A DNA stretch of 64,000 nt from Laccaria trichodermophora (Eukaryota > Basidiomycota > Agaricomycetes > Agaricales > Hydnangiaceae): contig JACTVC010000023.1 in assembly GCA_018417955.1 (NCBI GenBank), positions 124,001-188,000 on the forward strand, given 5' to 3'. Positions 1 to 64,000 of this stretch are shown piece by piece. The notes under the pieces were generated by a model, which did not search any database, was not told the origin of the DNA, and saw only the letters and a program-made list of their open reading frames with translations. A program made the position numbers and the translations under genes. The first letter of the stretch is position 1. Every line of letters starts with the position of its first letter.

Positions 1-1
1 A

Positions 2-3000
2 CCCAATCAACGAGCTAAGGTCTCCAATGTCATTACGGAATGGACAAAGTATGCAAATGTCAAGTTTGCTCAACTGGATTCCCCCCAGTCGGCCAATATT
101 CGAATTACCTTCGACCCAAGTTCCGGTTCTTGGGCGTATGTTGCAAAGGACATTAACAGAGTTGCCCAGTCACTTCCGACGTTGAACTTGGGCTGGTTAG
201 ATGATACTCCAGTTGCTAATACTACCGCGAACGAGAGAGGTGTCATACTACACGAATTTGGTCATGTTTTAGGCTTGATGCATGAGCATCAATCTCCCGT
301 GCGTGGTGGCAAGATCCATTTGAAGGCTGATGGTAAGTCCTATCGCCACGCTCTTTTGAAGTTGAGATTCTCATTCTTTTTTAAAGCAGTTATCGATTAT
401 TACACGGTCACTCAGGGATGGACAAGGCAAGACGTCATTAATCAGATTCTCGACGTTTATGCGTTGAAGGATGTCTCCAATTTCTCTGAGCTCGATCTGA
501 AATCCATCATGATGTCAGTCTCATCGTCATCGCTTGTGATCGATACTCATGTTATCATGATCAGGTACTTTATGCCAGCGGCAATGAATGAGGAGGGTGT
601 CGAGGTCAAACCTAATAATGAGCTTTCTGACATCGACAAGGCGTATGTGACACTCAACTACCCTCATCCCGTCGGTACCCCTCTCCTTGACCCGGTATGG
701 ACGTTCGAATACGCTCTGGGGATTGCTGGCGTTGATGGCAAAGCCAGGGACCGGATTCTTCAAGAGTACCGAAATTCCAATTGGCCCGAGGTTAGATACC
801 AGTTCACAAATTGGTGCATCACCGCTCGTGCTGCTCGGACAGAACGCCTAAACAGTGTGTCTAGCGGTGGTCAAGACACCGTGGGTAATCCCAGCCACGG
901 AGTGAAGGCCGAAGACAACATTGTGCTTGACTGGTGCGGTTCCCAACTGGATGACGTCGATGATGCTGGCAAGGGTGCTGCTCATGGCGTTGCCACGGTC
1001 GACAAGGACTTGTGGCTCCCTGGCGAGACCATCACATACACTTTCATCCAGGGTACTCAAGAAGCCACGCCGTATCGAAAGCAACGCATTCATCAAACCT
1101 TCGAGTACTACGCGAACATTACGTACCTCAACCTCATCTTCGTTGATTACGACCCCCAAAACTTGGCCGACATACGTATTTATTTTGGAGAAATTCCGGG
1201 AGGCAAGGCTGCGGGTCGGTCTGCCATTGGCAAGCAATCCATTAAGGGTCTCTCGAGTCAATTACTACACGGATTCCCACCTGAAACCTCCATGATTCTT
1301 AGCAAAGTTATCCCGAAAACTGAAGCTGAAGCGCAGGGTGAACGGGTGAAGCGGGTTGAACAGAGAACGCTTTACCACGAAATCGGCCACGCTCTTGGCC
1401 TTAAGCATGAACATGTATCCCCGTTCACAGAAACGACAGATCAACCAAATAAGGAGGTGTCGGTCGCAACGCCGTTTGACAAGAAATCGGTCATGTTGTA
1501 CGCGGGAAAGCAGCTCAAGGATACGAGTGCTTGGGATTCACTCGAACCATACTTCAACAAAGATTCGACGGAGTTTAACCACGTTCCCTCGGCAATGGAC
1601 CAGGCCTTTATTGGGGTGAGTTCCTTGTAGAATCTTTGTTACGAACATATTCTGACGCTCTTCCCAGGTTCTCTATCCTTATCCCGAAGGACACGTCAAG
1701 GACAGCTTTAAGGCAAACATCGACACTTTGGGTCTGTCAGAAAACTTTGCAGGCTATGCCAAGCAGCGAAACATTGCCTTTTCCCATTCTGGTCAGCCAG
1801 AATTTGCAGTGCAGATCGAAGCGCTACGAAATATGATCAAGGTTGATCTGGCACATTTCGTTGCAAGTCGCAGGACTACCGCTGCACCTAGTGCTGCGAG
1901 AGGACTGAATACAGACGTAGAACAACCACCATTTAAGGCTCGAGGAACCGCTCCGCCACCGGCGCCAACAGGGGGGTCGTTCATCGACATTCTTGTCGGT
2001 AAAATCACCGAATTGTTTGCGCCTAGCTCGGGTCAGGTTTTTGCGCTTCAGTTCCCAGGCCGATTTTTGGCTAAAGAGCAGTATGCTTGGGATAGCTCTA
2101 GCGCTGGCATCTATGGCCAGTTTGTCAAGCCAACGGTCGTTAACGAGAGCGAATTTAGGTTGACCGACCAACTGTACAACGTTGGAAACGTTATTGGCGC
2201 TCCCAATGGGATCAACTTGTCAATTGTTTACGAGCAATGTCTAAACAACCTGGTGCCCAGTATCCAGCCATCGGCCATTTCTTTCGCAAAAAAGCAAGAT
2301 CAGATCCGTAAATGGCTCCTGAGGGAGGTACCTGCGACTGGTTGGGTTAAGGACCTTATAGCCTCCCAGCACAATCCGCCTCCGCCGGTCACCGCGGTTG
2401 CGGCTGGGGGACTCGTTGCCGCTCGAGCTCTCAACGCTGGCGTAACTAGCGGGGCCGCCTCCTCTTCCGTCGACACACCAAAGCCTGCCTTTGCAGTTGC
2501 CAACAAGCTTACTGACAACAAGGTCAATCGTATGGAGCTTGCTGATGCGCTTATGACAGAGTACTTGACGGCGCAGCAAGCCTGGGAGCTTGAACGCGAC
2601 GAGATGATCAAAAGCGCCAAGGGCAATGCTTTGGAGAATGTCACTCGTCGGCTTGCCCATATTACCCCTATTCGTGAAGCTCAACTCGCATCAAAGTACG
2701 GCGATGCTGTTGTTCGCGGTTACTCGCATACGATTCGTCAATATCTTGGTTATATGGATATCAAGAGCGCCTCTGAATTCCTGCAGAACGCTAAGGATGC
2801 CCTTCGCCGGTCTGCCACCAGCTCCTTGGACGGAAGCTTGAAGGTTTATCCTGTTCAGATGCAACCTATTGACTGGTATCAAAGCCTTGACACTAATTTT
2901 ACCATGGAGGATCTCACCGCGGACCCCGACTTGATTGAACAACAAATCGATGCCAAATCGAAAGCTCTTGACGTTCTTCAATCACGCCTTGCCATCATAC

Positions 3001-4498
3001 AGCACAGCCCCACAACTGATCTCAAGGACCTGCAGGACAAACTTGATGCAGCACAGTCAGCTTACGATAAAGCTCAGGCTGAGCTGTCGATCACTTACAC
3101 AAGCAACATTATATCACTTGCTCAGACTTGCATCAACGCCAACAATGAGTTCGTCATGAGCGATTTTACCAAAGCAGCCAAGACTGCCAAGATTGCTGAT
3201 GCTGCTTTTACCAACATCGAACAGGGAATGGGCAAAGTCACCTCAGCCCAGCTCTCTGTTACTCAAACATCTCGTGCATATACTCGTCTCCTGTCAGCGA
3301 AGGTCCTTGCTGAGGCGACCGACACCACAAATGAGACGATTTTGATCACCACCCAGATCAACTCACTTAACAAGGACATTGCCGAACTCACCGCCCGTGT
3401 AAAGGCGTTGCGGTACAAGGATGATGCTACCACGGCGGTTCCTGCTCCGACTAACCTGACGAAAATGGGCAGCGCGAAGATCGCCTCCATCGTACCTGTC
3501 GATATGCTTCCCCAGGAAAAGACATCGGGCGGCAGCAGGTGGCAAGAATTCTACATGTATCACAAAGTCAATAGCACGTTCTCCACGAGTAGCCAGTCTA
3601 CCGAGGCCAACACCTCCAAATCGGATTGCAATTTCTTCTTTGGTTCCTACCACAGCGAATCCTCCAGCGCGAGCTCAGCCTCTAGTTTCCTCACAGAAAA
3701 CTCGTCAATTATGGTTAAGATTGGATTCCAGGCCACCTTGGTAACTGTCGATCGTTCAGGCTGGTTCCAACCCCAGTTCTTCAAACAATCGAACGGCTTC
3801 TACCACATCGACGACAACGTTTCTTGGTCCAAGTGGCCTGCAGATATTAAAACTACCGATGACTTGAGAACCAAGGGTGCATCTACTGGTGCTTTTGATA
3901 AGATTAATAAGTATCTCTTCCCCACATTCCCGGCCGGTTTCCTCATCTGTAAGGTTGGTTTTCTTTATTCTATCACCTCGCTATCCTCCGCTAATTTTTA
4001 CATCTTCTCATGTGTAGGACATTACTATCAAGGTCGAGCTAACGGCGACTGACGTTACATCCAAGGGTGAGGCCTATGAAAACGCTACTGCAACCTCAGG
4101 TGGCGTTCTCTGCTGGTCCACCAGCTCAAGTCACCAGGACCAAGGGTCCAGCAAATTATATTCCTATACGCAAGCCGAAGACGGTTTTATCATTCGCATT
4201 CCAGGTCCCCAGGTAACTGCCCACCTTCGTATTCCTCTTGTTAGCGTTGACGTCTCTTGCATAGATCTTGGGGTACATGATGCAGTTTACTGATCCGGAC
4301 ATGACTCAGCCACTCCCTGACCAGCTTCCCGACGGATTCCTCGTTCCTGACGACGAATTTAATGCTGTCGTGAATGGACCCATGACGGCTTCTCATACAG
4401 TTGCGGTCCCCACCTCCACGACCACTTCTGCAGCCAAATCTGGCGACCCAACGACATCTGACACTGCTACCCCTGCTACTAGCAAAGTCCTGGCCTAG
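2..4498 (+). CDS. Large protein with two tandem zinc metallopeptidase (ZnMc) domains, 5' end outside window
   Basis: The frame is open from base 2, so the gene starts upstream. Two copies of the metzincin zinc site are visible: HEFGHVLGLMHEH near base 262 and HEIGHALGLKHEH near 1378, each followed by SP. The second domain opens with W-x-PGETITYTF, the usual N-terminal strand of this fold. Introns inferred from GT/AG and restored family motifs: 333-389 (gives DVIDYY), 514-564 (restores SIMMYFMP), 1616-1667 (IG|VLYPYPEG), 3954-4017 and 4213-4264. Downstream of the peptidase pair lies a long region with a predicted coiled coil (about 2930-3120), a Ser-rich segment near 3590-3690, and a C-terminal block ending in IPGPQ|ILGYMMQ and a Thr/Ser/Pro tail. 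Both zinc sites look complete, so both domains could be catalytic. The non-peptidase half is not a family I can name. Secretion cannot be judged because the N-terminus is missing. Confidence 0.8.
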
Positions 4499-6600
4499 TG
4501 ATGCTTTTTTGTGTATCTTTTGTTACTACCCTGTGTACATTAATTTTCTTGTATAACCATGCCCTATCGTATAAGTTCGGTCCGTGACCCGTCTGTCACC
4601 GATTTTTGAAGCAATATGGAATGTTTGGAATGTACCGCCATGTCCTCTTTAGATCGGGTGACTGGGCATGAGAGCATCGAATTCATGAGTGGACTGTCCC
4701 TTTGGAATACGTAGGGGGCGACCTACCCATCCCGGCTATTACTATTACTAGCTGAACCGTAGACGAAACGAAACTTCCTTCGTTCGAAGTTGACATTGAG
4801 TCCTGATACATTTGACTTCCCAAGGTCGCGCTGTTGCTTCCATTATAGGTTTAGGCCAATATCTTGATTTCAAACAAATGTGTGAGGAAACCCGGATGAA
4901 AAGAGACACAGATTGACATGTGTCGTCAAATAATTGGTCCCAAAAATCATCGAGGGAGCGTTGAATTTTCCAAAGAGCTCCAACACTGGAGATATGTAAC
5001 AGCAAATTGTCAATCGGTAGGGTGGGGTGATGCGTGATCGTGACTCAGGCTGCTACAACACAGAGATAAGAGGCAAGATGAAGATAGAAAAATGGAGGGG
5101 TATCCTCATGTCCTTTACCAAAGGCCAGTCGTTGTGAGTAGCAAGGAAGACATAGCTGATGAATGACCGAGATGTACGGTGTAGATTGGGAAATGAATGT
5201 CCTCATAATTACCCTTGGCTGTGACCAGGTGGCAGATTGATCGATCCACGAGACTGACGGAACAAAGGTGTCGCATCAGAGGTTGTTTAAACTGTGAAGT
5301 CGCTAGACCTCAGGGCTTTCTGTGACGTAGTTTTTGTTCTACGACTCAACAAATGTAAACCGTTAATTGCCAAGAGGAGCCCAATCGAATATACTTCGAA
5401 CATTTATGGCTAAGCAGGCCACACGGGAGACATCCAGCTAGGTGTATTGGGGGGTGTAACAAATGGCGGGTGCCAGCTGTAATCGCATTGCGAGCATGTT
5501 GAGGAGGATTCCTTTCCAGATGCATATGACCGCGAGAGTTAATCGATAATCCTGTTGACCCTTTTAACACAAAAGTTGGATCATCCAAAGGGCAGCATAT
5601 CTTAGAAAGCTTTTGCAGCAACGATAAACTGAGGGCGGGATGGCACCGTGGTACCAAGGTCCAAGGAAGCTTCCTGCCCCCGACCTTCGCAGAATGTCGG
5701 ACCGCCCGCTGACCTGGCCAAGAGGTGTCAGATCCGCCGATCGCGGAAATCAATGATGTCATACCCTCTCCCCCCCACCCCCCCAAATAAGGCGATTCAC
5801 GTGGTATGTTTGGTAAACGGCAGGGCGGCAAGGGAATAGCGGCAGCATCTTATCCGACCTGAACAACGCAAGACGCATCCTCCTCAACATATCCTTCTCA
5901 TCATCGTGGTGTCTCGATAATGTATATAGTATATGGACTTGCCACTAATTCAAGAACCAACACCCCCGTTATCAACGTGTCAAGGTTCTGCAATTTGGTG
6001 GAGGCTCACCATATCGAACCTAGTACCCATTCTCCATCCACGACCCCACCTCTCGTTTCAAGCCCGGGTGTACTCTTCTTTTCGTCGATCCTACCAGCTC
6101 TCGTATATACGTGCGCTCCCCTTTTTACACTGGATCGTCGCCAACTCCAATCCCGCTGTCCACGAATAGCTGTTCAACATTCGCAAGGCACTTTCTTGCC
6201 TCCGCGCCCACAATAAAACCTGGCGTACACTCCTTGACCTTTGTGGTACTGAAGACATCCTTGGCCTACCAGATTTCCCAATTCTTAGCGCTCGATTCTG
6301 CCAAATCTCGTGCAAAGCAAGGTACCAGTAACACAAACAACACCGTTAAATCGCTCTGAACTGTTTGTAACGTTCAAGGGCATTCCCCACAACGACCATG
6401 ACGAGCTCGTTTTCTGAGTCCATGTCCCTCTCCAACCTTTCCATCTACCAATTTTGAGTCCCCAGCTTTTACTGTCACAGTATAATCTACCCTCAAAGAC
6501 CCCACCTATCCCTTTCATTGTTTAACATTACTTGCCCTCTGTTAATTCCATATCTATTACCTTGCTTGTCAAGGTCTGTTTCCACTGTCATAATTCTATG
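4499..6600. other. Intergenic, no supported gene
   Basis: About 2.1 kb with only short unrelated ORFs in several frames. The longest, 161 codons on the minus strand at 5346-5831, has no recognisable motif and no convincing intron structure. Pyrimidine-rich stretches occur near 5760-5790 and 6010-6130, which could be promoter-like for a fungal gene, but I see no gene after them. Confidence 0.5.
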
Positions 6601-6926
6601 GTAGAGCGGTCTAGACTGCACAGCATGTTGTATGGTTGGGTTTGCCATCAAAGCGTACCTCCCCAAGGTCATATATCCCTTTTATTACATCCGAAATCCC
6701 GTAGACCACTCTAGACTGCTTAGCATGTTGTTTGGTTGGGCTTGCCATCAAAGCGTACCTCCCCAAGGTCATATATCCCTTTTATTACATCCGAAATCCA
6801 GTAGAGCGCTCTAGACTGCTTAGCATGTTGTTTGGTTGGGCTTGCCATCAAAGCATACCTCCCCAAGGTCATATATCCCTTTTATTACATCCGAAATCCA
6901 GTAGACCACTCTAGACTGTTCAGCAT
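6601..6926. repeat. Tandem repeat, 100-bp period, about 3.3 copies
   Basis: Units start at 6601, 6701, 6801 and 6901 (partial), each beginning GTAGA followed by TCTAGACTG. Spacing is exactly 100 bp and divergence is a few substitutions. The array is open in one frame only because 100 bp units happen to lack stops locally; the resulting peptides are not a credible protein. Confidence 0.95.
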
Positions 6927-7400
6927 TTAGAGTTGTGGTACGTCTGTTCACAACGTTAACTTGAGTCTGTGGTTAAATGTGAGTTCATGGGTTCAAACCC
7001 TGTCATGTTATGAATGTTTTTTTTTTAAATTTTGTTCTTAGATACATCATCATTTCATTAATTGAAGAGAAAATCCTATGGCGGTCTTGATAATTTTTGT
7101 ATAATTTTTGTGATTACCCATTGTGATATTTTGATGTGACAAATATATATGACATTCGCCACTCCCATAACACTTCAAAACAACAAATACATCACAGAGG
7201 AGCCTTGAGCACAGCAGGCTACTTTAATTTGTACTACTTACGTAGCGAGCACTTATGTAGTGGCCATAACATTTTTTGCAGTAACTATTTCGGCATCTTG
7301 TCAATATCGTCTGTTAAAATTGTAAAAAAAAATGATCATTTAAAATTTATAACATGTACTACTGGATCATGAGAAGTTAACATTTAACACTGATGTCATT
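6927..7400 (+). other. AT-rich spacer with a pol III-like B-box
   Basis: GGTTCAAACCC at about 6991-7001 matches the tRNA/SINE B-box, with a possible T-arm pairing around it and a T-run just after (7017-7026) that could terminate pol III. No full tRNA fold is visible, so at best this is a SINE or tRNA relic. The rest of the stretch is AT-rich and appears non-coding. The 5' end of the Helitron probably lies here but I cannot place it. Confidence 0.3.
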
Positions 7401-8811
7401 TTGCAAAACCTTTCCCTGCTCTCACCTCATTTAACCTCTATGCAATCGGATACATCTCAGCTATCTTTGTGGGACACAACCACTGCAACTTCATGTCTTA
7501 CCCTTTATACTTGTATGGAAATCATCACTGCATGGCCACTGCCAACATTGCCTTATTGTGATCACTCATCAAGATCTTCTCTTATTAATGCTGCCATTGC
7601 TTTATCTGCAGAAAATCAAGCTTACCTTCTTAATAACCTAAAAAAAGGTCGTCCAGGTTTATCTGTCCTTAATGAAGCAGTACCTTCATCATGGTCAGTC
7701 AGTTCGGTCACAAAGGACCACAGATCTACAATATTTCCCAAATCCTTGATGCATGTGATGGCCTTCTGCATGCAGGTGCTCGTACCAGGTCCCAAATCAT
7801 GGAGGCACTTGTGGCTTTATCTATTGAAGATCAGGTACACGTGTGGAAGTCGTTATCCAGTCTTTCACCTGCCAAAAGACGTTCACATGTTGCTTTTGCT
7901 GGACCCTCAAAATGTTTAAGGACAAACATCAAACAAGCTAATCAAAGAGAGGACAGTTTGCAAGACCAAGAAATGCAAACTAGCTCTACGGTTACCGACA
8001 TTGCGCAAGAAAACACGGGTGTTGACCAGACTCCAGATTTTGATAACAGATTTCTCCATCTTCCCTCCGAGCAGCATATGAATGAAGGCATTTCCAATTT
8101 CTTGTCGCGCACTGGTAACGATGCGTTAGCCACAGCTGTTTGTGCTTCGTGCGCCAGGGAAGTTGGCACTGCTGAAGTTGTCCATTACACCCAAATGAAA
8201 TTCCCTTCCTTCATCATTTGCGTCCTTCTCGTTCCCATCCAGATCACCATTTGACGGAAGGAATGCTCCTTGAACATGCAGGTATTAACGCTGCAGGATT
8301 CACTGCAATATGCAATCAATGCAATCACAAGTTGTTGAGAAACTCCCTACCTCCTCTCTCCCTTTCAAATAACATGTGGATCAGAGAGATCCCATGGGTG
8401 TTGAAGGTTCTCACCCTTCCCGAGCGTCTTCTTATTGCAAAATATTACCCTGTGGCCTACATCGTCAAGCTCTATCCTAAAGACAGGCGTGCCCGTTATT
8501 GGAAGTCGGAAATGGCCAGTGGACTGAAGGGAAATGTGTCCACCTACCGCCTTGACAGCGAAGAAATTCAAGATATTATTCAAGGACCATGTATGCCTCC
8601 ACCAGCTTCTATATTATCATCAATTATCGGGGTGACCTTTGTAGGGCCCAAAAACGTGCCTTCGTCTTTGATGCTGGCAGATATGTTGTATGTCCGACGA
8701 AATCGCGTTAGACAGGCCTTGGAGTGGTTGAAGGCCAATAATCCCCTTTACCGCGACATGATTATATCAGAAGATCGACTTTCTCAATTACCACAGAATG
8801 GCGTCCCATGA
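7401..8811 (+). pseudogene. Helitron N-terminal region (DUF6570-like), broken
   Basis: Three frames must be joined: 7401-7690, 7691-8254 and 8218-8811. Recognisable content is ASCAREVG near 8150 and the block IPWVLKVLTLPERLL...ILSSIIGVTFVGPKN...LYVRRNRVRQALEWLKANNPLY, which precedes Rep in many basidiomycete Helitrons. A one-base frameshift lies near 8190-8215. A TGA at 8809-8811 interrupts QNGVP-stop-EIMSTV and the frame then continues without shift into the next feature, so this and the Rep were one protein. Two similar helical segments (near 7575-7640 and 7790-7860) look like an internal duplication. The true start is not identified. Confidence 0.75.
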
Positions 8812-10981
8812 GAAATTATGTCAACTGTGAAGCATTCAACAGATGTTGGTGCATTAGCTCGAGAACAGGATGGCTACGTACCAATTGATGATGACGATCA
8901 TCTTGAGGAAGATTTTGGTGCATTAGCTGGAGAACAGGATGGTTACGTTCCAATTGATGACGAAGATCATCTTGAGGAAGAGTTTGATATCTCTCAAGGT
9001 TCGTGTTCATCTTCTCATTATTACGGTTATAACTCACGCCGGCATAGATTACGCTATTGGCATTCCATCCGGCGTTGTTACAGCAGAAGACAACGACATA
9101 GAAATGGACTTAGCTGGTAAGCTTTCTGAACAGTCTTTTGAGTACTGAAGAGTTAAATAAATAGAAGATATTCTGGCCGCTGTGATACCAATTCAAGCCA
9201 CTGGCATGATCGACATTTCTGGGTCTGGTGTCACAGATAGCGATATTGTGTCACATGCCTTTGCAAATGCAACTGAAGAAGATCAGACTCCTTCGTTTCT
9301 GATACAGAGATCTAGTGCCTTTATCAATGAATACGCACGTAAGGACGAAGTAACGGGTTTGAGGTCTGATGGCGGACCAAGCAACCCTAACCATCTCTTG
9401 GGATCCTTCCCCGTCCTTTTCCCATACGGTGCTGGTGGGTTTGAAGTTTGGCATAAGGAAACCGTACCATATGAGGTTCACTCACGTTGGGCACTCCAAT
9501 ATCACGATAAACGCTTCTGCCACGATCTTCAATTCGTCTTCCAAGTGTTTGGTGTCATGCAGAAAAGAATGGTCTGCCGTTCCGCAGCGTTGCAAATGCA
9601 AAGATCTGCATATCGTAACAATGAAGTGGCCATACGGATGTTGAAGCCTGCTGATCTTCTGAAAGCGAGTGCTGAAGAAGCACGTTGCATACCTTTTTCA
9701 AATCCTTCTGTACAAGCTCTTCGCTCGCAGATAACTGCTGTACGAGCAAGCATCCAAGGCACTGATGAATCTTGCAAAAGCATTAGAACTAAAATTTGGA
9801 GCACTACAGTGATGCTGAATCCACCCAACCTTTGGATCACTATTAATCCAAGCAATACTCAAGACCCCATAGCGCAAGTTGTGGCAGGCGTCGAGTTAGA
9901 TTTGGACAAGTTTGATTCAATGGTTGGCCCTTCTTCAAAGGAGCGTAATTCAACGATTGCAAAGGATCCCTATGCATCAGCACGATTTTTTCATCTGGTC
10001 ATTCAAGTCGTTCTGGAGGAACTTTTTGGATTATCAGCTGCGAAAGGAGTGAAAAAAATTCAAAGAAAACCTGGGATAGTCGGAGAACTCAAAGCCTACA
10101 TCGGCTCTGTCGAAGCGCAAGGTCGGGGAAGTCTTCACCTTCACATTATCATATGGCTAGTTGGGGGCCCCACGGCTGAAGAAATGAAGGAGCTGTTAAC
10201 AAGTCAATCTTTCAGAGACAGGATCTGTGCCTTTATACACACCTGCATTAGTGCGGACATTGACGAACTTGACGAAGTTGAAATAAAGGCTCTGCCAAAG
10301 GAAAAAGGTGTCGCTTTTTCATGTCCTTTGGATCCATCAGAGGAAGATTACGCTGATAAGTGCAAAGCAAGGGATAAAATTGTCGCTAGAGCTGTTCAGT
10401 TTCATTCCTGCACCCAAGACACTTGCCTCAAAATGGTGAAGAATCGCCAAATCTGTAAAAGGCGGGCGCTGTTTCCTCTTTCCAGTGTGGAATGGATCGA
10501 GCCTTCTGGCGCTTGGGGGCCAAAGCGATATTGCGGAAAACTGAACAATTGGAACAAGTGGGTACTACGTGCATTAAGGGCCAACCACGATATCAAGTTG
10601 ATAACAAATGCACCTGTGACCAAGAATATTACGTGGTACCTCTCAACGTACACTTCAAAAAAACAATCGCACTCCAAAAATACTTCTGCAGTGCTAGCCA
10701 ATCGACTTGCTTTTCACAACCTACAAGAAAAAAAAGATCACGACAGCATCAACAGAAATAAAAGACTGCTGACCCGTTGCGTTAATTCCATTAGTCGCGA
10801 TCAAGAGTTCAGTGCACCTGAAGTAATCAGCTATATCATGGGATGGGGAGATCGTTATATCTCACACCACTTCGTTCCTATTTATTGGGATAGCGCCGCA
10901 GCTGCTCTGAAAAAGACATTTCCTGGTTTGAAAAGAAAAACGTTAAGCTTCATGTCTTCTGTAGGCTATCCGTTTTTTTGA
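8812..10981 (+). pseudogene. Helitron Rep (HUH endonuclease) portion
   Basis: Continuation of the DUF6570-like reading frame after the TGA. Introns 8999-9047 and 9117-9164 join SQ|DYAIGIPSGVV and DLA|EDILAAVIPIQ. Rep motifs are clear in the 9182-10981 exon: LWITINPSNTQDPI near residue 218, HLHIIIWL (the two metal-binding His) near residue 320, and WYLSTYTSKKQ with two candidate catalytic Tyr near residue 485. Role: nicks and re-ligates DNA during rolling-circle transposition. The exon ends in a T-run and TGA (10979-10981), after which a shifted frame (ESAMQLDAAQGP) continues to the LTR insertion, indicating a frameshift or an unrecognised intron. The 8848-8985 part holds a duplicated acidic 23-residue unit. 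Confidence 0.85.
8848..8985 (+). repeat. In-frame 69-bp tandem duplication in the Helitron ORF
   Basis: Two consecutive 23-residue units starting GALA and ending HLEEDF / HLEEEF, carrying DGYVPIDD. The start-to-start distance is 69 bp, so frame is kept. It adds acidic residues between the DUF6570-like and Rep regions. Confidence 0.85.
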
Positions 10982-11059
10982 CGTGTTTTGCATATAACAG
11001 TCATTGGTCGACATCATTTCCTGAGAGCGCAATGCAGTTAGATGCGGCCCAAGGCCCTG

Positions 11060-11378
11060 TGTGAAGCGTTCACTCTGAACTTCTCGCATAGCTGAAGCCA
11101 AGAGGGAAGGAGGAGGCAAGAATGGGTGGATCTGGGATCAACACCCATGAGTGAGCAATGAGCAGTTACAAGATACTCAGCTGGCCCAACATGATTATGC
11201 ATACTGTAGGAAGTACAGTTATACAAAGCACTACATGTAGTGCAAGAGGATGGCAAGACTGCTGACAAGGTGGTGGTTCAAGACAAAAGATCAATCTATT
11301 ATGTAAGATATCCAAATCTAGCTATATACCACTGTTTGACTATGGCCTCTGGGCATTCCCTTCCAATCCTATATCACA
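11060..11378 (-). repeat. LTR (3' LTR of copy 1)
   Basis: 319 bp, differs from the other LTR of the same element at one position, reading TATGCGAG where the 5' LTR reads TATGTGAG. Confidence 0.92.
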
Positions 11379-12179
11379 AAGCCCCCAATGTCCAGAGGGC
11401 ATGTAAGGAAAACAATGGTGGGGAAGAATAATAGAATAGAAATCCTCTTGCCCCCCAGAGTGAATATCAGGATAAAATGAGACCAAAAGGTAGCAAAGCA
11501 AAGAAGATGAATAAAAGAAAGAAAAAATTTGGCCCCAAATAATTTGCTATCTGGAAAGCTGGTCACTGTAAGCTCCCAGCTTAACCCAGAAATACCCATA
11601 TGATCCTCCCATTCTCTCTTCAGTGATGTATAACCATGAGTACTGGGAAACCATGCAAGTGGATGGCTTCCAGGTCATCCATCCCAACTCCATTGCCTTT
11701 CCCCATCAAGATGGTGTAGCATGCTTCCATCATACTTGTGGTCTGGGTATAAGACATGTATAGTGTGATAGAGGCTTGCGCCTCTCCACTCAGATCGTTG
11801 ATCCCAACTCAACTCCCTCTACCCATCAAGATGATGTAGCTTGCTTCCATTGTGGTGTGTCGTCTGGATGTGGGGAGTGTGTAATGGGATAGAGGCTTGT
11901 GCCTCTCCTCCCATCTTCCACCTATACTCCCCTACAGCCCCCCACTTTTCCAGTGTGTGAATCTCAAGAATCAAGCCAGGGAGGATAGAGGCGAAGAGAT
12001 CGTGCAGTGGAAAATTACAAGCCGTGATCCTAAGTTGGTGTCTGAGTGGGTAAAGGTGGTGCCATGTTGGGTAGGAATGATAAGAGGTCAAAGGAAAGGA
12101 GGGGAAAAAAATGTTGTCATAAATTTTGCCCCCCAGAGTGGACACAGGCCATGCAACACACAAGCAGCAATCTGTAAGG

Positions 12180-12555
12180 TTACCATGATTGAAGAAGAGT
12201 CTGCCACATAATGTGCGAGCAGCAACTCCTCAACACTGATCTGCCGCAAAACATGCGAGCTGCAATCAGGAGCCAGAAGGTTACCATGATTGAAGAAGAG
12301 TCTGCCGCATAATGTGCAAGCAGCAACTCCTCAACACTGATCCGCCGCGTAACACGCGAGCAGCAATCAGTACTTCTGAGGGACCCAGAAGGTTAGCATG
12401 ATTGAAGAAGAGTCCGCCGCGTAATGCGCGAGCTGCAACTCCTCCACACTGATCCGCCGTGCAACGCGCGAGCAGCAATCAGCCTTCTGATGGAGCCAGA
12501 AGGTTACCATGACTGAAGAAGAGTCTGCTGTGTAATGCGCAAGCAGCAACTCTCA
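12180..12555 (-). repeat. Degenerate short tandem repeat inside LTR element
   Basis: Recurring blocks with GGTTACCATGATTGAAGAAG and GCGAGCAGCAA alternate roughly every 100 bp. The same array is found in copy 2 at about 50,636-51,010. Non-coding in appearance. Confidence 0.7.
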
Positions 12556-12978
12556 ACCAGTTGAGGTGTCTCCCCTGCCCATAAGAGTCCTCCAATCAAG
12601 TCTTAACACCCCAAATAGAGGGGACATCCTGAGGTAGCCAAAAATGTGTTTGAGCATAGTGTAGTGATTTCTGGCCTGTTCCTGGAGATCAAATACCCGT
12701 TCGAAAGCTACGAACGACACCTTTCCAACGGTATAATTCGCGTATTGTGACGAGCCGTGGTCGTTGAGATAGAGAGGAAGTACCCAGAAACTGCAGTTCT
12801 GGAGTAAATGCATGCTGCAGACCAGGCTTTTGTCCGTTATTGATGTGAATAGGTGCGTCGGAAAGGTACAATTCAGACGTTTGAAATGGGCTATAGAACG
12901 TCCGATGCGAGCAGGTTATGACAATAGGAATGGGGAAATGGTTGTTGGAGAGATGACGCTGTAACGCAAGAACCGCTT

Positions 12979-13560
12979 GTCTGTTTGATGCGTATGAGGG
13001 CTTCCCAAAAGCGCATTGACCGTAGCTTCAAAACGAATCAAAGAACGAAAGAGGCGACCGAGATCTCGCCGAGAACGGACGAAATATGTTCATCTTGGTC
13101 ATACCAGGCTGAACTAGGCGATGCGCCGCCAACAGGTGACCGTTTGGCGAGTTCAGGGAGTCCAAAGAAAGGTGTGGATCAGGGCTTTCCAACGCAAAAA
13201 AGATGAGCGCGATCCGGGCGTCGGTCGGCGAGATATGACATGACTAAGTCCTGTGTAAATGGTTGTTGGAGGGATGGTGCTATAACACGAGAACCGCTCG
13301 TCCGTTTGACGCGTATGAGGGCTTCCCAGAAGCGCATTGACCATGGCTTTGAAACGAACCAAAGAACGAAAGGGACGACGAAGATCTCGCCGAGAATGGA
13401 TGAAACATGCTCATCTTGGTCATACCAGGCTGAACTAGGCGAAGCGCCGCCAATAGGTGACAGTTTGGCGAGTTCAGGAAGTCCACAGAAAGGTGTGAAT
13501 GAGGGCTTTCCAGCGCAAAAAAGACGAGAGCAATCGGGGCGTCGGTTGGCGAGATATGAG
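12979..13560 (-). repeat. Internal 321-bp tandem repeat of the LTR element, two units
   Basis: The anchor AGCGCATTGACC recurs at about 13,010 and 13,331, a 321-bp step. The second copy of the element (48 kb) has three units with the same step, which accounts for nearly all of the length difference between the two copies. Confidence 0.85.
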
Positions 13561-14303
13561 GTGAATAAGTCCCATGTTGATGTCCCATCAACCCCATCCA
13601 ACCCAAAACCACTCCAAACCCTTCTAACCATTCAGAAACCAAGAAGAGCCATTCCAGGGAGCTCATAGAGAAGTAAGGAGGATGAGAACACTCATTCCTC
13701 AAGCAAAAAAACAGCAAAGATTGGGAGAGACTCTGAGAAGCATAGTAGGGCATAGCATATAATTTCCAGAGCAGCAGACTGAACTGGAGGGATGTCAATG
13801 AACATCTGGCTGTTCTTGAGAGGCCTAGATGCTAAAAGACAAGGGAGATGGTTGAGGAACAGGTGGAGTCTGAGAGACAGTGAAGCAGCACAAAGCAGCA
13901 GGCAACACTGGTTGTGGGCAACCTCCTCACCAAGTCAATGGTCGCGTAGTCGCGGAATCCAGACATAGGTGAGTAGGAACTCTCCTCACAGTAGACTTCA
14001 GGCTGCGTAGTTGCGAAATCCCAAAGCCCAGCTGCTCAGAGTCAGCGCAGCACCCCAATTGAACAAACCTCAACCAGCTGTGCAAGCACAAGCTAAAGTC
14101 AATGGTTAATCCAACTGAAGGATGGATGAGCCCTTTCACATGAAGTAATAAGCCCGCCGCGAAGAGCGTGAGCAGCAGCTACCATCCATGCTAAGGTTCC
14201 TCCTGTGATGAGCTGGTGCATTCCCACAACTCTCCAGCTCTCCCTCTACCAAGAAATGCAGACTTCAACCATGCTTTGGTGAAGTCCGCAGTGCCCCCAC
14301 CAT

Positions 14304-14622
14304 TGTGAAGCGTTCACTCTGAACTTCTCACATAGCTGAAGCCAAGAGGGAAGGAGGAGGCAAGAATGGGTGGATCTGGGATCAACACCCATGAGTGAGC
14401 AATGAGCAGTTACAAGATACTCAGCTGGCCCAACATGATTATGCATACTGTAGGAAGTACAGTTATACAAAGCACTACATGTAGTGCAAGAGGATGGCAA
14501 GACTGCTGACAAGGTGGTGGTTCAAGACAAAAGATCAATCTATTATGTAAGATATCCAAATCTAGCTATATACCACTGTTTGACTATGGCCTCTGGGCAT
14601 TCCCTTCCAATCCTATATCACA
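14304..14622 (-). repeat. LTR (5' LTR of copy 1)
   Basis: 319 bp; TATGTGAG variant. Followed by the target-site repeat CCCTG. Confidence 0.92.
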
Positions 14623-14627
14623 CCCTG

Positions 14628-17216
14628 GGACAGAAGCAGGTGAAGAAATTCTTGTACGTTGTCAATGTTTTTGTCATTGTCAAAATGACTAATCCAACTT
14701 AGGATGATACTGTAAGAGTTGAGATAATCGATGGCAACTTTACAATACGTGATCAGCTCAAAGACTACGCTTATCGTGGTGATGGCCTAGAAACTTACAA
14801 CTTTCTTGACTTCTGTCTGGACACCTATGACGGCGAACCGCGCAAATCAGTACAGGATAACGATAGTGGTGTCCATAGAGGAAGGACTACAGACAACAGG
14901 TTTCCATACAAAGACGGTTCGGGGGAAGGCTCGAGATGCAGGGTTCTGCGAGCTAAAGATCATGAAACAATGCCTGAATTTATCAGACGTTGGTTCCCAA
15001 GGAGTGACAAAATCGACGAAGGAGACTTTTATATGGCAAGTATGTTGCTCCTGTTGAAACCCTGGTGATCGATATCAGCCGATTTACTTGGAACACATGT
15101 TACTTGGGCCAACAGCTTCTCACATTTTATGCTGGATGCATCCCCACGGATTATAAACATCCTCACTAACATTCAATATTTTCATGAATGTTCGGACGGA
15201 GCGAAAAACCAAATAGATTATTCGACACAAGGTGGCATTCTCATACAGCGCGAGGTGGAGGTACAATGACAAGATCAAGTCGTAGAAAATGAAGAAGAGA
15301 GGGAGCTGACGGAGTGGGATGTCGAACACGCCAGGGCTTCCCATGTATCATCTCATCTTGAGAACTTCGGTATGGATGCCCTGGCCATTGCCCGCGCCAC
15401 TGGAATTTTTTCAAGTTTTCCTGTTGAAACTGTCTATCGTCAAGGCACGCAAACGGCAACAATAGATGATCTGGCACAATTTCTTCAATGGGATCAGGAA
15501 TTGACGAGCATTGTACGCACTCAAGACGAATGCATGTTCCATCAATCGGTAGCAAACCATCTTCCATCTCGACCTAGTCAAATTGTTCCAGAAGCAGTTC
15601 TAAGGGTGGACACTCCCAAGATTTCACCTTTGATACGTCCCGAACTCGCAATACTGAACACAGAACAAAGAAGAGTGCATAACATTGTTGAAGACAATCT
15701 TCTTTGTCATCTCGCAGGTTGTAAGCCTCCACAATTGCTAATGATCGTCCAAGGCCAAGGCGGCACTGGTAAATTTTTAGTGATTAAAACAATTTCCGAC
15801 ACATTTGCAGAGCATAATGCCAGTGATGCTTTAGCTAAAACGGCAACATCGGGCGTCGCTGCCAGCCTCATAGGAGGGCAGATGTTACACTATTGGGCCG
15901 GACTTGGCATCCGCGCTCCTAGTTCGAGCGATTGGCTATCAAATGCACCACCACTCACTGCCGCTAGACGCAAAAGAACCATACCTGGCATTAAAACTTT
16001 GATCATTGACGAATGTTCGATGCTTACCAAAGTAGTCCTCGCTTGCTTGTCTGAAGTCGTGGAGTACATTCGAGGGGCAAATGGCGAAGGTGACACGACA
16101 AAGCCATTTGGAGGGTTGAACGTCATTATGTTTGGCGACTTTCATCAATTCCCTCCGGTCTCAAATCCAACTGGTGCTTTGTACCATCCATCTGTAGAAT
16201 CAAGTTCACAACCACTTCGTCAAGCTGCTGGAAAACTGCTGTACGAGCAATTCCAAACAGTTGTAATTTTGAAAGAACAAAAAAGAGTAGCTGACGTTGT
16301 ATGGAAAGGCGTGTTAGACTGCTTGAGGGAAGGGGAGTGTACTGAAGAAGACATGAGGGAGGTGCGGAAACTCATAGTCAACGAAGCTGACAATGATAAC
16401 GAAGAGTTTTCCTCCGAAAAATGGGATAACGCCGTACTGGTCACTTCTCGACACGCTGTTCAAGAAGAGTGGAACCAAGCTGCTATTGCTCGTCATTGTG
16501 CCCGAACCGGTAATCATTTGTATATCTGTCCAGCGGAAGATACGGAAGGAATAGCCCGTACTCCATTGCCAATCGAAAGACGTGTCCTGGTCGCAGGTAT
16601 GCGGACAAAACCTTGTGGAAATTTAGCAGATGAAGTTAAAATCGCAGTGGGTATGCGAGTTATGGTCACCCTGAACCTGTCAACCGACAAAGACTTGGCA
16701 AACGGAACTAGAGGAACAATTGAGGAAATCATATTGGACCCCCGAGAAGACTGCACTCAACCAGACGAGGATGGTGCAATCCGTTTATCGTACCCTCCAG
16801 CCTTGGTTTTGTTCAAACCTGATGTGGAAGTCACCTATCAATTCAACGGTCTGAGAAAGGGCCTTTTACCTATATGTCCATCGGAAAGGGGGTTCACTAT
16901 TACTGACGCTAAAGGTCAGACTTTCCGAGTCCACAGACGACAGCTAGCTACCACCCCTGCTTATGCGTTCACCGACTTCAAATCGCAAGGGCAAACAATT
17001 CTTGTGCTGTTCATCGACATTGCTGCGCCGCCTGGAGGAACACTGTCGAATTTCAATGCGTATGTTGCTTTATCACGTGGACGAGGCCGCTCTTCAATAA
17101 GACTTCTCCGAGATTTTGACGACGCACTGTTCACAACCCATCCTTTGGAACATCTCCGTTTGGAGGACATTCGCCTACATCGATTAGACGCCACTACTGC
17201 GTTGCTGTATCAATGA
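14628..17216 (+). pseudogene. Helitron Rep C-terminal block and Pif1-family helicase, two stops
   Basis: After the LTR insertion an intron at 14,640-14,702 leads into DDTVRVEIIDG and RDQLKDYAYRGDGLETYNF, the region following Rep in fungal Helitrons. Frame 0 then runs through TGA at 15,066 and TGA at 15,267 into the open stretch 15,372-17,216 (614 codons). Helicase motifs there: Walker A GQGGTGK near residue 128, Walker B IIDECSM near 211, GDFHQFPPV near 255, and the C-terminal GQT / YVALSRGR motifs near 540-575. Role: unwinds DNA 5'-3' during rolling-circle transposition. The open stretch could still be expressed, but the full-length Rep-Hel cannot be made as read. Confidence 0.88.
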
Positions 17217-17571
17217 ATCATCAAATTACAATTTACATATGTAGTAAAGAACTTAGTACTATACAATGTGCATAGTTCGTTTGAACCGTGAAAGACGCCC
17301 TGCAAAACGATGAACCGCCAATGAGCAAATGCGGCTCAGTTGCTTTTAAACACTTACTTCTTCATTTGTGCCATTTCCATCATATTCTAAACAAATGTTG
17401 TGAGCACATGCATCCGTCTATTAGAAGTTCGGCGATGTTGCACATTTATGAATTTGACGTTATCTACTTAATTCTATAGTATTCATAGGTTCGAATCATG
17501 TGTTGACGAAGTAAGAGGGAAAAGACTGCCATTGAAGAGAGAGTGGCCTTAAATAGCACTTGAAGTTTAGG
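17217..17571. other. Spacer after Helitron helicase
   Basis: AT-rich. The Helitron 3' terminus (CTRR after a small hairpin) should lie here but no candidate is clear enough to report. Confidence 0.4.
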
Positions 17572-18725
17572 CCCAGTGAAAACCGGCTCTGCACCGTTCC
17601 GCACTGAGCCGCAAATATCGATGGCGGAGGACAAAATCGGCGAGAATCTGCACCTAGGTGAGATTCCCGGCATCAACCGAAAAAACTTCTTTCCATCACC
17701 GACTGCTTTACATCAACTTGACATCTTTCCATTCAAAGTTCTTTTCGCAAGTCGACTCTGGGTGATTACATATATACTAGACATCATCAAATGATTACCA
17801 TGCCCCCTCTTTCCTTCCTTCCCCCACCTTCCCCTCCACTCCATCTTCCAGGACTTCTGGCACATCGCTCCAATCATCCCTCAGCAAGCCCCTCGCGGAC
17901 GCATCGGAACAATCATCAATGTGGTGGGCATCGTGAACTTGAATCGCCGTGAGTGCCTTTATGTTTGAATGACTAAATTTTCACCGTTATGTATAGAAGC
18001 CGGCCATACACGTTCTCCAACTGTGAGCGACCGTGTATGAGGGAACACTTTCTCTGACTGCGAGAGAACGCATATGGGAGAACACGTATGGGGGAACGCG
18101 TATGCCAGGGGAACGCATATGGCGTAACATGTCAGTAAGTTGTTTTTTGGCACAATTAGATAAAGTTCTGACCTTTTTCATGCATATATGCGCTATATTT
18201 TGGCTCAATCCTGCTCGGCAGCGTCGTATTCATCAAGGTGCGTAATATTTTCAGTCCACGTTAGCTTGCAAACTGATATCTTTCCTTCTGTGTTCCCTAC
18301 CCATTCACAGCCGCTTCAGGGAAGAGCCTTGTCAGTTGAAGGGACAGATGGTGGGGGATGGAAATTATTAAGCGTTCGAGTTATCGGTTGTTGCGTTTGG
18401 GGTTGGATATGAGATGTACTTGGGTGGCAGGGACTTGCAGATAGTTACGGAAAATAGCAGATTTTTTGAACCAATACGAAATATTTAACAGGCACAGATA
18501 ACAACTGAAAAGTGCGGGTGGAGGCGGAAAGGAACTGATTCAAGCAGAAATTTCGGCCGTTATCTACCAAAATGGTGGCTTTCAAGGCAGAGCCTCGTGG
18601 AAAAAAATCCGCAAAAGGGACAAAATCCCAGTCTATCAGCGCCTTTCTGCTCTGCCGACCATCTCCGATATCCACCGGGAATCCACAGATACTTGCGGCT
18701 GGGAACAGAGCCGGTTTTCACTGGG
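17572..18725. mobile_element. 1.15-kb TIR DNA element (non-autonomous)
   Basis: Ends are a perfect 20-bp inverted repeat (CCCAGTGAAAACCGGCTCTG) with looser similarity further inward. Both sides carry GTTTAGG (17,565-17,571 and 18,726-18,732) as a 7-bp target duplication. No transposase frame is present. A short exon-like segment (17,852-17,950) bounded by AG and GTGAGT reads DFWHIAPIIPQQAPRGRIG and may be captured coding DNA. Superfamily is uncertain; a hAT-like element is possible. Confidence 0.75.
18000..18135. repeat. Minisatellite of GGGAACGCATATG-like units
   Basis: Units such as GAGAACGCATATGG, GAGAACACGTATGG and GGGAACGCGTATG follow one another inside the TIR element. No coding potential. 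Confidence 0.75.
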
Positions 18726-19012
18726 GTTTAGGGCCAGCAGGAATGGCTCAACAAGCTGGCCCTAAAGAGTGAGCGCTATATATACCAGTTGGCATTGACA
18801 CGTTACCGTTTCTCCCTACTGAGTTCCTCGTTCTCACATACTTATGTGTTTGGGTAGACTCTGTAAATTTATAGTAGTGTATGTAAAGTTTCGGAAGGAA
18901 ATGATTTGACGCACCGAACCTTGGTTCGTCAATGACAACAGATGCCTCTCCTTAACAACGACGTGTTGTCAACAACTCAGCGCTTATAGTACACAAGTCC
19001 TTCACGTTGATA
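18726..19012. other. Spacer upstream of the Spt5-like gene
   Basis: 287 bp including a TATATATA stretch (18,777-18,784). No gene seen. It probably contains the promoter of the Spt5-like gene. Confidence 0.4.
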
Positions 19013-21481
19013 ATGTCAGAGACTCACTCTCCAAAGAAAAGACAGGTAGATGTGAGTCAATTTGCATAGAATACGTCGTGAACAACAACGTACTTATAGG
19101 ACCCAGCTTGCATCGACTTTCGTGGATTTAGAAGCTGTAGTCGACGCGGAAGAAGATGACTATGATCCTGACGATGATAACCTCCATAAGTGAATGTTCA
19201 CCCCATTTGATGATACTTATAATCTCTATAGATGATCTCATCGACGATGAGGAGCCTTACGACGACGAATCTGGAGCACATGGAAACCTGTTATGTGAAT
19301 TCGATTCACGAGGAGGCGATATCGATGCTGGATGGCAAAGTTTCGTGGAACGCGCTCACATTCAATCAGTTGACTACGATAGTCACAACCTTCCTGATTA
19401 TCAAGGCCCAAGAACAGATGACTATCGTCTTTATGAAATAACTTGTCCAGTAGGTTTTACTTGTAGCATACCTGTTGATGGATGAACTAATCAGCCACTG
19501 CAGATGGGTAAAGAAGAACAGACCATCTTTCGTATCCTTCAAGCCTTTGTGAATTGGAGCACAGTGTCTCCTCCCATAAGATCAGCCATTGCTCGCAGTT
19601 GCCATCCTGGACGGATCTTTGTTGAAGCTGCTTCTTTCAATGCAGCTAATTCCGTGGCTCGACAATTCGACGTTCTCAATAAAAGCGACGTGAGGGTTTT
19701 GCCTCTTGAAGAAGCTCACCTGTGTCTATCCAGTGGAATTCGATTTACACCATCCCCTGATTCCTGGATTAGAATTCGAAAGGGTCGATATCGAGGGGAC
19801 ATCGCTTACATCCGCTGCGTGGATTTTAGATCACTGCATATCGATGTGATCGTCGTGCCTCACATTGCCTATGATCAAGGCCGGAAACGAAGGCTGGGGA
19901 TCCGGCCACAACCGCAGCTTCTCAATGCCCATGACGTTCAGACAAAACTTGGGCCTGGCAAAATAGAAAATCGGAATGGCCACTGGTATTTCCAAGGGCA
20001 AACTTACACTGGTTGTGGTTACTTCTTGTTATGCGACGTCGATACCGCCTTCTACTCCCAAAAGCCTTGCTTCCCTACCGCAGCTGAATTGAACGCCTTC
20101 AGAGAATGTCAAGAAATACCACCTCACATCTTCATTGCTACGGCAACACAAATCACCTCTTGCACCCTTCGTCCAGGCGACAGGATTCTGATTATAGATG
20201 GTGACTGCATTGGATTGTCGGGAGAGATTTGCACAATAACAGAAGACGAGGTGGATGTGTACCTCCCAGACCAGGATTTACTCTATTCTTTGCCCTTACG
20301 AGACATCCAACGGAACTTCAAGTCAGGTGACAACGTGGAGGTCGTGGCGGGTATTCACAAAGGCCTAAAAGGTTTTGTCATGACATGCTTTGAAAATGTC
20401 TTATCACTTTATGACCCGGATACCAAGATTGAGGTACACAACTCAACTCAGCTATGGATGACGTTCTAACCTTTTAAATTACTCCAGGTCGAAGTCCTCA
20501 GCTGGCAGACAGTGTTTCAGCCTATACCAGCAATGTTCTGCGTCCCGGCCAATATTTCAAATAGAATGCCAACAACGTCATGGGTTCAGTTCAACGGTGG
20601 GCTGAATGGAGAAAGCCTACGTTCCTTGGAAGTTATCAATATGAAATATGATCCAAACCGGAGCTACCAGGGTCGGGAGGTCATGGTCATAAATGGAAAC
20701 TTCAAAGGCTACTTGGGTCGCATAACGTCTACTTGCGCGGATAATGGTGTTATCGTCGAGTTAAGCGCAACTATGCAAAAGGTGCCGCTCAAATTGAGTG
20801 ATCTCTCCTTAGTGTAAGTACGCTCTATATTTCTCTTTGAAACAAACATTCTAATTTTGAAATAGGTTCGAAAATAGACCCCTACAACAAAGCAATTCAG
20901 ATGTTAATGACTGCACAGAAAGCGTGACCAGTACAGGGCTAATATCAGCAATGGATGTGCCGAAGACACCAATGCCAAATACAGAAGAAATCCCTGCAAG
21001 TCCATCTTGGGATCCGTTGTCAGAAACGCCGGATACCAACGGTAAATATATTTTGCAGTTCACCGATCAATAAATTATTGAGTCCGATATAGACGCTGCT
21101 TGCTATTGGCTAGCTGATGAACGTTTCAGAGGAATGTGCATCTGTTTGAAAATTGCGGATATTGATGTGCCTACGGAATATATGGCTTACAAGAACAAGA
21201 ATTTAGAATTCTTGGAGCCTAAAGGCAACACAGCCGTGGCCAGTTTTCTACGAGAACGGCAGCACATTCCAATGCAGTACCTGGCACCCATCACTCCCAA
21301 CACGAAACATGTGTTGGTAACGGCTATCAGAGGTGACCGTATAGGAAAGGTTTTCAGAGTTTTGACATATGGTGCACACGAATGCAAGCTGAGAGACATT
21401 AGCATACAACCTATCCACAAGAAAGACGATTTAATGATGGAGACTAACTATCTTGTTGTAGTTCATCCTCCAAAGAAGTAG
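19013..21481 (+). CDS. Spt5-like protein with NGN and KOW domains
   Basis: Spt5 is the eukaryotic NusG partner that stays with elongating RNA polymerase II. The acidic N-terminus (FVDLEAVVDAEEDD...) matches the Spt5 start, followed by an NGN domain (LYEITCP|MGKEEQTIFRIL ... HPGRIFVEAASFNAANSVARQF) and several KOW-type segments (SWIRIRKGRYRGDIAYI, LRPGDRILIIDGDCIGLSGEI, FKSGDNVEVVAGIHKGLKGFV, YQGREVMVINGNFKGYLGRI). Exons: 19013-19045, 19107-19189, 19232-19449, 19504-20433, 20488-20813, 20866-21041, 21093-21481; about 718 codons, shorter than canonical Spt5 (about 1,000 or more). Every junction closes in frame except the one after 19,189, which is off by one base, so either that exon is mis-modelled or there is an indel. 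This is likely a paralogue, not the essential gene. Confidence 0.8.
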
Positions 21482-21957
21482 ACTTTGAATAATTCGTACA
21501 TTCACGCAGTATCATACATTTCATCAACCTCTAGTCAATATCTTGTACTCTGTATGGACAGTGAACATTGTAGCAGTCATCACCTATGCCCCATCGCAGA
21601 TGTGTTTCTGCGAAAACATCATATGAAAGGTGAGCCCTCCTCGACCATTCATATGTTCCAACTCCTTCCAAACCGTATGATAGATGCCATATCATGGGGC
21701 ACCCTCGACCACATGGCCTGTTCCACAAACATGTTGACCAGTAGTATTCAATCGACCGACGTTCAAGTTGGTCAATGTCATATGTTGTAGGTGATCCTTG
21801 ACATGAGATCGATATTCCGTTGATGGTCATCCATGGGTAAAAACTATAGATTCGAAAAGGAGAAATTGCGTTCATTTGCGATGTCAATTTGGAGGACAAC
21901 AATGTCAATAACGCAGAAGAGCTTTGACTTTGGTGGATTTTGAGCTCTGTTCCCTAA

Positions 21958-22470
21958 TCATGGGTAAATAACGTCAATATTATTGAATGACTCGATACTG
22001 ACGTTGTGCATCCTGACCAACAGAATGCTTTTTGTCGAATCTTCTCTGTCAGGATTGACCTCTCCAGTCTCTCTGTCCACGAAACCGTGACTGTTGCACC
22101 ATGCAACCCACTCAGTCATTGTGCCGGATGGTGTCATGATATCGATATCTCCAGGGGGATGATCAATGAAAAAGCCAGGTTCTATGACAGCCAAAGCTAC
22201 TGATCCTCCAATAAGCCCTTGAACGCTCTCCAATATCTCGAATAACGAATCCATTACTGCGTCGTCCATGAAAGCGCGGATTACGCTCCTGACACGAGTG
22301 CTAACAACAGAGCGACAGCTTTCCGCAAACACAGAGTTTATGTGACTGAGCCGAACAAGTTTAGAAAGGGATGGTTCATCACTAATGGCCTGCTCGATGA
22401 TACAAGAGACTATGTCTGCTGGCAATTGCTCAGGTATTGACATTGTGACCAAAGGAAGCAAATATGGCAC
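21958..22470 (-). CDS. Short protein with nucleotidyltransferase-like motif
   Basis: 170 codons; the methionine at 22,443 (MSIPEQLPADIV) is an equally good or better start. The N-terminal part is helical and resembles an F-box-type segment. It is followed by GGSVALAVI and PPGDIDIMTP, the GG...DhD pattern of minimal nucleotidyltransferase folds seen in many fungal hypothetical proteins. The usual family member is longer, so this is probably truncated or lacks downstream exons. Function unknown. Confidence 0.5.
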   Translation of the reverse strand: MPYLLPLVTMSIPEQLPADIVSCIIEQAISDEPSLSKLVRLSHINSVFAESCRSVVSTRVRSVIRAFMDDAVMDSLFEILESVQGLIGGSVALAVIEPGFFIDHPPGDIDIMTPSGTMTEWVAWCNSHGFVDRETGEVNPDREDSTKSILLVRMHNVSIESFNNIDVIYP

Positions 22471-22654
22471 AGTTTGTTATTATTCTTTTCCTTTCCCCAT
22501 GTGATGACAATTTATATATCAGGACATGCTGGAATGTGAACTTTCCTTCACACCATCATGTCCTCAGATTATCGCGCGACCAGAAACAATGTGATAAAGA
22601 ATCGCGCCACTTTAGTAAGCTTCAATTTGTCTATGTAGAAGTAAACTAAGCTTT

Positions 22655-23219
22655 GTGCAGTTCCACGCTCGCACGTACTGGGGATTGCTGTACGAAACAG
22701 ACTTTAACACGCCACAATTGGTGCACGTTCCCCTCTACCTAGGAAAAACGAGCACCAATAGCTTGGACGATTTGGACACGGATATCTGGATTCGCAGTGG
22801 TTCCTTATTCACTCAATGCATCGACTTGGATGAAAATCGTTTACATGTAGGCTCCTCAAAGGGGGGCAGGCCATACCGCCTTCGTCCTCCTCTCACCATC
22901 TACTATTCCAAACGTGTAAGTAATTTGTAACCTTTTGGTACATCCCTGATCCAGCCTCTTCTAGCCACCTCCGCCCACATATGCCAGGCACTTCAATAGG
23001 GCAATCAAACACATGTCGGGTAATACGATCGACAAATGGCACGGTAACGTCTTAGTAGTATGTCACGGCAAACGAAGCGCCGTGGCAGGTGTTCAAATGA
23101 AGCATGTCTCTTACATCAACAAACGCATCGTTCGGTACATACACCGGTCCTCCATTAATGCATTAATAAATTTCATAAGCAGGTTGATAACTGATGGTAC
23201 GCTTTCTCAAGACCCGTAA
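22655..23219 (+). CDS. Fungal hypothetical protein fragment, two exons
   Basis: Exon reading FHARTYWGLLYETDFNTPQ...LTIYYSKR ends at GTAAGT near 22,915; after an AG near 22,998 a second exon reads AIKHMSGNTIDKWHGNVLVV. Both blocks look like conserved protein sequence and the intron is of plausible length. No start codon is clear and the gene ends shortly before the repeat at 23,408. I do not recognise a function. Confidence 0.45.
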
Positions 23220-23407
23220 TAAACACTTCCTTCCCAGTTAGGAAAATCTAGTTACCGGATTGTTATATTTACAAATTCACCTGTTCTCGAGCGCTAATCA
23301 TGTCCAAGTGGATTGCCATTCATATTGTGCAAAAACACAAGAACTTCTTGTCCCGAGAAAGTGGTATGTTATGTTACTAGCTTGATTCAATAACACTTAT
23401 AACGGAT

Positions 23408-23808
23408 GGGTGGTATACACTTTTATGATAAAAACCAGAGATATGCCTGGAGGGCAATGTGTATAATGCCTAGAGGTTCAATGAGATCGCATATCTCATT
23501 GTTCTAAGATATCTCATTGCAATTTTCATATAGATATCTGGCGCTTTCAATATATATTTCATTCTCAACCCCAGGATATTTCATTGCGATTTTCATATGA
23601 AAGCCTGGTGCTTTCAATATATATTTCATTCATTATCTCTGGATATCTCATTGCGATTTTCATATAGATATCTGGTGCTTTCAATATATATTTCATTCCC
23701 AACCCCAGGATATTTCATTGTGATTTTCATATGAAAGCCTGGCACTTTCAATATATATTTCATTCATTATCTCTGGATATCTCATTGTGATTTTCATATA
23801 GATATCTT
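23408..23808. repeat. Partial fold-back-type repeat arm with 66-bp satellite
   Basis: The first 60 bp (TATACACTTTTATGATAA..., ATATGCCTGGAG, AATGCCTAGAG) resemble the end of the big palindromic element at 25,923. From about 23,505 a 66-bp unit (ATATYTCATTGCGATTTTCATAT...) repeats about 4.7 times in two alternating variants. It abuts R2 copy a, whose 5' half is missing here. Confidence 0.7.
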
Positions 23809-24105
23809 TCAGATTCTTCGTGGCGGGGGACTCAACTCTTCAAAATGTTCTCATCAATTATCCCCTTGGGCGGCAAGGGAGGGCATCTTCCTACACAACT
23901 GCGTTTTTTGGGATAACCTCTCCACTAAAACTGACTGCGGGTGATTGTAGGTAAGGGGTTAGTACGCTTCGAGCTGTCAACACTACCAGAGCATGCAGGT
24001 ACTAGAACGGTAGTGATGCGTGTCGTGAAACTAGTCAGAGATCCAGGGCCTTACATGGGGGAAGATCGGCCGCAAGAAGGAGCGCTGGTATTGCGACATA
24101 ATCCT
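23809..24105 (+). pseudogene. R2 unit copy a, left piece
   Basis: Homologous to 53,776-54,070 and 57,575-57,640 plus 61,740-61,890. It contains the exon that reads VRFELSTLPEHAGTRTVVMRV in the best copy, part of an Agaricomycete family of unknown function. The piece ends at TAATCCT (24,099-24,105), the left target duplication of the KDZ element; the sequence resumes at 48,082. Confidence 0.85.
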
Positions 24106-24195
24106 CACAAGTATTAGTGACCTTACCCCAACAACACTGAGACCCCTGACTATACAAACAGGCCATAGTTGATGGTGCCTGCTGATGAGCCGATA
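24106..24195 (+). repeat. Left terminal inverted repeat of KDZ element
   Basis: Pairs with 47,992-48,081. The outer 27 bp are diverged between the two ends and the inner 60 bp are well conserved. Confidence 0.85.
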
Positions 24196-24670
24196 CATAT
24201 GTTGACCCCATCAAACCTGGCCCGGCCACCTATATATTCTTAAGGAGTGGTTCTATGTGCCGGCCGAGGAGCCTAATGATGAGTTGACCCCACTGAAATT
24301 GCCTTGGATTGTGGGTCAGCCGCTCTGTTCCAACATGGATTATGAGTCAGCTGAACAGCTTCTGATCCCTCACAAGGTGGATCAGCCCACCAGCCAAAAC
24401 TTGGCCCGGTCCAATCAGTTGACATACCGAGGTCATGAATCTCATTGTCAGCCCGAGGCCGGCCCAAAACCATTTTCCTCGTTTTATCCCAACTCCCCTT
24501 TGCCATTATTTCCCAAACCTTCTTTCGGCTGGATAATGTCCCAGGTCGGATGTGTCATTCCCTTGCCATAATGACTTGGCTTAGTGGTCAACGCTACAAT
24601 AATGATTGTCTTCTAACGTCACCTTGAGTGGTTACAAAAAAAAAAAGAGTTTGCTCTGTCGGTACTCAAG
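24196..24670. other. Subterminal region of KDZ element
   Basis: No gene. Contains a plus-strand half tRNA-like motif (ATGACTTGGCTTAGTGGTCAA at about 24,571, A-box only) and an A-run at 24,637-24,647 before the first full tRNA-like repeat. Confidence 0.45.
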
Positions 24671-25886
24671 TGACTTCTGGGATTCGAACCCAGGGTATAC
24701 ATACATACACTATGTACACCTCCCAGCTCAACCACTAAGCCAAGTCAGCGCTGCAAGAGGAAGTTGGGGAGTATCTTTTAGCTGACGACCATGTCACTCT
24801 AATATAGTTAGTAGTAAGTAAAAGACTGTTCAGGATAGCCAACATGACTTGTTAGGGATTTGAACCCAGGGCATACATAGATACAATGTGTACACCTCCC
24901 ATCTTAACCACTGAGCCAAGCCAAATTGGTCAGGATCTCAAGTCAATGTCGGCCTGCAAGCTCGGCACTTTGTAACTTGGTTCTCGGCCTAAGATAACTA
25001 TCAAAAAAATTACCCGTTCTCGGCCTAAGCTGACTAACTCGGCTCTGCAATAAGGGAGCATTGATTAGTAAAATTTAAAACGCAAGAAATCATGGGGAAG
25101 AATGAACTTGTTTGGGAATTGAACCCAAACTACATAACCTGCCAGCTTAACCACTAAGCCAAGCCAACGTTGAAGACGATGTCAGTCAGTATCTTTTAGC
25201 TGTTGACCATGTAACTGTAGTAGCAGTAAAAAGGACTGAAATAAATTCTGTGCAGTGACTTGTTTGGGTTTTGAACCCAGGGCATACATAGATACACTAC
25301 ATACACCTGCCATCTTAACTACTAAGCCAAGTCAATGTTACAACAAACTCTTTGTCAGTATCTGAAGTCAATGTTCGACCCTGCCTGAAAGCTCGGTACT
25401 TTGTAACTTGATACTGAGAAGTTACATGGATTCAGTCACTTACCTGGCCTAAAGCAACTTCCCGTTCTCGGTCTAAGACACCTAATCCGGGTCTGCAAGC
25501 TCGGTAAGAATTGATTAGTAAATTCTAGCCAGTGTTACAAAAATGAAAAAGTTGCGACCATGTTTTGAACGTTGCTGGGTTGGTGATCGGCTGAGGGCCT
25601 TCACTTCTGATTAGCAGCTAGGCTATGCAAGGTCGGTGGACATTTTGAATTCGCCTGGGTTGGCGGTCGGCCGAGAGCCCTGAACTCTGGTTACCAGGGT
25701 CAGCTGGTGAGACCTATTGTAGTCATGGTTAATTTTCAACATGATCCATAAGATATCGGTCAAACTAGCATTGATTAGTAAATTTTAACAAAAGAGTTTT
25801 GATAGGTGTAACTGACTTCTGGGATTCGAACCCAGGGCATTCAGACACTCTGTACACCTCCCAGCTTAATCACTAAGCTAAGCCAA
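24671..25886 (-). repeat. Five tRNA-like repeats, left group
   Basis: Copies at about 24,671-24,747, 24,844-24,921, 25,103-25,166, 25,256-25,334 and 25,813-25,886. Read on the minus strand, each has TGGCTTAGTGGTT (A-box), GGTTCGAATCCC or GGTTCAAAYCC (B-box), and ends that can pair (TGACTTG with AAGTCA), as in a tRNA acceptor stem. The central arm varies (TACATACATACA-type expansions). Between copies lie diverged stretches with CTCGGCACTTTGTAACTT and TTCTCGGCCTAAG. These are most likely tRNA-derived repeats, not functional tRNAs. Confidence 0.7.
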
Positions 25887-25922
25887 CGTTGGAAGACGAC
25901 GTCGGTCAGTATCTTTTGACTG

Positions 25923-28900
25923 GTGGCTACCACTTTTATCATAATACCAAGGCATATGCCTAGAGCTAAATATCTATATCTCAAGCATAATTATGAAAGG
26001 CCTTTCATTTGACTTGCTTATGTCTCTCATTCATTTAAATGCTGGGCTTCACTCATAAGTTGTAGAAGAATTACCCTTGAGATTTCATAAAGGTGGCTGG
26101 CAATTTCATTGCAGATTTTCATACTTATCTCTCGGTATTTCATTCTGAATTTCATATTTATCCCCACTGCTTTCATTGCAACTTTTCATTACTCAGCTCT
26201 CAATATTTCATTCTGAATTTCATAGTTATCCCCACTGTTTTCATTGTGACTTTTCATTATTCAGCTGACAGAATTTCATTCTGAATTTCATATTTATCCC
26301 CACTGCTTTCATTGCGACTTTTCATTATTCAGCTCTCAGTATTTCATTCTGAATTTCATATTTATTCCCACTGCTTTCATTGCGACTTTTCATTATTCAA
26401 CTCTCATTATTTCATTCTGAATTTCATATTTATTCCCACTGTTTTCATTGCAACTTTTCATTATTCAGCTCTCAATATTTCATTCTGAATTTCATATTTA
26501 TTCCCACTGCTTTCATTGCGACTTTTCATTATTCAGCTCTCAGTATTTCATTCTGAATTTCATATTTATTCCCACTGTTTTCATTGTGACTTTTCATTAT
26601 TCAGCTCTCAATATTTCATTCTGAATTTCATATTTATTCCCACTGCTTTCATTGTGACTTTTCATTATTCAGCTCTCAGTATTTCATTCTGAATTTCATA
26701 TTTATTCCCACTGTTTTCATTGTGACTTTTCATATTTACCCCCAATATTTTCATTGGGATTTTTCAGATGTATCCCACATGTCAGGGTCCATGCAATGGG
26801 CTTCCATGGAAGTGGTCACATGACCAGTTACCAAAGATGGTCAAAAAACAAAAGTTGTAGCCCTACAGTGTAGCTTCCCAAATCTGTTTGAATTGTATTC
26901 TGAAGTGTTCCCATTGTGGAGATATGAGGTAAAGGAATGTCAAAAGTGTCACGTTTTTTTTGTATTTTGTGTTTTTCTCTATGAAAACAAAACCAAATAA
27001 CATGATTTCAGTATATTTAGAAAGCTAAAAGAAAGGGCTACAATTATTGTATCGTGGGAAAAATGACCAAAAAAGGAAGGTGCATGCCCTACTATAACAG
27101 TCAGATATATGACTACAAAAAAGTTGGACTTATACTACACAGTTTACTGATGCACTATAAAAGACTACAAAAGTTGCACTTAGACTACAAAGTTAGGGTT
27201 AGGGCCAAAAGGTTATCTTGACTACAAAGTTTGTAGTGTTGAGCCTTTTCATTAGAAAAGTTTGTAGTGTGCGCTTTTTCATTAGAAAAGTTTGTAGTGT
27301 CCGCTTTTTCATTAGAAAAGTTTGTAGTGTTCACTTTTTGAGACTACAAAAGTTTGTAGTGTCCGCTTTTTCATTAGAAAAGTTTATAGTGTTTGCTTTT
27401 TGGGATTACAAAAGTTTGTAGTGTGCACTTTTTTATTAAAAGAGTTTGTAGTGTCTGTCTTTTGATTCAAAAAAGTTTGTAGTTGACATGTAATTTATGG
27501 TGTCTTTGGCCCTATCTATGTCATGGGATGCGGTTGAAGGATTGCCAGTGCTGCAGCATTGGTATTTGACATCATGCACAAGTTGTCTATCACAGTAGGA
27601 AAGGCCATTGATACCTGCTGTGCTATCTGAAAAGATAATTGTGAATTCATATGGAAATATGGCTGAAGGATTGGCATCACTGTATATATCATCAGTTTCT
27701 CACATCATGCCCAAGGTGTCTTTCAAGCTAGAGAAGGCTATTCACATTGATATCTACCCAAGAGATGGTCAACTTGCAACATGACCTGACTTAAAGACAC
27801 CTCAAAGGATGAATCAGCCCATCATATATCACATCTTGCCCAAGTTGGCTTTGAAGCTAGAGAAGTATATTTATGTTGATATCTACTCAATACATGGTCA
27901 ACTTAGAACATGACCTAGAACACCTCAAAGGATGAATCAGCCCATCATCCTACAGCCCTCAAAGAGCTGTATCAAAGTTGACTATGGTTGGGACAGGCCA
28001 GTAGTTATCAATGTGAAAGCAGACAGTGTAAAAGCCCACTTGGTCATCATGTCAAAAACTCATGATATCATGTCAATCCTTCAGCCACATATCAAATACT
28101 AATGCTGCAGCACTGGCAATCCTTCAACCTCATCCCATCACATAGATAGGGCCAAAGACACCATAAACTACATGTCAACTACAAATTTTTTTAAATGAAA
28201 AGGCAGACATTACAAACTCTTTCAATAAAAAAGTGCACACTACAAACTCTTGTAGTCTCAAAAAGCAGAGACTATAAACTTTTCTAATGAAAAAGCGCAC
28301 ACTACAAACTTTGTAGTCAAGATAACCTTTTGGCCCTAACCCTAACTTTGTAGTCTAAGTGCAACTTTTGTAGTCTTTTATAGTGCATCAGTAAACTGTG
28401 TAGTATAAGTCCAACTTTTTTGTAGTCATATATCTGACTGTTATAGTAGGGCATGCACCTTCCTTTTTTGGTCATTTTTCCCACGATACAATAATTGTAG
28501 CCCTTTCTTTTAGCTTTCTAAATATACTGAAATCATGTTATTTGGTTTTGTTTTCATAGAGAAAAACACAAAATACAAAAAAAACGTGACACTTTTGACA
28601 TTCCTTTACCTCATATCTCCACAATGGGAACACTTCAGAATACAATTCAAACAGATTTGGGAAGCTACACTGTAGGGCTACAACTTTTGTTTTTTGACCA
28701 TCTTTGGTAACTGGTCATGTGACCACTTCCATGGAAGCCCATTGCATGGACCCTGACATGTGGGATACATCTGAAAAATCCCAATGAAAATATTGGGGGT
28801 AAATATGAAAAGTCACAATGAAAACAGTGGGAATAAATATGAAATTCAGAATGAAATAATGAGAGTTGAATAATGAAAAGTTGCAATGAAAGCAGTGGGA

Positions 28901-29363
28901 ATAAATATGAAATTCAGAATGAAATACTGAGAGCTGAATAATGAAAAGTCACAATGAAAGCAGTGGGGATAAATATGAAATTCAGAATGAAATTCAGAAT
29001 GAAATTCAGAATGAAATTCAGAATGAAATTCAGAATGAAAACAGTGGGGATAACTATGAAATTCAGAATGAAATATTGAGAGCTGAGTAATGAAAAGTCG
29101 CAATGAAAGCAGTGGGGATAAATATGAAATTCAGAATGAAATACTGAGAGATAAGTATGAAAATCTGCAATGAAATTGCCAGCCACCTTTATGAAATTCT
29201 CAAGGGTAATTCTTCTACAACTTATGAGTGAAGCCCAGCATTTAAATGAATGAGAGACATAAGCAAGTCAAATGAAAGGCCTTTCATAATTATGCTTGAG
29301 ATATAGATATTTAGCTCTAGGCATATGCCTTGGTATTATGATAAACAGTGGTAGCCACTAGTG
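25923..29363. mobile_element. Fold-back element: 3.4-kb near-perfect palindrome
   Basis: The left arm from 25,923 (GTGGCTACCACT) and the right arm ending at 29,358 (AGTGGTAGCCAC) are inverse complements over about 1.4-1.6 kb, including the innermost parts near 27,480-27,570 and 28,090-28,190. Arms carry satellite arrays: TTTCATTCTGAATTTCAT units (26,100-26,740; inverted at 28,800-29,165), and AGTTTGTAGTGT units (27,210-27,490). The right arm has a local 12-bp expansion (28,979-29,038). The loop (about 27,570-28,080) contains a duplicated 125-bp block and no ORF. Flanks show ATCTTTTGACTG and ATCTTTTGGCTG, a likely target duplication. Long satellite-bearing inverted arms are typical of FB-type elements. 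Confidence 0.85.
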
Positions 29364-29403
29364 ATCTTTTGGCTGCCGACCATAATAGCAGTAAGTAAAA
29401 AAT

Positions 29404-31054
29404 TTGTTCGGGATTTGAACCCAGGGCATACATACATATACTACACACACCTCCCAGCTTAACCAATAAGCCAAGCCAAAGGGGAAGAGGATGTCAGTCT
29501 GTATCTTTTACCTGCCGACCATGTGACTCTAATAGCAATAAGTTTTTGAAGATGTCCAAGCAATGACTTGTTTGGGATTTGAACCTGGGCATACTACATA
29601 CACCTGCCACCTTAACCACTAAGCCAAGCCAATGTTGCGAAATGTTGGTCAGTATCTCCAGTCAATTCGGAAGACGATGAATTGAACCTGGGCCTGCAAG
29701 CTCGGCACTTGGTAACTTTACACGTTCTCGGCCTAAGATGACTACCAAGACAATCTGCTCGGTACTTTGTAACTTACTACCCACTCTCGGCACAAGACAA
29801 CAACCCCTTCTAGGGACCAGATGATGATTTGAACTGCTCAGCACTTTGTAACTTACCCGTTCTCGGCCAAAGACAACTAGTTCTCGGCCTAAGAAGACAA
29901 CTACCCATTCTAGAAATGTTGGTCACTATCTCCAGTCAATTCAGCGGACGATGAATTGAACCTGGGCCTGCAAGCTCGGCACTTGGTAACTTTACGCGTT
30001 CTCGGCCGAAGATGACTACCAAGACAATCTGCTCGGTACTTTGTAACTTACCCGCTCTCAGCAAAAGACAACAACCCCTTCTAGGGACCAGATGATGATT
30101 TGAACCGCTCAGCACTTTGTAACTTACCCGTTCTCGGCCAAAGACAACTAGTTCTCGGCCTAAGAAGACAACTACCCATTCTAGAAATGTTGGTCACTAT
30201 CTCCAGTCAATTCAGCGGACGATGAATTGAACCTGGGCCTGCAAGCTCGGCACTTGGTAACTTTACACGTTCTCGGCCGAAGATGACTACCAAGACAATC
30301 TGCTCGGTACTTTGTAACTTACCCGCTCTCAGCAAAAGACAACAACCCCTTCTAGGGACCAGATCTTGGAAGACGATGATTTAAACCGCTCAGCACTTTG
30401 TAACTTACCCGTTCTCGGCGTAAGACAACAGGTTCTCGGCCTAAGACAACTACCCGTTCTCAGCCTAACTCTGCAAGCTCGGTAGTTTGTACGAGGGAAT
30501 GGATGCCAACCATGTCACTTCTAATAATAGCAGTAAGTAAAAAATAGTGGAGAAGAATGAATGACTTTTTCAGGATTTGAACCCGGGGCATACAGAGATA
30601 CACTAAGTACACCTGCCATCTTAACCAATAAGCCAAGTCAATGTCACAACAAACTCTTGGTCAGTATCTCTTAGCTGGCGACCGTATAGCAATGTATGTA
30701 AAAAATATTCGAAGATGTACAAGCACTGACTTGTTTGGGATTTGAACCCGAGCAGATGCACTACGTACACATGCCACCTTAACCACTAAGCCAAGTCAAT
30801 CTTACAACAAAATGCTGGTCAACAATCATTCTAATAGAAGTAAACGTGTTCGGCATTTGAAGCTGGGGCATACTGAATCAGGGCCTGCAAGGTCGGCACT
30901 GACTTACTTGTTCGGGGGGTGAACCGGGCCATAAGACAACCGGTGCAAAAATCAAGTATTAAATGTCATGAGAATGACTTGTTTGGGATTTGAACCCAGG
31001 GCATATATACATAGAGCATGAAGCACCTTCCGCCATAACCACTAGGCCAAGTCA
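29404..31054 (-). repeat. Five tRNA-like repeats, right group
   Basis: Same family as the left group: about 29,404-29,478, 29,563-29,632, 30,562-30,640, 30,727-30,799 and 30,974-31,054. The last has a longer, altered centre. They flank the fold-back element, which therefore inserted into a pre-existing array. Confidence 0.7.
29639..30480. repeat. Tandem repeat, about 272-bp period, three copies
   Basis: AAATGTTGGTCA recurs at 29,639, 29,913 and 30,184. Each unit contains GCCTGCAAGCTCGGCACTTGG, GCTCGGTACTTTGTAACTTA and GTTCTCGGCC. The units are over 90 percent alike by eye and contain no gene. Confidence 0.85.
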
Positions 31055-31217
31055 GTGTTGCAAGATAAATTTGGTCAGGAGATTTCAGTGAGCCTCAACC
31101 GGATGCTTCCGGCCCAGGACACGATTAGAAAGTAGGCCCGAGCATGGGGCTTCAACTTGTGCCCGGGCAGATCCCCATCAATGTCCTTTCAAATTTGCCC
31201 AAAATCTTTGGAATCTG

Positions 31218-31264
31218 GCATGGTCTAATGGTAGTTGCGTTCCAGGTTCAATCCCCGGCCATGC
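31218..31264 (+). repeat. Truncated tRNA-like sequence
   Basis: Begins GCATGG and ends CCATGC (pairing acceptor ends), with TGGTCTAATGG as A-box and GGTTCAATCCC as B-box, but only 47 nt long because the anticodon arm is missing. A tRNA relic or SINE head, not a working tRNA. Confidence 0.55.
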
Positions 31265-31444
31265 TTATCCTGATGACATTTTCAACTTTTTGTGGGGAGT
31301 CTTAGAGGTATCTGCCAGATATTCTTATGCTTCTGATATAGGGTTGGATCGAGGGTTGTAATTTAACCTGAAACATGTGTGTTTCCTCGTTTAAAAACCC
31401 TCACATTTCAAGGACCCATCTTCCCCCACACCCCTCACTGCGAC

Positions 31445-31791
31445 ATGAATCACTTCACCCCCATGACGATCTGGACTCTATTGGGCATCCCTCCACCCAA
31501 CCCCTTCCCCGTAAGTTCTGTATTTCTCCATTGATTGGTCTAACCAGCTGATGATTCATCAGAAAGGAACCCGTGTATGGTACAACTTGTGCAGCGGCGG
31601 TCTCAAGTTTGCGACGGTGGACTCCATGGGCCGGTTGCCTGACGTGAGCAATCCCCTTGGTTCTTCATTTTGTCCACTAACATGGTGATCAGGGGACCAT
31701 GCTCTTAACTATCATTGACGATGATGGGGAGAAGGCCACCCTTCCGTACGTCCTGTTTTTTTCTATCCAAACACCATTTCACCTATTATGA
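31445..31791 (+). CDS. Small conserved-looking protein, three exons
   Basis: Exons 31,445-31,510, 31,563-31,643 and 31,693-31,791 join in frame across consensus introns (GTAAGT...CAG and GTGAGC...CAG) to give about 65 codons: MNHFTPMTIWTLLGI..., then GTRVWYNLCSGGLKFATVD, then MLLTIIDDDGEKATLP. The last residues before the stop may be intron read-through, since GTACGT follows CTTCC. The codon pattern and clean introns argue for a real gene. Its position at the start of the KDZ gene block suggests it travels with the element. Function unknown. Confidence 0.5.
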
Positions 31792-32078
31792 AAGAGCATG
31801 CGGCGTAACATGGGTCTCTTAATACATATCATTCCATACCTGTAACGTTGAATTTGTCCAAAAAAAAATTATCTGCGCTTTTGATGGGCCGCCTTAATCA
31901 GCCGGCCATAAGCATCGGGCTGCACCAACGCCAAGATGGAGCCGAGTACAAGGCCATCAATACCCTCTCACCCTAAATTCAACGTAATTAATATATTTCG
32001 ACATAATGAACGACAATGCCCTGGCCTCATGTTTTGGGAGATAAAAAGTCAATGGGATTTTTATTTTTATTTTTAACC
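31792..32078. other. Short spacer upstream of TET/JBP gene
   Basis: 287 bp with an A-run (31,858-31,868) and AT-rich sequence ahead of the ATG at 32,079. Presumably the promoter region; no defined motif. Confidence 0.4.
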
Positions 32079-33276
32079 ATGACTCCCTCTCAATGTTCAC
32101 AAGATTTAGCTCACTACATTAAAGGCCGGCTTCTAAGTTCCAGAATGCCATTGATTCATCCTCAGCCTGCTAGACCAACATGGCTTCTTCCATCCGGACC
32201 TCAAGTTCAAGTTGAAAAAGTCATTAGGATGCTCAAAGAAGCCTGGAATCAATCATGTAAGTCCGATGTTCAACTGGCTGTATCAGACAGGCTAATAAAG
32301 CCTCTCCAGATCAAACTGACTGGGATGTCCGAGATTACGTGGCCGAGTTATCACTGAGGCAGAATGGAAGCAATGAGGATTTAGAAAAGAGACTCTTAAC
32401 AAGATTCCCACCGATCTACCAGTCAACATCGACGGTCGACATCCCTTACCTTGATAAACCTTGCCACATAACCGACAAGGCCGGCCATATTCTTCTGTGG
32501 TACTTCCCAAAGTTATTCTCAGAAGACCTTCAGGTAATTATTTCCCCCAATAACTGAGACGTTTTTAACTCGGACCTGTCCAGGAACTGATTTGGACCCA
32601 GACGGAGAATCTAAAACCCAAAAGGAAAAATAATGGGAGTTGGCGGGATCAAATCCACCCCGACCACGGTAGCAAAACGACCGGCATAGTAAATTTATCA
32701 CCCGGCTGGTTCTCCCAAGGACATGAAGGTCCTGCCGATCCACTTCATCCTTCCTCCGATATCCAACAGGCCAGTAACCTAATCTATCTTAAATCACTCT
32801 CCTTCATCAATGCCGTTATCTCTGCCATATACTCCATCATTCAACCCGACCTATGTGAGTCAGGATTTGCGGTCTTTGACAAGCTCGCCGAGGACGGCCT
32901 GCAAGATCAAGCTACCAGATCGGCTCTGGGAGTGTGGGGTACACCTTTCACCGGCCTTTCAGTCATCATAAACAGAGAGACAATTACCCACCGAGATGTA
33001 AAGGGCTATAGGGAGTCTTTCGACATGTTGTTGACGATCGGCCAGTACGACCAAGGTCGGTTTTACATGCCCGGGCTCGGATTCAGCCTCCTTTATGACC
33101 CAGGAACTCTTGTGGGCCTGGCTGGCAATGTGTTGCCACATGGCGTTTGTCCCGTTGTCGGTGACCGGGCCTGTTTGGCTCACTTCTGGCATAAAAAGGT
33201 TGGGGAGAGGCTTGACGTCAAACCACCTCAATGGCAAACAATAGAAGAGCTGACTCGTACAATACTGGCTATGTAA
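32079..33276 (+). CDS. TET/JBP-family 2-oxoglutarate/Fe(II) dioxygenase, intact
   Basis: TET/JBP enzymes oxidise the methyl group of 5-methylcytosine (TET) or thymine (JBP) in DNA. Exons 32,079-32,256, 32,310-32,533 and 32,584-33,276 join in frame to give 364 residues. The C-terminal catalytic domain shows FTGLSVIINRETITHRD with the metal-binding H270-x-D272, a distal His in LPHGV (H320) and the 2-oxoglutarate-binding Arg in GDRACLAHF (R329). The central YMPGLGFSLLYDPGTLVGLAG is the conserved core of the fungal branch. No DNA-binding CXXC domain is seen. All key residues are present and no frame break was found, in contrast to the nearby transposase. It is convergent with the next gene, whose stop is 11 bp away. 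Substrate (5mC or another base) is inferred from family. Confidence 0.87.
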
Positions 33277-33287
33277 TGTATGTGGAA

Positions 33288-34118
33288 TCACTCCGGCCGC
33301 TGGCATACCCTGAGCTTCTCAGCATCAAGTTTGGAAGACAAATATACAAGATCTTCCCACTCCCTAATCTGCCGCGTCATGAGATCGACCTCGGCCTCGG
33401 CATGTTCAATCTTCTCCACGATGAGTTCCCGCGCTTGCTCCAATTGTGCTTTAAGCTGGCTGACGTCCTCGGGTGATAGGGTTGATGTTTGAAGGTTTGT
33501 TCGTGCAAGTGGCAAAGCGCCATCGGCAGCCCACTTATACCACTTGGCTGACTGGCTAAGCATATAGTAGATTCCCTCCTTCGGATAGCTTTTAGGAGTC
33601 GTCCACCATGGAAACTGATATGAAGGCCGAACAGCATCTCTTCGAATTGCGATGTCGGGGTGAAGAGGGTCACGTTGAATACAGCTTCTAAGGAACGCGG
33701 GGACCTCAAACTGGGGCCGACGTCAGCAAGTAAAAAAGCGTTCGGGATGGCTTACCTCATGCCCATGAACGAAGGCCATTCCAATACTATCAATCATGAA
33801 GCCCTTTCCAAAGCAACAAGGTTAGTCGCGACCAGATCCAGAGAAATCAAGGTGGCTCACCACTTCGGCCGCATAATACTCATTCCATGAGATTTGGAAC
33901 TCGGGCTCGATAGGCTTTGCAAGCTTAGCCGCGTGAATGGCCCTAAATCGAGATGACCAGTAGTCGAGCACTTCCTGGAACTCCTGCTGGTTCTCCCACA
34001 GTAGACGTTTACCAAAATGTGCTTCAAACTTTTTTCCTTCAATCATATCCTTCATCCAGTCAATTTCAACCTGCAGCACAGGGGGTACTGGTGTTGAGAG
34101 TACTGGTGTAGAAGACAT
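33288..34118 (-). CDS. KDZ-element cargo protein with C-terminal coiled coil
   Basis: Start ATG at 34,118 (MSSTPVLSTPVPP). The first exon ends at 33,861 before GTGAGC; a small exon reads GFMIDSIGMAFVHGHE and ends at GTAAGC; the last exon reads FEVPAFLRSC...WWTTPKSYPKEGIYYMLS and finishes in a heptad-like stretch (KAQLEQARELIVEKIEHAEAE). About 220 codons with no broken frame. It lies between TET/JBP (convergent) and the transposase gene (same strand, about 35 bp downstream of its last stop). No known domain is recognised. Confidence 0.6.
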
Positions 34119-34152
34119 GGTGGTGATGGATAAAGATGGATGATAATCTAAT

Positions 34153-37100
34153 TCAACCAAGATTAGGTAATGCAATGGACTGGCACATGACACCGGCATT
34201 TATAAATTCTTTCGTGGCCTGGAAGGCAAGCTGTTTCCACATACTGATTTGTCCCTCCGCAAAGGAAACATGTCCCGGCTTGTCTGGCACCAAGTCCCTC
34301 AGCCCGGTCCACTCCTTGGCTTTGTTGATGAAAAAGAGCCGGGTCCAGTTCATTTCGTTTGGGATCAAGGTATGCTCTTCCAACCAACGGTCATACCGAG
34401 CTTTTGCTCTAAGCCAATTCACCCGATATACTATTGGGTTGCTTTGGTTTCAATTCTTCTAGAGGGTATGAAAGTGGTTGGATCTGACCTTGTTCCATGT
34501 AAGTTGAACCCAACGAATCATCCGCCACGGCCATATTCCAGAACCATGGCAAAGCAATATTTCTTTGACCCGGGCGTTGCCATCGTATACCGTAGTTAGT
34601 GCCCTTGTATCTTTTTTCCCTATCGGCTTGTATCGGTCACGAGTGCCCCTAGGAGCATTGAGCTGATTGAGAGCCCATCGAGCTTGGTTGTATGCCCGGA
34701 GAGCACTTTTCATATCGCGATCCGATCCTTGTACAGCATCGTAAGCCCGAGTTACACGTTTTTTCGATTTCTCGGCTCGAATTCTCCTGCGATAAAGGAA
34801 TGACTTGTAACCGATGGCTTCACGTAAACGTCTCAGAGCGTTATTTGCCTGGGCCACTCTCAATTCTATCTCTATGCACCTGGCTTCTCCCAGTGATGTA
34901 GGCAGAAGGGCCGATTGGAATGAGGATGGTAAGAGAATTTGTTGATGTTCGGCCGATCCATACCCCCGATCAGGCATACTGGGTACAGGAATCTCCTCTC
35001 CATCACAATCGCTCCAGTCATCGTCATCCACGATCTCCTCCGAGAGCGGTGGATCATGAATAGTTGCTTCATTGATATCCAAGCTGGGAAAATGGCCTTG
35101 ACCGGCCTCGGAAAACTCTTCAAGGTGCTTCGACAGCTTCTCTCGACGTTTCATGATCTCCAGCTTCTGATCGGCACTTGGACGACTGCCTTGAGCCTTC
35201 ACAAAGGCGGCCAATTCGGCTCTGGATTGTTCAATGTTTGAATCTAGCAATATCTGACTTCACTCACTGGGCTTCCTGAATTTTGATACCGCTGTTTACC
35301 CATCCAGTTAACCCCGGCTTGGCCTTGCCTTCCTGTTCTTTAGTCATAAGTTTTAGCCGAATGCCCTTTTCGGTCTCGGCTGATTCAAGGATTTTACAGC
35401 TGGCATTTGTGATGGAAAACGGTCCTTACCTTCCTTGACCTTGACGTAATAGATGTCCATGGCGGAAAGGTCCTTTGCCCGGTTCAAATTTGCCGTTTTG
35501 ATCTGTTGCTCCCATTCTTGAATCTGTTCCTTACTTGCCGAGGCACTTAATTCTTCAAGAGCCTGGAAGCTCTCAGAGAGCCCGAGTTTTGCTCGTTTCC
35601 ACTTCTTGCAAAGGCTACTCACTTGACTTTTATTAGCTTAACAGCGATGTAAAAGCAGTTGAACATAGATACCCATATTGATCATTTTTTTCCAGTTGTT
35701 ATCTAGCATGTGAGCGTCCAATACCTCGGATCTATGGGCCAAAGTCATGGTCCGGGTGGTGCGACCGACCTCGTTGAGAACAGCCCACAACGTCTCCAAG
35801 ATCTCTCCATCTGTTTGACCGGCCCCGGGGATGAATGTTGGGGCAAATCTTGGAAAGCATATTTCTTGATGGCCATGGACATGGAATAAGCCGATCCCGA
35901 ATACCAATAACAAGTCCGGTCTGATCCAGAGGTGTTTGGCACCACGTTTTATCCGAGCCATCAAATTCACCATATACTGGCAGTTGATGTCATAGACAAA
36001 AATAACCCTTTTTTCTTCACCGGTCATGGTATTCTTTAGAGCCTGGCACAAGGCATAGTCCATGTTCATTTGCCTGTTTCGTAAATGAATGGTTCAACCT
36101 GAAGATAACTGCCATACCGTTCTCCCTTTTGAAAATCTACCACCGAGCCCGGACAAAATGTGCCGTGGCGAAGGCAAGCGATGGCCCCAATTCCTGTAGC
36201 ATCGAAACCTCGGTGGAATACATTTTTATTGTTGATGGCATCGTGCTCATGACATGTCCTCGGCTGAAAGAATCAGACATCGGCCGACTTGCTCGAAGGA
36301 TAAAACTGACATCATTATCTTCAATGGCGTCCCGAAGGTGGCTCAAGTAGGGCCCTCTTCGGGTCATGAAACCATGGCCATCTTTCAGCCAAACATCGTC
36401 CTCGGGTCATGCCTGTTTCTGGTGTGGCAAGAGTAAATAATGTTGATTGTGAAAAACTATGAACCTCTACGGTGTTATGCATAGTAATACATCACCTATA
36501 CACCTAAGGAATGAAGTAACAAGGCAGGATCCCAAGAATCCACTGTCTGAGCTGGAGAACCAAGCTCCAGTTCATCATCAACAACAATGGTAGTAGCCTT
36601 TCCTGCCCGAATGTCATCCAGCGTCGACTGCATATTCCATCGTTTTAGGCTGTTTTGTTACCAATGGGTGTAAAATGGGCGTGAACAAATTCGTCCATGG
36701 GATGTCCTCCCTTTTTAGACATTCCGAGTAGTGAAAACTCGGTATATAGTGCACATAAAATTTTTCATCCCTACAGAAGCGGACAGAAGCCAAAATTATG
36801 TAAAGTAGCTCTCGCCACCACTCGCCACCCCATTACTGAATTTTTTGATCGCCAGGTGGCGAGGCCTGGTGTGGCGAGGAGGCGAGGTTGAGCCCACGTC
36901 ACTAGGTGTGCTGCTGTGAAATTGCCATCGGCTACAAATCCTCGGGTATACTTCCAATTCTCTGGATCTTCAGGATTTTCATTCCAATCATCAGGCAGAT
37001 TGACTCCGGGCTGTGGGCAGGTTGGGCAAAAAAAGACCATCTCCCCTGGTCTTGGAGCCTTATCTTTGTGTCCAAATCCAAAAGTAGCCAGTTTGGTAAG

Positions 37101-38147
37101 ATTACGATATTGCCTACCAGCCCTGATCAACTCATGATACCGGTTCTGTCAAACATTTGAGTTTAGGGTTATAGCATCTTGAATAACATACCGGAATGGA
37201 ATTTGGAAATGCAAAGTTGGTGATTCTTCTCAATTTGGAGTAGTAGTGGGTGGCCGAGGTTTTGCACTCGAGATTTTCCAGCAGGTAGTCATCGAGGAGT
37301 TGAAAGGTAAAGACAGTTTGGCAAGACTTGTAGGTGGATGGGTACAACCCAACCCGGAACAACTGTATGTCCTCGGCAGCTGCCCCCGAACATCCACAGA
37401 AGACGACCGGCAGGTGATGCACACCCGAAGTATGGACGATGGTCATGACCCTGCCACCATTGTAAACCCTATCTGGTGGCTTTGGATCGGCCAAAGTGCT
37501 AGGAAGGTCTTCAAGATCAAACCATCCGTCCTCTTCGATGTCAAAATCGGTATCCAAGTTTCTGGCTGATTGAGGGCACCATTCACCTTGGTGACCTAGG
37601 TTGACAACCAATCCTACTTTCCAGAGCCAGCTCTGTTCGTAAAAGATGCCGGTCCATCGTTCAATCCGGTGGAATGGGTCTCGGCAGTGGGATGTCCGGC
37701 AGCAGTCTGTACAATATGCGGGGCCGGCAAAGCAATCCAGACATCGCCAAGCCGCCTCCTTCTTGCAAATGGTACAAACGCAGATTGAAGCCTTCCTCTC
37801 CAAAAGCTCATGGAGGTATAGATTGCGTTTCGTCTGTTTCCAGACCCTCATATAATCATTGGATGACTGAACAAAGTTAATTTAGCGCTTAGTATATGGA
37901 TATATTGGATGTGAAATTTTACATTTTTGTGAGGTGGATTGTCAAGAGGAGGGGCGTATTCAATGTATGGCAAATCTTCAGTTCCAGTTTCATTGTCTCT
38001 TTCCAGGTGGCTGCAGTTCCGCTTTTTTACAGGAGAAGAGGGCAGGGAGGGAACAGTGGAGGAGGGAAAATGCCTCCTTCCATTTTTTTTTATAACAAGC
38101 CTGTTATAGTGGGTAATACCAGTGGTGCTGTGGGACCTTCTTCCCAT
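34153..38147 (-). pseudogene. KDZ transposase with CxC2 cysteine cluster, one stop and one frameshift
   Basis: Starts at ATG 38,147 (MGRRSHSTTG). Exon 1 38,147-37,923 is basic and disordered. Exon 2 37,866-37,192 has the CxC2 zinc cluster (CTICKKEAAWRCLDC, YCTDCCRTSH, PFHRIERWTG). Exon 3 from 37,145 gives YRNLTKLATFGFGHKD and CPTCPQPGVNLPDDW. The catalytic block follows: DGNFTAAHL, TGIGAIACLRHG, VVDFQKGER|QMNMDYA, VYDINCQY, HVHGHQEICFPRFAP, GAGQTDGEILETLWA, then NWKKMIN and the C-terminal YRVNWLRAKA. This is a full-length KDZ architecture, a DDE-type cut-and-paste transposase. Damage: an in-frame TGA before PEDDVWLKDG (about 36,408) and a one-base frameshift near 34,560 before ALPWFWNM. A 0.47-kb non-coding stretch separates DGNFTAAHL from the next exon. 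Confidence 0.87.
36430..36899 (-). other. Unusually long intron or insertion in the transposase gene
   Basis: About 470 bp between DGNFTAAHL (donor GTGACG) and the exon beginning KQA. Other introns in this gene are about 45-60 bp. It contains inverted and repeated TGGCGAG motifs (36,810-36,890) and a short minus-strand open run. This is probably an insertion that is spliced out or that inactivates the gene. Confidence 0.55.
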
Positions 38148-39137
38148 GGGTGATTATTCAAATGAGGGGGAAAGGAAAAGGAAAGTGTAGCCGTTGAATA
38201 GCAACTGCAAATATAAACAAGTGAATCTCATTTCCTGCTTGTTCAGCTTCTGTGGAGTTTATAAAAGAACTAGGACATAATTTGTGCTTGAGAATGGTTC
38301 ATTAGGATATATACAACCAGTAGGTTTGGTTTTCTACTAATACTAGAACCAGTAGATGTATGTGCATGAATTTGATTCCGGTCAGACTACCCACATGGCT
38401 ATCAACCTGGCCGCAATGCTAGCATACTTAATTGACCTCATTAGACCGCCACCAGGTATTTTCTGATTGACATGGTATACAAGCAAGCAGTGGACCCATG
38501 TTCATACTACATCCAGGTACAAGAACCAGTAAAGCCATGCATGTATGTGTGCGCAATTGATTTCCCCATGTTCTCGCAATTGATTTCCGGTCAAACCACA
38601 CATAGCCGTAACACTAAAATAAGTCGCAATAAACAATATTTTCCTGTAAATCGGAAGCACCATGTGCATCTTGCTTCTTTGAGACAATGAATGAACCATC
38701 TTCACTTTCTCCAGTTCTTTTTCTTGGAAAATGTTCACTTTTCAAACAGAATGTTAAGTCCGGTCAATTTTCTTTATCTTCTGCAAAAATGGTTGCCAAT
38801 TAACCTAGATGTGCCAGCTATCCCAACTGTACTGGTTTCAAGGTAGTTTCAAGGTGTAGTTTAATATTTCTTATCTCAGTATTCCTCAAGTCATACAGAA
38901 GTGGTTCCGATGATGATCGTCAGGGTCACAACCTTTTTGATGTTTCCGTTCCGTGATGGTTTCTCCCGATCATTACTGTTCCGTGATGCAACAACCTTAA
39001 CGTTTCCGTTCCGTGATGATGCTAATCTGTGATCGGCGCTCATCACAGATATTTTTAGCAAATCGAAGTAACACTCCTTGTTTAGACCTGTTTGGTCATT
39101 TACCTCTTGTCATCAAACCATCATCATACATCCCGTT
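38148..39137. promoter_or_regulatory. Divergent intergenic region with repeated GTTCCGTGATG motif
   Basis: About 1 kb between the transposase start (minus) and the next gene (plus). Three copies of GTTCCGTGATG lie at about 38,948-39,018, 75-190 bp upstream of the plus-strand ATG at 39,138, and ATCACAG-type inverse partners follow (39,043-39,049). The repetition is seen; a role as a binding site is inference. Confidence 0.45.
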
Positions 39138-41742
39138 ATGAGCACTCGTTCCGAATCCCCTAAACCATCCGACAGTCAAACCAAGCACCATGGGTCAGGG
39201 AGGTGTTGGACAAAGGAAGAAAGCGAGTTGTTGGAGAAACATCGGGATGAGTATAGAGAGGCCGGTGACTCAGCTCGTGCCAACATATTGTCTGATGTTT
39301 TGCAAGAAATGCTGGACATACTCGCCAATGGAAAGATGTTCAACAAGGAGGAGAGAACGGCTGTGAAGAAGGTAACTAATTTTCATGGTCTAGATATTGA
39401 ATCCCCTTCTGATTGATTTTTAGGATATCAAGGCTTGGTTTGGGCGGCACAGTCGCAAAAGAAGCCAAAAAATGCCGAAGTTGGGTCAGCAATGGCACCC
39501 CGACGTGTGTTCCGACATGAGAATAAGGAAGCCATTGATACCGAGGCTACCAAGCTCTGTATAGAAGCCAATCAAGCCGTGAAACCCGGCCTAAAGGGGG
39601 AGAAAGGACTCACTTTGATTTTCGGGAGCGGGTGGTCACTACAATGATGGAGAAACTTACAAAGAAAGAGGTGAAAAGGTTAGAGAGGACGGCCGAGGAG
39701 TTCAACAAGAAGGGGGTGGACCCCGAACTCAAGTCAAAGTGAGTAATTTGATTGTCAATGTTGGTTTCTCTGAATCTGTCGTAGGTTGGCCGTGAAGAAC
39801 TGCACTGCTCGGATGCATGCCTTTTCCAAGGAGATTTATGACACAATGGGTGTCCGAGTCTTTATATTTGGCTGTTACCTGAAACCCGATGGCACTTTGG
39901 ACGTCTCAACCTACGACTTCAATCAAGAACTGGGCAATGGAAAGGACTACATCAATAGCCACGGCCGCAGTTTCCAAGAAGATGGAATAACGGTAGCTTC
40001 TTGGAGAGGACACAACGAAGACCACTATGGGTCTGATGAGTTGACTTCGGCCGAAGGAGGACACCGAGGTGGCCGGGCAGCCATGACTCTGGAGATGAAT
40101 AACTATGGGGAGCCCATTTTGCCCGATCCCTCGAAGCCACCAGTTAAAACTTCCCGTGATGTCCGAATTTGGCGACTAAATCTTCTTCGTTCTTTTGTGA
40201 ACCAGCATTATAGTAAGTACGTCCAAGTAACCCTTTATTATTATCCAACTTTTCTATCTATTCAGATATTGCAGCTGGGCAGAAAAAGGGATCAGCTCCC
40301 TGGACAGCTATCGGAGCAAAGTTGTCCAACTTTGTGGATAAGGAACACATACCCGAGGCTTGGAGAGCAGTAACCTCGGAGGGGGATAACCTTTACAAGT
40401 TTCTCGATCCCTCCAAATTTCCGATGGAGATGGTCAGTCAAGCTCTACAATTTTGGTATGAACGTCAAGAAAAAGGCAAAGTCGCGTTTCGATTCAAAGC
40501 CTTTTTGGAGGGCAAAGCGGTTCGGGAAGCACCTCCCCGGCAGAAAATCAAAGTTCTAGTTTCAAAACGACAAGTTCATAGTGTTGGGAAGGGAAGAAGT
40601 TTGGCAAAAGCAAGGGTCAAAGGAAAGGCCGGGCGGCAACCGAGTCCTTGTCAGATGAGGAAGCTTTAGTTGGGCAGGGAAGGAAGGGAAGGATCGAGTG
40701 CGGGTCAGATGATGAAGCTCGGCCGACTCGAAAGAACATAGCATCCACGAGTGGTTGGGAGGACTCCCATACCGAGTCCGGGTCAGACGGGGAACCTCGG
40801 TCTACAAGAACGAATGGGGAAAAACCCCAAGATCATTGGGACTCTGATGAAGAAGCTCGGCTGAGCATTGTAAAAGGAAGGCCAAATCACAAGGACACAG
40901 TGGAAGTGGAAAAGCAGGGAGTTCAGCCGACGAAGAAGGCAGCCAACTTAAAAGGAACCAAAGCCGGGTCAGTCGAGGAAGCTCGGCCAAAACACAAAGA
41001 TCAATGGGACTCGGACTGTGATGTTGAGAATGAGGAAGCTCGGCCGACGAAGGAGAAAGCAGCCAAAAAGATCAACTTAACCACAAGAAAATGGGATCAA
41101 TGGGACTCCGATGTGGAAGAGGAGCAACCTCGGCCCAATAAGACAAAAGCAGTGAAGTTCGAAGGGTCAGAAGCAGCAGCTCAGAAAGATCAATGGGACT
41201 CCGACTCAGATGTGAAGCAGGAAGTTCGGCCGATCAAGGAGAAAGCAGTCACCAAGCCTGAGTCGGACTTCGAAGCTCGGCCAATAAAGAAGGCTACTGA
41301 TAACCCTCAACCTAAAGGAAAGCCAGGACCCAGTGAAAGCTTTTGGGAAATGGACTTGGCGGAGCCGTTGGGTGGACGTAGGATGAAAAGAAAATACAGT
41401 GACAATGAAGAGGATGCCCTCCCGAACAAGACTTCTCGGTTGGAGGCCGGTTACAAACTTGGCCCCAAAAACGGCCGACCTGGTAAAATCAAGAAGGTTG
41501 GTGGTTCCAGTGTCATGCAAGACGTTTCCATCGACAAACCATCTACCGAGGTCGGTCCACATGCCAGTCGCGGCCCATCAATGAACGTTAATGTAATCAA
41601 GTCGGCCATCCCTTTCAAGGCAAAACCTAAACCTCGGCCCATCAAAGGCAAGGTGTCCACCGAGCTTGGCATTGTGACCCGAGATCGGTCAAAGAGAATT
41701 GCTGGAGAGAGTGTCCGAACCACCCGATCCATGAAACGGTAG
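39138..41742 (+). pseudogene. Repetitive acidic/basic cargo protein with several apparent frameshifts
   Basis: Exon 1 39,138-39,371 encodes a helical N-terminus (CWTKEESELLEKHRDEYREAG). The following conserved-looking blocks lie in different frames: KAWFGRHSRKRS, then APRRVFRHENKEAI (shift at an A6 run near 39,465), then FDFRERVVTTMMEKL (shift at a G5 run near 39,597). A spliced exon follows from 39,785 (MGVRVFIFGCYLKPDG ... DFNQELGNG), then after an intron near 40,215-40,265 APWTAIGAKLSNFVD. A further shift near 40,585 leads to the long C-terminal ORF (40,648-41,742), in which DQWDSD and EARPTK units alternate about six times, then a basic tail. The domain order resembles a hypothetical family common near basidiomycete transposons. 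Whether the shifts are real decay or assembly errors cannot be told from the sequence. Confidence 0.6.
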
Positions 41743-41840
41743 TTTAGATATTTTTGCCTTCTTCAATTAGAACAATGTCAATTCATTTCGTGTTGGGGTT
41801 TAAGACCGAGTTCATAATTGCAAAATGTACATAATTGTAC

Positions 41841-43338
41841 TTATTCACCCCAGTCCCGCGCCTTCCCCTTGTTCGTTACAAAAGGTTTTAGTGAAAGTAA
41901 CGTTGCATCCAATGCTGCTAAAATATCACGATCGGTTTCAATCTGTTCAAGCAACCTTTCTTTATCCCTCCTCATTCGAGTTAGAATATACCTATAATGG
42001 CTGGTCGTCGTGATGTTTTCAGGCAGAGATCTGACCGCCTCCTGGTGAATACGGCCAGAAAGAGAATACATAACATCGTCGTGGTCATCATCGTGGGTGA
42101 GTTCTTGAGAGTCTTGCTCATCCAGTTTGGCCTGCATGTCTCGGAGTACGGGATCGGGTGAAGGATCTGGGTCAGTGACCCTTTCCCAGACTTTGGTGAA
42201 TCCCTCTATCATGTCGCCAAAGCTCTTGTCGATAGAGGAATTTTCCCACCGGGCACGGAGATCGAAGTTTCGATACAACCCCCTCGCACGTCGGGAATTG
42301 GAATCTAACTGTACCAATTTGGTTGAACGTGGTGGGCGGGGTCCTAACCGACGATGTGTGTGGATGAAGATCGGGTATGGAACATATGCCATGGCCTGAC
42401 CAAAGGCAGTTGGTACGATGGCCCTCGTGCTTTCAATCGGACCCAGGCTTTCCTCGGGCTCGTTTGGGGGCCATAAACCTGGGTTGGCAAGATGGCGATT
42501 GTGCTTTGTACGTGACCCAGGGTTTCCTCTGGCTGGCTTCTGGCTGCTTGAGGCGGCGGAAGATGGTTGAAATGAGAAGACCGACTTGTCCACATCTGTG
42601 ACGTTGGGTAAGCTAAATGCTTTTTTTGAATGTGAAGACGAGATGTACAAACCCGAGATCACGTCAGGCTTTTGGAATTCAAAGGAAAAATGAGAGCCCG
42701 AGGCCGAGGGCATTCCAGGCTTCTGAAAATCAAAGATCGACTGCGTGGCCTTCTTAAAATCAAACATCGCCCGGTCCAAACCGACATCTTTAGCCGGGGA
42801 AGACCCTTTGGGTTCGTCAAAATTGAATATGGCCCGATCGAAGGGTTCGTGACCAGTGGGCATTATGCCCGAGCTCGGGGGGGAAGGGGAAGACAGTGTG
42901 GGCTTCGTAAAATCAAATAGGGAACGATCGAAAGCAAGGTCTTTGGCCTCGGCAGTGATGATGGGTTTCTGAAAGTTGAAGATGGACGGGGGGGAGGAAG
43001 ACACCGTGGGCGTTGTAAAATCGAATATGGACCGATCGAAATTAATGTCTCTGGCCTTTGCAGAAATGGAAGACTTGGCAGGCGTTTGAAAATTGAAAAT
43101 AGATTTGTCGAATGTCGGGGCCGGGTGAGACGCAGTCACATCAATGGACATCGATTGACTGTCTTGACGGTCTAATGAAGGCCACATTAATATCAATCTC
43201 TAAAGCTCGGCCTATCGACTTACGTTGGGTAAGGCTATGAACGTCGACATCCATTGCTTGTTCGGTGGGCTGCATTCCGTCGTCGTTCGGTAGGTCTGTT
43301 CGACCAATAATGATTGAAGGTTGGTCAGTCTGGGCCAT
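41841..43338 (-). CDS. Cargo protein with about ten F-x-F repeats
   Basis: Exon 1 43,338-43,224 and exon 2 43,171-41,841 join across a 52-bp intron to 481 codons with no break. Residues about 60-240 hold repeats of the type FD(R/K)S(I/L)F(D/N)F..P: FDKSIFNFQTP, FDRSIFDFTTP, SIFNFQKP, FDRSLFDFTKP, FDRAIFNFDEP, LDRAMFDFKKA, SIFDFQKP, FSFEFQKP and weaker ones. Linkers are Ser/Pro-rich, so this part is likely disordered. The C-terminal 130 residues are helical and charged. The pattern recalls FG-nucleoporin-like low-complexity repeats but lacks FG dipeptides. No known domain; function unknown. Confidence 0.65.
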
Positions 43339-43767
43339 TTCTGAGAAGGCAGGGTTGTAACGGTGTCGGCAAGTAAAAGCCCAAACTAGATACCTTCCTG
43401 CACCTCCCTACGCTCCAAGTCTTTCATTACAATTTCTGCTCCAAAAGAATTAGTGACAATGGTTGCCTGGATGATTAGACATTCTCCTACCCGGGTTTGT
43501 CAAAGACATATCAGCCATGGAGTAGATGGCTTTTCCAGGGATTGCAGTTGCTAGTGAACGTTGTTCGAGAGAAAGACCCATTGTTTTGTTCGGCCTTGCG
43601 ATGGCCCTTGAAAATTCAACCGTGGGAAGGAAAGCCACCGATGATCGGCCTTGGAACATTCTGTGGATCTCAACTAGTCTGATGCGACCACGTGACTCCG
43701 TTTACAACTTTTTGACTTCAACTTTCATCGTTGTCCCGTTCTAATCCTTCGTCCCATTCCAACTCCA
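43339..43767. promoter_or_regulatory. Divergent promoter region between two cargo genes
   Basis: 429 bp separates the starts of the F-x-F repeat gene (minus) and the next gene (plus). No distinct motif; CG-rich patches. Shared regulation is plausible from geometry only. Confidence 0.4.
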
Positions 43768-46700
43768 ATGTCCTCCACCCTTACCATAGAAGCTAAAGCC
43801 CACAATCTGGACCCCGGGTTTTTGGACGATGTTAGGTTCCAAACAGAATCACTTCTGAGGTTCTTCAATCGACATCAAACGGCTCTTATGAATTCCAATG
43901 ACGCCAACCGACTGACGTTAGAAGCACGTGCCTGGGAGAAAGCTGTAAGTAACTACCTTATATTTTCTTAAATGACACTTAGTTTCACCAAGGTAACATT
44001 GGTAAAGACTTTGTCAGGCAAGCAGCTGTGGTGTGAGGAATCCCAGTGGCTCCATCCCGCAAGGATCTGGGTATACACCGACATGTTGCGAGTCATGGGG
44101 GGGCCCTCGGTCGATTGGAGCAGACTCTATGCAGTCCCGCACACCACCACCCCTACGTTCTTCATGGAAAGTTACGAGGGCCCCTCTCCCCCCATTCCTC
44201 CCATTACGTCAACCATTCCGACATCGGCAAATTCGTCGCTCCCAGCCGAATCTTCTCTACCCCCAATATCGGCAGACACACAAGCGTCATCTGTCCCGAT
44301 ACCGAATTCGTCGCTCCCAGCCCAATCTTCGTTGCCCCCAATATCGGCAGACACATCTGTCCCAATACCAAACGCTCCCCAACGCCAATCAACTCCAGAA
44401 GCCGGCCCAGCACCAGAAAAGAAGCCAGCCGAGCCCAAACCTCAACGAAGTCGAGCAAAACCCGAGGCCGACACGAGCAGTGGGAGAAAGAGGAGAGGGG
44501 ACTCCTTGGACGATCGGCCGAGGAAGACCCGCATCGTCAGTGCACAGCTTATCGATGAAAGCAGCGCTGAGGAGACAACGCTGAAGGAGACAACGCCCAA
44601 GCCCAATGCACGAAACTCGGGCAACACTGCCAAGCCGAGGTCGAAACAACAGCCGGTCGTCGAGATAACTGTAAAGCCCAAGTCCAAAGCGACACCTCGG
44701 GTTGGCCCAGAGACAGCTGCAAAGGTGGCACTGAGGGCCCAGGCATCGGCAGAGAAGCTTGATAAGCAGAACGCGGCCATTGAGACGGGAGAATACAAGC
44801 TTGCCGTTAAGCCCTGTGTAGCCTGCAGTAGACGAAAGGACAGAGAGACCGTCCCATGCGCAGAGAGCGCCAGAGATGGGCTCGCCGCCTGTTTCACTTG
44901 CAACACGGGCAAGACGAAATGCAGCAAGGCAGGGGGTGATTCGAAGAAGACTGAGGGGGAGGAGGCAGAGGAAGTGAAGATCGTGGTCAAGAAAACCAAG
45001 AAGCGCAAGGCAAAGAAGGATGAAGAAGCCGAGGACGGGGGAGAGAAGGGAAAGAAGAAAGCCAAGAAATCGAAGGCTAAGAAGTCGGAGGATGTCAAAA
45101 TGGCAGAGGGAGCCGAGGACGGGGGAGAGGAGGAAAGTGTTCTTGTTCGAAAACCCAAGAAGGCAAAGAAGCAGGACGTAGAAATGGCCGAGGTTTCTGA
45201 GGGAGAGACATTCGATTTCGATTCTATAAAGGAGGAGGATTCAGAGATGGTGGACATGACCTCGGGTGTAGAGGCCGAGGTCGGTACTTCCTCCCGACCT
45301 GACAAAGGCAAGGCGCAGGCAACTCCAGCCATCGTCATTGAACGACCAACACCAACACCCCCAGTCCAACCCAAGTTGAGTCTGGCCATGGATGAAATGC
45401 CCACCATGCCTGACGTCGGGCAATTATCAGGTAAGAGTTTATCAAATCAGTTTTTCCTTACTAACCAGCCTAGCTTCCCTCATGCCCAACCTCGGGCAAT
45501 CATCAGGCATCATGGCCGACCTCAGGCAATTATCAGCAGCAGGGGACCTCGGGCAATCATCAGGCATCGTGGCCGACTTCGGGCAATTATCAGCAACAGG
45601 GGACCTCGGGCAATCATCAGGTAAGATTCAATCAAATCAGTTTTTCTTTACTAACCAAGCTAGATTTTGCTGCAACGCCCATCGTGCCTGACCTCGGGCA
45701 ATCATCAGGTAATGCTGCCATGCCCATTGTGCCCGACCTCGGCCAATCGTCAGGTAAGACACTATCAAATTAGTTTTTCCTTACTAACCAACGTAGATGT
45801 TGCTGCCCTGATGCCTGGCCCGATCCCAGCTCCTGCCAACGACATTGGGATCTTAGCCAATAGCGCTCCGGCCTCGGTCGACATCTTCCCTTCCCAGCCC
45901 AAGCAGTCGGTTTCGAACTCACGCCGCGTCAGTCCCCCTCATGCCCAAGAACTTCATCGTAAGTTCTTTTATGTTTTCATCGGACTTCTTTGCTTAAAAA
46001 CTTAGTTGATACAGCACTGCATATCAAGAAGGTGGATTTCAGGTCCCTCAGTCCGCCACCGGCATTCGACATGTATACAATCCAGCACGAGATTACGAGA
46101 CTCGGTCAAGATCAGACCGACATTCAAAACACTCTCCGCGAACAACACGCTCGGCTGACCATCATGTCAGAGCATACTGGCATTGACCCGAGCGCTCTTC
46201 TCCCCCCATTCGTGAACACCACTTCACTCAGCGAACGTCTGGCCTCCCTGGAAGAAATGACCCAGAGACTTCAAGAGGTTGAATCTGCTGGTGATCGTCT
46301 TGCTGAACAAGTCAAAACATTGGAAACATTGTCGTGGTTCGAAGAGGAAAGAAGAATGAATGCACACAACGCGAGGATAGACCGATTTGAAGACCTTCAC
46401 CAAGCACGGTGGAAGGATGCCGAAGCCAGGCTCGAAGACCATCAGATGGACTTGTGCACGATAAGGGTTCAGCATGAAGCTTTTGAGGGGGAGGTCAGGA
46501 ATATGATGAAGGTGACGCCGGCCGCATTGCAAGAACAGGTCAAAAAGTCTATGGCCGAACTTACGAACCGAGTCCACCAGGCCGAGCAAGCACAGGAGAC
46601 TCTGACCACATCATATAGGACACTTACCGAGGGTCAGATAAAACTTGGTAACCGACAAACGATTGTGGAGCAAATTGTCCTCAACCATTTCGGACGCAAA

Positions 46701-47093
46701 GTCATGACCGACGCCCAGATCGATGCGACGAAGGGGACGGCCAATATCGGCATCAACACGATGAAGGGTACTGTGGATATTGGCATCAACACCGATAGAT
46801 CAGCAGAGGAATCGGTCCAAGCATCGAGCCCGGCCCCAATCCAATCAGCAGCTCCTCCGACGCCGGTGCAAGCTTTGAGCCCAGCTCCAATTCAATCAGC
46901 AGCTGTGCAAGGTTCGAGCTCGCCTCCAATTCAACCTTCGAATTTGGTTCAAGCTGAGAGCCTGGCCCCAATCTATTTGGCTCCAAAGCCAGTTCGTGCA
47001 ACACGCCGCGGCAGATCACCCTCTCCCTTCACAGTTGGCACCAGGAGGTCTCCTCGGCTGATAGCTTCATCTGGTATGTCCCCTGCTTCATAG
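43768..47093 (+). CDS. Cargo protein: Pro-rich, Cys cluster, acidic/basic tracts, coiled coil
   Basis: ATG at 43,768 (MSSTLTIEAKAHNLD). The first intron 43,945-43,992 is in phase. The long second exon carries duplicated Pro/Ser segments (SSLPPISADT at two places), a Cys cluster CVACSRRKD...CAES...CFTCNTGKTKCSK (44,815-44,930) resembling a small zinc-binding knot, and Lys/Glu-rich tracts (KKAKKSKAKK). Three 43-bp introns of nearly identical sequence follow (45,431-45,473; 45,621-45,663; 45,754-45,796), separating repeats of DLGQSSG. After the intron 45,959-46,005 the last exon encodes a long coiled coil (LSERLASLEEMTQRLQEVE...) and a Ser/Pro/Gln tail. Possibly a DNA-binding adaptor of the element; function is not established. 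Confidence 0.6.
45425..45800 (+). repeat. Tandemly duplicated exon-intron units
   Basis: GACCTCGGGCAATCATCAG-type exon repeats each ending TCAG|GTAAGA, with three 43-bp introns sharing ATCAAATCAGTTTTTC and TTACTAACC. Between the first two introns the exon repeat itself is present several times without intron. Confidence 0.85.
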
Positions 47094-47991
47094 TAATGAT
47101 TCAACATCTAAATACCAGTAGATGATCATCCTACGACTCCCACTAATGAAGACCCGCAATAATCATACTCCATATTTTGTACTGCCTGTTCTTATCTTGT
47201 AACTTCTTGTCAATATAAAGGTTTTTTTGTGTCATGTTCTTTGTAAAAGAGAAAAAGAAGTACTGCAATCTTGAAGAAATAAAACTAATCTGAGGGGTAA
47301 GCTAGAGGGGGACATTCAAGAAACTCTGCCGAAGTGCTTTACCTTGGCCGGGTCAACTGAACCACAATGTGCTTCGCGGTAGTATGTTCGAAAGGCCGGA
47401 TTGTGTTCAAAAATTATCAATTTAGAAACGAGATATCACCTTTGGGACTTGAACCCCGGTCCTGACCATCGGCTGCTGTAAAATATACCGACCGATGTTG
47501 TCTTGGACAAGTATAAAGATAACATGGTAGAAATATTGACCAAGCAGGAACGACCGGGTCTGGCTCAAGCAACCGTGCTCGGCTGCCTAAAATAAAAGCG
47601 AAGGGGAAAACAGATACCGATCCATCTAGAAAAGGGGTAAAAAGTTGGCTGATCCAGAGTTTATGAATTGTCCAGTTTCGTCGGCCGACTGGGTAGCTGT
47701 ATCCATTTGCTCGACTAATCAGCCGAACCATAGCTACAATAATGTGAATCCCAACAGCTGACCCCTCAAATCAGAATTTAAGGCTCTCGGCCGATCATGA
47801 ACCCAGGAACATTCAAAACTGTCAGCCGACCTTACATAGCTATCATCCATCAGCTGATATACCACCTACTTCTCTCTGGGCTTACTTCCTGCTGATCCGG
47901 CTGTGCTAAATTTACGTCGCTGGCCGACCCTTCACTACCTCAACAGTGGGGATGACATCGGCCAATTCATCAACACCAGGTTATTGTCTCT
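47094..47991. other. Right subterminal region of KDZ element
   Basis: About 0.9 kb without a supported gene. AT-rich near 47,150-47,280 (likely 3' end of the preceding gene), then a sequence with GGCCGA / TCGGCC motifs scattered every 30-60 bp (47,350-47,990), which may be subterminal transposase sites. Confidence 0.45.
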
Positions 47992-48081
47992 TATCGGCCC
48001 ATCAGCAGGCACCATCAACTATGGCCTGTTTGTATGGTTGGGGCTCTCAGTGTTGGTGGGTGATTCCTACTAACTGCCCTG
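47992..48081 (-). repeat. Right terminal inverted repeat of KDZ element
   Basis: Inverse complement of the left terminal repeat. The last base is followed immediately by the duplicated target TAATCCT (48,082-48,088). Confidence 0.85.
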
Positions 48082-48252
48082 TAATCCTGTCCACGGGAAA
48101 CCCAAGTTGCTCTCTTTTGACGTTGATTGGAATACACCTCTACAAGGGTCAATGGGCTTTTCGCATCCTCATGTGCTGCCTTTGCTTATCGCAAACACTT
48201 TTGGAAACAATCATTCTAGCTCTTAGCTGTGTCCTCATTCATCGTCCTCGCC
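48082..48252 (+). pseudogene. R2 unit copy a, middle piece
   Basis: Begins with the duplicated TAATCCT and continues the R2 sequence broken at 24,105; homologous to 61,890-62,060. Ends with TCGCC, the target duplication of the LTR element. Confidence 0.85.
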
Positions 48253-48571
48253 TGTGATATAGGATTGGAAGGGAATGCCCAGAGGCCATAGTCAAACAGT
48301 GGTATATAGCTAGATTTGGATATCTTACATAATAGATTGATCTTTTGTCTTGAACCACCACCTTGTCAGCAGTCTTGCCATCCTCTTGCACTACATGTAG
48401 TGCTTTGTATAACTGTACTTCCTACAGTATGCATAATCATGTTGGGCCAGCTGAGTATCTTGTAACTGCTCATTGCTCACTCATGGGTGTTGATCCCAGA
48501 TCCACCCATTCTTGCCTCCTCCTTCCCTCTTGGCTTCAGCTATGTGAGAAGTTCAGAGTGAACGCTTCACA
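48253..48571 (+). repeat. 5' LTR of copy 2
   Basis: 319 bp, TG...CA; TATGTGAG variant near its 3' end. Confidence 0.93.
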
Positions 48572-49199
48572 ATGGTGGGGGCACCGCGGACTTCACCAAA
48601 GCATGGTTGAAGTCTGCATTTCTTGGTAGAGGGAGAGCTGGAGAGTTGTGGGAATGCAACAGCTCATCACAGGAGGAACCTTAGCATGGATGGTAGCTGC
48701 TGCTCACGCTCTTCGCGGCGGGCTTATTACTTCATGTGAAAGGGCTCATCCATCCTTCAGTTGGATTAACCATTGACTTTAGCTTGTGCTTGCACAGCTG
48801 GTTGAGGTTTGTTCAATTGGGGTGCTGCGCTGACTCTGAGCAGCTGGGCTTTGGGATTTCGCGATTACGCGGCCTAAAGCCTACTGTGAGGAGAGTTCCT
48901 CTCACCTATGTCTGGATTCCGCGACTACGCGACCATTGACTTGGTGAGGAGGTTGCCCACAACCAGTGTTGCCTGCTGCGTTGCGCTGCTTCACTGTCTC
49001 TCAGACTCCACCTGTTCCTCAACCATCTCCCTTGTCTTTTAGCATCTAGGCCTCTCAAGAACAGCCAGATGTTCATTGACATCCCTCCAGTTCAGTCTGC
49101 TGCTCTGGAAATTATGTGCTATGCCCTACTATGCTTCTCTCCCAATCTCTGCTGTTTTCTTGCTTGAGGAATGAGTGTTCTCATCCTCCTTACTTCTCT

Positions 49200-50250
49200 A
49201 TGAACTCTCTGGAATGGCTCTTCTTGGTTTCTGAATGGTTAGAAGGGTTTGGAGTGGTTTTGGGTTGGATGGGGTTGATGGGACATCAACGTGGGACTTA
49301 TTCACATCATATCTTGCCAACCAATGCCCCGATTGCTCTCGTCTCTTTTGCGCTTGGAGGCCCTCGTTCATACCTTTCTTTGGACCCCATGAACTCGCCA
49401 AACGGTCGCGTATTGGCTGCGCTTCACCTACTTCAGCCTGGTATGACCAAAATGAACACATCTCGTCCGTTCTCGGCGAGATCCTCGTCGTTCCTTTTGT
49501 TCTTTGGCTCGTTTTGAAGCCACGGTTAATGCGCTTCTGGGAAGCCCTCATACGCGTCAAACGGACGAGCGGTTCCTGTATTACAGCACCATCCCTCCAA
49601 CAACCACTTACATGTGACTTGTTCACGTCATATCTCGCCAACTGATGCCCCGATTGCGCTCATCCTTTTCGCGTTGGAAGACCCTCATTCACACCTTTCT
49701 GTGGACTCCCTGAACTCGCCAAACGGTCACCTATTGGCGGTGCTTCGCCTAGTTCAGCCTGGTATGACCAAGATGAGCATGTTTCATCCATTCTCGGCGA
49801 GATCTTCGTCGTCCCTTTCGTTCTTTGGTTTGTTTTAAAGCCACGGTCAATGCGCTTCTGGGAAGCCCTCATACGCGTCAAACGGACGAGCGGTTCTCGT
49901 GTCACAGCACCATCCCTCCAACAACCATTTGCATGTGACTTGTTCATGTCATATCTCACCAACCAACACCCCGATTGCTCTCGTCTCTTTTGCGCTGGGA
50001 AGCTCTCGTTCATACCTTTCTTTGGACCCCATGAACTCGCCAAACGGTCACATATTGGCTGCGTTTCGCCTAGTTCAGCCTGGCATGGCCAAAATGAACA
50101 TATTTCGTCCATTCTCGACGAGATCCTCGTCGTTCCTTATGTTCTTTGGCTTGTTTTGAAGCCACGGTCAATGCGCTTCTGGGAAGCCCTTATACGCGCC
50201 AAACGGACGAGCGGTCCTTGTGTTACAGTGCCATCTCTTCAACAACCATT
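49200..50250 (+). repeat. Internal 321-bp tandem repeat, three units
   Basis: GCGCTTCTGGGAAGCCC anchors at 49,531, 49,852 and 50,173. Open in several frames (ORFs of 130-150 codons on both strands), so the ORFs are products of the repeat, not genes. Confidence 0.85.
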
Positions 50251-51810
50251 TCCCCATTCCTATTGTCATAACCTGCTCGCATCGGACGCTCTATAGCCCG
50301 TTTGAAACGCCTGAATCGTACCTTTCCGACGCACCTATTCACGTCGATAACGGACAACAGCCTGGTCTGCAGTATGCATTTACTCCAGAACTGCAGTTTC
50401 TGGGTATTACCTCTCTATCTCGACAACCACGGCTCGTCACGATACGCGAATTATACCGTTGGAAAGGCGTCGTTCGTAGCTTTCGAACGGGTATTTGATC
50501 CCCAGGAACAGGCCAGAAATCACTACGCTATGCTCAAACACATTTTTGGCTACCTCAGGATCTCCCCTCTATTTGGGGTGTTAAGACTTGATTGGAGGAC
50601 TCTTATGGGCAGGGGAGACACCTCAACTGGTTGAGAGTTGCTGCTCGCGCATTACGCGGTGGACTCTTCTTCAGTCATGGTAACCTTCTGGCTCCATCAG
50701 AAGGCTGATTGCTGCTCGCGCGTTGTGCGGCGGATCAGTGTGGAGGAGTTGCAGCTCGCGCATTACGCGGCGGACTCTTCTTCAATCATGGTAACCTTCT
50801 GGGTCCCTCAGAAGTACTGATTGCTGCTCGCGTGTTACGCAGCGGATCAGTGTTGAGGAGTTGCTGCTCGCACATTATGCGGCGGACTCTTCTTCAATCA
50901 TGGTAACCTTCTGGCTCCTGATTGCAGCTCACATGTTTTGCGGCGGATCAGTGTTGAGGAGTTGCTGCTCGCACATTATGCAGCGGACTCTTCTTCAATC
51001 ATGGTAACCTTACAGATTGCTGCTTGTGTGTTGCATGGCCTGTGTCCACTCTGGGGGGCAAAATTTATAACAACATTTTTTTTCCCCTCCTTTCCTTCAA
51101 CCTCTTATCATTCCTACCCAACATGGCACCACCTTTACCCACTCAGACACCAACTTAGGATCATGGCTTGTAATTTTCCACTGCACAATCTCTTTGCCTC
51201 TATCCTCCCTGGCTTGATTCTTGAGATTCGCACACTGGAAAAGTGGGGGGCTGTAGGGGAGTATAGGTGGAAGATGGGAGGAGAGGCGCAAGCCTCTATC
51301 CCATTACACACTCCCCACGTCCAGACGACACACCACAATGGAAGCAAGCTACATCATCTTGATGGGTAGAGGGAGTTGAGTTGGGATCAACGATCTGAGT
51401 GGAGAGGCACAAGCCTCTATCACACTATACATGTCTTATACCCAGACCACAAGTATGATGGAAGCATGCTACACCATCTTGATGGGGAAAGGCAATGGAG
51501 TTGGGATGGATGACCTGGAAGCCATCCACTTGCATGGTTTCCCAGTACTCATGGTTATACATCACTGAAGAGAGAATGGGAGGATCATATGGGTATTTCT
51601 GGGTTAAGCTGGGAGCTTACAGTGACCAGCTTTCCAGATAGCAAATTATTTGGGGCCAAATTTTTTCTTTCTTTTATTCATCTTCTTTGCTTTGCTACCT
51701 TTTGGTCTCATTTTATCCTGATATTCACTCTGGGGGGCAAGAGGATTTCTATTCTATTATTCTTCCCCACCATTGTTTTCCTTACATGCCCTCTGGACAT
51801 TGGGGGGCTT

Positions 51811-52129
51811 TGTGATATAGGATTGGAAGGGAATGCCCAGAGGCCATAGTCAAACAGTGGTATATAGCTAGATTTGGATATCTTACATAATAGATTGATC
51901 TTTTGTCTTGAACCACCACCTTGTCAGCAGTCTTGCCATCCTCTTGCACTACATGTAGTGCTTTGTATAACTGTACTTCCTACAGTATGCATAATCATGT
52001 TGGGCCAGCTGAGTATCTTGTAACTGCTCATTGCTCACTCATGGGTGTTGATCCCAGATCCACCCATTCTTGCCTCCTCCTTCCCTCTTGGCTTCAGCTA
52101 TGCGAGAAGTTCAGAGTGAACGCTTCACA
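51811..52129 (+). repeat. 3' LTR of copy 2
   Basis: 319 bp; TATGCGAG variant, otherwise identical to the 5' LTR by reading. Confidence 0.93.
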
Positions 52130-52905
52130 TCGCCGGTGTGAAGCTCACAGCCGAGGAGCCCAAGCCAATCTTGCAACTTTTTTTTTCCAAACTCGCTGCC
52201 ACATCTCCTTCCTTGGCATCTTTTCTGACAGGAGTCTTTTATGCCAGAGGCCAGCGTTACTGGGAATTCGCTCCTTCCTTCTTGCCCTTCGGAATAGCTT
52301 ATCGTTGAATAACGATGGACAGTGATAGCATCTTACTTCCCTCTCTATTAATATTGCTGTTTCTTGCAGCTTGCATCGCATCTCGGGGGTCCATTCTGGT
52401 TCTACTATCACCTTTGATGCATACCCCATGCTTCCATGACAAGTTCCTCTTAGAAAATAACCTTATCGTGCCCGAACCGGGATATACTTATAGAGAGTTT
52501 TCTCCTCACCCCTTCCTGGGTCAAGCACAACTTGCTCATCCCGATGCTTCCCCTCTTCATCTGCATCGTCCAATTCCAATTCTGACTCTGACATGAGTCC
52601 AAGGCCAGGATGCCAACACACCCTGTCATTAATGCGTAACGCTGTTCCTGCGCTCCTTAGTAAATTTGGACTGACGGAATGTAAGGAAGCTTTGTACTCC
52701 TTGATGTGCCACCTTGTGGACCATTGCTATCTGCCATGGTTCCTACCCTGTGCATATATATACTTGTGCACTTTGCTAGCATATTGTAGATTGTGTCTAC
52801 TGCTTTCGTAGATGAACACCATCGCAGGCCATTCCAAGGCCCTAATTTCTTGGGCCATTTCATGTTTTATGTTCTCATAAGCATGCGAAATTAAAGTTTA
52901 CCCAC
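52130..52905 (+). pseudogene. R2 unit copy a, right piece
   Basis: Resumes with TCGCCGGTGTGAAGCTCACAGCC, uninterrupted in copy c at about 62,055-62,075. Contains the PGYTYREFSPHPFLGQAQLAHP stretch found in all copies and ends near GACTGAGCTCATTCCGG, which also marks the ends of the other copies. Confidence 0.8.
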
Positions 52906-54749
52906 TGAAATGTGTTGACTGAGCTCATTCCGGGACAACACATCTCTGATAGGTGTTCAGGCCTCAGGCTCTCACCTTTCGACTTCTTGTCGATAATGGT
53001 GGCATGTTTTTCCAACATGTTAGGATGCGCCAATCACCTCGAATATCAGATGCTGAAATGCATACGAACTGCATTCCAGCAACGGCTGGTAACAGGGCTG
53101 CAACCATACTCTCATGCCAGTGCGAGTTCAAGTCGTACAAATGGCGAAAAGTTTGGAACTATATTGGTAAGTTCCTTCTTTATGCATTTCAGCACTTTGG
53201 AAATGCTGAAAAAACTGTTGGCCGCTACAGGCGGAACCGTCGCAACGAAGAGAAGGATACACCAAGAGAGCACTGTTATCCACCTTGGATCACTGTAAAC
53301 TATTGCCCACTGATTGGATCGATCTATCTGGCCTTACCCAACCCTCTATCAGCTTTCGGCATAGGCTGAATCGTTGGCAAATGTTCTATCGCAAATCGTC
53401 AAGTTGGCAATTACCATTCCCTCCACACTCATCTGGATTCATCTACTATCACCAGCCTCCAGGCGCACCTCTTCTTTCCAGAGAACTCCGCTTTCGCCTC
53501 ACTCCCAATCATCTTCCTGAATGTTTCAATCAAGGCAAAGATTGTCTTACCCCAGAAGGAGATGCTTGGAAGATCCCCCTCTTTGTCCTATATAAGACTC
53601 CATTTCATCGGGATGTGTATCAACAGCTTCGGGTGGATGGGTTCGTCTCTGACGCACTAGATTCGAAGCTCAAGAGCATCGCTCAAACTTATATTTGTCC
53701 CCGCTATGGCAGCATTATTCTTCATTCGCTTCACCAAGTATTTCCTATTGATTTTTCAGCAACAACTTTCAGGTTCTTCATGGTGGGAGACTCAACTTAC
53801 CAAAGCATTGTCATTAATTATCTCTTCCAAGTGTGCGTTGAGCCCTGGAGGCCATCTTGCTACACAAGTGCGTTCAAATTTTTTTGGGATAACATTTTCA
53901 TTAAAACTGACTGTGGGTGCTTGTAGGTAAGGGGTTAGTACGCTTCGAGCTGTCAACACTACTGGAGCATGCAGGTACTAGAATGGTGGTGATGTGTGTT
54001 GTGAAATTAGTCGGAAATCCAGGGCCTTACATGGGGGAAGATTGACCACAAAAAGGAGCTCTGGTATTGCAACATAACCCTGCCAGCGGGAAACTGAAGC
54101 TGCTCTCTTTCAACGTTGATCGGAATTCACATGTATTTCGGTCAAAGGGCTTTTCGCATCCAGATGCTCTGCCTTTGCTTGTTGCAAATACTTTCGGAAA
54201 CAAGCATTCTAGCCCTTAGCCATGTCCCCTTTCATCGCCCTCGCTGGTGTGAAGCTCACAGCCAAGGAGCCCAAGCCAAGCTTGCAACTTTTTTTTTTTT
54301 TCCAAACTCGCTGCCACATCTCCTTCCTTGGCATCTTTTCCGATGGGAGTCTTCTATGCCAGAGGCCAGCGTTACTGGGAATCCGCTCCTTCCTTCTTGC
54401 CCTTCGGAATAGCTTATTGTTGAATAATGATGGACAGTGATAGTATCTTACTTCCCTCTCTATCAATATGGCTGTTTCTTGCGGTTCGCATTGCATCTCG
54501 GAGGTCCGTTGTGGTTCTACCATCACCTTACCCACACACTTCCACGACAACTTCCTCCTAGAAAATAACCTTATCGTGCCCGAACCGGGATATACTTACA
54601 GAGAGTTTTCTCCTCACCCCTTCCTGGGTCAAGCACAACTTGCTCATCCCGATGCTTCCCCTCTTCATCTGTGTCGTCCCGTTCCAACTCTGACCTGAGT
54701 CCAAGGCCAGGATGCCAACGCACCCTGTCATCAATGTGTAACGCTGTTA
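52906..54749 (+). pseudogene. R2 unit copy b: gene of unknown Agaricomycete family, degraded
   Basis: The best-preserved coding part is 53,285-53,830: WIDLSGLTQPSISFRHRL, SGFIYYHQPPGAPLLSRELRFRLT, DAWKIPLFVL, ICPRYGSIILHSLHQVFPIDFS. After an intron-like GTGTGCGTT...TTGTAG stretch the exon VRGLVRFELSTL (from about 53,930) follows. The F-YYH-PP...RFR-T and RFELSTLPEH...GTR motifs are shared by large families of Agaricomycete hypothetical proteins. The downstream exon is cut by TGA at 54,043-54,045, where copy c has CGA. The stop after FGNKHSSP is at 54,216-54,218. Function unknown. Confidence 0.65.
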
Positions 54750-55437
54750 CAAGGGGGTGCCGGCATCGAAAAAAAAGACCCGGGGTCGATTTTTTTGTTA
54801 AGGTGACATAGAGGTGGACTAACTAACTAATGTAATCAGGCACATGTCTAAATATAGCAATATGACATCATCTACATGAGAGCTTCCCCCCACGTCCTCT
54901 CCCGGAAGCCGCACAAGTCACGCATACCCAATTCCAGGGTGCTGGCACCAGTTCCACACATTTTAGATGGAACTGGGCATATAACGTGAGTCATAAAATC
55001 ACTCTGTTCTCATGATACAATGTACTCACCCACTGTGTCTCACAACCAGCTTGTTTGCACTTGAGGACCTCATACTCCAAGCCATTGAGGACTACTCTAT
55101 TGTTCATGTCATCAGTCAATGAACAAGTATTTTGCTGGTAATAACTCATGAGGTCACAAGTGTGGTGCGTAAATTTCAATGTAATTCAATAATGACGACC
55201 CAAATCAAACCCAAATATGGAATGAAATTCATGAATATCTTGTTTTCTGGTGCTTTATGGTCTCTATTAGAGCTGTATTCTTCTCAGTACATTCTGTAGT
55301 TACTATATTATACAACAAGGTACTCAATTTGACAATCCAAGGCCCTCTGCTCAAGGTGTCTTTTTTTTTTTTCACAGCCTGCAGCTGGACTAACTAACTG
55401 GGTCCTGGTACAGGATTCCCAGGCCGGCACCCCCTTG
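54750..55437. mobile_element. hAT-type MITE, 688 bp
   Basis: Perfect 15-bp terminal inverted repeat CAAGGGGGTGCCGGC, flanked by the 8-bp duplication CGCTGTTA (54,742-54,749 and 55,438-55,445). The eight-base target duplication is the hAT hallmark. Subterminal GGACTAACTAACT occurs near both ends. No transposase frame. Confidence 0.88.
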
Positions 55438-55690
55438 CGCTGTTACTGCGCTCCTTAGTAAGTTTGGACTGACGGAGTGTAAGGAGGCTTGGTACTTGGT
55501 GATGTGCCGCCTTTGCTTGCCATGGTTCCTACCCTATACATATACATAGTTAGCATATTGTAGATTGTCTCTACTTCTTCCGTAGATGAAAGCCATCGCA
55601 GGCCATTCCAAGGCCATTCTAATTTCTTGGGCCATTCCATGTTTCAAGTTTGAGTTCCCATAAGCATGCAAAATTAAAGTTTTGCCGTCA
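55438..55690 (+). pseudogene. R2 unit copy b, tail
   Basis: Continues CTGCGCTCCTTAG... of copy b after the MITE, matching 52,650-52,900 of copy a. Confidence 0.75.
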
Positions 55691-55970
55691 CGGTGTTGAG
55701 CTCATTCCGTCTCTGATAAGCCTCCAGGCCAAGGAGGCCTCAGGCTCTCGCCTTTTGACTATCTTGTTGATAATGGCGGCATGTTTTTCCAACGCATTAG
55801 GACGCGTCAATCACCTCGAATATCAGATGCAGAAATGCATACGAACTGGATTCCGGCAATGGCTGGTAACAGGGCTGCAACCATACTCTCATGCCAGTGT
55901 GAGCTCAAGTCGTATGAATTATGAAAAGTATGGAACTGAACTGGTAAGTTACCTCTTTACACATTTCAGC
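55691..55970 (+). pseudogene. R2 unit copy c, first piece
   Basis: Starts at GAGCTCATTCCG and matches 52,920-53,190 of copy b. Ends with ATTTCAGC, the target duplication of the next element. Confidence 0.75.
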
Positions 55971-56980
55971 CAAGGGGGCCCCGGGATTTGAATGCCGAGC
56001 CGGGGGTTAGGGGGGGGGGGAGGTCTTTGACCGCTTAAAAAAATTTACTAAGGGAAGATGAAATTTCCATTTTTAGCACCCCTTGGTAATGGGCTGATGT
56101 GCCGAGCTTCATCCAAAGACCTCAGTACACTGTATTAGTCAAAAAAATGGAATCTACTGTTCATCTTGCTGCAATACCGCGATGGCAAAGGCAAAGGTAT
56201 GGATATCTATTGCTGAATGTTGAAACTAATGGACTAGACGGCAACCTGCAAAGGATAAGATAAAATACGATATTGATGCAACCACACACTGTACCAAGTG
56301 TGGTGATGTCGGGACTGCGGGGCCCTGTCTATGGGGAAGACAACGAAGAATTGTCGCCAGAAATGTACCAAGAAGACACTCCGTCAGGAAGCACTCACGC
56401 TGATAGTGGTATGTGTTCTCCTTACATGGTGAGGACCTTGCTTAACTTCTCCAATTTAGCTTCAAAAGCAAATGAATCGTTGGCAATAAATCAAATGCAT
56501 TTCACACTTGTCGAACTTGCGACATCATGGCAGAAATGTTTGTCTGTATCTGCAGATCTCGAGTTGAAGAACAGGAGCGAGTTATGAGCTCTCAAACTGC
56601 CTTACGTTGTGGATGTGAAGGCTGTGAAACATCTTGGGTAGGTATTGCATTTCTCTGCATGCTCTCGGTGTACTGACATCTATGTTCTCTCAAAGAGTTT
56701 CACTTGGCCTGCTTTAACTTCACCTGTGCCCCCAAAAACTGGCATTGCGAGAATGATGCGCATTCCAAAAAGTGGCGCGAATAAGGTAACTTTGTTTTCT
56801 TAATCTTTTGTACCTTGCTTGCTTCTTGTAAACGAAAAATACGATTTGTTTTTCTTGGAATTGCCTTTTTCAGTCGAACATATCCCTTTTAGGCAGGAGG
56901 GGGAGGGGGGGAGGTCACCTACAGTGGCTTAAAAATATTTACCGACCCCGTGATAATTTTAAGGTCCTTGGGCCCCCTTG
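55971..56980. mobile_element. hAT-type element with exon-like cargo, 1,010 bp
   Basis: Terminal inverted repeat CAAGGGGGCCC (11 bp perfect), 8-bp target duplication ATTTCAGC on both sides (55,963-55,970; 56,981-56,988). It shares the CAAGGGGG terminus with the MITE at 54,750. The interior has exon-like runs: 56,273-56,587 (GLRGPVYGEDNEELSPEMYQ) and 56,581-56,640 (MSSQTALRCGCEGCETSW) followed by GTAGGT and a further exon-like SFTWPALTSPVPPKTG. The CGCEGCETSW block resembles a small Cys motif. Likely gene fragments carried by a non-autonomous element. Confidence 0.8.
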
Positions 56981-57644
56981 ATTTCAGCACTTTAAAAATG
57001 CTGAAAAAACTGTTGGCTGCTACAGATGGAACCGTCGCAACGAAACAAAGGATACCCCAAGAGAGCACCGATATCCACCTTGGATCAGCTTAAGCTATCG
57101 CCCACCGATTGGCGCGATCTATCTGGTCTTGGCCAACCCTCTATCAGCTTTCAGCATAGGCTGTGTCATGACCATAGATGGCAAGCGCGCTATCGCAAAT
57201 TGTTGGGCGTGCGATTACCTTTCCCTCCATGCTCATCCGGATTCTTCTACTATCACCAGCCTCCAGGCGCACCTCTTCTTTCCGGAGAACTCTGCTTTCG
57301 CCTCACTTCCAATCATCTTCCTGAAAGTTTCAATCAAGGTGAAGATTGTCTTACCTCAGAAGGAGACGCTTGGAAGATCCCCCTCTTGGTCCTGTATCAT
57401 AATCCATTTCATCGGAATGTCTATCAACAGCTTCGGTTGGATGGGTTTATCTCCAACGCACTAGATTCGAAGCTCAAGAGCATTGCTCAGACTTATGTCT
57501 GTCCCCGCCACTCCAGCGTTATTCTACATTCGCTTCACCAATTATTTCCTGTTGATTTTTCGGCAATGTCTTTAAGTTTCTTCGTGGTGGGAGACTCAAC
57601 TTTGCAAAACGTTTTCATCAATTATCCTTTCCGACGGTGTGTTA
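56981..57644 (+). pseudogene. R2 unit copy c, second piece (coding part)
   Basis: Reading frame 57,026-57,640 gives LSPTDWRDLSGLGQPSISF, SGFFYYHQPPGAPLLSGELC, DAWKIPLLVLY and YVCPRHSSVILHSLHQLFPVDFS, the same gene as copy b and better conserved. It is cut at 57,644 by the next insertion; the matching downstream exon resumes at 61,735. Confidence 0.7.
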
Positions 57645-58074
57645 ACGTTCATCAGCAAAACCTGGGTGAGCTAGGCAGCACGTGGCAGGGCTGTGTAGTG
57701 CCATAGCACCATAGAAAGGGGTATCACCTTTACAGTCACCTGCGCGTTCTATGCAGCTCTACATAGAAACGCACAGCCACTACACAGCACTCCCTAGAAT
57801 CTCAGAGCAGATCTGCAGCCATTCATAGAAACACATAGCCACTTCATAGTGCTCCCTAGAATTACGGAGCAGATCTGCAGCCCTCAGTAGCAACCCCTGG
57901 GGTCTGCAGATTCCTAGAGGGGGGGCATACATTCTGCTCATTTTAATACCATATTGCATGATTTTTACACAGAACTTGTGTTATGAAAAATAAGTTTATT
58001 GTCTGCACTACTACATTATACAAGATATCCTAATATTCTACATAGTAATGACTGCAGACCGTCCATCTTTCATC

Positions 58075-58790
58075 AACAGATGGAGGATGCCATTCACGGA
58101 CAAGGAAGGGAGGATGCCATTCACCAACAAGGAAGGGAGGACGGTTGTTTGTCAAGGGACGGAGCCGTTCTTCAAAGGAGGGAGGACGCCATTCGTCGAC
58201 AAGGGAGGGAGGACACTGTTCGTCGACAACAGAGGGAAGATGCGTTTGTCGACAAGCGAGGGAAGACGCCGTTTTTCAAGGCAGGGGGAATGCCATTTAT
58301 CAATGAGAGAGGGAGGACACCGTTCATCAACGAGGGAGGGAGGACACCATTCATCGAGGGAGAAACGCCGTCCATCAAGGGAGGGAGGATGCTGTTTGTC
58401 GACGAGTGAGGGAGCAGTTCATCGAGGGAGGACACTGTTCATCGGGGGAGCCGTTTGTCGAGGGAGGGGGGCAGTTTGTCAAGAGGGAGCCTTTCGTCAA
58501 GGGAGGGAGCTGTTTGCCGAGAGAGGGAGCCATTCGTCAAGGGAGGAGTTGTTTGTCGACAAGGGAGCTGTTCGTCGATGAGGGAGGGATCTTTTCTTTA
58601 AGGGAGGAAGCCATTCTTCATGGGAGCAAGCTGTTCTTCAAGGGAGGCAGGGAGCCATTCTTCAAGGGGGGGAGGAAGCCATTCTTCAAGAGAGGGAGGA
58701 TGCCGTTCTTCAAGGGAGGAGGACACTGTTCATTGAGGGACACAGTTCGTCAACGAGGGAGGGAGGATGCTGTAACTTGACGAGGGAGGA
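58075..58790 (+). repeat. Minisatellite, GGGAGGACGCCATTCGTCGACAA-like units
   Basis: About 30 imperfect units of roughly 20-28 bp built on GGGAGG-A-GC/CC-TTC-TC-A. All three plus frames stay open for long stretches, giving proteins of GG(R/K)TPF(V/F)xxG repeats; these are artefacts of the array. Confidence 0.85.
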
Positions 58791-59629
58791 CGCCGTTTGT
58801 CAAGGAGAAGTTGAACATTGTGGTGGGAAGGAAGAACAATGAATTTCCGTGTTGGGAAATTCAAAGTTCAACATAATCACATGATGTCGGAGTTTCAACG
58901 GACTTAAACGAATTGTCTTGCAACTTGAAGTTGTTTGTCACCTGTCACTGTCTTTCACAGAAAGCATGGCATTCGAGGTGGGCATACACAATTGTAGATG
59001 GCACCATGTAATCAGGCAAATATAAAGTTCATATTGGAAAATTATTGAACAATTTCCAAGCCTTCCAAGAAATTTGCAGTTGTTACCAGAAATTTCCTGG
59101 CTATTTCCATGATTTCCTGAAATTTCCTGTTTTTTGGTAGTAGTACTAGTAGTAACAATTGAAGTTGTCTAAGTTCGAAAATGTGAGTTGAGCGCGGCAC
59201 GTGACTTCCCGCAACAGTACCGACTTCCATCAATTCACACTTACACTTTACTGTCTTTAGACAGATTCTTCACCAGTAATTGGTCCAAAGCCATTTGAGT
59301 TTTGAACAAAATACTACGTAAATAGACGCGTTGGAATCGGCTTGAACACCACTTTCCAACGCAAAAAAAATCACAAAAGACGAATATGTTTTGCAAAAGA
59401 TACTTCATATTCTTTCTTGTTGCAATCTTTGTAGGTCAATCAATCTCTGGACAGTGTTGTACTTTCTTCTTATTCCAGGCGTATTTTGGTCATAAATTAT
59501 TCATATACAATAGGGAATGTGTTTTCTACTGAAATCTAGTATACTTGTAGTTTGACTCCCTATAAGGGCTGGGTAGAAAGTGGAGGCCCCTCTATAGCAC
59601 CCTATAGTAATGGCACAAGTCTCTGTAGT
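58791..59629. other. Non-coding interior of the 3-kb TIR element
   Basis: AT-rich, no supported gene. GGAAATT-type short repeats occur at 59,080-59,130 and TATAGCACCCTATAG at 59,595-59,609. Confidence 0.5.
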
Positions 59630-60468
59630 AGGGGCGCAGTGGTGTAGTGGTCCACTGCGTGCTTCAAGGTTTCTGCAAGGAAATCAAGAGGCCGAGGGTT
59701 CAATCCTGCCCCCCCCACTTGTCGGACTACATGTTGACACCGGCAATTTCCACCACTTCGATTCACACGATGATTGCCTAGGAGAGCGTTGGAGGGGTAC
59801 ATGACATTAGCGTGCCGGCCGTATATGGAAGGGAGTCCCTGCAGGGGGTGATGGAACCTAGTGTATCGGTCTAGAGGGAGCGGATTGGGAGCCAGTCGGT
59901 TGATGTGGTAGCAATAAAGGGGAAATCCCGGTTGCGACATATTCGGAAACGGATGCACCAACAAAGATAAAGACACCGGCGTTACGGCGACAGCGTTAAG
60001 ACACCATTTCGGCTTCTCCCAAAACCCTAACAGTTCCTGGTTCACACTGCCAGACAAGCCGCCCAAGTGGGTCGCCCTGGGAATAACACTGGGCCAATGA
60101 CGGCATTCGGAAAAGTGGTCGATGAATAAATCACGCAGGGCGTAATTTCAAACTCTGGGGTTGCGCAATATTGGGATCTTGAAGCCAGCTGTTGGTAAAC
60201 AAACACCGTGGGAAGCCTGCTAGCTCAGGTGCCATGGATACGAGGGTATTAAATTCTTAGGGGGCGTTCTCGACCTCCTAGGGTTACCTGAAATAGCTTA
60301 AGCACAATGATAAAAACTACGGGCCGTTTGGGGTGGATGGTGAAGGCAACCCGGCATTACGGCAGTTAGGTCCTGGGGATAGCGCATACATAGATTTCTA
60401 TACCCTGCATGTCTCGCAAGTGCTAGATCGTAGCATGACAATAAAAGATCAATAATAATAATAATAAT
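59630..60468 (+). mobile_element. tRNA-derived SINE, 839 bp, with (AAT)n tail
   Basis: The head contains TGGTGTAGTGG (A-box) and GGGTTCAATCCTG (B-box) about 50 bp apart. The 3' end is AATAATAATAATAATA. A 13-bp target duplication AAGTCTCTGTAGT flanks it (59,617-59,629 and 60,469-60,481). These three marks define a retroposed pol III element. The body is unusually long for a SINE and is unrelated to the tRNA-like repeats of the KDZ element. Confidence 0.87.
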
Positions 60469-60624
60469 AAGTCTCTGTAGTGCTGTATAGCACAAGCTTA
60501 CGCCCACACAGTGCTGTGGAGCACTAGGGCATCTAGCCAAACTTGGCATGTAACTATGGGAAACTATGATATTAGCGGAAGCACTATGCCTGTCTACGTG
60601 GGAAAATCAGGTTTTGCTGATGAC

Positions 60625-60715
60625 TTGAGGGGTACGGGCGTGCATCTTGCTACACAGGTGCGGTTTGATTTTTTTTTTGGGATAACCTTTTCGTTAAAAC
60701 TGACTACGGCTGCTT
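60625..60715 (+). pseudogene. R2 unit copy c, third piece
   Basis: Short stretch GCATCTTGCTACACAGGTGCG...GTTAAAACTGACTACGGCTGCTT between two insertions, matching 53,850-53,930 of copy b. Confidence 0.75.
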
Positions 60716-61724
60716 AGGGCTGCGCACCGTCCGTCGGACGGGAACGGCCGTCCACTGGACGGGTGGTAAACGGGTAAGTCTCGCCCGTCCCCCGTCCCGT
60801 CAATGTTTCCTTTGGGATCTCAACGAGGACGGGACGGGGACGGAGACGGCCGTCGTACGGGTGACAGTTGTCAACTTGGAGGGCCTGTGCTGTCCAATAG
60901 AGTTGAAGGAGGGCAACTGAAGCGCAAGGTGGGTGTTGCCAGGGTTAGATGAGGATGTCTTGTTCAGAGATTGAAGGCGGATGTCAGAGTCTAAGAACGT
61001 TATGGCCCACTTATTCTGTATGAAGACGTCGCAATTAAATGGGACCGTAAAATTTGTGTGCGGCTGAAGCGAAGTACCAAGGGCTGACTTAGGTAGCAAC
61101 ATAGGCCCCGCTGGGTCATGGCAGAGTGGGCTGCTGAGGATGTAAATGAGATTTAGTCAACGTTCGTTATCAAAAGAAGGGACATGAAATCGTTACTTGC
61201 AATTGAGAAGAGACGGTGATACGCACTCGACGAAAATTGGAACAGATTTTGTTCTCTACTCCTCATGTATCCTTGTTCCTCTGGAAAGATCACATTTTGC
61301 AAAGACTCGAGTTTCGGATCCAAGGTGTTCGAGATGCATAGGCGCCAAATGTAACTGTAGTAACAGCAACGTGGGTACACGGTGAGTTTGCAAGAGGGAG
61401 GAGAAGGACTGACTGAACTTGCCCGCAACGCTCAACAGAGTCTCCCAGGCAAAATCGCCGTTGAAAGAAGGATCACACGCCTAACTCGATGGAAGGGAAC
61501 GGAAAGCTACATCATTGACGTCGATGTTGGCGTGGCAGAAGATTTTCCCACACCATCGCCGTCCGTACCGTCCAGACGGCCGTTTAGGTGACGGGAATAG
61601 ACGGGTGCTATCCGTCCCGTCCACCGTCCCGTCAGAATCTTATCCCAAGTCGAAACGGCGACGGGTAGAGCACCCGTCTAAACGTCCCGTCCAGCCGTCT
61701 TGGACGGGTACGGTGCGCAGCCCT
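60716..61724. mobile_element. Non-autonomous TIR element, 1,009 bp, 10-bp TSD
   Basis: Terminal inverted repeat AGGGCTGCGCACCGT (15 bp perfect) and 10-bp target duplication ACGGCTGCTT (60,706-60,715; 61,725-61,734). A 9-11 bp duplication suggests a Mutator-like element. Subterminal 100 bp at both ends are packed with CCCGTC / GACGGG motifs. The interior has no transposase. Confidence 0.83.
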
Positions 61725-62835
61725 ACGGCTGCTTGTAGGTAAGGGGTTGGTACGCTTTGAGCTGTCAACACTACCAGAGCATGCAGGTACTAGAACGGTG
61801 GTGATGCGTGTCGTCAAATTAGTCGGAGATCCAGGGCCTTACATGGGGGAAGATCGACCACAAGAAGGAGCTTTGGTATTGCGACATCATCCTGCCGGCG
61901 GGAAACCCAAGTTGCTCTCTTTTAACGTTGATCGGAATACACCTGTACATGCCAGGTTAAAGGGCTTTTCACATCCCGATGCGCTGCCTTTGCTTATCGC
62001 AAACACTTTTGGAAACAAGCATTCTAGCCCTTAGCTGTGTCCCCATTCATCGTCCTCGCCGGTGTGAAGCTCACAGCCGAGGAGCCCAAGCCAAGCTTGC
62101 AACTTTTTTTTTATTACCGAACTTGCTACCACATTTCCTTCCTTGGCATCTTTTCCGACGGGAGTCTTTTATGCCAGAGGCCAGCGTTACTGGTAATCCG
62201 CTCCTTCCTTCTTGCCCTTCGCAATAGCTTATCGTTGAATAACGATGGACAGTGATATTATCTTACTTCCCTCTCTATCTTTCTTTGCATCTCGGAGGTC
62301 CGTTGTGGTTCCACTACCACCTTTGAAGCATACCCCACGCTTCTACGACAAGTTCCTCTTAGACAATAACCTTATCGGGCCCAAACTGAACGATGGGATA
62401 TACTTATAGAGAGTTTTCTCCTCACCCCTTCCTGGGTCAAGCACAACTTGCTCAGCACGAATGCTTCCCCTCTTCATCTGCGTTGTCCAATTCCAAATTT
62501 AACGCGAGTCCAAGGCCGGAACGCCAGCACACCCTGTCATTAATGCGCAACGCTGTTCCTGCGCTCCTTCGTAAGTTTGGACTGACGGATGTAAGGAGGC
62601 TTGGTACTCGGTGATGTGTCGCCTTGTGGACAATTGCTATCTGCCATGGTTTCTACCCTATACATATACTTTGGCACTTTGCTAGCATATTGTAGATTGC
62701 CTCTATTTCTTCCGAAGATGAATGCCATTTTAATTCTCAGGCATTCCAATTTCCATGTTTTGAGTTCTCATAAGCTCGTGCGAACTTTAAGTTTCCCCAC
62801 TGAAATGTGTTGACTGAGCTCATTCCGGAATCTCA
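61725..62835 (+). pseudogene. R2 unit copy c, last piece
   Basis: The exon from about 61,738 reads VRGLVRFELSTLPEHAGTRTVVMRVV...GEDRPQEGALVLRHHPAGGKPKLLSFNVD and ends FGNKHSSP, the least damaged copy of this exon. The rest matches copies a and b to TGAGCTCATTCCGG. Confidence 0.75.
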
Positions 62836-62966
62836 AACGTTGAATATTGAATATTGAATGCTCACACAGTGGCTACTTTTCAAGGCATACTTACCTACAA
62901 TTATTCTCAATCTCATGTTCGTCGTTCATAAACTATGAAGTTCGTGTTTGACCAACGCCGACAACA
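62836..62966. other. Spacer between R2 array and BTB gene
   Basis: 131 bp, with a TGAATATTGAATATTGAATG microrepeat. Presumably 3' flank of the minus-strand BTB gene. Confidence 0.5.
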
Positions 62967-64000
62967 CTAACACCCATCCCCATCCCCACCATGACCCTCC
63001 CCAAACAAATCCGGCAAAGCCTCCTCAATCTTCCTAATACACTCCCCAATACTCCTCCTCGCCGCAATCCTACAATCATGATGCATATACGTAGCCGTCG
63101 AGCTCCCAAGCCGATCATAATCCTTCTGTATAACCCTCAACCTCCCCAACACATCCGCCAACCCCTTCCCTAGCACAACGTCTCCCCTCGTTTTATCCTT
63201 CCAGAATTCGACCCACGATTGGTTGCATCCGTGTTGATGCCATGTTGCGCCGCAGGAAGGGGCATGTTCGAACGGTGGTGGTGTTGTGCGTAACGATTCC
63301 CAGATTCGGGTGAGGCGGTAGTACCCTGATAAAAGACGGAGTTGTTGAGATGGTGTTATAAGGAGACGAGGTTCCTTTCTGACTGGGGTCGTTGAGGTTG
63401 AGGAAAAAGTGGATGTGTTGGACGTTCCTGGTCCTGTGAATGCCCCGAATCCTGGCGTGGGTTTGATCAGATCAACGCCAACAGCCGTGACTACTGTAGC
63501 CTTTTGCATTATCTCGAGGTACGCTGCGCCTTTGAGGGCTCGTATATCCAGTTCGTCGGCTAGCGTCATGGCTAGGTAGGCATATTGCAACGACGACGTC
63601 ATCAGTTGCGTCAACAAATCGATCATTGTGTCCAATAACGCTTGATGTCCGCACAGCTGCGCAAGCCTTATCAACCGCGTAAGTTGGTCCGTGTTCGCTG
63701 CTGTGCCTTCTACAGCGCTAGCACTGCCATTTTGAGCTGGAAAAGTGTATGACGCAGGCGGAGGTATAGCCGACAAAATCGGACACGGTTTTCGGTTCAC
63801 ATAAACCTGAATCGCATCGAGTGCCCACGTTTCAAGTGTTTTGAACGCGTATTTGTTGCTTACGCGTGCTATGTCGATGAGTCGGCTTAGATCTGCGCTT
63901 GGGGTCGTGACGATGCGGAGTTCGGGGGGGAGTGCGTATAATGCCCAGAGGAAGTGACGGAATTCGGAGGGGGTATCGCCGTGTAGGATTATGGGGTTGT
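62967..64000 (-). CDS. BTB/POZ-type fungal protein, C-terminal part, 5' end outside window
   Basis: The minus-strand frame is open from the window edge to the stop at 62,967, at least 340 codons. The upstream part (IILHGDTPSEFRHFLWALYALPPEL, IARVSNKYAFKTLETWAL) is the end of a fungal BTB domain and its helical extension; the methionine at 63,800 is internal. Downstream is the usual family tail: QLRLLSGYYRLTRIWESL, HAPSCGATWHQHGC, SWVEFWKDKT, LADVLGRLRVIQKDYDRLG, TYMHHDCRIAARR. BTB proteins act as dimeric adaptors, often for cullin-3 ubiquitin ligases, but the role of this fungal branch is unknown. Base composition (GC-rich third positions) differs from the repeat-laden DNA to its left, so this appears to be a resident gene marking the edge of the repeat block. 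Confidence 0.8.
   Translation of the reverse strand, partial: NPIILHGDTPSEFRHFLWALYALPPELRIVTTPSADLSRLIDIARVSNKYAFKTLETWALDAIQVYVNRKPCPILSAIPPPASYTFPAQNGSASAVEGTAANTDQLTRLIRLAQLCGHQALLDTMIDLLTQLMTSSLQYAYLAMTLADELDIRALKGAAYLEIMQKATVVTAVGVDLIKPTPGFGAFTGPGTSNTSTFSSTSTTPVRKEPRLLITPSQQLRLLSGYYRLTRIWESLRTTPPPFEHAPSCGATWHQHGCNQSWVEFWKDKTRGDVVLGKGLADVLGRLRVIQKDYDRLGSSTATYMHHDCRIAARRSIGECIRKIEEALPDLFGEGHGGDGDGC

Follow-up and report, generated by a model that had tools for sequence, protein, structure and literature searches.

Laccaria and Coprinopsis mushrooms possess very many TET genes, and these genes may serve the host or transposons. The 64,000-nucleotide stretch of Laccaria trichodermophora DNA analyzed here (the window, which includes 0 N) contains one such gene in a segment of about 24 kb that interrupts an R2 unit. 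A sequence-only reading described this segment as a complete KDZ transposon in which TET/JBP and at least five other genes are carried as cargo. The locus raises the questions of whether the segment is a mobile unit and, if so, whether the TET gene is a passenger or a constituent part of it.

Boundaries and insertion site

The features that delimit the segment are listed below.

24106..48081, + strand: whole element, 23,976 bp long with its two later insertions; a TET-bearing Kyakuja-like KDZ transposon, delimited by tips, target-site duplication (TSD) and empty site
24099..24105, + strand: left TSD, TAATCCT
48082..48088, + strand: right TSD, TAATCCT
24106..24195, + strand: left terminal arm, in which only positions 22-90 form a strong inverted repeat
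47992..48081, - strand: right terminal arm

The segment from 24106 to 48081 is a bounded mobile element. The perfect 7-bp duplication TAATCCT flanks it, and its tips, CACAAGTATTAGT and CTAACTGCCCTG, recur unchanged in nine of nine copies (the window copy and eight retrieved together with flanking sequence), each of which has the termini CACAAG..GCCCTG, that is, 5'-CA..TG-3'. When the flanks were joined with a single TAATCCT they aligned without a break to the R2 unit at 61723-62064 of the window (90%) and to a second R2 unit at 53766-54244 (81%). As two uninterrupted R2 paralogues within the window match the joined flanks, the empty site is real. Thus, both the TAATCCT-bounded limits proposed in the sequence-only reading and the continuity of the R2 unit once the element is removed were borne out. 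The 90-bp terminal repeats of that reading stood in part. Arm-versus-arm comparison in the window copy gave 71 matching positions of 90, distributed unevenly: positions 22-90 form a strong inverted repeat (63/69), but the outer 21 bp match at 8/21 positions only. The best 69-nt inverted match among 20 random pairs of 150-bp window pieces was 32/69.

Genes, repeat array and later insertions

The interior of the element comprises a tRNA-like array, a TET/JBP gene, a KDZ transposase gene and companion genes (G2 and G4-G7), into which two later insertions have intruded.

24670..31053, - strand: array, interrupted by the fold-back insertion, of 10 tRNA-derived units with A-box/B-box-like stretches; A-box 5' ends at 24742, 24918, 25161, 25329, 25880, 29473, 29626, 30635, 30793 and 31049
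25923..29363, no strand: later insertion, a fold-back element with arms of up to 700 nt at 99% and 68-bp tandem repeats; outside the original element
32016..33276, + strand: TET/JBP dioxygenase, 385 aa, three exons (32016-32256, 32310-32533, 32584-33276), identified by Pfam
33291..34199, - strand: G2 companion ORFs of 144 and 125 aa, putatively separate from the transposase
34408..38156, - strand: KDZ transposase gene with CxC2 cysteine cluster; approximate limits; interrupted and frameshifted relative to copy C33
36427..36904, no strand: later 478-bp insertion within a transposase exon; missing in five of six other large copies
39138..41743, + strand: G4, 815 aa in C33, DQWDSD-type repeats; frameshifted in the window copy relative to C33
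41840..43338, - strand: G5, about 480 aa; IFDFQKP-like motifs recur in it, and its C-terminal part is helical
43768..45625, + strand: G6, about 590 aa, six-cysteine Zn2Cys6-like cluster, no Pfam match
46071..47094, + strand: G7, about 340 aa, coiled-coil-like by eye

The TET product matched the Pfam Tet_JBP family at 8.7e-32 and the Coprinopsis enzyme CcTet (7vpn) at 2.8e-30, and its reading frame is open in the window copy when spliced at introns inferred from GT..AG. Alignment to CcTet (HRDVKGYRESFD) revealed retention of the HxD motif (as HRD), the distal His, and the Gly and Asp equivalent to CcTet Gly331 and Asp337. With HxD, Gly/Ser at 331 and Asp at 337, the residue pattern assigns the predicted protein to the AG type described in PMC12730594, and the enzyme probably oxidizes methyl marks on DNA. 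The transposase gene combines a KDZ domain (PF18758; 1e-29) with a CxC2 cluster (7.4e-27), and so belongs to the KDZ superfamily. Pfam matches and the comparison of genes between copies also support the presence of TET/JBP, the KDZ transposase and at least five more genes within the bounded unit.

The companion ORFs are less readily classified. A Pfam scan detected no family above the cut-off in those scanned, and the matches below it were to DUF713 (G7) and to PhoU_div and V-ATPase_G_2 (G2 of C33). The cysteines of G6 are arranged as C-x2-C-x10-C-x10-C-x2-C-x6-C, a pattern which by eye resembles the Zn2Cys6 cluster. Structure predictions yielded a mean pLDDT of 31.2 for G4 (8 sequences) and 43.5 for G5 (13 sequences). 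Homologues numbered 14 for G5 (63% in Laccaria bicolor and 37-48% in the others), eight for G4, seven of which are from L. bicolor, and three for G7, with L. bicolor at 88%.

The fold-back insertion at 25923-29363 is missing in all six other large copies and is flanked by what is probably an 8-bp duplication, ATCTTTTG; in the four copies displayed, the site is uninterrupted. The sixth large copy in the comparison for the 478-bp insertion, C76a, is without the whole region around 36427-36904. Both insertions are private to the window copy, bar the C76a gap, and add about 3.9 kb to it; without them the element is about 20.1 kb, in line with copies C33 (19,728 bp) and C45c (19,302 bp). Relative to C33, the window copy also has one single-base deletion in the transposase gene and three in G4; single-base deletions also are present in C69 and C45c. 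On account of the 478-bp insertion and these deletions, the transposase and G4 of the window copy are read as broken, provided that the one-base differences do not in part reflect sequencing errors. Thus, the description of a complete 24-kb element did not hold: later insertions add to its length and two genes are disrupted relative to C33. Lesions of other kinds were noted elsewhere in the family, including a stop inside the TET match of C33, C10 and C20b, and loss of the block from transposase to G4 in C76a.

The array is located between the left end and TET. Each unit pairs an A-box-like stretch (TGGCTTAGTGGTTAAG) with a B-box-like one (GGTTCAAATCCC), the latter beginning 36-53 nt past the A-box start. 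The units were chosen by A/B-box similarity, which biases apparent box conservation upward; an independent repeat search (repeat families D8 and D9) displayed the array repeats without this selection. Ten units are present in the window copy, C33, C20b and C69, seven in C76a, C45c and C10, and two in the small element C12. The A/B-box unit search found none in the small element C8 or in the remainder of the window. A pattern derived from the units had 168 matches in the genome (reversed control, 0). Of the 100 matches listed, 97 have a typed Tet_JBP match or an element end no more than 12 kb away, a distribution which disfavors a dispersed SINE as the origin of the units. ARAGORN called a tRNA-Tyr at 24670-24742, corresponding to one unit. 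Rfam at the gathering threshold detected nothing in the window, and its tRNA model at E up to 10 recovered three units at 20.6-23.4 bits, under the cut-off of 29. A whole-genome tRNA search placed none in the window among the 63 candidates scored out of 2749. A cloverleaf could be drawn for one of four folded units. In a covariation test with 18 units the score was 0.100 compared to 0.097 in shuffles, which is no excess; paired cells in a tRNA-like fold reached 85.9% versus 84.5% when shuffled, a level attained in 10 of 500 shuffles, and sliding the fold brought the figure to 56% or less. As covariation is on par with the shuffles, the claim is limited to descent and promoter-like boxes rather than a selected fold: judged from their sequence, the units are tRNA-derived and carry A and B boxes.

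Copies, a second family and selection

Other copies with the same ends, genes and order, the existence of which the sequence-only reading had left to be checked, were found by searching the assembly (59.0 Mb, 77 contigs), and the element belongs to a multi-copy family. The left end matched in at least 40 places and the right end had at least 41 matches; Tet_JBP and KDZ produced 76 and 182 matches, respectively, with each exon counted separately. Nineteen Tet_JBP places, comprising the window's score group and neighbors, were typed and then checked for other parts of the element. The left end was located upstream on the same strand at 15 of the 19, G4 downstream at 16 (in 12 of these at 6.39-6.60 kb) and the right end at 12, with left end, G4 and right end together at eight. 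Some of the typed places that lack a part are close to contig ends. The Tet_JBP match was free of stops at 14 of the 19 places, two of the 14 being partial matches. TET/JBP, the KDZ transposase and the five further genes recur in order, with a block lost from one of seven large copies.

In long aligned blocks, copies C33, C20b and C69 share 98.5-99.6% identity with the window copy; each also has one shorter block at 94-97%. Identity of C76a, C45c and C10 to the window copy starts at 93-95% over the first kilobase, rises to about 98-99% over the 6 kb that follow and is about 94% further right, falling to 86% in the last 2.3 kb of C76a. The right halves of the copies fall into two haplotypes. 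The mosaic identity of C76a, C45c and C10 suggests recombination between copies.

A perfect 7-bp TSD flanks five of the nine copies: TAATCCT in the window, GTGGTAA at C20b, ACAATGC at C10, TCCTCCC at C8 and GCTGTGC at C76a. The last of these emerges with the inner right tip because C76a inserted in the right end of another copy. The C12 duplication matches at 6/7 bp. No TSD was found at C33, C69 or C45c, nor at a copy of a second family on C1. C69 is a 28.9-kb contig which shares its left 7-mer, CTTAATT, with C76:14768 (left) and C20:13711 (right), and its right 7-mer, GGTTGTG, with C29 (right) and C32 (left). This contig is read as two real insertions wrongly joined in the assembly, making it the sole TSD-less copy that is explained; the lack of duplications at the other two and at the second-family copy counts against the favored interpretation of the element given below.

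Two shorter elements, C8 (7.7 kb) and C12 (6.0 kb), possess the same ends as the large copies but no match to TET, the transposase or the G4-G7 ORFs, and a Pfam scan of nine C8 ORFs found neither KDZ nor Tet_JBP. Among the listed matches, at least 13 left/right end pairs, paired by eye and including C8, are spaced 5.7-8.1 kb apart. If the ends are enough for movement in trans, elements that keep them but show no TET or transposase would be anticipated, and the small elements fit non-autonomous elements moved in this way.

A second family is represented by a 21.4-kb element at C1:843680-865104. Its ends have the same orientation as those of the first family and are 75-79% identical to them, and its body is inverted between them: window positions 31245-46121 align in reverse to C1 18639-2326. 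Eight array units are flipped with the body, and one more is on the other strand elsewhere in the C1 element. The strands of the matches reveal the same inversion for C19, from both ends and TET, and for C26, from the left end and TET only. The same seven genes are present in both families in the same order and on the same relative strands; G2 retains 44-48% amino acid identity between them, and the G6 cysteines are kept. For a G4 relative in L. bicolor, most of the best segments match the second family at 88-98%.

Purifying selection has acted between the families. The dN/dS ratios, calculated by the Nei-Gojobori method for 13 segments of one element pair, with dS values >1 near saturation, were 0.13-0.48 in all 13 segments: 0.17 for TET, 0.33-0.48 for G2, 0.13-0.25 for transposase segments, 0.14-0.31 for G4, 0.31 for G5, 0.34 for G6 and 0.30 for G7, the range for non-transposase genes being 0.14-0.48. 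Values of dS were 0.18-0.44 in transposase segments (0.77 near CxC2) compared to 0.76-1.84 in the other genes. The lower dS in the transposase than in the other genes suggests that the families swapped part of this gene once they had diverged. Few differences separate members of the first family (compared with C45c), and ratios were <1 where dS was nonzero, save in the TET domain (about 1.2; 0.0074/0.0061). Consequently, selection on TET is visible only between families. Indels in the G4-G7 models are multiples of three in 13/15 (C10), 12/17 (C45c) and 11/13 (C76a) cases, counted relative to C33 in copies that share ancestry. Seven genes kept in order, with dN/dS <1 at near-saturated dS outside the transposase, look like core genes of the element. 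Thus, the description of TET and its neighbors as cargo is not supported, and TET with the five companions looks like a maintained core set.

Interpretation and comparison with known elements

The novelty of a bounded TET-bearing unit, implied by the sequence-only reading, is not supported: the main text of PMC12730594 (December 2025) describes TET-bearing Kyakuja families in L. bicolor with 7-bp TSDs and CA..TG termini. The present element shares with these the KDZ transposase, AG-type TET, 7-bp TSD and CA..TG termini, and homologues of its G4, G5 and G7 exist in L. bicolor. By TSD, ends and TET type it is Kyakuja-like, and may be of the same family as one of the published L. bicolor Kyakuja. 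The 8-bp TSD of Zisupton (PMC12730594) is not matched by the 7 bp in the five copies with perfect duplications. PMC12730594 reports no TIRs for two L. bicolor Kyakuja families, as a description rather than a criterion; unlike these, the present element has the inner inverted repeat (63/69 at positions 22-90), a difference which also counts against the favored interpretation. The sections of that article compared here mention for Kyakuja no companion genes, tRNA-like array, body inversion or exchanged transposase segment. Elsewhere, the titles and abstract openings surveyed do not describe companion genes or tRNA-like/TFIIIC features with Kyakuja. The kind is thus already published; what may surprise a specialist is the seven-gene core, together with the tRNA-derived array.

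The window element is very probably a copy of a recently multiplied TET-bearing Kyakuja-like KDZ family that would function as follows. The KDZ transposase would cut at the conserved ends and reinsert the element by a cut-and-paste process. TET would oxidize 5-methylcytosine, perhaps also 6mA, on the element's own DNA, which would permit escape from methylation silencing, as PMC12730594 proposed for TET-bearing elements. G2 and G4-G7 may assist through DNA binding, chromatin contact or complex assembly. As the window transposase appears to be disabled, this copy would need the transposase of an intact copy acting in trans, and its own TET could still serve the family.

Three other readings compete with this interpretation. 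It is highly improbable that the repeats reflect segmental duplication or recombination of one large locus instead of transposition. Duplications are absent from three of nine copies and from the second-family copy, and the two right-half haplotypes are a sign of recombination between copies, both of which would suit such an origin; however, identical tips amid different flanks, perfect 7-bp TSDs in five of nine copies and the clean empty R2 site oppose it. The proposal that TET and the companions are passive passengers, host genes acquired by chance that do nothing for the element, is already disfavored and is judged to be distinctly unlikely. It accommodates the five companions without a Pfam domain above the cut-off and the small relatives that move without TET or companions, but does not accommodate the same genes, order and strands in two families, with non-transposase dS of 0.76-1.84 and dN/dS of 0.14-0.48, or the spacing of 6.39-6.60 kb between TET and G4 at 12 of the 19 typed places.

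The third reading, that TET serves the host in genome-wide control of methylation and that the element is retained for this benefit, also is unlikely, if less so than chance capture. The stop-free Tet_JBP matches at 14 of 19 places (two partial), and the open TET frame in the window copy despite the broken transposase, are in its favor, but many TET copies are tied to a transposase and element ends, and PMC12730594 argues in its main text against a primary host role for TET. With exact ends, near-identical copies, a mostly open TET and conserved companions, the host-versus-transposon question becomes testable in this family. An extension of the favored Kyakuja-like interpretation is more speculative and is considered unlikely: the element would act as a self-contained anti-silencing island in which TET demethylates, the element-specific array of 7-10 units upstream of TET attracts TFIIIC (or Pol III) to form a chromatin boundary or a platform of open chromatin, and G4-G7 act as partners at the chromatin. 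The body could flip and transposase segments could be swapped with sister families, and this module would remain intact.

Elements KDZ1-KDZ3 of Cryptococcus neoformans, which were mobile in a reporter assay (PMC12810828), resemble the present element in having a KDZ transposase with a CxC cluster and long inverted ends. They differ in size (about 9.2-11 kb), TIR length (139-241 bp), TSDs (8 bp for KDZ1 and 4-8 bp for KDZ2 and KDZ3, versus 7 bp here) and possession of CxC1 instead of CxC2, and the part of PMC12810828 compared here mentions no TET gene for them. The IS3EU elements of rust fungi that carry TET and an alpha-kinase belong to another transposase superfamily and have a PU-type TET, but resemble the present element in that TET is fixed between the transposase and another gene (main text of PMC12730594).

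Insertions and nesting in the large copies

The window transposon, which bears the TET/JBP gene, and its flanks contain the following repeats.

window 25923-29363, long fold-back element inserted in the transposon; it carries 68-bp tandem repeats, and its arms reach 700 nt with 99% complementarity
window 23508-23842, left-flank tandem repeats with a 67-bp unit
window 48253-49600, 13266-14622, 11060-11378 and 51811-52129, copies of a dispersed repeat that adjoins the right junction

Palindromic repeats resembling the fold-back element also were noted in two other large copies of the family, C69 and C76a, at other sites. The left-flank tandem repeats are ~74% similar to tandem repeats within C76a, and the dispersed repeat, the window copies of which match at 95-99.7%, is present within copy C10 too.

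Additional large insertions of ~5.7-11.3 kb were found in each of C20b, C69 and C10 (L020-L022, L023-L025 and L031-L034, respectively). The large insertion in C20b has inverted ends, and ATTTGTCCC is repeated at its edges. Copy C76a (L026-L027) has a pair of right tips separated by 181 bp; its 7-bp duplication, GCTGTGC, matches the inner tip: C76a is nested within the right end of another copy.

Contig joins in the host assembly

Crossing 7-mers were observed among contigs C69, C76, C20, C32 and C29 of the host assembly (G000). This pattern suggests that contig C69 is a wrong join, and that C76/C20 and C32/C29 are neighboring pairs, each linked by an element of the window transposon family.

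Related elements and dispersed units

The transposase segment of window 34115-37451 shares 88-91% identity with L037-L039 from the second, diverged family, and the remaining genes of the two families are 62-77% identical in the parts alignable by BLASTN. Part of the transposase appears to have been exchanged between the families. In the 7.7-kb relative C8, a short ORF (L036:1078-1593, minus strand) matched Pfam GDH2_N at 28.1 bits against a cut-off of 27; no individual stretch reaches that cut-off on its own, and the match probably is spurious. Three tRNA-like units at G000:C1:5240612-5241665 lie away from every typed Tet_JBP match and every element end.
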